This document shows positions 1-64,000 of a DNA stretch of 64,000 nucleotides, in pieces. Below the pieces are notes generated by a model. The model was not told the DNA's origin and ran no database searches. It saw only the letters and a program-made list of their open reading frames with translations. The stretch is from Limnanthes douglasii subsp. nivea (taxonomy: Eukaryota; Streptophyta; Magnoliopsida; Brassicales; Limnanthaceae). How positions within the stretch are numbered: the first letter of the stretch is position 1; every line of letters starts with the position of its first letter. The stretch is taken from positions 221,991,046-222,055,045 of the forward strand of contig JAUPFV010000002.1 of NCBI GenBank assembly GCA_036936605.1, written 5' to 3'. Made by a program: the position numbers and the translations under genes.

Positions 1-340
1 TGAGGATCATTATCCCAATCGACATCATTATAAGCATGCAGTTCAAGTGAATAGGTCAAAGGAAACAAAATGCTTTGTAACTTAGTGTCACAAAGATATC
101 TCAGTATTTGAAGAACGGCTCCCCAATGGACAGAAATAAGAGCGGTAAAAAACTGACTAACCACATGAATAACATAAGCTATATTTGGTCTTGTAACTAT
201 AAGATAGACCAAGCTCCATACGAGAGTACGATATAGAGTCGGGTATGATAAAAGAAAACCATAAGTTGGAGAATACCGAGTATTGATTTTAAAAATGGTA
301 TGTACCATCTTGTTATCAGAGAGTTGCGTTCGTTTGATGA
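1..340 (-). pseudogene. Copia pol fragment (RNase H side), runs off left edge
   Basis: On the minus strand the first bases read a D-x-D-W-D-N-D-P type string, the start of the Copia RNase H segment. The whole stretch aligns by eye with 8008-8345 of the Copia element further in, so it is a second copy of the same family. Similarity stops near 340, where a Gypsy fragment follows. The other parts of this copy lie outside the window or were deleted. Stops and small indels show that it is not functional. Confidence 0.75.
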
Positions 341-399
341 CACATGTCGCGCTTCTTTACTATTTTTTCTTCCTCTATTATATTTGTTCAATAGTAGCC

Positions 400-1500
400 A
401 TATAGGTATATTCTTTGGTAGACTACTTTTGATCCATAATGAGCACTTTATTCTTTATCGTCTGGTTATTCTACCATGAAAGTTCCTTCATCTAGGCCTA
501 AGTACTGACGTATTGGTTTAGTCAATCCTCTCTTTTACAGCAAGACAGAGTTCCAGATAAATCTTCTTTACTTTATTTTTATCTTGTGTGCTTCCCCTTT
601 TATCTTTGGGGATTTCATTTTGTAAGGTACTTCTTGGTTGAAGTTCTCCAATATTCTTTTTTTCTTGACCTACTCATGTTTACATGAATATCGAGAAGAA
701 TAGTTTGGGTAATATATATTAGATGGATTTTTCTAAAGCACCTTTAGAGAAGATAATAATTTATTTATATTATTCAATGTTTCATCACACGTTGGATTGA
801 ATTAGAATTTTTATGCTCCCCTCAAGACTTGGAAAAAATGTTGACACTTATATGAAGAACTTGATAATAATATGTTAAGTGTTACTAATCTTCCAGTTAG
901 GATTTGAACTTTGTTGGCCTTCCTAATTAAATCTATTACGGTTAAATTTGTAGTTGTATTGGATTTTCTTTGATTCGTCATTCACTCACCATGTAGCCTA
1001 AGAATTTTTTGGACTTTATAAAAAATTGCACGTTTTTTGATTCAATTTAATATTCACTTATATGAGATTTTTAAGTATCTTAGTCAATTATGCTAGATGA
1101 TCTATATATGAAGGTGTTTAACCAACATATCATCAATGTAGGTTTGCATATTATGAACCAACTGAATTGTGAGGATCTTTTAGTCATACTTTAGTAATGT
1201 AGCCATCTTTTAGTGATACAGTTTGTGTTTCATGGTCCTTCTCCCACGTCTATATTTGACTGTATCATTTGAACGCATTCATAAAATATATCATTTTGTT
1301 TCCGGATATTTCATCTACAATCTGGTCAATTCTCGGCAATGAAAAGAGGTCTTTCATACATAATATGTTAAGCTCTGTAATTCTCACACACATCCTCCAT
1401 GTTTCCTTATTATTCATGACCAAAACAAAAAACAAAACTGCCACATTGGATAATGAGACTATCCTATGTGTCATTGAACATTCAATTTATTTACTTATTC
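400..1500 (-). pseudogene. Ty3/Gypsy reverse transcriptase / RNase H fragment
   Basis: Read on the minus strand, 1265-1474 gives MCVRITELN..KDLFSLPRIDQIVD..SGNK, the conserved N-terminal RT block of plant Gypsy elements. About 1125-1145 gives T-Y-I-D-D-M-L-V, the RT catalytic motif. Near 905 lies the LTGR motif, and near 810 HFFQVLRGA, both from the RT/RNase H connection. The order is correct for one pol gene read right to left, but frameshifts and stops separate the blocks. No gag, protease, integrase or LTR is attached. Confidence 0.7.
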
Positions 1501-1694
1501 AATGGTCGTCTCTGGTATTTGTTGATAATTATATTTCATTTTTTGGTGATAGACCAAAATTTGTTGTTGATACTTAACTGGTGAAAATAAGTTATACTCA
1601 TATTACATATTATGTTCTCCATGAAAACATATACAAGTTTTGTTTAAAAATAATTATACATGAGGTCAGTTGGGATATCTCGACAGATCTTCGA

Positions 1695-2039
1695 GGTCTT
1701 TTAATCTAGCAGAGAAGGCCCACAATTTAAGTTCAACGGTATAGCATCTACAAGCCTATTTAAATATATTTATATTTTTTTTATTATACTTTAGTAATAT
1801 ATTTTAATTAGTGAATTAATATAATTGAATCCAAATTTGATTAGATTTTATTTTATTTTTAGAATAATTGATTAGGTTTTATGGATGTCTCCTACATAAA
1901 GCATTGCATACCCTAATGTTATACATTTATTTTATTAAATAAGAAAAATTAGATTTTTGTCTAAATAACTGTATATTTTTTAAACCCTAAATCGGGATTT
2001 CGTATATCATTTGATCTTTTGATATTCTATTGTATAAGA
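1695..2039 (+). repeat. 5' LTR of the 1.7-5.0 kb element
   Basis: The stretch from the AGCAGAGAAGGC motif near 1712 to about 1815 is repeated, diverged, at 4889-4996. The LTR end is fixed by the primer-binding site that begins at 2041. The 5' boundary is approximate because no clean TG start could be matched between the two copies. Confidence 0.6.
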
Positions 2040-2040
2040 T

Positions 2041-2052
2041 TGGTATCAGAGC
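2041..2052 (+). promoter_or_regulatory. Primer-binding site, initiator tRNA-Met
   Basis: TGGTATCAGAGC is the 12-base complement to the 3' end of plant initiator Met-tRNA, used by most plant Copia and many non-autonomous LTR elements to prime minus-strand DNA. It sits two bases after the LTR end, as expected. Confidence 0.85.
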
Positions 2053-3880
2053 TCTAACTCCTGCTACGTAGATACATGAATCGTTATTCCGCAACCTGAT
2101 TTTTCTAATTTAAGGTATAGAATAGAGAATAATATCTTTTAGTCCGCATGCACAATTTGAGGGAATTTCGTAAGTTGATAATCGATTCATATAAGAATGA
2201 GAACCAGATTTTGAAAAAGGTTGTTCAGAAGCTGGTGTTAAAGACTAAAGCTCTTCCAAACCCGTACATATTGTCAAGGCTCCTATACATACTGTCAGGG
2301 CTGATAGAGTACAATGAAGTAACAGTTTTTAAATACTGACTAATTGTATTTTTTCTTGAAAATTATAAATATACAGCATAATGTGACGTAGTTACTATGA
2401 ACTATTATCATCTACTATGGGGACATCCATGAAAATAAAAAGGGCATTATCACATTACCAACAGATTAAATACATACTATTATGACAAAAATTGAGGTCG
2501 ATAATGAAATTCAAATAGTGAGTGGTGTTCTGCAAAAAAAACTTTTCTTTGGCAATATTATTCTAATACTAGTTTATGGGTTATAAGTACCCATACTCAC
2601 CATGATATCTCTTAAATTAAGGACCTTATTCAATTATTTCATGATCTTAAGAATGTAAATATTGGAGCTCGAATTAGCGTTAAGTTGGTTTTCGAATCCG
2701 GTGTTGGGTGATTTAAAACGTAGTCGTAATGGGCCATGTTGATCATATTCTTATAGTTGCTCATGATGGAGGTATTGGGGCTTCTCGTTGGACTGGTATT
2801 AAATATGTTGGACTTCTTTGGGAACTAGGTTTGACTGAGACCCACCAAAATCTTATGCTGAATGACCTTCGTGGTTGTAGTCTTCATCAAACAAATGGTC
2901 AATTCTAAAATGGGTAAGATCACTTTTAAATTTATACCCACCATATTTACGATATTAGTTTTCGAAGATTAGTTAATTTTGAAGTTGTAATATATGGGAG
3001 AGACAATGTTAGTAGTCTTGTAACTTTTGTCTTATCTGGAATAACCTTAGCACTTGTTTATAATAACAATAACTATGTTAGGAAATGATTCTCAGGTGGA
3101 AAAAGAATTGTTTATCCTTTGAAATAAAGTTTATTAGATATCTTTTACAATGGTGTGTTCTTCGATATGAATAGTGGGTTGTTAGGAAAGAAAAGAAATG
3201 AGATAGCTGCACGAATGCTTGTGATTTCCACCAAGAATTCTTCTAAGTTTACTGACATAAGCAGCAGTAACTCATGCTTACGGAGTTTAATTAGCTGTTA
3301 AGAGACTTTGCTATGATATTTTTATAGATATCCAATTCACCACACCATAAATTAAGGGGCACTCCATTAAGAGGTTAGGTTTTCAAGTTGTTTTTTTCCG
3401 ATGATTATTACAGAAATGGTCAAGCATATGTTAAACAAATAAAGGAAGATATGTTTGGTCTTCTAGAATTTGTGTTTGGTTTTCAAGAAGATACAATTAA
3501 CTCATGGAGAGACCGAGAAATATCTACAGAATTGGCATGCACTCAGCTTTCAAGAGACCGTATGGTTCTCTTACACATGGGCTTATATTACGTGAACCAC
3601 TCCGGCCATTCTTACGTGAACCGACTCTTGGTATAGGTTTTGGTTTTGCCATATTTTATCATTTCATAAAGATAAGTCAGAGATATATGGAGATATCCAT
3701 TTCATGTAACAACATATTTTTTTTTGTTCATGGTTTTTTTAAGGAAGTCCTTTTTAAAAAGATTATTATGAGTTGTTTCATAGCATGAATAGCGAGTTGA
3801 AGGATTTGAATGTCACTGATCTTTATAATTTTCCTCCGATTCTTAAGGCTTTGAATAAGAATGGTTTAGTAGATCAGATG
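2053..3880 (+). other. Internal region of LTR element, unassigned coding remnants
   Basis: No retroviral domain is recognisable. Three stretches look like old coding sequence: 2148-2339 (63 codons, basic, first ATG after the primer site), about 2735-2920 (a run containing [10 protein letters not shown]), and 3388-3790 (two overlapping frames, with FGLLEFVFGFQEDT and DREIS in the first). I do not recognise any of them. Because a known host gene (Listerin) follows directly, they may be pieces of the same or other captured genes. Confidence 0.35.
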
Positions 3881-3884
3881 AAGA

Positions 3885-4720
3885 TGGTTGAGAGTGGTAC
3901 AAAAAGGGTAGTGCACGGTTTGTACGAATGTTGTTTTCATTCAAACCAGTTCCATCTTTGCAGTTTTCTCCCTATGTTATTTTCTCAACTAAATCAATTT
4001 TTCAATTTTCCATCATCTCTGAAAGGGATACATGTCTAGATGAAGAGACTCTTTTAGAGATCTAGATATACGAAATATAAATATATCATCTAATGAAAAA
4101 ATACATTTTAAAAAGGAAATATCTTGTCTGATTGAGAATTTTCCTTATGAGTTGCTTGATATCGGTTTAATAGCTCAACAACGGGTGGATATTTTTCTTG
4201 CATGGTATTTGTTGCTATCATATTTATCGTCGCTGCCATCACTATCAAATCTAATAGGGATACTAGCACAATATGTGCAGGATTTTTTCTAATTCAGTTA
4301 TATTAGATTGCAAATTCGAGCATATGCATGTAGAACAATGCATCCCAAACAACCTAAAAGAGAAAGACGTGATGTATTGGAGATTTCAACTGCACCGACT
4401 TATGCCATTAAACCTGGAATAATATTTTTCTTAGTGGAATCACTTTGGCCTATTGCATCTGTGTAGATGGCTTCACTCGTTGGAGCAATATATGGGCCGA
4501 CTTTAGTGACAAAAACTTTTCAATGAGTGTAAGTAAATCTACAAATGAAGGTTTTGTTATATAATAAAAGTGATGAAACATGACTGAGCCTACTTATCCA
4601 ACTCTATGTTTCTTATCATTTATGACTCGTGAATGTTGATTGTATGAGAATCCTGGGAATTAGTAAAGTCAAGCAGAGGAAGTGGTTAATATCAATGATG
4701 TGTTTGTTATGAATCATTTT
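3885..4720 (+). pseudogene. LTN1: Listerin (E3 ubiquitin ligase LTN1) pseudogene fragment
   Basis: Listerin is the ribosome-associated RING E3 ligase that marks stalled nascent chains for degradation. Three collinear blocks match my knowledge of the C-terminal third of plant Listerin: LFSFKPVPSLQ near 3931 and LDEETLLE near 4036; ISCLIENFPYELLD from 4119, then QQRVDIFLAW and LLLSYLSSLPSLS; and VESLWPIAS at 4434 followed by ASLVGAIYG. From 4629 the frame reads VNVDCMRILGISKVKQRKWL, the RWD-type segment shortly before the RING finger. About 60-90 codons between the last two blocks are deleted. The RING (CPIC..) is absent. Stops and frameshifts are frequent, so this is not expressed as a ligase. 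It lies between the LTRs of a retroelement and in the same orientation. Confidence 0.75.
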
Positions 4721-4884
4721 TTAAGATCTTGGATACGTTGTATGAGATCTCGGGGAAATTTATCAATATGAATCTCCTTATTTTGGTTTTGACTTTGAAA
4801 ATGTCAAAACTTCAAGAGGTTTTAGTGGACGTAACTGTGTTTGCAATGGAGAAAGATGGTGAATTTTTTCCAACCAGGAGACAA

Positions 4885-4996
4885 TGATGTAGTAGAGAAG
4901 GCTTACTATTTAAACTCAATTGTTTAGGGTCCAAAAGCCTACTTCAATATATTTTTATATTTATTTTATTTTAGGAATATATTTTAATTAGTGAAT
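4885..4996 (+). repeat. Partial 3' LTR of the 1.7-5.0 kb element
   Basis: Diverged copy of about 1710-1815, including a shared AATATATTTTAATTAGTGAAT tract. It stops abruptly at about 4996, so most of the LTR is missing. Confidence 0.55.
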
Positions 4997-5860
4997 CAAA
5001 TCTGCACATTGCCTTTGCTACACGCGTCGGGAGCGTTCTCTAGGATCATCAATCCCTTAAAGGTGACCCATTATTCTTCTAGTTGTTATGTTTTATGTGT
5101 CATATATGTTTCATAACATCCTCTGTAAGTCTTCTGATTTCCTCTAATAACAACTATTTTTTTGTTAATCATGTATTTTAGGCATTAATGAACGGTATAT
5201 CACCCCATATTATGTTACAAAATATGCTGCATATATTAGAATGAATAAGCATTACATCTTTTCTCTGTACTCCTTATTGCAACGAGCAATATCCAAGATT
5301 AGCTTCCCTAATAAAGCCTTATGTATAGGGTGTTCACTGAATTTACAGTATCGATAATCACCCTCTTGATTTCTATTCTAGCCAGCTTTACAATCATTAT
5401 TATCGCTTCGTTCAGTGGGGTGTCAGTCTTTTTAAATCGTCACCCGAGAATGACATCATCATATTTTGATTTTGGTACTAATATGGGAATGTATGCCCTT
5501 GATACACCATATTTATTTTGTATGCATGCCTCTTTCTTGATTTTTTAGAAACCCTAAAGTATGAATCTCATCCAATAATCACAAATCCAAACAATATCTA
5601 GTAATATGATAAATATCACCATAGAACTTGCAATACTTATTTTTATCTATGTTGTCTCTTGTTATATGGAACTTCCCCGACCTATTGTACTTTACGATAT
5701 CTTTTATCTTTTTAGAGATTATCACCAAATTTTATGTCACATCTGTAAATATTTCTCTTGAAGAGTTGACAATCTTTTTGTTACTGTTGGTGTCGTAACC
5801 ACATTCAGAAAACCTGTTTACGCTCTAGGGTTTTTCTGGGGCATTAATGACTCAAAGTTT
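4997..5860. other. No recognisable gene
   Basis: Contains a short hydrophobic frame (5321-5548, +) and intron-like GT/AG signals around 5060-5190. Nothing identifiable. Confidence 0.4.
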
Positions 5861-5864
5861 GAGT

Positions 5865-6460
5865 TTGGTATTGATTAGGAGGAGTCCTCGGTTTGGGCAG
5901 CTTGGGCCTGCTTGAATCCTAGTTGAAGCTTACAGAACTTCTGGTACCCTGGTTGAGGCAACAGGTATCCCTGCTGCATTCTAGTCGGTAGTGGTGCTCC
6001 AGTATCCACAGATGGAGGAATTGCTTGTTTCTTATTTTTCTTGTCATTATACGACCGAAGTTCCATTGTCTTATCCTTTCTTAGATTATACTTGGAAGCG
6101 AGTGTCTTATCATTTATGACTCGTGGTCCGAGGTTTTCTCTACTCTTTTTGTGAGACACATTGAATGTAAGCGTTCTCTTTGGAGTTTCGTTCAGTAAAC
6201 GGTCCGTCAACATTCTAGAACTTGCATCATCTCATGCCTCTTTATCCACACACTCCACAACAGGTTTGAGTCTAAGGGCTTGAGAGACTAATTAGCTAAT
6301 TCCTTAAGTTCATTTGAAAGGGTTGCAAGAATCATCGGGGCCAACGGTTGTCCACTAAAAGCCTCCATCTCTAACTTGTCTACAAAAAGATCATATTTTT
6401 CTCTAAAATTTGACATAAACTACTTTGAGGTTTCTTTTGCTTTAGTTGTTTGGTAAAAAA
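5865..6460 (-). pseudogene. Unrecognised plant coding segment, broken
   Basis: A 112-codon open frame (6213-5875) is preceded in an adjacent frame by FREKYDLFVDKLEMEA and SGQPLAPMILATLSNELKEL (about 6420-6300). The product is hydrophilic and basic in the middle (KKNKKQ). It then has a Gly/Pro-rich run with MQQGYLLPQPGYQ and ends KFCKLQLGFKQAQAAQ. The amino-acid composition and lack of low-complexity repeats make a real protein origin likely. Two or three stops upstream show decay. I cannot name the family. It does not look like a retroelement protein. Confidence 0.45.
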
Positions 6461-7379
6461 AATTGACACCCAAAAAAATACCAATTTATATAAAAAATTC
6501 GAAATGAATGAATAGCTCTGAAACGGTAAATATCCTAAAAACTAAAAATATAATAAAATAAATAACCAAATTTTTTTAAAGATGATTAAATCTCTACATA
6601 TGAAATTATCCGTTAGAAAATAAGTCCATTAGTTATTGATGAGATTTATATTTTATGAAATATTATCGAATAATACCTAGTTTAAAAGGCTACGTAACTA
6701 AGCGGGTTGTATAACGTCTTGAGTACGTTGGTGTGTGTATTAATCCATTTAAATATATAACTTTTCGAAAATGTGTACTCTTTAAAAAAAAAGGTTATAT
6801 GCGCCATTTCAGATTAATCATTTGTTAGCAATATAACGAATTCATATACATATATGTATGTGAGCTTTATAAATTTAAATATTTAGAAATGCGTGATTTT
6901 CAAACGCGGGTGTACATTGAATATGAGTAAGCATTTCTAATTATAGAATAAAATCATATGATTTTTTTTTATTTCATCTTTTGTTTTCAATATATTTATT
7001 CATTATAGATAGAATTTAATTAGTTTTGGGATTACTCGAATTACTGAACCATCTAAAAAAATAAAAATTAAATTATAATTTAATTTTAGACTTTCAAAAT
7101 TTTATAATATTTTAAATTTTAATTAATTTTTGTTTTCAAAACTATATATATTTATTTGTTCAAGACGAACAAAATGAATTCCAAAAATGATATGTTTGAA
7201 AAAATATTATGAAAATAAATTTACACATAATTTTGGAATTAAAAAAATGAAATAATATCTTGAAAAAAGAAAATCACATTATTGTGGATATTTTTTTGGA
7301 CCTATGATTTGAATGATATGAAAAAAAATTAAAAACACAAAAAACAAGAGAGAAAATCACACCATCAAACTTATTCGAC
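6461..7379. other. AT-rich intergenic DNA
   Basis: Very AT-rich, with oligo-A/T runs and no coding or repeat structure that I can support. Confidence 0.5.
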
Positions 7380-7559
7380 AGTGAAAGTCTTAAACCAGTT
7401 AAATAAAGAAAAGAAATAGAGAAACGAGAGAAGAAAAAGTCGCTTAAAAGCGGCTATGGTTTTTATATTATTTAGAAAGTGTGTCTATTACATAGTATAT
7501 ACGATCTAATTTATAGATATACTAAAAATATAATGGGTTTGGTCCTTAAATCTTTAGCA
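7380..7559 (-). repeat. Start of the Copia 3' LTR
   Basis: On the minus strand a purine tract (GAGGGAGGG, 7568-7560) is followed by TGCTAAAG at 7559, the expected LTR start. The far end cannot be fixed because no second LTR copy is in the window. Confidence 0.55.
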
Positions 7560-7572
7560 CCCTCCCTCAAAC

Positions 7573-8345
7573 TCACAATGCAACAGCAATAAGAATTGAG
7601 ATTTTGTTGCAAAGAAAATGAAACCGTGCTGTTGACTGAGCATTCATGAAAATATCAGCAACTTGTAAAGCTGATGCAAAATATGGAAGCAAGATGATGC
7701 TAATCTGAAGATGATGCCGAGTAAAGTGACAATCTATTTCAATGTGCTTCATTCTTACATGAAAAACAGAATTATTTGTTATATGCATGACACTTTTGTT
7801 ATCTCAATGTAGGGAAGTCGGTTTAGTCATATTAACCTTCATCTGTGCAAGAAGCCATGATAACAAAACAATCTCACATGTGGTGACGGCCATAGCACAG
7901 TACTCAGCTTCAGTAGACGATCTAAAGACAACATCTTGTCTCTTGCTTTTCCATGATATTAATGAATCTCCAAGAAAATACATAAACTAGTAGTAGATTT
8001 TCGGTCATGAGGATCATTATCCCAATCAACATCGCTATAGGCACGCAGTTTATGTGAAGAGATCGAGGGACATAAAATGCTATGGAACCAAGTGCCAAGA
8101 AAATATCTTAATATTCAAAAAACATCTCCCCAATTGACGGATGTAGGAGTAGTGACAAACTGACGAACCACATGAATAACATAAGCTATATCTAGCCGAG
8201 TAACCGTAAGATAGACCAAGCTTCATACAAGATTTCTATATAAAGTTAGGTCTAAAAAAGGATCACCATCAGTCGGATAATACCGAGCATTGGTTTCAAG
8301 ATGGGTATCTACCGTGATGTTATCAGAAAGTTACGCTCGCTTGAA
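7573..8345 (-). pseudogene. Copia RNase H domain remnant
   Basis: The minus strand gives D-W-D-N-D-P, then [10 protein letters not shown] (the conserved RNase H STEAEY block, about 7915), then D-NKSV and FHVRMKHIEIDCHF near 7760-7720, ending ADIF near 7660. This is the usual order of the Copia RNase H C-terminus. Stops interrupt the reading frame. Confidence 0.8.
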
Positions 8346-8379
8346 TAAATTAGATATATATTTTGTCTGAGAGAGAATA

Positions 8380-9000
8380 TAAACTTTTGGAGAGTGAGGC
8401 ACCTCAATATCTAAAAATAACGTAATAGTCCCAAGTCTTTCATCATAAAATGTTGAGCCAAATCACGTTTTAGCTCCTCAATTCCATCAATATCATCACC
8501 TGTAATAATCATATCATCTACATATAGAGATAAAATAATTTGACCTACACTCGTACATCTAATAAACAAGTCCAAATCATGATTACTAGCAAGGAAACAT
8601 AATGAAGTAATAATTGTAGAGAATTTTTCAAACCAGGCACAGAGAGCTTGTTTGAGACCATATAAAGCTTGCCTAAGTCGACAAACTTCACCTAGTTGGT
8701 GAGCAACACCTGGAGGAGGAGTCATGTAAACCTTCTCATGAAGATCACCATTCAAAATACATTTTTGACATTTGGTTGGAAGATGTTCCACTGGCGAACG
8801 GACGTAACCACAATAAGAGTACGAACTGTCTTTATTTTTTCCACTATGGTAATTGTCTCATCATAATCCATACCATACTTCTGTGAATACCATTTTGCTA
8901 CAAGATGAGCCTTATATCTTTCAACAGACCCATCATACTTTATTTTAATATTAAAAAATCCATCCAGATCCGATTATATGCTTACCATATGGAGGTTTAA
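8380..9000 (-). pseudogene. Copia reverse transcriptase remnant
   Basis: The frame 8791-8411 (minus) carries VYMTPPPG, RLRQALYGLKQA and the catalytic LYVDDMIITG, then MKDLGLLRYF. These are hallmark Copia RT blocks in the right order. The upstream part (9000-8800, reading VERYKAHLVAK and YDET) is in other frames with stops. The YVDD catalytic motif itself is intact. Confidence 0.85.
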
Positions 9001-9007
9001 CTATATC

Positions 9008-10060
9008 TCATGTATGAGTCTCATAAAGAGAGATAAACTCTTTGACATTTTCATTTTGCCAACGAGGATTAGAAACGGATTCTTTAAACGACTGAGGTTC
9101 ATATAAATTATATATGTTTGCTAAGAAAGAGGAAAAAGGAGGTGAATAAGAAGAATACGCAAAATCTGGTAGTTTGGTAGACTTACTTGTACGAGTAGAT
9201 CTTCTGAGGGGTGGAGTTGGTGGTTCACTAAAAGAACGAGCTGACTCAGGCCTTGATAAAGCAGAAGTAGTATGAGTTGTAGTCGATTTTACATGACCTG
9301 ACACATCAATATCAATGGGCATGTCACTATTATTTTCAAAATAATCAATAGTCTGGAGTTTGGTACTTGTTATATCATGTGAGTTCACTGGAATCGAATA
9401 AAACGAGATATGCTCAAGAAATATAACATGTCGAGAGACATACAGTTTTTTATTAGTGGGATCAAAACAACGATAACCTTTCTGTCTAACACCATAACCC
9501 AAGAAAACACATATTATGGATTTAAGGCCTAATTTGTTGTGTTATACATGAGGACGAAGGACGAAACATGTACATCCAAACACTTGTAAGGAAGAATAAT
9601 CTGGAAGTTGTCCGTATAACTTCTAAAAGGGAGACATCCCTACATTATGAGGAGTGAGAATTCGATTAATCACATGTACATCTGTATGAATTGCTTCTCC
9701 CCAAAAAATAGTAGGAACCTCAGCAAATAAAAGCAAAGAACGAGCAGTCTCAATAAGGTGACGATGTTTTCGTTCTACAACATCATTCTGCTGAGGGTGT
9801 TACTGGAAGAAGACTAATGTATGGTACCACCAGATGCAGTTAACTGAGTAAAATCATTAGATGTATATTAACTCCCTAAGTCACACCTAAAGCATTTTAT
9901 TATAGTAGAATGTTGAGTCTTAACAAGTCCCCGAAATTTCATTAATAAATTCCAAAGAAATCTGATATGCGTTTCATAAGGTAAACCCAAGTATATCGAG
10001 TATAATCATCGATGAAAGAGACATAATATGACGAATCGCTCTATGTGTAGATAACAGATG
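9008..10060 (-). pseudogene. Copia integrase remnant
   Basis: From right to left: FIDDYTRYTWV near 10015-9983 (integrase core), TPQQNDVVERKHRH near 9803-9763 containing the third catalytic residue (E in VVER), and then the C-terminal region 9502-9008 with GYGVRQKGYRCFDP and KKLYVSRHVIF, a typical Copia integrase tail followed by a Ser/Pro-rich linker. Frameshifts separate the blocks. Confidence 0.8.
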
Positions 10061-10775
10061 GACCCAAGACATCAAAATGAATAATATCAAGCGAAGCATC
10101 AGAAGAAGTGACACTTTCATTAAATGGTAACGCCAAATTTTTTGCAAGTTTACAACTACTACAATCTGAGATATTACAAATGTTTAACTGATCTAAAGCA
10201 CATCTAGAGACTTTTTTTTTAAATGCGATACAGATACATATCCCAGACAAGAATACCAAAGATAAAACTCAGAATATGAAGGATTTGAACGAATCAAAGA
10301 CAAATCAACACTAGAAGTAGCAATGTCAGTCAAGTATGTTTTTCCACTATCAACACCATAGACATCCACATCTGTTACTAAGAGTTTTTTTAGAAACATA
10401 GAGTTATCCTATTTTACAACTTGTCCTAGTCACTCGTTGGGTCTCTTGATTTTTTATAGCACAAACATAATCAGAAAACAAGACAAAATAACCAGATTTA
10501 CACAATTGGCTAACCGAAACAAAATTCAAAGCAATGGTGGAAATATAGTAAACATCGGATAACGATATATAATGGGTACAAATAGAGCCAATATCCTCTA
10601 CAGATATTGATGTAGTACTAGCAGACAAAAAAGGACATGAGTGAAATATGAGACAACGAAATAAAGTTTAACATATGAGGTGACATATGATGAGACGCAG
10701 CCAAATCCAAAATCCACAATGATGAATCAATACCTGAAGTGGACGACGATGACATACATGAATGGTATGCATATG
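10041..10775 (-). pseudogene. Copia protease and GAG-pre-integrase remnant
   Basis: The minus strand near 10716-10685 gives WILDLAASHHM, which matches the Copia protease active-site block normally reading WILDSGASHHM. The catalytic D is kept but the S-G that follow are L-A. Downstream come LSDVYYISTIALNFVSVSQL (a protease tail typical of plant Copia) and the GAG-pre-integrase, with LWYSCLGYVS near 10265 and C-x2-C-K-L-A-K near 10145. Confidence 0.75.
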
Positions 10776-11084
10776 TAGGATATAACAAAATTCTTCTTAT
10801 TCAGTTTGTTAATAGTAGATTGTAGAAAATCATCTTTAGTCAAACAAAATCAAACAATCAAGAGCTACCAAATCCAAATCTTAAAAATTAGAATCAAAAT
10901 TTTAATCAAACCCCAAATCCAAAATCAAACGAAGTCTGAATTCAAAATCTCAGTGGTCCAGCAAAATCAAATCAAATACTGAATCAAATCCAAATCCAAG
11001 TCGAAATACCAAATTAAATCCAAAAACCAAATCAAAAAATACCAAATTAAATCCAAGAACCAAACTAAATCCAATTTTCAATTT
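10776..11084. other. Low-complexity CAAATC-rich DNA where Copia gag is expected
   Basis: Repeated CCAAAT/AAATCAAA words without coding signal. It grades into the heptamer array that follows. Confidence 0.5.
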
Positions 11085-11235
11085 AGATTTCAAATTTCCA
11101 ATTTCCAATTTCCAATTTCCAATTTCCAATTTCCAATTTCCAATTTCCAATTTAAATTTCAAATTTCCAATTTCTAATTTTCAATTTCCAATTTCCAATT
11201 TCCAAATTCCAATTTTCAATTTTCAATTTTCATTT
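11085..11235. repeat. Heptanucleotide minisatellite (AATTTCC)n
   Basis: Near-perfect 7-base repeats of AATTTCC from about 11090 to 11150, then diverged units to about 11235. Read backwards it makes a spurious KLEIGNW-repeat peptide. Confidence 0.9.
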
Positions 11236-11331
11236 TTCAATCAAAATAAAAAAAACAAAAACAAATCCAAAATGAACTTGAATTCACGGTTTTACTAAAA
11301 AACGGTTGTACTGTTCCAGTAACGATTTGAT

Positions 11332-11540
11332 GTAGCCCAGAAAGTCCAAACAAAATCCTTTTTAATTTAATTTAATTTTATTCAAACGTCTTATGTATTT
11401 TAATAAAATCTAATTATATTAAGATTTTATTTTATTTTATTTTAAAATATTTAATTTATTTCCTTGTATTTTAATTTAGGGTTTTGAGTTGCATATACCT
11501 TAAGTTATTTTATGTTTTTAGAATAATATATTTTTTATCT
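11332..11540 (+). repeat. Gypsy LTR fragment, left arm of an inverted pair
   Basis: Begins TGTAGCCCAGAAA and matches, over about 200 bases, the reverse complement of 11715-11922. Shared landmarks are CCTTTTTAATTT, the ATTATATTAAGAT tract, TTTAGGGTTTT and CCTTAAGTTATTTT. Interpreted as the 5' end of an LTR in plus orientation. Confidence 0.6.
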
Positions 11541-11619
11541 CTGAAAATTTCAATCTTTGTTACCCTTAGATTAGGGTTTCATCATATTACTTTTGAATTA
11601 GGGTTTCATCTATCGGTGT

Positions 11620-11699
11620 TTTTTCTTCTATTTCCGCCGCGTCATCAGTTAGACCTTGATTTTTCTTCTATTTCCGCCGCGTCATCAGTTAGACCTTGA
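11620..11699. repeat. Perfect 40-bp tandem duplication
   Basis: 11620-11659 and 11660-11699 are identical. Each unit contains TTTCCGCCGCGTCATCAG. It lies in the spacer between the two inverted LTR arms. Confidence 0.95.
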
Positions 11700-11714
11700 A
11701 TCAAATGAAATCAA

Positions 11715-11922
11715 GATTCATCTCTGAAAAATAACTTAAGGCATATGAGGCTTTATATAATATCTTCTTAAAACCCTAAATTATAATACACCGAAATAAA
11801 ATAAATATTCAAAAATAAAATAAAATATCTTAATATAATTAGATTCGATTTAAATACATACGATATTTGAATAAAATAAAATAAAATTAAAAAGGCTTTT
11901 GTTTGGAATTTCTGGGCTACAT
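11715..11922 (-). repeat. Gypsy LTR start, right arm of an inverted pair
   Basis: On the minus strand TGTAGCCCAGAAATTCC starts at 11922. It directly follows a pol tail and a purine-rich tract, so this is the start of a 3' LTR. It runs into the 40-bp duplication and faces the left arm. Confidence 0.65.
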
Positions 11923-11970
11923 CATCCTCTCCTGGTTGAATAGAATTCGTCCTCAAATTCACAGCACCAC
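11923..11970 (-). pseudogene. Gypsy (chromovirus-like) pol C-terminal tail and polypurine tract
   Basis: The minus strand reads NLRTNSIQPGEDDVAQ across the pol/LTR boundary, like the acidic tail at the pol end of plant Del/Tekay-type elements. AGGAGAGGATGA just before 11922 serves as polypurine tract. The rest of pol is absent upstream. Confidence 0.5.
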
Positions 11971-12098
11971 CACCATCAAGAACCTAAATTATATATTTTA
12001 TTTTATTCAATCGTTATATTGGGAATTATAATTGTTGACCTTATCGGAATAAGATAATTCTTCTCGAGTGCTCCTTATTCGAAGTCACATTGAAACCA

Positions 12099-12218
12099 TC
12101 CAGTTGAAGGAAAAAATAGTTTCAAAAACCTTTTCATAGCCTGAAGACAACATCCCCATGTCCAGTTGATGAAAAACAATGGTTTTGAAAACCTCTTCAT
12201 AGCCTCAGACAGCATCTC
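12099..12218. repeat. Imperfect ~60-bp tandem duplication
   Basis: Two units, about 12099-12158 and 12160-12218, share TCCAGTTGA, CTTCATAGCCT and GACA(A/G)CATC at matching spacing. Confidence 0.7.
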
Positions 12219-12408
12219 GATAAGCAATTTTTACCTTGATTCGACAATTGGTAGCCAATTTAAACTCGTTCAGTAACCGGTCAATACAATCGTCATTAAA
12301 ATGTTTGGTATGCCCCCTCATACTCAAATGATCTTCCCGATCTTCGTGACCATGTGTGTTGTTCTCTTCTTTAAACCTTGAATCAGAATAGTCAGGGTTT
12401 AGAAACAT
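12205..12408 (-). other. Short unrecognised open frame
   Basis: A 67-codon hydrophilic frame beginning with ATG. Past its stop the same frame continues into the duplicated segment to the left (reading GYEEVFKT.. and GYEKVFET..). This suggests an old coding sequence with an internal duplication. The family is unknown. Confidence 0.2.
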
Positions 12409-12435
12409 GCTTCCCCATAATATTTCCGAATCTAA

Positions 12436-13116
12436 TTTCTTTTTGTTCCCGGAACATATTTACATGTACTTTTGCAACTTCAAATTTTAACCTTTAAACT
12501 CCATATATTTCAAACACTAACTTAAAAAAAATAATCTAAAAACGCATATATTTCGATTTTAAAAAATGAACAAAAGGATTTGGAGAATTTGTTTTCCTAT
12601 TTTTGCAACCATTTTCCTCATAATTTTACATCAAAAAAATCAAAAACTATTTCATGGATCTAGTTGTATTAGTCTTAAAAAAACAAAACCAAAAGTATTT
12701 TTAGATATTCTCTTTGGAGCTATGGTTTGAAAGATATTATATGTTTTTCTTAAAAAAAATGAAAATCACACAATCACACTTATTTGCAACCAAAGTCCTA
12801 TTTCCGTAACCATTTTCTTCTTATTTTCGCAACATATTTGCACTTATTTTTGCGACACCAAATTTTTAACATTCTAAACTCTCTGTATCTTTCAAACCCT
12901 AACTTAAAGAAAGGTAAAATCAAATATATTTCTATTTTCTAAACACGAAGAAATGAATTTTTATGAGTGATATGTTTATAGAATACTTATTCTATTTTTG
13001 CAACTAATTTACACGTTATTTCATAACCAATTTACACGTAATTTCACAACTAAAAAGATAAAAATTATCTTTTGTGGATCTAGTTTCGTTTTAAAAAAAC
13101 AAAACCAATAGTATTG

Positions 13117-13152
<36 letters not shown>

Positions 13153-13190
13153 CTATGGCTTAAAACAAGTCATATCTTCATGTATTTTCA
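12436..13190. repeat. Imperfect ~385-bp tandem duplication
   Basis: Copy 1 (about 12436-12800) and copy 2 (about 12820-13190) share the same order of words: TTTTGC(A/G)AC, AACTCT/AACTCC..TTTCAAAC, ATTTCTATTTT/ATTTCGATTTT, TATTTTTGCAAC, GTGGATCTAGTT, AAAAAAACAAAACCAA and GAGCTATGG. Copy 2 gained a TA microsatellite. Confidence 0.75.
13119..13149. repeat. (AT)n microsatellite
   Basis: Uninterrupted AT dinucleotides inside the second copy of the 385-bp duplication. Confidence 0.95.
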
Positions 13191-13199
13191 TATATGTTT

Positions 13200-14485
13200 T
13201 CGTGGATCTAGCTATGGTCTCGCATCTGGCAATATGCTAGATGTCAGATATTAGAGACGAGACTCAACACTTTATTTTTCTTATAAAGAGGTAGTAAAAA
13301 CAACCTAAGACACACAATTATCTTCTTTCTCCAAAAAAATCTATAATCCTAAATTTAGATACAAATTTCAATTCTAATTACAATTGAAATGTAAATTTTA
13401 ATGTAAATGCCGACTAGAGACAATAATGAATATAGTTAAAAACCGACAGAAAAATTTAACTTACAATCGACAATCAAATGTTGTCCAACCAAAATGTCTT
13501 GACATACTTCTCACTACTATTCAATTATAGTTCAAATGTAATAGTAAATCAAAGCAATATGAATATTAAATCGGAGAGGAAAACAGAGACAAAGAAAATT
13601 AAGTTTATGGCTCCCAAAGAGAAAAACGTTTCACTTGTTAGTGTTTTAAAATATAAAAAAAAAGTTGGAAATGCTTACTTAACGATATTATGTTATTATG
13701 AAAAGGTTGGATGATAAGTCGTAAATTAGAAAAGTTAATTGGATTTTTACTATGAATAAATGATTTTATTGATAAGTAAGTAGATAATAAATTTGTTTTT
13801 GGATAGTTATTGACATTTTACCTAAAAGCCCAAAATAAACTTGATCTATAATTAAATTCAAAGCTTGTAAATTGATAACATATTTTGTTAAACATGGTAG
13901 TATTAATTCAATAATAAATTAACATAATTATGTTTTGATTTATTTAAATTTAAAATATAATATGCCATGTATGAATCAAAATTATATGGTAAATATATAA
14001 ACTTTTTTAATTAAAAAACACAGTTACAGAATTATAAAATCGAAAAGATACTTAAATATTTTTATGATAATTTTTGTGATAATAATATATTGATATATTT
14101 TTTAATTTATAGTGTAAAATTCATCATTAATCACCATTCAAAATGAAAAGTTAATACTTTTTTATTTAGATCATCAACAATTACGTCTAAAAATATTATA
14201 AAGTTATAATCTCCACCAAATAAACTAACAAATTTCATACATGAAATCTGTCTATATGTAACTATAGTTGTTCTTATTACAAGTTTAGTAAAATATGGTA
14301 GTCAACACAATATTGACATAAGCCATCATGACATATAATATAAAAATTGTTATGACGTAGAAGTCATGGTGTATAATATAAGTTAAGAAGAATATGACAT
14401 GTAATTTTGTTAAATTATTCTCTAACTCTTCATATTTAATTGAAGATCAATTTTTAACTAAGCATGAAAAATCTCTACAAATAGT

Positions 14486-14537
<52 letters not shown>

Positions 14538-16440
14538 TTTTTGTATTTATAAAGAAAAATGTATAAACACATTATAATATAAACATATTTCGAAACTAAA
14601 CATAAATTCCTATTAAAACTAAAAATCCTCTAAACAAACCACATTTATATAAAAGGTGTATTCATAAAAAAAAACATTAATAAGGATTTTTTTTATAGAG
14701 AATCAACTAACATAGAATTTGTTATGACATGTTTTATACTAATTTGACGATGTTGAGGTCTCGTTTTGAAAACAAAATGATTATCACAATACGAATGACT
14801 CTTTCAAAAACAATTACGATTCATAATCTGGTAATGTAACCAAGATGGTGGATCGAATGCCTCAAAGTATGTTGTGAAAATTGAGGATGCAATAAATGTG
14901 GTTTATGTTATTCCACAATATTTGATATTTTGGTAAAATGAATATGATGCCCGAAGTTAAACCAAAAGTATCCACATCTAATAAAATATGAATCGGTGAA
15001 CCTTATGATATTCTAATTATCTGATTTTTATATGCCCCTTTGTGTTGTTTTATTTGTTTTAAATATTAGAAAACTCTTCTCATTGATTTCTAATGTTTTA
15101 TCTCAGGGTTACTTACATATCTACAATACATCCCAACAACAAAGGTAATATCTAGTTTTGTACAAACTTAGAATACATTAGAGTTCCAACTACCAAAGTA
15201 TGTGAATTATTTTATATTTTCTCAATCTCATGTTGTCTCTTCAAACAAAGTCTCTAACTAAAATTGTCTTATTGTATAGCTAAATTGTCCATTGGTTTGT
15301 CTTCATTAAATTTTGTAATGTTGTAGCATATTTGAATTCATGTCTTTTGTAATGTTATACACACAATTATCTATTAAATTTATTTTAAGCAAAAAATTAC
15401 AAAAAGTTCGAGAGACTTATGTGACGAGAACAACTTATTTGAGTCAATAAATTAATTTCTTTAGTTTTCACACTACTAAATCTGGATCACCATGCATAAA
15501 CTTTCTACCATGCATCATATAGATCGTTTTGTCAATGTTATCATAAAAAAATGATTTTGATATAGAGTTGGATAAAATATTTAACCAGTGTCATGATTGT
15601 CCAAAAAACACCATTCAGGCAAGTAAGAGAAAATATATTAAATTTAACATCTCCACATTGAGTGAAATTTTCCACCAAAAATATTACTTTATATCTTATC
15701 ATAGTACATGTACAACGTGTTTCATTTTAAAAATCTAGTTACTATCAGTTGATTTATTTTCTTCAAAATAGAAAAAATTTGGACACCATATTATCTTGCA
15801 TCTATTTTTACTTTTCATTAATTATATTAATATACAATTAAGAATTATAATTTTTCATGGTTTCACAAAAGGTTATGAGGCGTTTTTATTGAACTGTAAA
15901 ATTATGTTTTTATATTACATTATATAATCTGAATATACATTACTCATTTTTAGTTGAATTTTGTAATATAAAAATTAATTTAGTTTATCTTTTTGATGAG
16001 GTAAAATTATTCATCATGTTAATTGAACCACTTTACTTTGTTCATCCTAAATAATCTTGGTCACATGAATATTATCCTAATAATATTTATATTCTAATTG
16101 GTTGGATATGATTTATTTTATCACAAAATTATCAAAATTAAGTAAATTGTACATAAAACAACATGCACCATCATATGAGATAATATAACGAATACACGAC
16201 TACACATTATAAAAAAATATTCACTTTTATATCCATGATAAATAATATTTATAGGTGAAGAAAAAATCATCTCTATAATATATATATATATATAGAAGTT
16301 GGATGTTTAAAGATGATTGATTTTAATACAGAACTATATTAAATGGGAGCATCATTGTTACAACATTGATAAAGGTTTAAAGTTATTTTAGAACGATTAT
16401 AGTTATAAATATATTAATTGCACAAATCTCTAATTTGAAT
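13200..16440. other. AT-rich intergenic DNA, no gene recognised
   Basis: No domain, LTR or clear repeat seen apart from microsatellites. Frames such as 13478-13714 (+, lysine-rich, 78 codons) have no recognisable features. Old, unrecognisable transposon DNA is the likeliest content. Confidence 0.5.
14490..14533. repeat. (AT)n microsatellite
   Basis: About 22 AT dinucleotides, the longest simple repeat in the window. Confidence 0.95.
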
Positions 16441-16449
16441 ATTTCTAAA

Positions 16450-16992
16450 TAATAATGATTTTTAGAATCGATTAATCTCTAATTGGAGAAAAGGTCATAA
16501 GATACAGGTGAAATCTTTTTATTTGTCTTTTAAAACTTTGTTTTTATCGCTTTTCTTTGTTTGGTCATTCCATCACTTGATCTCGTGATTTTGATAAAAA
16601 AATAATGTTTTAGGTCTTGGACCTTCTAATCAACAATACGACCCATTTTCTGTATTTTCTTAAGTTAACCTATTTATATGAAGTGAAACTTAGGTTTTAA
16701 ATTAAGCCTAATTGTATTTATATCCATAAGTTTCATTGTTGTGAACATGGAGCATAACCTAACTAGTTATTTTTTCACAAAATAGTCCTTCAATTTAATG
16801 TTTAGTTTCAAGAGTTAACATTCGAGTTGACAATATATTTATATAATTACCTCCATAAATAGGTTTCATCTATTGGATATATTTCTAATTATTTTATTCA
16901 TCTGATTACTTATTAATTGGATCATTTATCAATAATACCAAAATACATAATTGAGCATGTGACAATTTATCCTAATAGATAAATTTCCAACA
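16450..16992 (-). repeat. Copia 3' LTR
   Basis: Starts with TGTTGGAAATTT at 16992. It contains TATAAATAC and TATAAATAGG (minus strand, about 16715 and 16680), which could be the LTR promoter. The end near 16450 is estimated only. Confidence 0.6.
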
Positions 16993-17300
16993 ACCTTCCA
17001 CTTTGATCATCATATGCTACCAAATAATGCATTTAATTAATAGAATTATGCTAGTCGATTGCCTATAGATAAACTGAAAAATCTTGTACATGATGATGGA
17101 TAGTAAATGACTAAAGACACGTTTATTGAAAATATGCACAAATGGATGCACAATAATCACATTATCATAATCAATCAACTACATGGATCTATTGTGGTGT
17201 ACAACATAAGAATAATATGAAAAGTAATAGCACATATCTATTCATAACTAGTCTTACTTAAGTAGAGATTTACTTAATGAGTAAGAAAAGTAAACTCAAT

Positions 17301-18090
17301 TCAAATAAGTATTATATACATTTCCATCAATCTTAAGAGTATATAATCAAACAACAAACATATCTCAGAGCCTATTACACAACTCGTACTGAAATAAATG
17401 ATTGTCAAAGCAAACGAGACTGTCCAAATGGTGTGATTCTGAATAATTGTATGTACGATTTTAGTAAGATGATCTACCACCATAGGGTTTGTACCCGAGT
17501 GCTTTATACTAATTTGATGAATCTATACACTCTCTTTAATACACATGAACTTTAAATATATATATATATATATATATATGTTTAAAATTATTTAATATGT
17601 TATTACTTAGATGTAGAGTTATTGTCAAACTATAACATTGGGGGATTTGTTTCCCTTGGAAAGGACAGGATTCCACAAACAAAGTGCATAATTGGATGCC
17701 TTAAATCGTGCAACAAATTCCACTACCATATTAGATGATGCAACTAGTTTTGTTTTACACATTTCCCTAACGTTATACCTCAACAATAATATATTGCTCG
17801 AAGTGCTGTAAAATATGTCCATACCTTACACCAAAATTAGAGGCAAAATACCCAATGAGCTTCAGATAATCTCACTTGCCATATGTTAACATGTTTCCTT
17901 TATATGAGAGAATCTTTACTACCGTGACCATAATCGTCCATCTTCAGATTATTTACAAACCTTCCCAACAACTCGACAAGAAAAAAAATGTCATACATTG
18001 TACAACCTTAAGCATACATCAAACTCCCTGCTAACAAATCATATAAATTCTTTTGCATGTTTTTCAATCTCAATTTTTTTATTTGAATAT
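17301..18090 (-). pseudogene. Copia RT end / RNase H remnant
   Basis: Right to left: AGSLMYA-x-GCT near 18050 (Copia SLMYAQVCTRPD block), LGRF and N near 17960, LKLIGYFASNF near 17860, KTKLVASSNMVVEFVA near 17750 (RNase H ASSTMEAEFVA block), and VVDHLTKI near 17480 (ADPLTKGL block). Every block is diverged and frames shift between them, so this is an old copy. Confidence 0.7.
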
Positions 18091-18100
18091 TGCGTTAGAC

Positions 18101-18497
18101 TTAATTTGTCTCCTTTTATTGTAAGGGTATTCAAATTCTTGTTATTTACCATTACGTAACATTGTTATATATATATATATATACATATTGACAATCTCAA
18201 AATTCAATAGGTATGATCATAGGGAATCTAAATTTTTAATACAAAGTTACATCTTGAGGATCTTTCGTATTCAGATTTCTATTAGTGGTATCTAATAATT
18301 TTTGATATACAACCTAACTTTTTGTAAGATTAATATTGTCATCAATACCTTTTTTATTCTTCAAATATTTTCCCTAAGGTTTTACATTCGTCCTTAACTT
18401 TTAATACAACATCAAAGATATTACCAAATTTCTTGGAGTTCCATACTTTGAGTATCTACTTCAACCTTTTAAGGTTATTATAAAACACAAACATATT
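18101..18497. other. AT-rich spacer, no gene
   Basis: Includes a short TA repeat at 18166-18183. It may be the decayed upstream part of the Copia pol to its left. Confidence 0.4.
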
Positions 18498-18961
18498 TGA
18501 TAATGTTGGTAATATCCATAGCAATATCATAAGAAAAATATGAACAAAGATTAAAGTCGGACTGGTCTGATCGAAACGAGCAGGACAAGTCCGACCTAAT
18601 ATAAATTTGAGCAGTCACAAACAAGGAAGAAGGCTTAGGCATCAACTAAATCGCACTCGGGAAAGAGAATGGACAAGAAACAAGTATGAGCCGAGCTAAG
18701 CCGATACGAACCTAGGAGATCCTGAACGAATAAAGAAAATAAGGTCGAGCTGAGCTGACATGAGCCCGAGAAAAGTCGAGCCAGAGTAGAGCTGAGCCCA
18801 GTCCAAATAGGGTTGAATCATAGCAGAGTGGAGAGGAAGTGAGCTCTAGAAGAACTAGACAAATACTTCGACCGAGCATATGGTCTTCTATATAGGAATG
18901 ACACTCGTCTCACTTATGCACCATGAATAACACAAATGAAGATTATTAATGAAGTTAAACA
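18498..18961 (+). repeat. G1 5' LTR
   Basis: Starts TGATAATGTTGG, matching TGATAAGGTTGG at 28503. It ends near AAACA at 18961. The primer-binding site expected next is not recognisable; TTTTTATGAGGAAACAG follows, as if the TGGCGCC core had been deleted. It contains a purine-rich GAGCCGAG-type sequence repeated several times at 18690-18800. Confidence 0.8.
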
Positions 18962-18984
18962 TTTTTATGAGGAAACAGAAATTA

Positions 18985-20460
18985 GACGGCTCGAACAGGA
19001 AATTCAAGTGATGCAGCAGGCCTAGCATAAGGCCGATCGAAACCAGGAGGCAAAAGACCATACATCCAAAACGACTCAAGTGGAAAATAAACGATGCAAT
19101 CAATGCATTAACGACAAAACTTCGCGATCGTGGTCATCCATATCCAAGGTAAAATATTGAGGCTAACCAAGCAGCCAGACGTGAATGATTATGCAAACGT
19201 GACAAGTATGGTGAATGAACAATGGAGAGTAGCGGCCAGAAATGCCAGAACGGGAAGGGGAACTGCCAAGAGGAAAAACAGACATCCCCAAAGACTGGCA
19301 AGGGATATGTGGCGGAGCAATACGATCATGTGCGCCCACTAATGGTAGCGTACATGATCAAAGAATCGCCATTCGTAGAAAATATTTTAGCCGCAGAACT
19401 CCCAATAAAATTTGACTCTTTCCGTTTGGAAGCGTACAATGGCACTGACAACCCAGAAAGACACCTATAACAATTCTAAAATATGATGATGGCCTTCAAC
19501 CCGGACGACGATATGTTGTGCGAGGCTCTATCTATGATCCTTCTAGGTAATGCAATAGAATGGTCCAGTAGCCTACCTAAAGGTTTAATCTACGATTTTA
19601 CAGGGTTATGACGTGTGTTTAGAAATAGGATTGTAGGCAACAAAGAGTTACGGCTAAACAGAGACTCTATTATGGATATTTACCAGAGAAGGGGAAAATC
19701 CTAAAAGGGATATGTCAAGAGTTTTGTCCATGTCATGAACAAGCTCCCTGATTTAGCAAAGAACATAGCGGTGGCGTCTTTAAAAAGAGGGATCGACAGG
19801 CAAGGCAAGTTGTACGTCGACTTGGTAATTTTCCCTTGTGACAAGATGGGAGATCTCCTTGCGCGAGCTGACTAGTTCATTAAACCGGACGATGCAACCA
19901 AAATCATTTCCCCCGATAAAATTGTGTGAGAGGCCAGAGCATCTACGTACGACATAAGGAAGATCGATGAAGGGTCCCAATGGGAAACCCAGATGGTTAC
20001 ATGCAACCAACGCCCTGTAATTTATGAAAACTCTGCTCGACAATTTACCCCGCTCACGAAAACGTTCTCAGCCATCGACGAACAACCCAAAGATAGGGTA
20101 CAATACAAATCTCCCCGCGTTATGTCGGCCCCGTGTTACAAAAGATCGGCCAAGCATTTTTTTTCACATACCACAACGACTATGACCATTCAACAGACGA
20201 TTGCTGGCAACTAAAAAAAGAAATTCAAAGGTTAGTAGACAATGGCGGGCTGATACAATTTGTACGACAACAAGAACGCCCCCACTAGAGAGACAGAGCG
20301 GAAGAGCCCCGCAAGAATGAACCAGAGCCTCACTGGGAGAATAAAAGATCCAACACAAGGAAAAAACAATGGATTTTCGCGATATGTGGATGGGGTACCT
20401 CAACCGAGGTTGATCAGCAATCTAGGAAACAGACAAGGGAGGACCAGTAGGTACACTCAG
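18985..20460 (+). pseudogene. G1 gag
   Basis: Capsid-like structural protein. The core Retrotrans_gag block starts near 19410 (ELPIKFDSFRLEAYNGTDNP) and continues with ALSMILLGNAIEWSSSLP (about 19530), RVFRNRIVGN and MDIYQRRG, and ends KGYVKSFVHVMNKLPD near 19750. A knuckle-like segment reads HSTDDCWQLKKEIQRLV from about 20188 in another frame. Several stops (about 19468, 19610, 19703) and a frameshift near 20180 break the gene. Confidence 0.8.
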
Positions 20461-20479
20461 TAGGTGGTGGTTCTTACAA

Positions 20480-21180
20480 CACTTATAGAGAGCTTGTTGC
20501 AAAAATAATATTCAACGACGACGACCTGAAATGAATTGCCACTCCTTATGAAGATGCACTAATGGTAAATCTAGATATCGGAGGTGTGATGGTAACTAAA
20601 GTATTGGTGGATCCGGGCAGCTCGGCCAATATTATTTTCAAAACAAGCTATGATCAAATGTTGGAGGTTCCCCAAATAAACCAACACAGCGCACTTTGAC
20701 AGGGTATGAAGGAAAAGCATCTCAGTGTGTGGGCAAAATTGAACTCATGGTCAAGGTGGGTCATGGAACTACAAAAAAGGAAGTCAAAAACCTCTTTTAT
20801 GATCTCGGACGCACCAATATCCTACTACTCCATCATCGTGAGACCTTGGTTGCATAGGATGGAAGCAACTTCTTGCATTTTCCGTTAGTGCATCAAATAC
20901 CCCGTCGGTAATGTTGTAGGGATTATACGAGGCAGTCAGCGCACAACCCAAACCTGTTACTCCATCGTTATGGATCCTAGAAAACTGGTACGATAACGAT
21001 TAAAACGAGATGAGGTACCAAATGAGCAACTGGAAATTCCACCCTTGCCTGACGTAATAAACGAACCCTGGGAGGATGAGCAACAGGGTAAGAACCCGAA
21101 GGACGCTCTGGAAGAAACATTAGCAGCAGGGCGCACCCTCCGTATCAGAGCTTCCTTAGATCCAAGTTTCAAAGCTTCTC
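20480..21180 (+). pseudogene. G1 aspartic protease region
   Basis: The frame reads NTYRELVAKIIFNDDDL, then DIGGVMVTKVLVDPGSSANI at about 20577-20636. VLVD-x-GSS is the retropepsin active site; the usual T is P here, with the catalytic D and the G retained. A stop or frameshift near 20700 separates it from the frame 20706-20888. The stretch to 21180 is the linker to RT (DPRKLV.. and EEQ-rich). Confidence 0.7.
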
Positions 21181-21189
21181 TATTCGAAT

Positions 21190-22198
21190 TATTACAATAG
21201 AATTTAGAAATTTTTGCATGGGTAGCCAGGGATGTAACATGGGTTGACCCCTCGACGAATAGTTACGAGCTAGCAATTGACATGTATACCAAACATGTTT
21301 GGCAAAAACGTAGATCATTTTCCATTGAAAAACATAAAACAATAAACAATGATGTAACCAAGATTTCGGATCTCGGGCACATCCTCCGAGCTCGATATCT
21401 GGTGTGGATAGCAAACCCCGCTCATGTCAAGAAGAAAGGATGCCAATGGCGCATGTGCGTCGACTTTACTAACATGAACCAGAGTTCCCCGAAAGACGCG
21501 TTCCCCCTACCTTGAATCGACCAATTAGTGGCTCCACCCCGGGTTGTAAATATATATCCTTCATGGATGCTTACTCAGGTCAAAATAAAATTCGCATGCA
21601 CCAGAACGATGAGGAACACACAACATTTCAAACGGTGTGCTGTATATACTGCTATACCATCATACCCTTAGGGTTGAAAAAAGCAAGCTCAACTTACCAA
21701 CGCCTAATCAATCAAATCTTCAAGAAGCAGTTAGGGAACTCCATGAAGGCCTATATAGAAGACATGATCGTCAAAACTAATGTCCTGGTGCAAAATATGG
21801 AAACGATGCGTAACATTTTCATAGTCCTATGTAAAAATAATTTGAAGTTAAATCGTTTAAAGTGTTCGTTTGGTGTCCGAACAGGAAAGTTTTTAGGTTA
21901 TGTGGTGAGCAAAAAAGGGATAGAAGTGGACTCTTCCCAATTACAGGCGCTGATCCAGATGGATCCGCCTAAGAAGATAAAAGAAATCCAATGCTTCTCC
22001 GGGCACTTTGCAACCCTTTCCCATTTTATATCGAAAGCTTTCGACAAGAGCCAACCCTTTTTTGAGGTCTTGAGAGGGGAAAAAAAGTTCGAACCGAGTG
22101 CAGATTGTGACGCGATCTTCGTCGCTCTAAAAATGTACCTTACATCACTGGAAATTTTATCGGCTCCAATATCGGGTGAACCACTCTACCTTTACTAA
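21190..22198 (+). pseudogene. G1 reverse transcriptase
   Basis: LEIFAWVARDVTWVDP (about 21206) opens the pol core. RARYLVWIANPAHVKKK and WRMCVDFTNMNQSSPKDAFP follow to about 21514. A frameshift there leads into the frame ending at 22198 with SFMDAYSGQNKIRMH and the catalytic block. The catalytic YIDDM reads Y-I-E-D-M (21752-21766), so one of the two metal-binding aspartates is Glu. Then LNRLKCSFGVRTGKFLGYVV and FFEVLRGEKKFE lead into RNase H. Confidence 0.85.
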
Positions 22199-22600
22199 TC
22201 GGTCTCCAACTTTTTTGTCAATACGGTCCTCGTCAAAGAAACTGAAGGTGTACAATGCCCTTATTTACTATAGTAGCAAAACTTTAGTAAACGCTAAAAC
22301 TCGATACCTAAACCTAGAGAAACTTGCATTGGGATTGGTAGTCACTGCGGGTAAATTGATATCGTATTTCCAGGGCCATACCATCATTGTCTGAACATCC
22401 TTCCCCATGCGCAATGTGTTGCAGAAGTCGGACATTTCGGGGTGCCTCACCAAGGGGTTAGTTGAACTCGAGGAATACGACACCAAATTCGAAGCACACA
22501 CGCCAATCAAAGGATAAGCTATTGCCGATTTCTTAACCGAAATTTATGCGCCTCGCCTGAACAATGGAGGCACCAACACTACCAAATACGAACATAAGTG
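22199..22600 (+). pseudogene. G1 RNase H (first)
   Basis: The first RNase H, after the RT connection: ALIYYSSKTLVNAKTRYLNL and EKLALGLVVTAGKLISYFQG (about 22258-22372), then SDISGCLTKGLVELEEYDTK. The usual order of the chromovirus-type RNase H is seen, with stops at about 22197 and 22394. Confidence 0.75.
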
Positions 22601-23010
22601 GATTTTGGAGGCCGATGGGGCTTCAAGCGGCTCAAGTAGAGGAGCTGGAATAATTTTAAAATCACCGACCAGAGAGCAGCTCAGACAATCAATTTGCTTC
22701 GGCTTCCTGGTGACCAATAATGTGGCAGAGTATGAAGCAGTCATATGCGCAATGCGGTTAGCACGCATTTGCGGAGTCACTAAACTCTAGGTACGGTCCA
22801 ATTCCAAATAAGTTATTAACCAATATACGAGTGTGTATGATGCAAAAGAGGAGGGTACACGCACCTATCTAATAATTCTAAAGGAATGCAAAGCCGAATT
22901 CCACTATGTTCAATACAAACAAGTACCCTGCGTTGCCAATTCCGTAGTAGATTGTTTGGCAAAGTTGGCCGCGACAACCGAGCACCCACTAGTAATCATG
23001 CAAGAACACC
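22601..23010 (+). pseudogene. G1 second (archaeal-like) RNase H
   Basis: A second RNase H follows: WILEADGASSGSSRGAGIIL from about 22600, VTNNVAEYEAVICAMRLA near 22710, then a diverged VRSNSK where LxSDSQ is usual, and NSVVDCLAKLA near 22945. A duplicated RNase H of this kind is established for the Tat lineage. Stops at 22788 and about 22810 interrupt it. Confidence 0.7.
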
Positions 23011-23129
23011 CCAGTACATTCTGTTTGGTCAACAACTCCAGCGATGTGGAGAAACCCATATTTTCTCTACCACAACCATGGAAAATTACCATCATACAAA
23101 GTGCTCGCTCGGGCATTACAATTGCAAGC

Positions 23130-24277
23130 AGCTAAGTATTATTCTTTTGATAGTATCATATACCAGAAAAGCGCGACCATACCATTATTGCGCTGTTTGG
23201 ATTATACAGAAGCTACCACAGTTATCCATGATCTACACTCTAACGATGTTGGATCACACTGCGGTCACCAAAGCCTTATCCGCTGATTTCTACACGTCGG
23301 GTACTACTGGCCTGAATTGGTTGCGGATGCAGAGAAAATTGTACAACAATACTATACTTGTCAGCAATATGCTAACATTGGACATCTACATAGCATGCTC
23401 ATGGTTGTAAACCGCATTCCTTGTTCGTTCGACAAATGGGGCATTTACCTCGTAGGATGTCTTCTCATGGCCACATGGAAAAGGAAGTTCCTAGTGGTAG
23501 TCGTTGATTATTTCACCAAATGGGTGGAAGCCAAGGCACTATATAGGACTAGATCTCAGATAATATGCAACTTCATACATCATCAAATTTTAACTCATAT
23601 TGGGATCCCCCATATTTTGATGACAAACAATGGACCTCAATTTCAAAACTCGGTACTCACCACCTTTTGAAAATGTTTTGGCATCACCCAACACTTCTCT
23701 ACACCATACTACCCGTAAGAAAACGGGAAAGTGGAAGTCACCAATCACACTATCCTTGATAGCATAAAGAAGAATCTTGAAAGAGCAAATGGTAACTGGC
23801 CAAACAAGTTAGCAGAGGTGTTATGGGGTTATCGCACCACTCCTCACATCGCAACAAATGAAACACAATTTGACCTAGTTTATGGGTCTGAGGCTATGGT
23901 ACCTGTATAAATTATAATCCCGAGTCACTGAATTGTGAATTAATCAGAGGATGCCAATGAGGTTGGTCAAGCCATAGACGTGACCTAATATAAGAAAGAC
24001 AAGATAAAGCGTGAGTACGAGAAGAGCATTACAAAAGCTTGATGCGAGGGAATTTTAACTCCAAACTTCGACCTCGCAAGCTTCAAATTAAAGACCTTGT
24101 CATTAGAAAGGTATTTCAAGGAGCATGAGATAAAACGGCAGGAAAACTAGGACCCACCTCGGAAGGACCCTACATAATCATATCTAAGGGCTATCAAGGT
24201 ACATTTGGTCTCGCCGATCAAGATGGCCTCGCACTCAAGCATCCTTTGAACATTAGTAAGCTTAAGTTATATCATTG
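23130..24277 (+). pseudogene. G1 integrase
   Basis: The zinc-binding region reads VIHDLHSNDVGSHCGHQSLI (about 23221-23280) with C-x2-C near 23360. In the core the three catalytic positions read Y (GIYLVG, 23440-23457, normally D), N (TNNGPQF, 23623-23643, normally D) and E (KVEVTN, near 23735). Two of three DDE residues are therefore lost. LWGYRTTPH and YGSEAMVP follow. The product ends SKLKLYH at a TGA at 24275-24277. Stops occur at about 23668 and 23716. Confidence 0.85.
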
Positions 24278-25356
24278 AGCAATGTAATGCACAAATGCGT
24301 TGTTTTTCCCTTCTGATGGTTTGGAGGGTTTTTTTAATGAGACATCTACTTATTTTCTCCAATTAATGAAATTTTTATTGTTTTCGCCACTCGAATGTGT
24401 CTTTTTATACTTGTTCCTTATAACTTCCCGAAAAGGGTCACTGACCATGCTTACGGGCTACGCAATAGAGGCTATACTCAAGTGATGTACCTACGGGATA
24501 GGGATAGAGAAAGAGGAAAAAACCGAAGATTTCACATAGTGCTTTTTTTTATCGAAAAAGAAATCTGATTTAATTTGAATTTATTTCGTACCCTTCACTC
24601 AACGAGAAAATAGGTCAGATTCTATAGGATCAAACCCTTCATTCCGTTAATACCATATCATAGTTGGGTCGGAATGCGTGTGATGGTTCGAGAGTGGTTT
24701 TAAATATTCTTCGCATCCCTTCAAAGAAAATTTTGTCCCGCGAGACTAAGTTAGTGGTCGAGTCGTTTTTGGTAATTGACACTCGTCACTAGACGCGCAT
24801 GTAGTTGTAGTTAACTCGTCGCTACTTTTATCTTAAGAATAAGGAAGGCCTACGAGCTCTCTGTTTGGAGACAAAACAACTTCTGAAGCGTATGAAAGCT
24901 AGTGGTTTTTTGAGGAAATACCGTTTTATCAATAAAATAGAATAAACAAGCTTGTTTGGCAGACTAGAAGATAAAGGCAAGCAGCAACATAGAATGCCTT
25001 GACCTGCTCGCTGGGGCTGTGCCATTTTAGGCAAGATCTAAAATAAACTATAACGAACAACATAATTGGCTATGCCTTTTTAAGGCCACGTAAGTGGTCA
25101 TACTGTGCACAATACCACACTATGGTATTATACATGTGAACTACTCCAAGACCATTAACTTGCCTAAGCCAAGAAATGAGGCACACTAAGTTCGATCTTC
25201 AAGGACAATTAACTCAAAAACTATAAGTATAAATACACACATTTCACCCAAATATCAACCAAGAAACAACAAATTAACTAAGTCAAGCAATATATTACAA
25301 TAAGCGAATAATCATCTGCAAATATCTTTCAAATAAAATAAATTACGAGTCCACAT
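24278..25356. other. G1 spacer between pol and antisense gene
   Basis: About 1.08 kb between two convergent genes. No coding signal. It would hold both 3' ends and polyadenylation signals. Confidence 0.6.
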
Positions 25357-26094
25357 GATTCATGTCATCCATATCTGAGCGGGACTCGCACCTGTCGGTT
25401 TAACTGGTGTCTTCACAACAACGACATCAACCATACCCGTCAAGCCAGTCTTTCTTTTTTTGTGCACAACCAATAATTTCTGATGGAGTCTTAGATTAAT
25501 ACTCAGATTTAACGCAACAAGTTTAGCCACAAGATTCATCTTATATTTCTGGATAATGCCCATGGCCACCTCCATTACTTGGGATTCCTGCTCCTCTAAA
25601 TCCACCTCATCTTGCCTCTTCAAAGCAGCACACTCACCTTTTTTCTCATTCAACAAAATCTCCAACTACATTTTCAGCTCCACTACCTCCACTGTCAGGC
25701 CTGCGATCTTCTCAGTTGGCTTTTGCACCCTTTCGGCTTGTTTTACATTCTGATCCAATAGCTTTGAATTTTGGGTTATTATCGTATCTTTCTTCTTCAG
25801 TAGATCGTTATTCTGAGATGAGAAAAAAGTATTTCTACTAACATCTTCCAAACTTCTCTTACGAATGGCATCCCTCTCATCACAAGTCCCAAGAAAATAC
25901 CGATGAAGATCATCGTTCTCCTTTAAGCCCATACCTAATCATTGTTTCGTCGAGCCGTACACATTCTTGAATCAAGCCAACTTGGTCGTTAAACCTTGAA
26001 TCGAGCCAAACAACAACGGGTCTGGCTTCCACTTCTCTATCAAAGAATAATCGACCAATGATATCCGACGATAAGCAAGGGTGTGTGAGTTATA

Positions 26095-26174
26095 CTGAAC
26101 CGGCACCCCCCATATAGTATTGCTAAAAATAACTTTAATTATTCCAATGATATCAAAACAAAAGGAGAACAAAC
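26095..26174 (-). other. Predicted second coding intron of G1 antisense gene (80 bp)
   Basis: Donor ATCAAG|GTTTGT at 26174; acceptor GGTTCAG at 26095. Splicing is phase 0 and joins LELAIK to YNSHTLAYRR. The G4 homologue reads ..ELTIE at a GTAAGG donor (57751). Confidence 0.55.
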
Positions 26175-27182
26175 CTTGATAGCTAATTCCAACTGTCATT
26201 GCAAAATTGCTGACATCAGCATCATATCATAAAATGATAAATCACCACTATGGCGGAGCTGATCCATCATAACCTATGAAGCTCTTTGCATCACCAGTTT
26301 TAGAGAGGGAACTTCCTCAAATACTCTACCAGCCCTTTCAGCTTCACTACTTTACCTTTTTAGGAGCAGATTATCGACCAACACAATGTTCACAAAGGAG
26401 GATCCTGACCCCAACCCATTGACAAATTCCTTCATCCGCTGCACCACTCCCTTAGGGATTGCCTTTTTCTTTTCCTTTCCCTCGTTTTGAAGAATGGCCA
26501 TGTTTAGCTCTTGGACCTTTCAAGCCTCTCTAACCACTTCTACCTCAGGACCTTTGGCCACATATGTCAGTCGCTCCGCTACTAGGGGTTGTCCACCTGC
26601 AGTATCCCCTAACATGCTATCGATCTCCTCTTCATCTACCAGCATCATCTTCCTTTGGGAAAAAAAGCATTGCATTGATCACCATCTTTCTCTTCTTCGT
26701 CGAAGGACAATCGTTCACATCCTCTGCATTTTTTTCACGAGCACGCAAGCCCTATTCTCTTTGTTCATCTCCCTTGGAAACCTCGACCAACGCCCCCACA
26801 GGCCGTTGACCCACTACCTCTTCAACATTGTCCTCTCCCTCAGGGGTAGATGACAACCCACTAGCCTCTCTTGCCTTTCTCCCTTGAGGCACCGAAAATC
26901 CGATGTCGGTGTTGTTTTGTTCCTCATGCCTCTGCTCCATGAGAGCACACAGTCTCTTTAGTGATGTCACATCGCCACTTCTAACTATAATTACCATGCC
27001 GTCCCCTAAAATCTTCAGCTCAGGCACTCACCAAAGTCTCGATTTCAAATAATTAATGGGGCAGAATACTTGTGTACGATCGAGTCCCCAAACACTGTTG
27101 GCAGTAGCGGCTAACTCTGTTAAGGGATTCACCGAACCCTTAGGTCTCCCCTCCTTGCACCACTCTTGGTATTTACCTTTAC

Positions 27183-27263
27183 CTGCAAAAACCCAGTGAT
27201 AAAATTACAACATAATACAACTACAACATAATAAAAAATCTACGCAACTACTAATCATCTTAC
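27183..27263 (-). other. Predicted coding intron of G1 antisense gene (81 bp)
   Basis: Donor AAGT|GTAAGA at 27263; acceptor TTTTTGCAG at 27183. Splicing joins WKVK to CKGKYQEW (phase 1). The position is equivalent to the introns at 56618-56701 (G4) and 41681-41764 (G2). Confidence 0.7.
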
Positions 27264-27857
27264 ACTTAACCTTCCAACGTCTCTCTAGTTGTAAATTTAT
27301 AGAAGAATTTTCATGCTCCCAAATCCCAGAAATATATAGAAACCTATGTTTCTAGTTCTTGTCAAAGGTCGGCAGTTCAACAATATGCCTGGCCCCAGTT
27401 AGCTGCAAGTAAAATAAAGGTGAACGCGCTAAGTTGGAAATGTTTATTGCTACTAAAATCTCACCTAGGAAGATGAGTATGTGAAACAATTTCACTATGT
27501 TTAACAACGTCTTCCAACCATTCGTTGTAAGCTACGTAGGGCATATCTTAACAAAACTGAAAAAATCCCTAATCAACGGAGGCACGGGGAGACGCAGACC
27601 CCAGTCAAAGACAGTGGTGTAAAGACATGCGTCTCCTTGCTTAGTGGTATAAGGTTGATCTCATGCACAAGGCACCCTGATCGTCACATCATCAGGCACT
27701 CCATACCTAACCCTAAGTGATCCATTGGTTAAATAACCATATTTAAGTGTTATTTTAGCAAAATACTCCTACAAAAATTAGGAAATTTCATAATCTGAAT
27801 CGCCAATTACAACAGTCTTCTTCTTCGTATTTTTCTAGCGCACCATGGTTTGACAGA

Positions 27858-28065
27858 CTGCAATGACACAAGAACGGTCGTAAGAATTAAGGTATTATCC
27901 TATTCTACGATGATTCAGATTCACTGTCAAGGTAGCCCATCTATAGCAAAACATCTCAAGATCAAACTCACATATAAGTTTAGCACATCCTATCGCTACA
28001 AAACACGTTAATTCTCCAATAAAAAACAACCCGAATAATAGATAATTCAAAACACAGCAACATAC
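27858..28065 (-). other. Predicted 5'UTR intron of G1 antisense gene (208 bp)
   Basis: Donor TAG|GTATGT at 28065; acceptor TCATTGCAG at 27858, followed by 11 bases and the ATG. G4 has the same arrangement (55860-56040). Confidence 0.65.
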
Positions 28066-28289
28066 CTACAAAGTGAAAACTCTATGGATCCTCTTTATCG
28101 AATACGAAATACTTAGTAATGTACCAGTAAAAATTGAAGCTTTTTGGGATTTTCTCTGCAAATAACAAAGCACTAAGTTTTTAAAGAGAACATTATCAAA
28201 TGAATTGTGAAATCTTTCTTAAATCTATCTTCAATTTCAAGCCACGTGGACCAGCAATTCAACCGTCAAAATTCACTTGTTTCAAGACA

Positions 28290-28420
28290 CACCATTTATC
28301 GAAAGATTAAACGCCATTATATAATTTTTTAAATTTAACTGTGAGAATATCAAAACCCTTAATACACGCTTTACATCATGCGCTATCACGTCAAAAAACC
28401 TGCCACGTCATCCAAACACA
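28290..28420 (-). promoter_or_regulatory. Candidate promoter of G1 antisense gene
   Basis: On the minus strand TTATATAA (28324-28317) lies about 250 bases before the intron donor. Upstream are two ACGT-core elements, GGATGACGTGGC (28413-28402) and TTGACGTGAT (28395-28386), of the kind bound by plant bZIP factors. Prediction only. Confidence 0.4.
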
Positions 28421-28490
28421 TCTTGCTTTACATTAAATATAATCAAAAACATTATTTCATCTACCAACTGTTACCTAGTTGATCAATGGA

Positions 28491-28502
28491 CTAGGGGGGC
28501 CC
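28491..28502 (+). other. G1 polypurine tract
   Basis: CTAGGGGGGCCC directly before the 3' LTR start TGATAAGG. G2 and G4 have closely similar CTAGGGGG tracts. Confidence 0.8.
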
Positions 28503-28973
28503 TGATAAGGTTGGTAATATCTATAGATATATCATAAGAAAGATGTGAACAAAGATTAAAGTTGGATTGATCCAATCAAAACAAGCAGGAAAAGTCTAAC
28601 CTAATATAAAGTCGAGCAGTCACAAAGACGGAAAACGTCTTAGGCACAAACTAAATCGCACTCGGAAAAGAAAACAGATACAAAACAAGGATGAGCCGAG
28701 AAAAGACGATACGAACCTAAGAGATCCCGAACGAATAAAGCAAATAAGGTCGAGCGGAGCTGACATGAGCCCGAGTAGAGTCAAGCCAAAGCAGAGCCGA
28801 GCCGAGCCCAGTCCAAAGAGGATCAATTCATAACAGAGTCGAGCAGAAGTAAGCTCTAGAAGAACCAGGTAGATACTTCGACCGAGCATATGGTATTCTA
28901 TATATTAATGGTGCGGTCGTCTCAATTACGCATTAGGAATAATAGAAATGAAGATTATTAATAAAGTCAAATA
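28503..28973 (+). repeat. G1 3' LTR
   Basis: TGATAAGG start, aligned with the 5' LTR to near 28973. The last two bases are TA rather than CA. Flanks (ATATT left, AATTT right) are not a convincing target-site duplication. Confidence 0.8.
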
Positions 28974-29149
28974 AATTTATGGGTCAACCTAGGTAGACAA
29001 TACACCCGTAGTGATGACCGCCAATTTAGGATCTACGTGCAACACCAATAGGGCCACGTAAACAATGATCATACTGTAACTGCTATAAACAATATAAATA
29101 TTGGATCTTTAACACATCATTGTATCTTCTTCTCGAATCAATAAAAAAT

Positions 29150-29800
29150 GACTACTTTGGAAAATATTTGTTAGGGTTTCTCGTTAACAATAGGTTGTCC
29201 TTTAATTTCAGTAGTCCAATTATGCTCAACTATATTAAGAAAATCTTAGTGTTGTACCCACTTATTTTGAGATTTAAAAGAAGCCTTCATCAATCTATGA
29301 CTCTCCTCTATTGAGATATAAATAAGAGTATTATCTGAGCATGTTCTAGGCATGTACTTTACCCTAGTTTCTTCAAAGTAATAATCCCAAGAAGCGTCAA
29401 ATAACATCATGTCTAACGTCTTTCAGATCATGTTATTAGACCATATATATTTAGTTCATATGTAGCCTTCATGCTCTATATAACAAACTGAAATGGTATT
29501 ATTGAAATCTTCTAGACTTTTTAAACATAAAGAAGAACATGAAAGTTGTTCATGACCAGATGAGATGACATTAAAGTCTCCCATCACAAACTACTGATCT
29601 GAATTATCAAGTAACTTGAATTGCAGAAATCTATTTGTAAGGAAACTTTTATTAAAATGTGTCTTGTGTCCTAAGTAACAATATTTATTTCACCTGTAAA
29701 CTTAAAAGAGTCTAAAAATTCTAAATATAGTTTAATTGATTTGTTTAGCGTTAGTAAACTTTCCAACTAGGATAAATTTTGTTGATTATAGTAGTTTCTC
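29150..29800 (-). pseudogene. LINE endonuclease fragment
   Basis: The minus strand reads MGDFNVISSGHE (29584-29549), the catalytic GDFN block of the APE-type endonuclease of plant L1 LINEs. Then follow IWSNNMI-x-KTLDMMLFDASW (TWSN..+R+DR block) and MPRTCSDNTLI (the SDH block, with H replaced by N). The usual order is kept with several stops. No RT region is attached. Confidence 0.7.
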
Positions 29801-29873
29801 CTTGTCTTTTGAAGTAAACTGTAAGGCTATATTATCTCATCTTTCTTGAATCCTATAATGTTCAAGAATAGGT

Positions 29874-29898
29874 TATATATATATATATATATATATAT
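29874..29898. repeat. (TA)n microsatellite
   Basis: Uninterrupted TA repeats. Confidence 0.95.
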
Positions 29899-29899
29899 G

Positions 29900-30680
29900 A
29901 TCTTTCATCATTGTTTGACAAATTAAAGATAAAATTGTTACTTAATTCAAAATTTTAAATGTTACAAAATCGAATCGATCATTTGTTATTTTGATTGCTT
30001 CTTCCATTTTTTTGGCGGGAGAGGATACTTTCAACCTTGTTCTTGTCATGTTCTTTTTGAAAGCTCTGCTACTTTTGTAGATCATGTCTTATGATGAATA
30101 AATCGTATTTATTATGGATAATGCTTGTTGCAACTCTCAAACAATTTCTAAATCTATGTTAATCATGTAGAGGCAAGGAGCCAAATTCTATATCTTGGCT
30201 TGACTACAAAGAATCAAAACTCTCGTGTTGAATCCTTCTAAGAACCTTGAGTCCCTAATCACTACCACTCTTGATTTTCATTTAAAATTCATAACCTAAA
30301 ATATGAAAAATTATTATAAACAAAATCATTAAAAATTTATTAAAATTCTAATAAATGACGCTCAAACCTCAAAAAAAAAAAATCAATATAAGAAATATGA
30401 GTAGGTTTAAAAATTATTACTAAATAAAAAGAAACGTTTCGATGATAGTAACCAAAATATTACTAAATAAAAAAATAGTTTCTGTCTTTACATAATTTAA
30501 GATTCCAACCATTTTTACTACTAGTACTAACAATAAACTAATGAAGACTGTAAAAATGGATAAAGATGGGCATTATTAAATATAAACTAATAAACGTTAT
30601 AAAGATGGCTATTAAATATTTGGTAACGGATGCCAAAAGTACCTGTTACCAAAACTTGAGTAATAATAATAGTAATAATT
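29900..30680. other. AT-rich upstream region of the peptide gene
   Basis: No coding signal. 5' part may be further LINE debris. Confidence 0.4.
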
Positions 30681-30686
30681 ATAATC

Positions 30687-30694
30687 TATATAAA
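30687..30694 (+). promoter_or_regulatory. TATA box of the cysteine-rich peptide gene
   Basis: TATATAAA, about 100 bases before the ATG. This leaves a 5'UTR of about 65-70 bases for a start some 30 bases downstream. Confidence 0.6.
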
Positions 30695-30790
30695 CTAAGC
30701 AACTTAAGCCCAAACCATACAAAACCTAATAGATCTTAAGCTTTCCATACATCGATCACTTTTGTTGTGAGAATTGAGAAAAATATAACC

Positions 30791-31131
30791 ATGAAGAATT
30801 ACGCAATTTGTATGGTTTTGGTTTGTATTATGTTTGGAAATCTTTTTCATTCGGGTCAATGTAAGTGTTTTTATATTTTATTATTGAGTTGAGGTTTAAG
30901 TATTTATATGCTTCTACTAAGAGATGATTATAATAAATAATTAGAATTATTGTGTTTGTTAAATTTAAATTAGGTGCTACCGGCGGTGTTGTTGGAAGCG
31001 AAAGCTCATCATCGAATGCTGCTTGTACTGCAAGCACATGCGATGGTGGTATCCCGTGTTGGTGCTGCGGTACTAGATCTCCTCAATTCTGTGCTTTGTC
31101 TGAGGCGGTATGCAAGCAAGAGTGTCATTAA
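30791..31131 (+). CDS. Small secreted cysteine-rich peptide (ESF1/MEG-like), two exons
   Basis: Exons 30791-30860 and 30974-31131 encode 75 residues with no stop or frameshift. Residues 1-23 are a signal peptide: a short basic start, then a hydrophobic core (CMVLVCIMFGNLF), then HSGQ. The mature part is Ser/Gly-rich and then has cysteines at 41, 46, 52, 54, 55, 63, 70 and 74: C-x4-C-x5-C-W-C-C-x7-C-x6-C-x3-C. Cys24 is split by the intron. This eight-cysteine pattern with a C-aromatic-C-C motif resembles the plant Embryo Surrounding Factor 1 / maternally expressed gene peptides, which signal from endosperm to embryo; other LCR-type peptides are possible. TATA box, intron and AATAAA are in place, so it is probably a live host gene. 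It is the only one seen here. Confidence 0.8.
30861..30973 (+). other. Intron of the cysteine-rich peptide gene (113 bp)
   Basis: CAAT|GTAAGTG donor, AAATTAG acceptor, AT-rich. Phase 1; it interrupts a Cys codon just after the signal peptide, a typical place in secreted cysteine-rich peptide genes. Confidence 0.85.
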
Positions 31132-31208
31132 ACATAATACTCAACCACCGCTGCTGTTCCTTTATCATTCATAAACACTTTTATAATAATATATGAAATC
31201 GTATTATC

Positions 31209-31214
31209 AATAAA
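31209..31214 (+). terminator. Polyadenylation signal
   Basis: AATAAA 78 bases after the stop codon, repeated in overlapping form (AATAAATAAA). Confidence 0.5.
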
Positions 31215-32178
31215 TAAATCTGGGTTATGTTTTATAAATAAATAGCAATTCAGTTTAATTATTGAATTTCTTTATCTTTTTAGCTTTTAAGAGTGTAGAT
31301 ATTTTGTTTATGATATATGATTAATGAATATCTAAAGTTTATCTTATTATCATATGGAAATCGCATACGAATCTATGATTAAAATAAGTTTGTGAAAAAA
31401 GAACAAAATTATTAAGAGAAATAATTTCTGTAAAATTCATAATCGACTACATTGAAAAAGAAAATGTTAGAATACATAGTTTTGTTTTGTAGCAGAATTA
31501 GAATCTGGATCACTACCCAAAGAGAAAATGTTAGATGGATAATGAATGATAGAAAAAAAATTAAACTTCAAAACAAATTTGGATTAAAATGTGTAAGATA
31601 AAATAAAAACGAACCTAAAAATATAATAAATTATGCATAAAAGAATTAGAGATTTGAAACTCATAATGAAAATTACATTTTTATATATTTTAGGTTGGAA
31701 AAATTATAATTTTTTTTTCCGAAAAAATTATGAGAAGACGAACTTTCATTAACCTAATAAATATAATATATAGCAAATTTATAAACATTTAATAGTTAGA
31801 GAAGTATCTTCGAGACTCTCTTTCAAAAATGAGATCACCACCGGCTTGTTGAAGAGGATAAAATTACAGCTGCATTTAGGGATGCTTTTCTCATCCAAAA
31901 TTTCATACTATAATATAGTATAGTAACAAGGAGGCAAGAAAGTAGTTGTAACGTGCTCAATGAGATTTTTGTCTTTCATATTTCAGTCCAACTATCTTTT
32001 TGAAACAGATAGTTTACAGTGCTTATTCTCTAGATACCGTCAAAGCCGACTCATGTTTCCACTCTACCAAAGAAGTCATTTGAGCAACTGTTTCATCCAA
32101 CCGTGAGTCACAGTTCGCTATGGAATCTCCTTCTCACCATCAAACACAAAACGGTCCATTTTGTCTACTAATAGTCGA

Positions 32179-32216
32179 CAAATCACGCGCCTATTGCCAA
32201 ATCACGCGCCTATTGC
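32179..32216. repeat. Perfect 19-bp tandem duplication
   Basis: Two identical 19-base units (CAAATCACGCGCCTATTGC). Confidence 0.95.
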
Positions 32217-32659
32217 CCTTAGATATAGGTATTTTTACGTGTTAATGACAAATCCTAAGAAGAATCTAATTGTGTAATAAATGTATTTAATTATTTCACT
32301 ATATACATTTACAATTTATTATATTATAGTTGATAAAATTATATTATATAATTATTAATACTAGTACCCGAGTTTTTTTATGACTAATAAAATTTAATAA
32401 TATTGTGCGAAAATTGAAAAAAAAATTAAAAAATTGATAATTCAAAAACAAAATTTAATAATATAATAAAATAGAATAAATAAATTATTAAAGCGCCAAA
32501 TTATAAAGTTAATAATTCAAATACAAATGTTACTTAATAATACTTTCAACAAAAATATGAAAATTATAAACTATAAGTAAATTGGAGTTATATTGTTTTT
32601 CATCAAAATTCTTACGCATATAAAACATAAGTAAATTGAAGTTATACTATTCTTTATTA

Positions 32660-32807
32660 GGTTCAAGGTGGATTCTTACCACATTGAAAAATAGATAAAT
32701 GTAATTGCAATATATTTTTATTATCTCAAATCGGGTTCAATGTGGATTATTACCGCATTGAAAAATAGATAAATGTAGTTGCAATATATTTTTATAATCT
32801 CAAATTT
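32660..32807. repeat. 74-bp tandem duplication
   Basis: Units 32660-32733 and 32734-32807 differ at only a few positions. Each contains CATTGAAAAATAGATAAATG. Confidence 0.9.
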
Positions 32808-33509
32808 ATTATTACAAACTTTATCTTTAGAATATGAAACTTTTACAAAGATACAAACTTTATATTTATTTCAAATATACAAAGTCTATTTTTAAGATCT
32901 CAAAACTTATTATTTCAAATATATAAATATATGAACTAATAACATTTTATCTAACTGAAACCTGAAATAATACTTGATAACTATTTTTCTAACTTATGTT
33001 TGCTTCATCTACATAATATAAGATTTTTGAAAATTTGTTGTTAAATTAAATCTGCGCAATTTCTTTAACATTCATCCATATATTTATATTGATAATGTAA
33101 CACAACTATATTAAATATTTAAATATTTGAAGCATAAAATACAGTCTTATCTAACTGCTACCACCATAATTTTACTTCTATATAGATTATCTAAACACTT
33201 TATCCTAAAAAAATACAGAACATAAGTATGCAGTTTATGGAATCAGAAAATAAAACAACAAAGGCCGAATAAGAATTTCAATTACGTTTAGCCAGAGTTG
33301 ATGGATGTAATTATTTATTCCTCTAATTATGCAACTGTGAAGCATTCAAAGAAGATGAAAATCTGTTTGCAATGATAGTTTATCATTTTGATTGCACATA
33401 AATAAAGTTAGTTCTCTTTGCAAACTGGGTGATGTTTAAGTTGTTTGGTGAAGAAAACTTTGCTTAGTATGTTTGATTGTTGTAGTCCCTAAAAAATATG
33501 AAGATATTG

Positions 33510-35880
33510 TATTTTTAAATGTAGCACTTCGATGCAGTTTGAAAATACAAATAAACAGGATTTCGCTTCATGGAATGGTATGGATTTGTTAAACGTGTAC
33601 TGTTTATGGATTTAGGATTTTTTGCTGCACCTTTGTTCACTTTCGGTGGTATACGTACATAGTTGAAGATGTCGATGCTTGGCAAGGAGTTTGGACATGC
33701 TATTGATGATTTTGGGAATTTTTTTGATTCAGCTACTATACGGGGGAAATTTTATATAAATTTAATAATATTTTTTCGATTTTGTCCTTTGAGTTAGATT
33801 AACAAATCTTCAGCTGCAATTGTATAATTTTATTTGTTGAAGTTGTTATAGGAAAATATAACAAAGTATGACAAGGAAGGGATTCGTATTCGTATTCTGT
33901 TTTTTTTCCCAAAAAGAAGAAGATACCACACTTTAGGGTTAACTCCATACTTTAGGGTTAACTCCATATTTTCACAACAATCAACATGGTCTTCTATCAT
34001 TAAATACCGCTAACACATTAAACCTCCAAAGTTTGGATTAACCTCCTTAATTTCATTTTCTATTACTACCACTTCAGCTCAGTTGGGCCTGTTCTGCTCA
34101 CCACCGGCCGGGTTACTGATTTGAGTTGTACTGTGAGGAAGCTCTGCTCAGTGGTGAAGTTAGACTCCATGAATAAATCTTATCTGCAAAGGAGCCCTTT
34201 TCTATATAGGAGCCTTGCTCTGTCAGGGAGCTATGCATTTCAAAGGAGCTCTGCTCTAGTCGAAGCTTGTAGGTAGACCTTGTTATTTTGCCTGTGTCAG
34301 GCTTATGATGAAGGAGCTCTGCTCTGTCATGATCTTTGGTATCGATCATAGTGGTCGGTCTCTAGTTGTAGTGTCATGTTTTGCTCAGTGTCCTTGTACT
34401 TCTTAGCTGGCCCTCAGATTCAGCATTCTGGTCAGTCTGCAATCTTGTCGATATACTTTCTTACTTTATTTCTTGCCTATTTAAGGTTTATGTCCGTCTA
34501 CTTCCATTTCCCTTTGTTCAACTATGTGAGATGATGATCCTTCCCTCTACAGTAGGTTGGTGTTGTTGTTCTTTTGCTTGCAGGTGTAATTTCGCTTGGC
34601 TTCTTGTGAATAATACTTTGATGGAGTTTGAAAGTATATACATGCAAGATTTGGCTCACTAAATATTTGCAGGTACTCGTGTGACATCTTTGGAATGCCA
34701 GTGGATTATTCCTAGCTTCATCGATAAAAAAGATGTCGGCCTCTTTTTCACACGTTGCAATAGGAAAGTGCCAGTCTTCAAACTTTTACCTTCGGGAAAG
34801 AAATAAGTTTCAACATTCTCATCAAGCGTTACCTAGCTGGGGGCATCCTTGGATTGTCTATAGTGTCTGGCTTTGAAGTTGAACCATGTAATTGCTATTT
34901 TTATTTTTGAACTAACGATGAAACATATACGTCCCTTGCTGCATTATGGTTGCTTCGGAAAACTCCCAAGTGATTCCTAATAACATACTTTAAACATTGG
35001 TGGATGATGAGGTAATAACATGCCAAAAATCGCATTATATAAAGTCGGTCCATCGGCCATCATAAATAACATTTTTACCTTTTTCCTGAAAGTTCATTTG
35101 CCCAAAAATAGTTCCCCTTCAAACTCTCAAACTACATTGGAAGTAGCCCCAGTAAATCTCATTATTGTCATATTGTAATGGAGAATATTAGGGGAATTTT
35201 TTCATCTGTTTATAAATGGACATAAAAAAATGTTGGCCGAACTGCATGTATCAATTAAAATTTTCAGAATTTTTCTTCCTACAATAGGTACGCTAATAAC
35301 CACTTCATCTTCATGGGTCCAATTATCCTCTTAAAATTTTCATCTTCGAAAAACAGAATGAGAAGTGGATTTATGTAAAGATAAGTCGAAGTTTCTCCCG
35401 TGAACTTTATGGTTAGACACACAATATATTTTCTAGAGAACAAGTGGTAGTTCCAAACACAATAGCCCCACAAAAATTGGTCAACAATTCAACAAAATTG
35501 CAAAAGTCTTTGACGTTTCCCTCAAGCTTAGTCTCATCGATCATCATCACTTGTCTTCGGTTAGAGTCCGGATCTAAATGTTATAAGGACAAATCAAATT
35601 CGTGAAAATGCTTGTTATGACCTTCGCATTAGCCTGTTTCAGAGCATTCTTAACGGTTTATTTTTGCGCCACTTCTTGGTTTCCTATCAAAACCTGTGGT
35701 TGGTGCCTCACCTACATCTTAAAAAAATGTTAATTCTTTCATTCTCCATTTAATTTTGGATCTTTTTCTGTAGAGTTATGTATTATATCGTATCATTAGT
35801 GATGTTGTTGTGATATTTGTAAAAACTCTTACACTTCTCTTCTTTAGGACTTTGAATTGGAAAAGGTCTCATGAATTGGA
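33510..35880. other. Unassigned mixed-composition DNA
   Basis: Less AT-rich than its surroundings, with several G/C-balanced stretches (34080-34900). A GGAGCTCTGCTCT word recurs at about 34240 and 34310, with shorter relatives nearby. 34680-34830 has a plus-strand frame with DKKDVGLFFTRCNRKVPVF that looks protein-like but is not recognised. 35000-35880 may be degenerate minus-strand Gypsy sequence downstream of the gag at 35.9 kb. Confidence 0.35.
33930..33967. repeat. Perfect 19-bp tandem duplication
   Basis: Two identical units of ACTTTAGGGTTAACTCCAT. Confidence 0.95.
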
Positions 35881-35899
35881 CAAAATTCTGAGTCTTATT

Positions 35900-37300
35900 A
35901 AAAATAGTAGCAATATTCTATGTTAGTTCCGTAAAATTTTCAGGTCGAACTTAATAGTTCACTCTTCATCGTTGTTATTGAGAATGAGGGTGCTGATTTA
36001 TTCTTGGTCGTGACGAAATTTGGTTTGCCCTTTTGAATAAAAATAAGTAGAAGTTGAAAACTGTGAATTTGCTATTGTTGGTGAAGCAGAGCGGTTAATT
36101 GTCTTTGTTGGGGTACTAAAATAAGTCTCAATCTTGTAGACTTTTCCATCTTAATTTTATCTTCAACCTGAACTAGCAACGCGTCAGATGTCAAATATTT
36201 CTTTGCACTAACTTCATCGTCCAATTATCTGAGGAGAAGCCTAAAAGTAGCACAAACGAATTGCATATGGAAATCCTTTCAACTATTCTTTGAAAGAAAG
36301 AAACACCTCGTATAATCGTTTAAAATTTCTTTGATTGACTGTCTGCACCGGTTGATCGTGTCACCATATGAGTTGTTTTTTTACTTCCATAAATTTCCAC
36401 ATACAAATTATCCAGAAAATGTCAAAATTCTTTATAGAACCCCGAGGAAGTCGATTGCGCTATTTCAGGGCATTGTCCTTAAAATTTTAGGAGAAAGTGT
36501 GGCTAGATAAGTTATCTCCATCATTGAAATTTATCATGAAGTTCTTCAACTACTCGATATGGTTATCCGGATATCGGTTTTCATCAAACTTATCAATTTT
36601 TTATATGCCAAATCACTTCAACATATGTCCTAGTAGAATTTCTGCTAATAGAATAAATTGGCCCCAATTATACCCATGACTATATTGATGCCCCCTGGAC
36701 CCTCGCTAATCATATCATAAATACCAATCTCCGAAGGAGTCACAAATCGACTATTGATGTGAAAATCAAAATTTTATTTACACGAATACCCATGTTGATA
36801 TTATTGGTTGATCACTGGTTTCGTAGGCAATAATGCACGATTGTTTAAAATCTGAACTATAGTTAATTGTTGTCCTACTTTACCCTCGGTGACCATCCCC
36901 ACGTTACCTTTACAGATGGGTATCTACTTATCTGATGACGCACGTTGTTGGTTCTAATCTCGATCTTGTCTAGAAATTCTAAAACGACTGGAATATTTTT
37001 TTCGAATAATGTCTCCTCCTACGATGATGAGTTTGTTCTAGGGAAAGGAAAGTTCATCTCAATCAGATACAGTATAGTCACTAGACTCTGAATAAATATA
37101 TTTGTGTCTAGTTCTGTTAATCTTTTTAAAGAACGGTAACTATATATAACCCAATTCAAACTGTTTCCTTTGGAACATTTCTTGATCTTGCAATGATTTG
37201 GAATCAACATCATCACACTCTTAAGATTTTTCTTTGTTAACATCTTGTCGGATTTCCGATCGAAAAATTCTTGGATGCGTAACCATTGTCTCACTTTGAG
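35900..37300 (-). pseudogene. Gypsy gag remnant
   Basis: Read right to left: NKFDENRYPDNHIE near 36600-36560, RNRLPRGSIKNF near 36470-36430 (the W-x-x-LP-x-GSI block of Gypsy gag), DNLYVEIYGSKK near 36405-36370, and RQSIKEILNDYTR near 36345-36305. This is the order of the Retrotrans_gag domain. Frames change often. The long N-terminal part reaches about 37300 (frame 37294-37019). No pol or LTR could be tied to it. Confidence 0.6.
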
Positions 37301-37309
37301 AGTTTAATA

Positions 37310-38690
37310 CATCAATTTTGTTTAGAAATTGATCGTGATGCCCTCTAAGTCTTATTGATTTTGTTACTATTCGAGTTACTATTGCGTTTGATCATCATTT
37401 GATAACTAATTAAAGCCATTACGAATTACCATTCCATTTGTAAGCGCTGTAGAGCTTAGAGCCTTGGTGGTTTTGGATATTATATTTGGGTACCAGTCTA
37501 GTCTCCCACTATAGTTGTCAGAGATGACTCTTGAAATATTCGAAAAGTAAATGAGTCCTGATTATTTTGGTAGTCACGTATAAGTTTAGAAAGAGAAAAT
37601 GGATTTTAGAAAAATAAACTCTTAATAATAATAAAATAATAAATGTTCAAAATTTCAAAAACAAATCCCATAAACCTCTGGACCTACACCATCAACCTAA
37701 TTCTGACTAATCTATTTTATTAACTAATTAAATTAAGAAATATTAAAACCTTATTACGATTACCTTTCTAACTTATATAGATTAACCTTAACCAAATAAC
37801 TTTTTTATTCATGCAATTGAAATTTATGATTATATTTAAACTTTAATTAAATTTCCTCTGCATAAGTTTATAATAAAGTGAGTTAAAACTGTTTTTATGA
37901 TGTTAATGCTATTTACTTTTTATCAAATTAAATTCTTAGCTACACGGAAAAAAAATTCTTTTTAAAATATCAAATGGTAACGGATAACCCCAAACGTTTA
38001 CATTTATATTTTTTAGATTTGAGTTTTTGTAGTTTATTTTTAGGACAATGTTTTTAATTTAGATAAGATAATTTTTTTTTTAATTTCAGATTAATGTTAT
38101 TTAAATTTAAAATAAAAAGATAATAATGTGATAAAAAGTAAATTATGTTTGGAATGTGTTATCGCATTATAAATTTTATTAATTAAAATAATCGATGTTT
38201 GAATTTTTTAATATAAATTGAAAGATCGGTTGAAAAAATTATATAGTCAAAGTATCGTTGTAATCTAGCACCAATTGCACACTCCAATTCTCATCCCGTT
38301 ACCGCCACGGATGAACAATCATCCCCAACATAAAACTTTTCACTCCAATCCACTGAACAATCATCACAACCACAATAAACAACAATAGTCTTCATCTAAA
38401 CCAAACTTCACTTTGGATATTGATAATTTTCCTGATCAAAAGCAATCAGCAAACAATAACAACAAAAATTAAATAATTTACAAACTGATATCTAATTATA
38501 TGAACAGTATCAGGATCACAACAACCTAAAAATATAGATAATGATGATACCCTGCATCTAAATTTACAACAAAATATGTGAGTTAAAACCTTTGTGGAAG
38601 CTGTTGTGAGGAAACCACCTAAATCACCCACACTCACTACAATCACTCACATAAAAGAACAGTATTCATGAATCCAATTCTCAAATTGAG
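37310..38690. other. AT-rich DNA, no gene recognised
   Basis: 37310-37600 could be the leader or LTR of the Gypsy gag remnant, but no primer site was found. 37600-38250 is extremely AT-rich. Confidence 0.4.
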
Positions 38691-38699
38691 ACAAAAAAA

Positions 38700-39334
38700 C
38701 CTTAATCAAATCATCCAAACACACTCTTGTTGGCAAATGTTTCCACGATAGAGCAATGTTGAACATTATCTACAAAATTCTATCTTTTTAGGCTTTTTAG
38801 GAGAATTCAATCTATTAATATAGGACCCTCGATATTTCCTTGTTAATCTTGACACCATTACCGATCTATCTAGTCGATAAGCCATATTTCAATGGGAATC
38901 CTGTAATTCTTCATTTTAACCCTAAAGTTGAATCTCTAGTGTGGCATGTGCGGATTTCTCTACCATATATGTCATAATATATGTACCAAGAGGAAGTTAT
39001 CTATTCTATTTATAAATTTATTGCTAACCCTCTAAAAGTTTTGGTTCCTCCCAACAATCGAGCCAAATTTAATGTTTATAGAGCTTGAATTGAAATAGAT
39101 ATCTCTAAGGTTCTGATTCTCAAAGTCTTGATGAGTTTGGCTAATCAGGATGCTCTACTTTCTTATGATGGAAATTGGCAAAATAATTACTATGATGATC
39201 ATTGTGCTTACTGCAACAACTTTCAATATCTAGGACATAAACTATCACATTGCAACATATCCAATAATAACTTAGAAAGCAATCAACTAAAAATTCAATC
39301 TCATGCAAAAGAAAATCAACCCTCAAAAGAGTAA
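38700..39334 (+). pseudogene. LINE ORF1-like (DUF4283 / CCHC knuckle) remnant
   Basis: LVGKCF at about 38730, ILHFNPKVESLVWHVRISLP at about 38907, FIANPLKVLVPPNNRAKFNV near 39020, IEIDISKVL near 39090, and a knuckle C-x2-C-x7-H-x4-C (CAYC..GHKLSHC) near 39205-39255. This is the order of the DUF4283 plus zinc-knuckle protein found in ORF1 of plant L1 LINEs and in domesticated relatives. The spacing before the His is longer than usual. Stops at several points; the last 68 codons (39128-39334) are open. Confidence 0.65.
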
Positions 39335-39460
39335 AAACTATGCTCCCTTAATAAATAAACCAACAACAACATATACATGGATTCCTAAACTAAAATATAT
39401 TATCATCAACAACCAAGAAGAAAAAATATCATCACATAATAAAACAACATAAACTAACAC

Positions 39461-39791
39461 TGATGAGACTTGATTTTGCCTTTGTAAATTCCTAATGAAG
39501 AATTCTATAGAGAAAATGCTTTAGAGTTTTTAGAGGGAGAAAATACAAGTACCAAAGAGTTTTCAAGTAAAAAGTGTTCAACCTCTTTATTAGAGTAGCC
39601 TGGTCCCTTATATAGAGGAGCCAAGACTTAGTCTCAAACTGAAATCTGTTACAAAAAGTGGACTAATTGCCATTTACTCTCTACAGATTATATATAATTA
39701 CAAAGAACTATTAAAACTTACATCAGTAACGAATTAAGGACAATACTTACATCATTTACAATTAAATCCTTAAAACTCTATTTCCATATCA
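39461..39791 (-). repeat. G2 3' LTR (331 bp)
   Basis: On the minus strand it starts TGATATGG (39791) and ends CTCATCA (39461), giving inverted TGAT/ATCA tips. CTATATAAGGG (about 39617-39607) is a candidate LTR TATA box. Confidence 0.7.
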
Positions 39792-39806
39792 AAAGCCCCC
39801 TAGTTC
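39792..39806 (-). other. G2 polypurine tract
   Basis: Minus strand AACTAGGGGGCTTT directly before the LTR start. Confidence 0.75.
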
Positions 39807-40093
39807 TCATGTCAGAAAATGAATGAGAACCAAAAAATCTTCAAATCTGCTTTGACTTCGAAAATTATATTCTTCGAAAATTTCCATGTGCTTTGTTACC
39901 TGTAACAAACTTAAAAAACAATTATTCGAAGCAATTAACTTAATTAATCATTCGAAGCGCTTACCCGATTTACAATCTTAAAACATATTCCACTCAAAGA
40001 ATAAATGCTAAATCGCCTTAAAATTCCTTGATAATTAAATGTTAACTTTAAATCGTCTCAAAATAACCAATATCACATACCCTTAAAAGTGAT

Positions 40094-40139
40094 CCTCGAA
40101 ATATCACAATCATCTTCCTCGAAATATCACAATCATCTT
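40094..40139. repeat. Perfect 23-bp tandem duplication
   Basis: Units 40094-40116 and 40117-40139, each beginning CCTCGAAATATCACAATC. Confidence 0.9.
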
Positions 40140-40293
40140 CCTCGAATAATCATCTTCGAATATGACCGTTAAATTCATTATCATCCTAGAAGTCTAGCCT
40201 GACAGATGTCAAACATTTAATCAACTCACCGGTTCACATTCCAACCTATGATACAAATGCCTTTCCACCTTCTCACGCCTTCTCTCACTTTAG

Positions 40294-40301
40294 TATAAAT
40301 A
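40294..40301 (+). promoter_or_regulatory. Candidate TATA box of G2 antisense gene
   Basis: TATAAATA on the plus strand, about 95 bases before the first long coding frame. It lies inside the element between polypurine tract and antisense gene. Confidence 0.5.
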
Positions 40302-40389
40302 CAGTATTTCCATCATTTCCACTCTCCTCACACAGAAATCATTTTAGAGGGAAGTTAGAGTTTTTGGCTACCTTCATCGTGTTCCTCCC

Positions 40390-43314
40390 TTGTTGTCAAG
40401 ATCTTCGCCGGAAAATTCAAATTTTCTGATCAATCTTCATCCTCTCCGATCCACCCCCACTTGGTTTCTGAGAAAGAAACCAAGATCCAAAAAATCGAAG
40501 GCCATTTTACCCAAATCACCAAGATCTTCAGACTCTGATATTAATTTAATATTCGGATCATACGACTATGTATGTATCACACAGAGAGCTGAGGAATACA
40601 AGAGAGCAGGTCTGATCAATAGCCTCAAAGTTGGAACTACCACTGAAACAATCTATTACAGTAACTTCGATCCTACTAAAGTCCCAAATCTTTCACATTC
40701 CCTAGAATCGAAGAATAATCCTCATCTAAAATATCAGGGCCTAAAACACCTCGAACCTCCTCATCTCAAAGCATAATTTCTCTCTTAAAATTGAAAAAAA
40801 TAACCCTTCTTCGGAAAAATCTTCACTACCCAAACGAAAAAATTTCATTGCCATTAGAGATGAATCAACAATCATCCAAAAACTTTCTCCCCCAAATCCA
40901 ACTACTAACGATCCTCCTCGAAGAGAAGTAATGGAAGAGGCCCCTCAAATTCCCAACTCTTTTACAGAAACAATTATCCCAACTTCTCGAAACCCTCAAG
41001 AAAAAATTCAAAAGCCAATGAAGCTGACTCGGAGGCTACGAAAACAGACCTTGAAGCTGACTCTCAAGAAGAAGCTGATATTTGCTCCATCTCCGAAGAG
41101 GAAAGAGAAAAAATTGAGAGGAACCTAAGGAACCTCGAAAGCAAGTATATTATTGCCTTGAAGAAATTTTGCTACATATACTACAAAGAAAGCCAAGCCT
41201 CGGCTCTTAAGAAGCAATGGGGAATGGGAGAAGGCATAACTCTTAACCTGCAAAAAGAAGGACAAACTCCCCTTAACTGCAAACATAACGAATTAGTGGT
41301 ATACCCAGAAATCATCAACTTGGGTCTTTGATTTCCACTAGATCCGATGATCGTGGAGTACTTCGAACTCCTCAGTTTATGCCCCACCCAAGTGACACTG
41401 AATCAATGGTTCACCCTGATATCAGTGATCATGGAATCTCATCTATCGAAGATTCCCATCAGCATTAAGGACTTCATCTCACTGACTCAACTTTCAAAAG
41501 GTCCAAATCTTCCTTTCTATTATCTCACGTTGATGGATGCCCTCACGATCATCGATGATCTTTTGGAGGCTAACGGATTCTGGAAAGAGAAATGTTTCTT
41601 TATATATGGAGCTTGGGAGAATGGCAAAGCGATTTCCGAAGCAAACCCTTCGAAATTAACTCTTGTCTGGAGGAGCAATCGTAAGTTTTTCGAATTTTTT
41701 TATATTTTGATATCAAATCCATCTTCTTCTATTTTAACTTTTTGTTTTGTCAAATTTGTACTAGAAATTTCGAAGCGTTATTCAACTCGTCGAGAGGCTG
41801 CTAAAAATATTTTCCAAAAACTCGCCGCTTGGGCTAAAGAGGAATGGAATAATTCATTTTATACTGCTTTTCAGCCCATCAATTTCCTTCATAGTCACAT
41901 GTTCCCAATCAAAGAAGGTGGGCTGCCCCCTCAAGATCTATTATTCGAACCAGATCTGAAGCTTGTGTGCCAACGAATGTCTCAGCCTAACTGCAAAGTC
42001 TTTCTTCCTATTCACAATAGATCGGATAGCCACTTACCCAAAAAAAAAAGAATAAGTCACCAAAGAAAAGAAGGGTAAAAAAGCAGCTAGCACATCTGGT
42101 GCTAACCCTTCCACGCCATCGAAACCAAAGCGTCAAAAACGAAAGATTTCCGAACAACCTCTCTCACCCATCAAAGAGGGAAATAATCAAGAAACATCAT
42201 CAAAGAAAAATAAAATGTCCTCTGATTCTCTTAGAAAGAAAAAGAAACAGAAGAAAATCACTTCGTACAAATTGGTTGATAAGAACGAAGTCACTGTTGA
42301 TGAATACGCACAAAATCCTACCATCGAAAATCAATCAGGCAAGAAAATCCTGTTATCATTATTGAAGATGGCACCTCCGATGAGAATCAAGCCATTGTAG
42401 CCTTCGACCCCAACATGTTTATTAGCTTCGAAGATACCAAAGCACTTACTAGCGAAGAAGATCTTGTTCTTCAAGTGATCCAAAGCCATATGCTTAACTT
42501 TGGAAGACCATAAACAGTTGAAACCTCTCCAAAAGCTACTAACCCTCTTGAGCCTATCACCCCAATGGTTCAAGATCCAAGCACATCTGAACTTCGTGTT
42601 CCTACTCCAAATCCTGCCATTTTTTTCGCTCTTCAACCATTTGCCGAACTTGATGTTGTGACGAAGAAACTTGCTTCCCAAGTCGAAGCTTCTCAGACTT
42701 GTCTAAAGCAACTGGCCAAAGATTTGGTTTAATACAAGGAATCTTACGAAGCCGAGAAGAATCTTAGAGAAATTATGCACAGCAAAGTAGCTGATCAATT
42801 TCATGCTTATGAAATAGCACGGTCCGAACTAATCAAAGGTATTTTGTGCGTAAAGAATCATTTTCGAATCAGCCACATTATGGATACTGAATTGCTGACA
42901 AACGCCCACGAAAAAGAGTTAACGGAACTCAACACCAAACATGCTAATGAACTAGCCGCTGAAAAAGACAACTCCAATAAGCTTCGAACATCTCTCACTC
43001 TTTGCGAAACAAAGAACAAAGAATTTTCGGATGACATAGCTAAATTGAAGGAGAATTTTGAATCTGAAAAATCTGCTATAACTGCCGCTGAAGCTGAAGT
43101 TTCAAAGGATATGCAAACAGCTATCATCGTCGGAAAAGAAGATGCAACTATTCTTCTTCTTTGAGAACTTCACGCTGCCTATCCAAAAATCGACCTAACC
43201 AGCTTTTGGAGTGATATCCCTGAAGAAAAACTCCCAAGCGAGGCTTTTGACCCTATTCCCAGCTCTTCATCTTTAGAAGATGAATCATCTGAGGAGGAAG
43301 AATCTTCTAAATGA
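40390..43314 (+). pseudogene. G2 antisense accessory gene (gypsy-type transposon domain + coiled coil)
   Basis: Lies opposite to pol. The first frame (to 40776) is basic and Ser/Pro-rich and lacks an ATG, so the true start is unknown. A frame from about 41000 contains an acidic EEEREKIE stretch and YYKESQASALKKQWGMGEG, then after one TGA (near 41330) the domain IVEYFELLSLCPTQVTLNQW, FWKEKCFFIYGAWE, and KLTLVWRSN. After the intron come RYSTRREAAKNIF and LAAWAKEEW. A frameshift in an A-run near 42045 leads to a Lys-rich linker (KKKKQKK, possible nuclear signal). The C-terminus (42775-43314) is a coiled coil ending in an acidic ESSEEEESSK tail, with the TGA at 43312-43314. It is homologous in layout and core motif to the G1 and G4 genes. 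The function is unknown. Confidence 0.75.
41681..41764 (+). other. Predicted intron of G2 antisense gene (84 bp)
   Basis: Donor AATC|GTAAGTTTTT, T-rich interior, acceptor TTTGTACTAG. Splicing keeps the frame and turns SNRKFF.. into SNQISKRYS. It has no in-frame stop and its length is a multiple of three, so it is also readable as coding. Same position as the introns in G1 and G4. Confidence 0.65.
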
Positions 43315-43510
43315 CTTTATTATCATCCTTTTGTCCCTGTCGAATTAAAATATCTCTTTTTGTACCTCAACGATTTAATCTGAATGACAATGGTTTTTTG
43401 TATGTTATCATTTTCCTTGTATACTATTCGATGCTAAGTTTATTACATGTAAAAAATACAATAACTACAACACCCAAATAAAATCTGTGAACTCACCACC
43501 TTAAATACCT

Positions 43511-43546
<36 letters not shown>

Positions 43547-43939
43547 AGCTCTTCAAAAAAAGTGCAGCTCTTCGAAAGATTGTAATTCTTCGAAAAATAT
43601 CAATGTGTTGTCAAGCTTTGATAGCCCAAAAAGTTCTTAGTGTGCTATTAATCGTTCACTTTGAAATAAAAATGTAATGTGATTAATAAACATGGTTTTT
43701 TCTTCGAAAAGTGTCATAAACACTTCATTACATTCTACTCTTAACAAATCTCAAAGGTGATCAATCTTTGATGAATTGTTAAGATATTATTCAAACATTT
43801 GTAAACAACCATTCGCCAAAACACGAACTTTATTGATAATTTTGAATATGTACACGACGCCTCGTTAAAACCTTTCTGGGCCAACAGGATATGAAAGAGT
43901 GCGCCATTCAAACAAAAATTCCAAAGTACAAAAACATAT
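43315..43939. other. G2 spacer between antisense gene and pol
   Basis: About 0.6 kb between convergent genes, AT-rich, with a TA microsatellite. Recurrent CTTCGAAA words. Confidence 0.6.
43515..43543. repeat. (TA)n microsatellite
   Basis: Uninterrupted TA repeats in the G2 spacer. Confidence 0.95.
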
Positions 43940-45230
43940 CTACTCCCAATAAAGCTTCAAGTGTTGGATATTCCACGGATGTTGAAGCATCCTTCCCTTA
44001 AAATCACAAAGATGATAAGACCCCGGCTTAATTTTTTGAACGACTGTATAAGGCCCTTCCCAATTCAGAGCCATTTTTCCGAGGCTCTTCTCCTTTGTGT
44101 GCAGGAAAACGTTTCGCAACACTTTATCACCTTCTTTAAATTATCCTCTCTTTAGCTTCGAATCATATCTATTTCTCATAAGAGTTTGATACCGAATTAC
44201 ATTCAGATGAGCTCAAACCCTTTTCTCCTCGATTAAATCCAAATTAGCCCTTCGAATTTTGTCATTAGATCTTTCAGAATATTGAGATATTCTAAAAGAT
44301 GACATCGTAGATTTGATGGGACTGAATGCATCCATACCATATGCCAAAGCAAAATAGGTCTCTTTTGTAACTTCTGTTAGAGTTGTTCGATAAGCCCAAA
44401 GCACCTCTTGCAAATAGCTTGGCCATTTCCCTGCTGCCTAGATAAGTTTTTTTTTCAAACCATCTAAAATTGTTCTGTTTGTCACTTCTACTTGTCTATT
44501 GGCTTGAGGATAAAAAGGCGTCGAAAAGCATTGTTGAATTCCTTTAGAAATACAAAATGCAGTCATTTTCCTGTTGTTAAACTGAGGGCCACTGTCTGTT
44601 GTAATCCTCAGAGGAACTCCAAAGCGACAACAGATACTGTTCACATTAAATTTGATGGCATCCTTTGCCTTTGTTCTCGATAACGGTTCTGCCTCTGCCC
44701 ACTTTGTAAAATAATCAACCGCTACAATTATCATTTGTCTTCCCCGAAAAGCCATAGGAAAAGGTCCCACCAGATCAACTCCCCACTTATCAAATGGTAT
44801 AGCCTCTGATATAGACATAAGTGGTACAACTGGTCTGTGAATAACATTGGAAAATCTCAAGCAAGTATCACAATCTCAGACTAAATTCTTAGCATCGTTC
44901 ATGATCGTAGGCCAGTAAAACCCTGTAAGAAAAACTCGACGTGATAAAGCTTTAAACCCACAATGAGCTGACCCTTCACCATCATGCAACTCTGACAGTA
45001 CTTCTTGTGATTCTTGCTTGTTAAGTATCGCAATAATGGCCTGGTCAATGCCTTTTTATATAAAATCCCGTCCAAAACTATATATCCGAAGGCTTTACCC
45101 CTTAACGTTTTGGCCAATTGTGAATCATATGGTAGTATTCCTTGAGTCAAAAAAATAAGGATATTTGATAGCCAATCGCGTCGGCTTTCATCAGTGGTAA
45201 AAAATTATTCTATGTATTCACATTGGCTAG
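43940..45230 (-). pseudogene. G2 integrase
   Basis: The N-terminal region is at 45150-44870, with a frameshift near 44880. The catalytic core on the minus strand reads FDKWGVDLVGPFP (about 44800), ITTDSGPQFNN (about 44600) and QVEVTNRTILDGL (about 44475): all three D, D and E are kept. Then AYRTTLTEVTKET and the C-terminal part 44122-43940 (NWEGPYTVVQKIKPGSYHL), ending HLKLYWE. One stop near 44440 and the frameshift are the main defects. Confidence 0.85.
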
Positions 45231-45690
45231 ATTAAGTAACAATTGAAGGATTTTCTTGTAGCAAAATTCTAGGATATTCTTCCTTGTAATCAACATTTGC
45301 TAAAGAATCAGCCACCGTGTTACTTCCTCTCCCAATGTATTCCACAACAACGTTTTCAAACAGAAGCATTAAATTCCGAAGCTCCCGAAGATACAAAATC
45401 AAACGATCCTTTTTTGCTTCGGAAAACCCGGATACCTGATTTGCTAATAGTTGAGAATCTGTTTCCAAACGAACTGAAGTAGCCCCACAAATATTTTCCA
45501 ATCTCAAACCTGCCAAAGTAGCTTCGTATTCAGCTTCATTATTCGAAGCATGAAAGCCAAATTTAATTGATTGAACCATTGTTTCTCCCGTCAGAGCTAT
45601 TAATTGAACCACAACACTGGACCCTGAAATATTGGATCCTCCATCTGTTCGAACAACCCATCTCGAATCGACAGGTTTGGATTCTTTAAT
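45231..45690 (-). pseudogene. G2 second (archaeal-like) RNase H
   Basis: Part of the open frame 45801-45232. RWVVRTDGGSNISGSSVVVQ (first catalytic D), FGFHASNNEAEYEATLAGLR (E), VRLETDSQLLANQVSGF (D) and GSNTVADSLANV (last D) are all present in order. This complete second RNase H follows a first one at 45690-46310, the arrangement known from Tat elements. Confidence 0.8.
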
Positions 45691-46310
45691 TTCTTCTTCA
45701 TCTGATCGGCTTGAATCGAATTCAACAAAGAAATCTGCCAATGCTTGTGCTTTTATCGCCGTTCGAGGTGTAAATAAGATATCACAGTCTCCCAACTCCA
45801 CTAATTATTTGGTCATCCTCCCCGAAATATCAAGTCGTTGAAAAACATTTTAGGGGAATGAAGTTCGAACTTTGATAGTATGAGCTTGAAAATATGGACG
45901 CATCTTCCTAGCAACAATCACCAACGCTAATGCCAGCTTTTCTAATTTTATATATCTCTTTCCTGCTACTACTAGACTTTTACTAACGTAATACACCGAC
46001 TTCGGAATTTTTGAATCTTCACTGATTAACACTGCGCTTAGTGCAAAATTTGATACCGCGATGTACATAAATAGTTTCTCCCCGTTTCGAGGCTTTGCTA
46101 GAATCTCTGGTGATAATAACAGTTTTTTAATGTTCATGAAAGCTGCTTCACATTCCAACGTCCATTCGAACCTGTTGGGTCCTCGTAAGACTTGAAAGAT
46201 AGGAAAACATTTGTCATAAAATCTTGAAAAATATCGATTAAGTGTCGCTAACCTTCCTATCGAAATTTGCACTTCTTTGATTGATCGAGGAAAGTTCATA
46301 GTTATCAAAG
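45691..46310 (-). pseudogene. G2 first RNase H and RT connection
   Basis: The frame 46308-45850 carries PRSIKEVQISIGRLATLNRY, PIFQVLRGPNRFEW, PKSVYYVSKSLVVAGKRYIK and LEKLALALV..RKMRPYFQAH. It continues after two stops with MELGDCDILFTPRTAIKAQA (45801). Same reading frame as RT. Confidence 0.8.
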
Positions 46311-46319
46311 CTTTCAGTT

Positions 46320-47170
46320 GTTATGGGTCAGTTTCTATTCCTTTTTCACTGATGATAAAACCCAAAAACTTCACCGATCGAACACTAAAGGTGCATTTTT
46401 CTGGATTTAATTTCAACCTAATCGCCCTTAGATTCAAAAAACCTTCCTCTAGATCATCAAGATGCACTTCGTCCCTTGATCTTTTCACTACCATGTCGTC
46501 TATATATACCTCCATATTTCGTCCGATCTGCGTAGCAAAAGCTTTATTCATTAATCTTTGATAAGTGGCTCCAGCATTCTTCAATCCGAAGGACATTACC
46601 CTATAACAATGCAGGCCCCTATCAGTTATAAAATTTGTGGACTCTTGATCTTTTGGATCCATCTGGATCTGATTATACCCTGTAAAAGCATCCATAAAAG
46701 TTAAGATTTTGTTGCCCGAAGTAGAATCAATCAACTGATCTATCCGAGGAACAGGAAATGGATCTTTGGGACAAGTTCTATTCAAGTTTGTAAAATCCAC
46801 ACACATCCTCTATTTCCCATTCTTCTTTTTTACTACAACTCGATTTTCCGTCCATAAAGGATACTGTGATTCCCTTATGTGTCCGGCCTTAGAAAACCGA
46901 TCCACTTCTGCAACAATTGCTTCTGATTTTTCCGAGGAAAACGCTCTTCTTTTTTAAATTACCGGTTTGACCTTCGGATCTATGTCCAAGCTATGCCGAA
47001 TTACCTCAATAGGTACTCCTGTTACATCTTCTAGCCTCCAAGCGAAGACATCCAAATTTTGAGATAAAAAATAAAGCAATCGTTGACGTAGAAAATGGGT
47101 CAATAAATTTCTGATTCGAAGCACCTTTCCTTCTGAGAAAGTAAACTCCTCTATCTCTTCACTCACCGTT
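46320..47170 (-). pseudogene. G2 reverse transcriptase and N-terminal linker
   Basis: FLSQNLDVFAWRLEDVTGVP (about 47075) opens pol. RESQYPLWTENRVVVKKKNG follows, then 46806-46321 with MCVDFTNLNRTCPKDPFPVP, ILTFMDAFTGYNQI, LKNAGATYQRLMNKAF and an intact catalytic VYIDDMVVK. LNPEKCTF and KFLGFIISEKGIE close the domain. Stops at about 46955, 46811 (probably TGG to TAG) and 46319 are single-base changes in one frame. Confidence 0.9.
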
Positions 47171-47232
47171 AAAGACCTTGGGATTTCCCTCGGATCGTCA
47201 ACCCTTTCTTCAGAATCTGAGGGTGCCCCCTC

Positions 47233-47252
47233 TATATATATATATATATATT
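47233..47252. repeat. (TA)n microsatellite at the G2 truncation point
   Basis: Starts six bases beyond the last recognisable G2 sequence. Confidence 0.9.
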
Positions 47253-47259
47253 TAGATGC

Positions 47260-50200
47260 AAATCATAAGCATATACAAAGTAATGAAACATAAGATTTTG
47301 CCATAGTTGCAAAACATTGGCAAACCAAAATCTGAAACATAAAAAATGGTTGTTTTGATATAATGTAACATTAATGACTGTTTTGAAACAAGTGACTACC
47401 TCTAGTGACTTACCATGGTTCTTAACATGGAAACATATATTTTAAAATATATGAAACATATATCGTGTAATATGGACACACACATATTGCAAACCATGGG
47501 TAAAAATATATTATGAAAGAGGAGAAAACATATATTACGAAACAAAACTTTCAAAAATCTGCAAAAACATGGGGAATTACTTCTTTTACAATCTCGTTTT
47601 CTTTAGACTCGAAAAATACTGAAGAATATGATTCTCTATAATTTGAAGAGTCTTAACGTGTATCTTCACATTTTCATGAGGAACTACTGTGCTTGCCTCA
47701 ATATTTTCATAAATAGCATCATCTTGTTCCTTTATATTTATCGTAAGAAAATCTTAAGTACCTTTATAAATATAAGAAGAACTTTCCCATGTACATTTAT
47801 ATTTATAATTTCAACATTATTTTATTCTTCCATATGTTTCATAACCTCTTTCTTGTCTATATGAGGTCTTTTGGATGAATGTATAGGTAATAGATCTTCT
47901 ATTTATTTTATCTTATGACTTATGTTCATTCTTATGTTATAACATTCTTAATGAATTGTAGTATAAATATTTTAATACTTGTACTTAGTTTAGTTGTATC
48001 CAACTCTACCTATATAAGGGATATGATTTCTTATTTATCAACTATTGGCTACATGAGGGTTTATTTATTTTAGTGATCTTGTACCTCATTTTTTAGGCTA
48101 GCGACCTTTTTGTTTAGATATTTTGTTACTTTTTCTATATCATTAACCTATTTTGAAAGATTAATATTTATCAACACTTAGAATTTCATTTCTCTCGGTG
48201 AGCTTCCTATTTTTCAAAAGATCCATAAAAGTAACCTCTTCTGGTGGTGAGGTTTGTAGCATCACACTAAAGTTATCATTATATTTGTTGTCATCGCACT
48301 CGTCTTTCTTATCGGTTTCGTCTTCTTCTTCAAACTCTTAATCCTTTATATTTTCTGATTCATCATCCCCTAAAACAAGTACCTCCCTTCCGGAAATTAT
48401 TAAATCTAGAAATCAATCAAAAACTTAAATTAAAATATTTACATTAAATAATATAAATATGCTATTTATATAAAAATTATGATATGCCGACAATATAAGC
48501 TAAAACAATCATCATAAAAATATATAAACCAATTATAAAATTAAAGGAAAATATTATTATAAATAAAATACAAAATTAGACAAAAATAATTTGTGAAAGA
48601 TGGTATATCAAATCACTTGCACAATTAGAGGGAAATAATTATGAAACAAATCTTGTAACTATAAAGTTAATAGGAATTAAATTGTGAAGCAAGATTTGTA
48701 AACAAAATTTGAACTTCAAATAGTTTAAATTGTGAAACAAAAATTATATGAAACTTGTAAACATATGAACAAACTAATTGCGAAACATGCTTGAAACATA
48801 CATGCTTTGTTTTTATAATTCTTAATGAAGTAAGCTTGCTCGTTTTATTTTTGTGCATATTATGCTCTAGAAGAAATAATCAAAAAGTTAAAAAAATTGA
48901 AATATAAAAACAATTTTTTACATAAAAAAATGAGTTATCAACCACTATATTGCAACTCAACCTAGGTTTTTTCAAATTGTATTGTAATTACATTTTTATA
49001 GAATTACTAGTTTTTAATTTATCATTTCGGCCCAAGTATAGATGTTCATTTTTTTCAAAGTCTATATATAATGAATAATTATTAATGTCATCCTATTGTT
49101 GTAAATATAGAAGGATAATGTCGAATATGCATATATTTAAAAAAAACAACTACATCATGTGCAGCTTCTTCTAACATTGTTGTTATTGATATAAGAATTA
49201 CTTCATAGCCAAATTATCAGAAAATTTAACGATTGAGATTATAGTAATTGTGAAACACAAACACATAAAACGCTATACAAAACATAGTTATAAATACAAT
49301 TGCAAAACATAAGCACACTAAAACTTTGAAAATCTAGCTTTACATGAAATTGTGAAACATAAACACACAGTAAGTTGCCAAACATAGATATACATGAAAT
49401 TGTAAATCATAAAAATATAAAAACTTATGAAGTGTATATGTGCATGAAATTTCAAAACATAAACACATAGTAAGTTACGAAATATAGGTGTACATATAAT
49501 TGTGAAATATAAGCATATTGAAACTTGTGAATAATGTGTGTAAATAAAATTGCAAAACTAAAGCATGTTGGCATTTATAATATATATATATATATATAAA
49601 TTAACTGCAAAACATATAATTGGAATTCTTATGTTTAATTTTTTGTTTGTTATTTGAGAGAACTATTATTTTATTCTTTTCTTTACATCATCGTCGGTGG
49701 AAAGTATGTTCATATAATTCTTAAAATATCTTTTTGCCTTATGTCATTAAGAGCGCACAAGATTTATTTGGTAAATGTCATATTTGTTTTGCAACATTTG
49801 ATACTAAAAATAACTTTGACATTTTTGTTTATGAACTTGACATATGTTTTATCAAAGTTAAACGTTGTTCGGTCAACGTCAAAGTTAAACATATAATTTA
49901 AACAATAATTTAAAAAGAGTGTAGAATAACGTGTTTTTATCCTCGATATGCAATGCCTTAATTTATTTGGCCGTGAACACTTTTTCTAAATAAAAAAATA
50001 TGGAAATTCTTGTATAAAAGAATAACAACATTTTATTATTTAACAATGTACCAAAATATAGATTCTTATAAACTTTCAAATTGTTATAAAAATTATATTT
50101 GCGAAACAATAAGTTGTAAACAAGTTATAAGAAAATTGCAAACGTATTATAAACTTGTGAAATATTATAACAGTTAAAGTCGTAAAAAAATAAGTTCCAA

Positions 50201-51800
50201 AACAAGTTATAAGAAAGTTTCAAAATTTTGATTATATTAATTATAAAATGCTAAAATTCAAGACTTGAAAAATATTAAACCAACTTAATTTGAGAAATAT
50301 ATTTTAAATTATTTTTTGAAAAACATTAAATTGGCAAAATTTATAAAAAAAACTAAACTTGCGAAACTATAGATTCAAATTTTCAAAAGGATAACCAAAA
50401 CGACATTGAGATTTGCAAAATGAAACTTCAACTATGCGAAACTTTCAAACATCAACATAACATAATAAGAAACTGAGTATATGAATAATTATTTTTGTAA
50501 TTAAAAACTTGTATTCATCAAAGCTAGAAACAAATAGATATAAATTTTACTTTTTTCAATCAGAATCGTTTGTAAACTAGATTTAATAAACTTTCATTAA
50601 TAAATTCATGTTAAATATACTAAGGTTTTCAAATTTAGCATAAATTAAACACGGAAAACTATGAAATCAATACAATAGCGAGATAACTTACCTTTAAAAG
50701 GTTTGTTTATAATACTGAAGTAATTGTAGGAATAAAATCCAGACAAGTAGTCCTTACATAACTAATTGTTCGCGTATTTGAGAAATAGTATTAAAAGAGA
50801 GAAAATGTGAGTACGGAAAAAGAAAAAAGTATGCATGTTTTTTATTCTAATTTCAATTTTTTTGTAAAGTAAAGAGATTAACTAACCCCCGAAAAAATTC
50901 ATGTTTTGCATTTATAGACTAATATTGCAAGGTTTTGGTTGAAAAATCAAGTTTTATATTTAAATTATAATTTAATAATTTAAAATAATATTATATTTCA
51001 CAACCGAAAGACAATATGGGTGTCGTAATTTTAATACACCATGTTACAAAATTTGAGTAACATAGTTTCATAAATTATATAAACATTGTTTCAGATATTG
51101 TATTAGGGCTTTAGATTAAAATTTTTGAATACACAATGTTTCATAAATTTAATAGGATATTGTAAATTTTGAGTATATCATAGGTTATAAATTTATTTGA
51201 GTACACTAGGTTTTGCAACTTTTGAGTACACGAACTTTTTTAAATAAACATGCATTATACCTTGTAATGTAAGTAAGTTCACAAACCCAAAGTGTATTAT
51301 TTTTCACAAGTTAGATATCAACATGTATTTTAAAAATTAGAAAATGACTAGATTTTAGAAAAAAAATATAAAATTAAACCACCATTCATAAATACGAAGC
51401 ACTAGATTTTGCTAAAGTTCAAATTAAATTTGAACGATAGTTCAACACTACTTAACAACAACGAACTTTAAAATAACACATTCGTGGAATAATATTAAAC
51501 AAAATTACAAGCATAACTATATTAAATGTGTTAATGTGTACTATATCCATATTTTGTTAAATATTGAAATTTTTACGAACATCCGATTGTTAGAGGTAAA
51601 AATAGTCAAAAAATTACAATTCTATCTTATAGGGTTAATGGTAATCATATGTTTCGTCTTTATTACAAGTATACTATACGGATATAAATCATTGGTAAAG
51701 GTCCACCCGACCCATTTCGACCTATAAAAGACTTTATGATTAGAATAAACAATTAAAACATTGAATTATAATAAATATTGAATAAGCAATATAAAAACAC
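47260..51800. other. AT-rich tract with recurring GAAACAT words
   Basis: No gene found. GAAACAT, GCAAAACAT and GCGAAAC words recur from about 47280 to 50460 on the plus strand. From about 50930 to 51260 the complementary forms (GTTTCAT, GTTTTGCAAC) dominate. It contains the 50-bp array below. Confidence 0.5.
49246..49600. repeat. Degenerate 50-bp tandem array
   Basis: The anchor AAT(T)-G..AAA(A)CAT recurs at 49246, 49298, 49348, 49398, 49448, 49498 and 49548; from 49298 on the spacing is exactly 50. Within units CATAAACACA and AAGTT-GCC/ACGAAACATA are shared but diverged. It ends in a short TA repeat (49579-49599). Confidence 0.8.
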
Positions 51801-51844
51801 ACGTGAATGAGATGATCTTCGTTCAAAAAAGAAATTCCAATCTC

Positions 51845-51878
51845 TATCAGTTATCCGATTGTATCAGTTATCCGATTG
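51845..51878. repeat. Perfect 17-bp tandem duplication
   Basis: Two units of TATCAGTTATCCGATTG. Confidence 0.95.
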
Positions 51879-52049
51879 TAGGGATGCTCCAAACACATGT
51901 ATACAATGTATGTTGGTATTAATGTGAGTCACCTTCAAATATATAAAGATATTTGTACGAACATATGTAAAATTTATACAAGATTCTAGGCTTTTTGTAA
52001 CCGATATTCAGTACTGTTAGTGTTGCTCTCCCTTATGATACGATTTGTT

Positions 52050-52899
52050 GTTGTTTTTTTGTTATCGGTACTTTTTTGGATGATTTGGTATGATTTTTTT
52101 TACCATTGTGTTAGCAAAAATACCGAATTTACTTAGTGGCCAAGATGATACCTCCGTATTTTCTTTGACAATCATGTCGTCGATATAGGCCTCAATGTGT
52201 TGGCCAAGTTGATCTTTAAATATTTTGTTGATTAACGTTTGGTATGTTGCACCCGTATTCTTTAGTCTTAATGGCATGACTTTGTGAAAAAGAGGTGTCG
52301 CTTCGTTTGGAATGTAGTTTGCACCTCATCCGTGGGATATATGGATATTTGGTTGTATTCGGAATAGGAATCCATGAATTACAAAAACTCTTTTCTCGAG
52401 ACGACATCGACCAATTGATCAATTCGTTTGAGGAGGAAGACGTCTTTAGGGAACGCTCGGTTGAGATCAGTGAAATCGATACACATATGCCAGTTCTTCT
52501 TCTTGACTAACACAGGGTTTAATATCCACATTGAGTATTGAGCTTTCCTAATATGCACGAGTTTAATTAGTTTATCAACATATTTAAATATTCCCTCTGA
52601 GTTTTCTGGGAGAAACTTCATATTTGTTGTTGTATAGGTCGCACGTTGGTGTTAATAGTTAGTGAATGGCAAATGATTTTTGGATAAACTCCCGTAAGGT
52701 TTTCGACGTTCCATGCAAACACATCCTCGTGTTTATATAATAGTGCTATGAAATTATGTTTGAATAGTGGGTCGAGTTTGTTACCTACTCGGACGGCCTT
52801 ACCTTCCTCCAGTGCTACACAAGTTTCTTCTCCTAGAGGATCTTCCTCTCCTTGTCATCTCTGGGTCATACATTTCTAAATGGGTGCGATCTTTCTATC
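52050..52899 (-). pseudogene. G3 reverse transcriptase (truncated)
   Basis: The N-terminal linker with YKHEDVFAWNVENLTGVYP lies near 52740-52690. 52621-52379 gives ILNPVLVKKKNWHMCIDFTD and LNRAFPKDVF-x-LKRIDQLVD. After a frameshift, LKNTGATYQTLINKIFKDQL and the intact EAYIDDMIVK follow (52280-52170). The sequence ends about 50 codons later. Confidence 0.8.
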
Positions 52900-53200
52900 C
52901 ATGATGATCCCAAACCCTAGAGTTTGTTAATTGGTATTGGGTCGCTTTAGAGAAGTCAAATGCTATGGTATATCAATGTTTTTCCCTTTGTTAATTACCC
53001 TTGAGATATTGTCGTTGATTCTCAAGATGTCTTCATGGGGTGTAACAATTCCCCTCAAATCATCATTATCGAACGTGAGGTCGGCCACTAGCTCCCGGTA
53101 GTTGTGATACAAAGAGTTACCACCAAGTGGATGTTCATGTCTTTTGATGTCGTTTCTGTCGTGCAGGATCAGCCCCCGAAAAGGGTGTCCCCCCTCCAAA
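52900..53200 (-). pseudogene. G3 protease region, active site deleted
   Basis: NYRELVADLTFDNDDLRGIV near 53100 is the block that precedes the protease active site in G1 and G4. Here it runs into INDNISRVINKGKNIDIP and a stop; the VD-x-GSSANIIF active site found in G1 and G4 is missing. Confidence 0.65.
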
Positions 53201-53339
53201 AAAATGGTGCATAGTCATTGTTGTTTGTCCTTTGATTTTTTAGATCCCTCCCTAGCTGAGGTGCTAGCATCCTCATCCTTCATTACCACACTATTTTTTC
53301 TCTCAACAAACAGAAGAAGATCGTTGTTGTGAATTAACC

Positions 53340-54700
53340 TTTGAATTTATTCTTGCAATTTTCAGAATTTTTCACTTAGGTGACCATGGCCAATTTTATA
53401 CATGCAGAACTAGCGAGGGGACCTCTTGTATGGAGCTACGAATACCTCTAGTCCATGGTACTTAGCCCTCATTTTTGTTTTCTCGTAGATAGTAGCTATG
53501 TTTTCGGTGAGAGACGTAAATTCTCTGCCATGATTATCGTAATAGGATGCGCGTGGTTGACTTACTTTGGGCGTGGACGAGGAAGTTTGGGGCACATCCT
53601 CGTAGCATCTCATGTCACCACTTAGTGGTTTGAGTTTTTGAAACTTCTGCTGGATAGTTGGTGTCAGGTCCTCTTTTTTGAATCATCTACTCGGATAAAT
53701 GACTTTGATCTACCAAAGATTTCGCCCATTGTTTATACCGGGAACTGGATGAGGTCTATGAAGAGGGTTCCATCTCGGTCAAATCCCTGCAACCGGCTCA
53801 ACGCAAGTCGAGAGGGAGTTCATATCCTGGACAAACCTTTGCACATATGTCTTTAACGCATCACCCCTTTGCTTGTACAAATCCATAATAATGTTGCCCT
53901 CGTACTTGTGCTTTTTTCCCCAAAAAAGCGATTTCTCAATGAGACCCATAGGCCTTCAAAATCTTTAATCGATAATTTATGGATATTGTTGAACCAGTTG
54001 AGGGTATTTCCTTTCAAATCGTGGAAAAGGATTTGCAAAGTAAAACACCATCTGGATTGAAAGCCAAACAATTCATGTTCCTGAATTGTTCTAGGTGGTG
54101 TTGGGGGTCCTCTGATCCATTGTACGATTCCATCTTATGTGGTTCGAACGTCCAAGGAAGTTTTCCTTCCATCTTTCATAGTCGGTTTTACCTGATCATA
54201 GTCTACCACCTCCAACTCTTTATCATCACGAGATGCCTTCGGATTGGAGTCTGAATATTTTTTCTTCCTCTACTTCTTGCTCTTACTTTCGCCAGTTCAT
54301 TTGCTTGCATAACCGCAACCTTTGGTCCTACTGGTACCGTTGACCTTACCAATTTTTGGTGAGTGTCTTGCATGTTATAAGGTATCAGTGATTGTATCAA
54401 AGCATTGCTTAGCCTCCTCATCCCTTTCTAGCTATTCAGAATATGCACGTTAGAGGGGGTGGAATACATACCTAGGTTTAAGAGGTTATCTTTTTTAGAT
54501 GTTCAGTTATTCTTTCCCTCATCGTTTATCTGAGATTGATCGTCATTCTCAATCGCGGTTGCGTAAGGCCCCTGATGTCCAACCAGATCAACTCTCATAA
54601 CTCCTTTGCTGCTCAGAGAATTTTCTAGCGTTCCTTGAACGTTGACCCTCTTTACTTGTGCACCTTACCCCTGGATAAATTGGATTTTACAATGACCTTA
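53340..54700 (-). pseudogene. G3 gag
   Basis: The frame 54421-54203 holds VMQANELAKVRARSRGRKN. Then come NGSEDPQHHLEQFRNMN (about 54130), LKGNTLNWFNNIHKLSIKDF (about 54010) and LRNRFFGEKS, and a MDLYKQRGDALKTYVQRFVQ-like region near 53890-53840. 53613-53410 is the Ser/Pro-rich C-terminal part. The blocks lie in different frames with stops. Confidence 0.75.
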
Positions 54701-54780
54701 AAACGAAAAAAATCATCACGATACCATTGCACAAACCATTTTGCAATGGGTTGGAGACCGAAAGTGATGGTTATGTTAAG

Positions 54781-55441
54781 TGTTACGGGAATAACAAGTT
54801 GTTTCTAAAGTAAAAATACGTGATTTAGTCAGAAAAGAGACAAGGTAAAAGATCATATCATTCATCAAATGAATCTCCTTACTTATAGTTCTCCTAGTTA
54901 GTGGGCAGTTACATTCGTATTTAATTATACTCAATAACCCACTAACTCAATAACATCACTTCTCCTATAATTTCGGATAAACTGCCTAAACGGTTTGACT
55001 CACAGTTTATAGCGCTACTAAATGATGAATGAGAAAACATGTTATTTTTCAATTGTTTGTTTTGACCGAACACGCATGCTAATCCGAACTGTCATGGCTC
55101 TTAAGCGCGATAAGACTTGTGTCGATCTACACGTGTATGAGCTCGCTTAATTGTTTCTGGTCGCTTGGCTTCTCTTTGTCCTTATTCAAGGTCAGTCAAT
55201 TATCTCCAAGCTTGTTCTCTACTTAGTTCGAGGCTGATCGATTATGCACGCATTAGCCTTTGTTTGGTTATTGCATCCTTGGTCTGGCTGATCAACTTAT
55301 CCCTTAGATTATCGTTGGCTCATCCTCATTTGTTCGCTCGTTTGATTCTCGTTCCTTTTTTTTGTCTATTGTCTTAGTCCAAGCTCGTCACTTTCCTTTC
55401 CTTCTCATTCAGATGCTTACTCGGGGAATCCCCCCTTATCA
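54781..55441 (-). repeat. G4 3' LTR (661 bp)
   Basis: Minus strand TGATAAGGGGGG at 55441 to ..CGTAACA at 54781. Aligned along its length with 62711-63361. Confidence 0.85.
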
Positions 55442-55456
55442 GGGCACCCCCTAGTT
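55442..55456 (-). other. G4 polypurine tract
   Basis: Minus strand ACTAGGGGGTGCCC directly before the LTR. Confidence 0.75.
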
Positions 55457-56054
55457 TATAGATTTAATAATTTTGGAAAAAATTGATGAACCTATAAAAT
55501 AAATATTACCGTTAAAGGAGGAGTATGGGCGTAGGGTAGGCGCCTGGTTCTCCCAAGTGATTGTTGGCATCATTATTTGCTAGTAGAACGACATGTGTCG
55601 ATGGTGTAATTGTGAGGTTCTGACACAGTCGTATCTGGGATACAACGCCTGACGTTTGAGTTTTTTATACAATTTCCAAGTGTTTGGTGACTTCTTCCTA
55701 GTATATTCCAAGATTTTTACTCTTTAACTTAGTATTTCATTGTCTGATGGATAAAAGAAACAAAAATACGCTCAAGTATTACTGTGTTATTCTTGTTGAA
55801 GAAAAAGGTTATCATTTGCCATCCAAGAGCTCTCTATCGATTTTCGCACCGCAAACCAGGTATGTTATATCTTCAAAAAATGTGATTGTTCGTAGTGTTT
55901 TGTTAGAGTTTAGAACCCTAGATTCTGGAGTGAGGAACTTGTAAATAGGGTATCCCTCAGATATGCATGCTTACCCTACGTCGAATTGATTTCCCTCGCC
56001 CGCTATAATCGTATTGATTCATAACCTTACCTGCTTGCAGTCTCAGTAGAAGCC
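55457..56054 (+). promoter_or_regulatory. Promoter/leader of G4 antisense gene with 5'UTR intron
   Basis: A predicted intron 55860-56040 (181 bp) has donor CCAG|GTATGT and acceptor CTGCTTGCAG, 14 bases before the ATG. TTTTATACAA near 55657 is a weak TATA candidate. G1 has the same donor and acceptor layout. Confidence 0.55.
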
Positions 56055-56617
56055 ATGCCACCAAAAAGGGTGACGAATATGAAGGTAGAAAAAACCTCGG
56101 AGCCTGTGTTTGAGGAAATCAATGCTTTGGAGAATTATTTCTCGCAAATAGCCCTCAAATATATTTATCTAGATGCGTCTGAGGTGACTACATTAGGAAT
56201 AGATATGGCATTCCAGAGAAAGTAACTATAAGAGTGCTCCTTGTAGGTGAGCATCCTTATCATGCGCAAGAAACAGAGACGTGCCAATTCACCATGTTGT
56301 TTGATTCATGACTACTTTAACGTGCTAGGCATCTACCCTACCCAGCTTTCAATAAATGGGTAGACATTGTTGCTTAGCATAATACTGAGCTCACGATTAC
56401 TAGGAATTGATGTGTGCCTACCAGACCTGTTAGTTGCAACCGATGTGACCAAACTTTCCAAAGCCCATTTCTTCTATACCCATTTTAAAAGGACGAAAAG
56501 ATTGTCGAGCTCCCCTCATCAGATAGGAATTGGAAGAATTACTATTTTTTTATGGCAATTGGGAGCATAAAACACCAACTCTGAATCTTCAGTTAGAAAG
56601 GAGGTGGAAAGTAAAGT

Positions 56618-56701
56618 GTAAGCCTCGATAGAACTAGTTGAATATCGAATTATTTTTCGAGTTCTTGTTAACCGGTAACTTATAGCTCTTCGTTTCTGTA
56701 G
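56618..56701 (+). other. Predicted coding intron of G4 antisense gene (84 bp)
   Basis: Donor AAAGT|GTAAGC, acceptor TTTCTGTAG. Equivalent to 27263-27183 in G1; the exon after it reads KTASQNWWKEG, against KGKYQEWCKEG in G1. Confidence 0.65.
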
Positions 56702-57750
56702 GTAAGACAGCCAGTCAAAACTGGTGGAAGGAAGGGAAAGCAAAGTGTTACGTAAATCCTTTAATCAGAATCGGGAACTTAGCCTGTGAAGCGTGGCAAC
56801 AAGACCCCAAACAGTTGTTTACGCGCTACAACTATCTAAAGTTAGGCTTGGGCTCCATGCCAGAATTGGAGGTTGCATCAGACGGTAAAGTGACAATGGC
56901 GGACGGGGTTGAAGCCACGATGGAGCGGATCAGAGCCTTTATAGGAAAAAAATATTGGAAGAATAATAATACTAGGATTTGGCTCGCAGTACCTCAAACT
57001 ACCCGAAAGGGTATTGAAGCAGGAGATTCATCATCTACTCTTGGCCAACCGGGTGGGCAAAGAAAGATAGTGGTAAGTAAAAAGGGGGAAGAGGTCGATC
57101 AAGATGAAGGGAATGCCTCAGTTGTTCAAGAGGTTGGTTAAACAAGTAATGTGCGAGCATAACGAGAAGAGGAAGAGGATAATGAGTCGCCTTCATTGGT
57201 GAAACCTCTGAGGAAAAGACAAAGAGTGATTAAAGATGTTATCTCTTTTGCTGTCAGAAAATTGTGGCTGAGAGATGAGGATAGTGGCAGTACAGAGGCT
57301 GCACTTGGAGGAACAACCTGTTGACCAAGTCACCCGTCACCCAAACAAGAAGAGGGGGAACATCCTGATACTGGGGGAGGTTTGATTGACTTGGTGCAGG
57401 ACAACGGAAAGGAAAAAGATAAGGGTCGGAAGAAGAAAACTATCCCACCAGAGCATGGTAAGAAGATGAAGCATTGGGTTACTACATCGAACATGTCCCC
57501 GTTGACAACAGCAGTGAGAGAAAGTGTTGCACCTCAACTAATACGAATAATAGGGAAACCCAGGGTTGAGCAAAGTGGCGCTGGGACCAGTCAACAGAAG
57601 GTGTCTTTAGAGGAGTTGCTTCCTAAGCAGATTATCATACCTTGCCCCTCCTTGTTTATGTTCGAACAACTTCGTCGAATTCCTAACCTATCGTATTATG
57701 ATGGAATGTCAGTTCTTGAGATCTTACAACGAGAAATGGAGCTCACCATT

Positions 57751-57840
57751 GAGGTAAGGCGATGGACTTTATGTTCTGGATAAAAGGTAGTAACATAAAT
57801 CTAACTCTCTAACTTTGTGTATATTCATCATAACTTAGTC
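57751..57840 (+). other. Possible second coding intron of G4 antisense gene
   Basis: Donor ATTGAG|GTAAGG at 57751 corresponds to the G1 donor at 26174. The acceptor is unclear; the matching G1 CAG reads GTG here, so it may be mutated. Confidence 0.35.
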
Positions 57841-58689
57841 GTATTAGGTTATCGGTGCATGTCTCCGGTCGATCTAGAGGTTATGGAGAAGTGGAGACCA
57901 GAAGCCACGGTATTTGGGTCAGCCAAAACGACCATTGTTGAAGTTATTCGCTTGAAACATGCGTATGCATCAGCAAAGATGACCAAAAACCAAGCGCTCG
58001 AAGCGAAGGCAAAACTGGAGACCACGATGGAAACCCTTAATGAGGCTTTAATATGCAGTGGTGAGAGATGCAAAGACGTATCCAAAAATCACAAGGCAGT
58101 GTTAAAACAGAATGAAGTCCTTTTAAAAAGGAATGATGAACTTTTCGCTCAAAGTTCAAACCTGATGGATATGAACTTGTCTCAATCCAAGAGGGTAGAG
58201 GGGCAAGCTGAGCGAATAGAAAATTTGTCTGCTGATAGCACAAAGTTGAAAGCCGAAATGGAAGAGGGACACGCGGAGCTCGAGCGGGAGAGATAACGGT
58301 GGAAAAGGGACGTGGAGGCAGCTGTAGCGGAGACGGAAACACAAATGCTAATTGTTGTCACTGATATAATAGCCAAGAAGAACAAGAAAGCTATAATTGA
58401 GCTGTTGGTGCTAAATCCTGGGCTGAACTTGGGATCTTTGTCATATCTTGTCCAAAACCCCGTACGACCCCAAGTTCTTGGCATGCAACCTGTTCCGGTT
58501 GTTGAAATTATGACCACTACTGCAGCTGATGTGACTCAATCAGAGCAGAACAAGCCACCCTCTTCCCCGAATACCAAGTTGTGATAGTTTTTGTTCCCTT
58601 GTTTTGTTTTAAAAAAAAAACCTTATGTCACGTTATGTATTCTTAGATACATTTGAACTCATTACTTTGATATTATTTATTCCAAATTA

Positions 58690-58965
58690 AAAAATAGAAA
58701 GCTTATGCGAGCGTGACTACTAATCGACAGTTGGACTTAACCCTAATGCTCTACGCTCCACAAATCAATGCCAATTCCATGCCATAGAGAGCGGTTTCGT
58801 ATTTTGCCACGTTATTTGTGACTGAAAAATTAAAACAAATCGCCTGCTTGATTTCCTCGCCTTTTGGAAATCATAAGACGATTCATGCTCCTCTGCTGGA
58901 TGTGTAGGATGCGTTATCAACTTCAACAATCCACTCGTCTAGATTTGTTAATTTTTTATCCTTTG
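58690..58965 (-). pseudogene. G4 second RNase H, truncated
   Basis: The minus strand reads EWIVEVDNASYTSSRGA near 58925-58880, FSVTNNVAKYETALYGMELA near 58815, and VKSNCRLVV near 58740; then homology ends. It matches the second RNase H of G1. The C-terminal half and the entire integrase are missing. Confidence 0.65.
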
Positions 58966-59560
58966 TATCAGCATATTGGTGCTTGGAGGAGGAGAATTTG
59001 ACAAGAAAATCATGCCACAGAGAGCGATTACCTGTCCTTTAATAGCTACCCATGATTCAAAACGAATGTCATACTCACCAAGCTCGATACTCCACTTGGT
59101 TAGACGCCCAGAGATGTCGGGCTTCTGTAGTACTGTTCGTAGAGAAAAAGTTGTTCGCACAGTGATTATGTACCCTTGGAAATATGGACGTATTCGTCGG
59201 GGGACGATAACTAAACTCAAAGCTTGCATTTCAAGATTAAGGTACCTTGTTTCGCATCCGTTAGCGTTTTTCTTGTATAATATATCGGGCGATGTACCCC
59301 GTTCTGGTCGCGAACCAATGTTAAACTGACTGAAAACGGTGATACTGATAGATAAAGGAACAGAGGTTCCTCACCCACGGGTACAGATAGTATATCTGGA
59401 GAAGTGAGATATTGCTTGAGCTCGATGAAAGCCTTGTTGCATTCCTCTGTCCAGGTGAATTTCGTAGCTCTTACTAGGAACTCAAAAGAGTGATGACTCT
59501 TGTCGATCAAGGTGAAGGGAATGCTAGCCTTCTCGTGAGACATTGTACCTCGTTGATATT
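58966..59560 (-). pseudogene. G4 RNase H (first)
   Basis: WTEECNKAFIELKQYLTSPD (about 59450), LFLYLSVS, HRPIYYTRKTLTDAKQG (about 59295-59245), then in another frame LSLVIVPRRIRPYFQGY (about 59210) and GRLTKWSIELGEYDIRFES. The usual order is seen with one frameshift near 59220. Confidence 0.75.
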
Positions 59561-59617
59561 CTTTGGAGGGTCCATTTCTAGGATTTCATTTAGTTGGATA
59601 TGATCAGCTTCAATTCC

Positions 59618-60260
59618 TCATTGACTCACCTCGTAACCCAAGAACTTTCCTTTAGCTACCCCAAAAGAACACTTATCCGGGTTGAGCTTGAGGTTAAACT
59701 TACGTAGTAAATCAAAAATTGTCTGCAATGTCTTCAAGTGACGTGTTTCCTCATGAGTTTTAAACATCATGTCGTTAATGTATGCTTCTAAATATTGTCC
59801 CAAGTGGTCTTGGAAAATGTGTTTTATTAGTCGTTGGAATGTCAACCAAGAATTCTTTAAACCGTAAGGCATGACCGTGTAGCAATATAAACCTCTCTCG
59901 GTATGAAAAGCGGTGTGTTCCTGATCGGACGGGTGGAGGCGAATCTGATTGTATCTCGAGTACACATCAATGAATGATAAATATTCACAACCCCAAGCTG
60001 AATCAACTAATTGATCAATATGCGGCAGTGAGAAGGCGTCTTTAGGGAATTCATGATTCAGAACGGTGAAGTCCATGCATATTCGCCACCGGCCGTTCTT
60101 CTTTTTGACTAAAAAGAGGTTAGCTATCCAAACCGGATACCGTGCTTTCTGGATGTGTCCCAAACGAGTTAATTTCGCCACCTCTGCTAATGTGGCCGCC
60201 TATTTTTCTACTGAGAAATATCTACACTTTTGGCGTATTGGCTTTGCGCAAGGGTTGATA
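59618..60260 (-). pseudogene. G4 reverse transcriptase
   Basis: The frame 60181-59618 gives RLGHIQKARYPVWIANLFLV, RWRICMDFTVLNHEFPKDAF, YLSFIDVYSRYNQIRLHPSD and LNPDKCSFGVAKGKFLGYEV. The catalytic motif reads Y-I-N-D-M instead of YIDDM, so one catalytic Asp is Asn. The usual GA-x-TYQR motif is SWLTFQR. Confidence 0.85.
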
Positions 60261-60539
60261 GCCAATTCATGACATATGATGGATGGGCTTACCCCTAAGA
60301 TATCAGTTGCCTCCCAGGAGAAAACATCTAATTTTTTTTCCAATAAAGCAATTAAACGTCCTTAAAGTCCTAAGATAACTCCCCTCCAAGTCGGAGTGTG
60401 CGACCGTAAACTATAGGAGTGTCTACCACTGTGGTAATCGTGTCTGTAGAATTACCGATCTCACGCAGTTCGTCAACTAGATCCGGCGAGGTAGGATCCA
60501 ATGCCTCCGGACGCGATCGCATAGCAGGTTCGCGCGGTC

Positions 60540-60960
60540 CTTTTTAATGCCTCGTATCATACCTACCAATAATGGCATGGTATGGGCTCGGTGCATCGAA
60601 GGTTATAAACAGTGTTTTTAACTCTTTTTAGTGCCTCCGTAGCCAACTTGTACCAACAACTCTACTTCCCCAACACATTGTGAAGTTCTACCCTCGTACA
60701 TGACCAAAATGCGCTGTGTTGGCCGCCATAGAGGTACCTTTTGCATACGGTCAAAACTTCTTTTGAATATGATGTTTGCGGAGCTACCGTCGTCGACCAT
60801 AACTCGTGTCACCATAACACCTCTGGTATCTATATGAATAGTTAATGCGTCCGCATGGGGTAGAATCACACCTCTGAGATCATCGTCATTGAACGTGAGA
60901 TCGGTCATTGGATCCCCGTAATTGCGGTAAGAATTGGCATCGATTTCATATACATCAAGC
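60540..60960 (-). pseudogene. G4 aspartic protease region
   Basis: The frame 60908-60618 gives LTFNDDDLRGVILPHADALT, GVMVTRVMVDDGSSANIIFK (active site D-D-G-S-S, third position normally T) and YEGRTSQCVGEVELLVQVGY. The catalytic Asp is kept. Confidence 0.75.
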
Positions 60961-60969
60961 TCGTTTTCA

Positions 60970-62690
60970 GCCCGTTTATTTCAGGTGGCCTCCTGGATTG
61001 GTGCTGAATTACCCCCTGATATCGTGAGAAGCCACAGCTGCTTATTAGCTTTTCTTTCTTCTTATTTACCAGGTTTCTCATTGATGGGAGAACGAACCTC
61101 TTCGCGACGATCTGGGTGTGACCGCTTGATATATTATATCAGCTCTTCGTTGTCAATCAATTGTTGGATCTCTTCTCTGAGTTGCCGGCACTCATCTATG
61201 GAGTTCCCGTGGTCATTATGATAAGCGCAAAAATACCGATTAGATCTTTTACACCCTGGGGCACTCATCACGCGAGGCGTCTAGTACTTTGTTTGACCTC
61301 GTGTTTGGTTGTAAATCACGTAGATAGCCTCAGTAAACTGAGTGAATCGTCTAGTTGGTTGCTCGAACTGGTAAAGTCGCCGGCTATATTCTCGCATGGC
61401 TGCTCTTCGACCCTTCTTTTTTGTAACCCTATTTCCTTGGACTTTGATCTGCGTCACTCGGGTGAACCACCTCTTCTGGCATCGTTGACTCTGATGAAAG
61501 TGTCAGCTCTGGCTATTAAATCTCCTATATTATTTGTTCGGAACTAGATGAGGTCGGCATAGAGGTCACCCTTCTGGTCGAGCCCTCCTTTTAAGGACGC
61601 CACCACCATGTTCACTCTAATTCTAGTAAAGTATTCATGGCATGAACAAATCTCCTAACGTAACTTTTAAGGGACTCACCTCGCCGCTGGTAGAATTCTA
61701 TGATCGAGTCCCGCTCTCGTTTGAGCTCCTTGTTACCAACAAACTTTTCTTTGAATGTTTTCCACAATCCGGTAAATTCGTAGATGGACCCCTTTGTTAA
61801 GCTTCTAAATTAATCCATTGTATTACCCTTGAGGGTCATAGAAAGTGCTCGGCACAACATCGCGTCGCCAGGGTTGAACGTCATCATCATGTTTTGTAAT
61901 TTCTCCAAATGTCTATCTGGGTCTCCTGTTCCATTTTAAGCCTTCATTCAAAAAGGGTCGAACTTCTTTGGGAGTTGAGCTTCAAGAATCTTCTCAAAGA
62001 AGGGTGATTCTTTGATCATGTAAGCTGCTACCATCGGGAAAACTTGGTTATAATAGATATCTTCATTTTTTCGAGTTCGTTTGGTGGGTGTCTGCTTTTG
62101 CTTCCTCTCTTATGCCTTTGCTCTGATTCTTGCCTCCGCTCTCGCCTTCGCCTTCCTGCTTGTCGTCCGTTTAGAGGATCGCTCCGCCTGTTAACTTTGC
62201 TAGCCTCCGGGCCAGATTGTTGATTGACTCGGCTCGTCCCCTTGAACTTAGCAGTGAGGGCGTGAATAGTGTCATTCATCCCGGCCATGGTGGCGTGCAT
62301 GACTTGTTCTCTCGCTTCTGGCTCCAATGCTACCTGCAATTTCTTTTCTTGGAGATGTTGGATTTTTTTGCTCCAGTTTCTAGACCACCGGATCAACGGC
62401 ATGGCTGGCTTCCACCGCTTCTTGGGCCATAGGGACGTCCACCGGTTGGTGGGTTGTATTTCGACCCAGGAAACAACGACATGAAAAGTCGGGAGTTCCT
62501 CCAGATTGACTTACCTGATGGGTGACATGGGATTGCCCCTTTGGGATGCTACGTGAACTGGGTATAAAGTGCTTTGCGCGGGCGGGGAATTCGTTGCTCC
62601 CCTCCTGCTCATTGTTGTTTCGCTCGTTTCCTGGTTATCCCTCTCAATTCCTGACCTTGTGACTATCATGGTTAATGATTTGCTTTTTTC
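60970..62690 (-). pseudogene. G4 gag
   Basis: The frame 62402-62028 carries KLQVALEPEAREQVMHATMA, then an Arg/Lys-rich stretch (GRQAGRRRRERRQESEQRHK), which may bind RNA. From about 62010 to 61550 follow FFEKILEAQLPKKF-type sequence, DPQG-x-YNGLI and FTRIRVNMVVASLKGGLDQK, in several frames. No complete CCHC knuckle is seen. The N-terminal part begins near 62690, close to the primer site. Confidence 0.7.
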
Positions 62691-62710
62691 CCACAGGCAG
62701 TGCCAAAATT
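62691..62710 (-). promoter_or_regulatory. G4 primer-binding site region
   Basis: The minus strand after the LTR end reads AATTTTGGCACTGCCTGTGG. It resembles the TGGCGCC..TGTGGG site usual in Tat/Athila elements, with changes in the core. Confidence 0.5.
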
Positions 62711-63361
62711 TGTTATAGAAATAACAAGTTGTTGCCAAAGTAGAACTACACGATTTAGTCAGAAAAGATACAAGGTAAAAGATCATATCATTTATCAAAT
62801 GAATCTCCCTACTTATACTTCTCCTAGTTAGTGGGCAGTTACATTCGTATTTAATTATACTTAACACCTCACTAACTCACTAACATCACTTATCCTATTA
62901 TTTCAGATAAACTGCCTAAACGGTTTGACTCAAAGTTTATAGAGCTATTAAATGATGAATGAGAAAATGCATTACTCTTCAACTGTTTGTTTTGACTGGA
63001 CACGCATGCCAGTCATAGCTGGCTTAGCTCTTGAGCACGATAAGACTCGTGCTGAGCTGCACGCGCTTAATCATTTATGGTCGCTTGGCTTCTCTTTTTG
63101 CTGATTCGAGGTCGGTCAATTATCTCCGAGCTCATTCTCTACTTAGCTCAAGGCTGATCGGTTATGCACGAGCTTGTCCTCTGTTTGGAAATTGCATCCC
63201 TAGTCTGGTCAGTCAACTTATTCCTTATATTATCGTTGGCTCCTCCTCATTTATTCGCCGTTTAATTCTTGTTTCTCTTCTTTGTCTATTATTTTAGTCC
63301 AAGCTCGTCACTTTCCTTTCCTGCTAATTCAGATGCTTACTCGGGGAATCCCCCCTTATCA
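62711..63361 (-). repeat. G4 5' LTR (651 bp)
   Basis: Minus strand TGATAAGGGGGG at 63361 to ..CTATAACA at 62711. Pairs with 54781-55441. Confidence 0.85.
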
Positions 63362-63366
63362 TTAAA

Positions 63367-64000
63367 TGGGTCACTAACCAAACTCAGTTGCCAGCATAAG
63401 GCTTTAAACACATGGTTACAATGGGCATCGTTGCAAGATTTGACCTGGGTGGAACCGGGTCAAGCCATTGCAAGCTTTGTTGGGGTCGTGTTGCACCAAT
63501 TAATCCAAATGGTTAAGTGCTGGTGTGTCCGCTGTTGCAACATTTGTTGCACGACTGTTACATATTAACTGATTGCTGATGTCTCTAACAGTGTTGCAAG
63601 TATAATGGAAAATAATCTGAATTTAATTTATAATTCACTTCCTATTGTTGCGCAGGTGTTGCTCACCTGTTGTAAATATATTTGCACTTCTATTATATAC
63701 CCGTTGTTATGTATGGCTATGCAGATACATTTCATGATTCGAAAAAAAAATATAATATAATTTACCAAATACGATTCATCAATACAAAATATGATTGGAA
63801 AATAAAATTAACATTCAAACAAAGCTTTCAAATTTGTAACTTGATACATAATATGCAACTACATTTTCTAATACTTTCCTTATGGTTATAACTTGATGAA
63901 TTTAACTTGATGGCTTTCCATATATCTGTTCCTTATTCTCTCTTTCAGTCTATAGTGGTACATGTACAACATATGCCAATTCATTCTTTAGTGGATACAC
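63367..64000. other. Unassigned flank of G4
   Basis: No domain recognised. GTTGCA/TTGCAA words recur (63440-63660), and similar words occur in the left flank (54700-54760), so G4 may have inserted into one earlier repeat. Confidence 0.35.

What the first reader, a model, noticed from the sequence alone, without database searches (positions are those of the whole stretch)
25357..58584. Three different Tat-like Gypsy elements carry homologous genes on the strand opposite to gag-pol
Seen: G1 (27846-25357, -), G2 (40390-43314, +) and G4 (56055-58584, +) each hold a long coding region between the pol end and the 3' LTR, antisense to pol and convergent with it. All three share a core with PTQ-x4-N-x-W (C before P in G1 and G2, Y in G4), preceded in G1 and G2 by a GL-x2-P-x2-P stretch, then a charged linker and a C-terminal coiled coil. 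Known: antisense accessory ORFs occur in the Tat lineage and have been linked to a gypsy-type transposon domain. Inference: conservation between elements with clearly different LTRs means that the gene was under selection and contributes to the element's life cycle, perhaps as a nuclear or chromatin-targeting factor (Lys-rich linker in G2).
Basis: partly seen in the sequence, partly recalled or inferred. Interest (0 to 1): 0.8.

Follow-up and report, generated by a model that had tools for sequence, protein, structure and literature searches.

The report
Spliced antisense gene in plant retrotransposons
Three old plant retrotransposons carry a related gene on the opposite strand to their other genes; this kind of gene is already known, but here it appears to be interrupted by an intron at one and the same place in all three, and its backward orientation would explain how an intron can survive inside an element that copies itself through RNA.

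Summary
The antisense genes of G1, G2 and G4 are homologous, and all three window copies are broken relics. They belong to a known kind: the antisense 'TRP28' (Transposase_28, PF04195) gene between pol and the 3' LTR of Retand-type (Tat) Ty3/gypsy elements, reported in 97% of recently active Retand clusters (PMC11963269). Pfam's own model gives G2's relatives only sub-threshold matches, but a profile of G2's first-exon domain finds all 8 PF04195-positive loci fetched (of 27 matches in this genome). The donor GT is kept in 29/30, 28/30 and 20/21 copies, the acceptor AG in 27/30, 27/30 and 17/21 (G2, G4, G1 families). Many lengths in the G1 and G4 families are not multiples of three. I saw no mention of this intron in the texts I could read; two key papers are not held. 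Splicing was not tested on RNA, and the protein's function is inferred.

The parts
18498..28988 (+). element G1: LTRs 18498-18976 and 28503-28988 (82% identical), pol about 21138-23885 on +
   Evidence: self-comparison; RT (RVT_1) and sub-threshold integrase matches
25363..27768 (-). G1 antisense TRP28-type gene, broken (several stops and frame changes)
27183..27263 (-). G1 intron 1, 81 nt, donor GTAAGA, acceptor TTTTTGCAG, phase 1
   Evidence: GT in 20 of 21, AG in 17 of 21, window copy included
44337..47121 (-). G2 pol: RT, RNase H, second RNase H (RVT_3), integrase core
40468..43314 (+). G2 antisense TRP28-type gene, broken; 40468 is the place where 73% of 30 copies have ATG (this copy does not)
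40294..40300 (+). TATA box (TATAAAT) 174 nt before the start-codon site of the G2 antisense gene
   Evidence: TATA[AT]A in 83% of 30 copies; present in this copy
41101..41680 (+). G2 exon part with the TRP28-like domain
   Evidence: family profile of 41101-41679 finds the 8 fetched PF04195-positive loci, G1 and G4; median dN/dS 0.12 for 41041-41679
41681..41764 (+). G2 intron 1, 84 nt, donor GTAAGT, acceptor TTTGTACTAG, phase 1
41765..43311 (+). G2 exon after intron 1: conserved stretch, Lys-rich linker, long charged C-terminal part
54781..63361 (-). element G4: LTRs 54781-55441 and 62711-63361 (85% identical), pol homology 58755-60352 on -; it ends before the second RNase H and integrase
56055..58584 (+). 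G4 antisense TRP28-type gene, broken; ATG at 56055 in 80% of 30 copies
56618..56701 (+). G4 intron 1, 84 nt, donor GTAAGC, acceptor TTTCTGTAG, phase 1
   Evidence: GT 28 of 30, AG 27 of 30
57754..57822 (+). G4 probable intron 2, about 69 nt; donor well conserved, acceptor weak (and lost in this copy)
   Evidence: GT 27 of 30, AG 17 of 30

Best explanation
The three reading frames are decayed copies of one accessory gene, the antisense TRP28 (Transposase_28) gene of Retand-type Tat elements. Shown by comparison of copies: the gene was kept by selection on its protein, and it contains what has the comparative marks of a spliceosomal intron, at one fixed place and phase in both lineages. Inferred from that: the gene is a separate transcription unit. 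RNA polymerase II starts near the 3' LTR (a conserved TATA box in the G2 family), runs towards pol on the opposite strand, the transcript is spliced, and a protein of about 900 residues is made (G2: 2844 nt from start site to stop, less the intron), probably nuclear. The full-length RNA that is reverse transcribed is of the other strand; on it the intron reads CT...AC and cannot be spliced, so the intron passes through each round of retrotransposition. Antisense orientation is therefore what lets a retrotransposon keep an intron-bearing gene. Most likely job (inference only): a nuclear regulator of the element, such as a DNA-binding or anti-silencing factor, made from its own promoter even when the LTR is silent.
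For: Homology of the three. A profile of G2's first-exon domain finds the 8 fetched PF04195-positive loci, G1 and G4 at E 4e-20 to 0.0026, while 3 control stretches and the reversed sequences give nothing below E 1. Geometry: antisense to and convergent with pol; pol order RT-RH-second RH-integrase in G2. Selection: median dN/dS 0.12, 0.22, 0.26 (G2) and 0.25 (G4) in the gene frame versus 0.78-1.29 in the two others; outside the query stretch 0.15-0.30 versus 0.66-1.32; stops 0.4-0.9% of codons in the gene frame versus 1.7-12.4% in the five others. Intron 1: donor GT in 29/30 (G2), 28/30 (G4), 20/21 (G1); acceptor AG in 27/30, 27/30, 17/21. Phase 1 in all three (G2; G1 and G4 worked out by hand). 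In G2 the codon pattern is sharp on both sides and absent inside. In-frame stops: 45 per 832 codons in the G2 intron, 20 per 3362 in the exon before it (29 of 30 copies usable). Lengths mod 3 (0/1/2): 17/7/6 in G4, 5/4/12 in G1. T content 53, 36 and 44% in introns (G2, G4, G1) versus 26, 21 and 26% in exons. The donor pentamer is better kept than any five neighbouring columns inside the intron (0 of 71 in G2, 0 of 71 in G4). A conserved donor-type pentamer (70% or more of copies) occurs only there in the 3.25 kb scanned in G2. TATA box in 83%, start codon in 73% of G2 copies.
Against: No RNA evidence: splicing and promoter are inferred from conservation. Pfam's own model stays below its cut-off for the G2 family (E 0.01-0.07 in 4 of 6 proteins, no match in 2) and does not hit the G1/G4 pieces given. 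Profiles of the exon after the intron do not reach across lineages: the G2 one finds G1 only at E 0.09 and not G4 or, below E 1, the 8 loci; the G4 one finds G1 (9e-27) but not G2 or the 8 loci. The codon pattern is also missing or faint elsewhere (G2 40680-40979 and 42480-42539, G4 57530-57589), and around G4's intron 1 the contrast is weak, its first exon being blurred by frame changes. The acceptor AG is less exceptional than the donor (9 of 74 and 6 of 74 column pairs inside the intron as well kept), and my acceptor scan listed 9 other sites in G2 but not this acceptor, which lacks a strong pyrimidine tract. In G2 29 of 30 intron lengths are multiples of three and 5 of 30 are open in frame, so for G2 alone a weakly constrained insert is arguable; that sample was drawn with an unspliced query, and the unbiased search did not complete. 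Copies were picked by protein similarity, which lowers dN/dS, and pairs are not independent. The TATA hexamer is only moderately exceptional (14 of 305 windows as conserved). Intron 2 has a weak acceptor. Nothing tests the function of the protein.
Confidence: 0.8

Rival explanations
1. The stretch called intron 1 is not an intron but a fast-evolving, weakly constrained insert in the protein.
For: In the G2 family 29 of 30 lengths are multiples of three, 5 of 30 are open in frame, and some copies are open right through it (L039, L041, L022).
Against: In the G1 and G4 families, found by queries that lie downstream (the G4 query but for its first five codons), 16 of 21 and 13 of 30 lengths are not multiples of three (one of the 21, L076, does not match at all). 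The donor is the best kept part of the stretch. Stops are nine times as frequent as in the exon before it, and the stretch is T-rich as plant introns are (that is recalled). Both G2 copies with clean flanking exon stretches have a stop or shift in it.
Confidence: 0.06
2. The antisense frames are mere by-products: relics or chance frames opposite a sense-strand sequence, without function.
For: All three window copies are broken, and only 2 of 30 G2 copies have both tested exon stretches clean.
Against: dN/dS of 0.12-0.30 and low stop density are confined to one frame. Decay after insertion is expected for old copies (LTR identities 82 and 85%).
Confidence: 0.03
3. The important product is the antisense RNA (silencing or dsRNA), not the protein.
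For: The review PMC7264820 raises this for antisense transcripts of retrotransposons.
Against: Selection acts on amino-acid positions, which an RNA-only role does not predict; a double role stays possible.
Confidence: 0.08
4. The protein acts outside the nucleus, for example in particle assembly or as an envelope-like factor, rather than as a nuclear regulator.
For: Function is unknown, and the single-sequence fold of the 248-aa piece was useless (mean pLDDT 35.5).
Against: Lys/Arg clusters in G2 pieces; GENE23 of Grande is reported nuclear (PMC7264820).
Confidence: 0.2

Closest known systems
Antisense TRP28 (Transposase_28, PF04195) ORFs of Retand LTR-retrotransposons (PMC11963269; PMC6317226)
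   Same: Same place (pol to 3' LTR), same strand, related domain, same kind of element
   Different: Reported as open reading frames; in the 2025 paper 'intron' does not occur and 'splic' only in its reference list. Here an intron is conserved in two lineages of one genome.
gene23 of maize Grande (from the review PMC7264820; the original paper is not held)
   Same: Antisense accessory gene, own promoter, nuclear protein
Retand ORF4 of Silene latifolia, RIRE2 and PvRetro13 antisense ORFs (PMC7264820)
   Same: Antisense ORF between pol and 3' LTR; ORF4 carries Transposase_28
   Different: Not compared by sequence here
Ogre elements (intron in the sense transcript; PMC6317226 passage)
   Same: Tat relatives with an intron, second RNase H between RH and integrase
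   Different: That intron lies in the sense RNA and is spliced in part of the transcripts; the present one is on the other strand
HTLV-1 HBZ (antisense nuclear protein; PMC11963269 text; its splicing is recalled, not from a call)
   Same: Antisense gene of a retroelement, nuclear, spliced
   Different: No homology claimed; a working analogy only

Membership tests
Retand (Tat clade) element | second RNase H (aRH) between RNase H and integrase | tested here: met
   G2: RVT_1, RT_RNaseH_2, RVT_3, rve in this order. Not shown for G1 (no match for the piece in between) nor for G4 (only its RT and RNase H pieces were scanned; homology to G2 pol ends before it). The feature is shared with Ogre.
Retand (Tat clade) element | long pol-3'LTR region with antisense ORF | tested here: met
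   G1 about 4.6 kb and G4 about 3.3 kb between pol homology and 3' LTR; the paper gives 2.9-6.6 kb. G2's LTR not found.
Retand (Tat clade) element | place in an RT tree with Retand references | not tested
   no reference set of plant RT sequences was on hand
TRP28 / Transposase_28 (PF04195) | match above the curated Pfam cut-off (26.2 bits) | tested here: not met
   G2 family 13.9-16.5 bits in 4 of 6 proteins, no match in 2; no match for the window pieces or the one G4-type piece. Other copies in this genome do reach it (27 matches).
TRP28 / Transposase_28 (PF04195) | homology to proteins that do pass the cut-off | tested here: met
   G2 first-exon profile finds 8 of the 8 loci fetched (of 27) at E 3e-8 to 0.0026, G1 at 4e-20 and G4 at 3e-8; controls above 1
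TRP28 / Transposase_28 (PF04195) | conserved positions named in PMC11963269 (G, P, L, P, N, F) | tested here: inconclusive
   By eye: G and P of the GL..P stretch in G1 and G2, and the N, are there. The P before that N is L, T and I in the window's G2, G1 and G4, though P in many G2 relatives. Numbering was not mapped.
gene with a spliceosomal intron | conserved GT/AG ends, loss of coding pattern inside, same phase | tested here: met
   the loss of pattern is sharp in G2, visible in G1, weak in G4
gene with a spliceosomal intron | spliced RNA | not testable with these tools
   no RNA data

The most novel reading that the evidence does not exclude
The antisense TRP28 gene of Retand elements is a spliced gene whose intron is ancestral to the whole family. 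The element carries it antisense because only there can an intron-bearing gene survive passage through the RNA intermediate. It thereby keeps an independently transcribed, splicing-dependent nuclear factor, possibly an anti-silencing one, that can be made while the LTR promoter is shut.
Probability: 0.4. Interest if true: 0.72.

Novelty: new variant of a known kind. Interest (0 to 1): 0.52.

Why it matters
Antisense genes are a hallmark of Retand elements, and both their origin and their function are called open in the 2025 survey (PMC11963269); the 2020 review (PMC7264820) asks for antisense and spliced transcripts to be looked at. A fixed intron bears on both questions. It implies that the gene lives by nuclear transcription and splicing of its own strand while copies are made from the other strand. 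It argues that the gene entered the element as DNA with its intron or gained the intron there, not as a processed mRNA. It also warns that ORF-based surveys can cut this gene in two, and it offers exact splice junctions to look for in existing plant RNA data.

Tried and rejected
Pfam scan of nine stop-free window pieces: no PF04195. Protein search of public proteins with the G2 piece and with a 441-aa open frame of a copy: nothing. Viral contigs: nothing. A structure prediction of the 248-aa G2 piece (which contains the intron stretch) had mean pLDDT 35.5, so no fold search was made. Simple heptad test for coiled coils: inconclusive. LTRs of G2: not found. Branch points were not tested. An intron at G2 40680-40979, where the codon pattern fades, was considered and dropped, because one copy (L042) is open through that part in one frame. 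In the G4 family an ATG at 55967 in another frame is nearly as common (77%) as the one at 56055, and TATA-like sites at 55493 and 56004 (70% each) leave its promoter open. Intron in the third lineage (L001-L008): a pyrimidine-rich AG at a like distance in 5 of 8 copies, no conserved canonical donor, left open. An exon-1-only search meant to remove the length bias of the G2 sample did not complete. A pattern scan of the window for intron-like stretches found G2's and three others, 4 against 0.95 expected; it was not used. Script faults: wrong gap costs, rerun; stopped after four regions, rest done in 61; one wrong interval in 76. The 'open_frame_aa' column of the genome search did not agree with my own frame lists for several copies, so I do not use it.

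Papers: PMC11963269 read in parts 1-3 of 5 plus a word search (47); PMC7264820 parts 1-2 of 3; PMC6317226 and PMC12786077 passages only; the Grande gene23 paper and a DOI given from memory for the 2011 survey of extra ORFs (possibly wrong) are not held. The searches showed no paper on an intron in this gene, but 45 and 81 listed only the first 15 of 16,077 and 12 of 28,892, most listed papers were not opened, and subscription papers are mostly missing from the library. This is no proof of novelty.
Full report
What is there. The window lies in a 1.78-Gb genome; its size and content suggest a plant. G1 is a + strand element with LTRs 18498-18976 and 28503-28988 (82%); G4 is a - strand element with LTRs 54781-55441 and 62711-63361 (85%); G2 has pol on the - strand (44337-47121) but no LTR pair could be found. 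G2's pol has reverse transcriptase, RNase H, a second RNase H and the integrase core in that order, the order described for Ogre and Retand elements (PMC6317226, passage). G4's homology to G2 pol stops before the second RNase H and integrase.

The antisense genes. In each element the stretch beyond pol codes on the strand opposite to pol. All three copies are broken by stops and frame changes. Alignment of the frames, with X at stops, shows them to be homologous: G1-G4 score 483 (z 105), G1-G2 193 (z 27), G2-G4 100 (z 15) against shuffles. G1 and G4 are close kin; G2 is a second lineage. The motif is PTQ-x3-N-x-W; a stop lies within it in G1 and at its last place in G4. The C-terminal parts of G2 and G4 are not detectably homologous (z 1.4).

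Family. PF04195 has 27 matches in this genome (a lower bound: 150 of 20,529 candidates scored). Six open translations of G2-type copies give sub-threshold PF04195 matches in four and none in two. But a profile of the first-exon domain of the G2 family finds all 8 fetched PF04195-positive loci, G1 and G4, and no control; several of these alignments run about 100 residues, beyond the 69 positions of the Pfam model. Profiles of the exon after the intron do not reach across lineages (G2's finds G1 at E 0.09 and not G4; G4's finds G1 at 9e-27 and not G2; neither finds any of the 8 loci below E 1). So these are divergent TRP28 genes whose shared part is the first-exon domain.

Selection. I aligned the window copy with 29 G2-type relatives (of 150 scored) and with 29 G4-type relatives (of 150). 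In the gene frame the median pairwise dN/dS is 0.12 (G2 41041-41679), 0.22 (41767-42054), 0.26 (42721-43308) and 0.25 (G4 56704-57300); in the two shifted frames 0.78-1.29. Six stretches outside the search queries give 0.15-0.30 against 0.66-1.32. Pairs are not independent, and picking copies by protein similarity lowers the values, but the contrast between frames on the same letters, outside the query too, is hard to explain by that. Stops are 0.4-0.9% of codons in the gene frame and 1.7-12.4% in the other five.

The intron. In the G2 family the codon-position pattern (third position most variable) runs through the conserved core, disappears at 41700-41759 (0.29, 0.29, 0.26) and returns; it is also faint at 40680-40979 and 42480-42539. 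The stretch 41681-41764 begins with GTAAGT and mostly ends in TAG or CAG: GT in 29 of 30 copies, AG in 27 of 30. It holds 45 in-frame stops in 832 codons, against 20 in 3362 in the exon before it (29 of 30 copies usable) and 8 in 774 after it (only 8 of 30 usable). It is 53% T against 26% in the exon. The homologous place in G4 begins with GTAAGC and ends with TTTCTGTAG: GT 28 of 30, AG 27 of 30, lengths mod 3 (0/1/2) 17/7/6; there the change in codon pattern is weak. In the G1 family (window copy and 20 relatives of the 150 scored): GT 20 of 21, AG 17 of 21, lengths mod 3 5/4/12, one fetched stretch (L076) not matching and counted as a miss. The intron is phase 1 in all three (G2, G1 and G4 by hand). 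The donor pentamer is better kept than any five columns inside the intron (0 of 71 in G2, 0 of 71 in G4); the acceptor pair is less exceptional (9 of 74, 6 of 74). A scan for conserved donors over 3.25 kb of the G2 family finds this one alone; in the G4 family it finds this one, the exon start just behind it, and a second donor at 57754, where coding pattern is also lost. The matching acceptor scan is not informative: it lists nine other sites in G2 and not this acceptor. The probable second intron of G4 has a weak acceptor (AG in 17 of 30). Against: in G2 29 of 30 lengths are multiples of three and a few copies are open through the intron; the G2 sample was drawn with an unspliced query, which favours such copies, and the unbiased search did not complete.

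Promoter and start. The G2 family has TATAAAT 174 nt before a start codon kept in 73% of copies; the window copy has the TATA box but not the start codon. The box is conserved but not uniquely so for its surroundings (14 of 305 windows). In the G4 family a start codon at 56055 is kept in 80%, another ATG at 55967 in a different frame in 77%.

How it most likely works. Shown: protein-level selection; a conserved intron-like stretch at one place and phase; antisense placement. Inferred: own transcription, splicing, nuclear protein. Because the RNA that is packaged and copied is the sense strand (established for LTR elements), an intron on the antisense strand cannot be spliced from it and is inherited; in the sense strand it would be lost. 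None of the aligned copies lacks the intron precisely (0 of 30, 0 of 30, 0 of the 20 comparable ones), so in these samples antisense transcripts were not the templates of new copies. What the protein does remains open; Lys/Arg clusters and the reported nuclear GENE23 of Grande (PMC7264820) favour a nuclear regulator. An anti-silencing role is my guess.

What is known. The gene, its strand, its domain and a suggested DNA-binding regulatory role are in print: 97% of Retand clusters carry it (PMC11963269); reviewed in PMC7264820, which also asks for spliced antisense transcripts to be looked for; Transposase_28 in 23% of Retand elements in PMC6317226. I saw no intron in this gene mentioned in the parts and passages read or in the listings of searches. 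The original gene23 paper and the 2011 survey of extra ORFs could not be read, so novelty of the intron is provisional.

Noticed in passing
window 58755-60352 (-): G4 pol homology to G2 stops before the second RNase H and integrase, so G4 is probably an internally deleted element.
   Followed up: partly
window 8417-9541 (-), repeats 1-337 and 8008-8344: Ty1/copia remains (RVT_2 and SH3-like domain) and LTR-like direct repeats, 77% identical.
   Followed up: no
window 11328-11924: An imperfect palindrome of about 600 bases (68.9% identical to its own reverse complement), possibly a fold-back element.
   Followed up: no
window 52164-52753 (-): A further Gypsy fragment with part of a reverse transcriptase.
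   Followed up: no
G000:C1:146934405-146938905: Five matches to the G1 antisense exon at steps of 1058-1059 bases: a tandem array that contains a piece of the antisense gene.
   Followed up: no
L005:1943 (with L001-L008): In a third TRP28 lineage of this genome a pyrimidine-rich AG sits at a like distance behind the domain in 5 of 8 copies; it may be the same intron with a different donor.
   Followed up: partly
window 56702: In the G4 family the exon after intron 1 itself starts mostly with GTGAGG, so donor-like letters stand at both ends of the intron.
   Followed up: no
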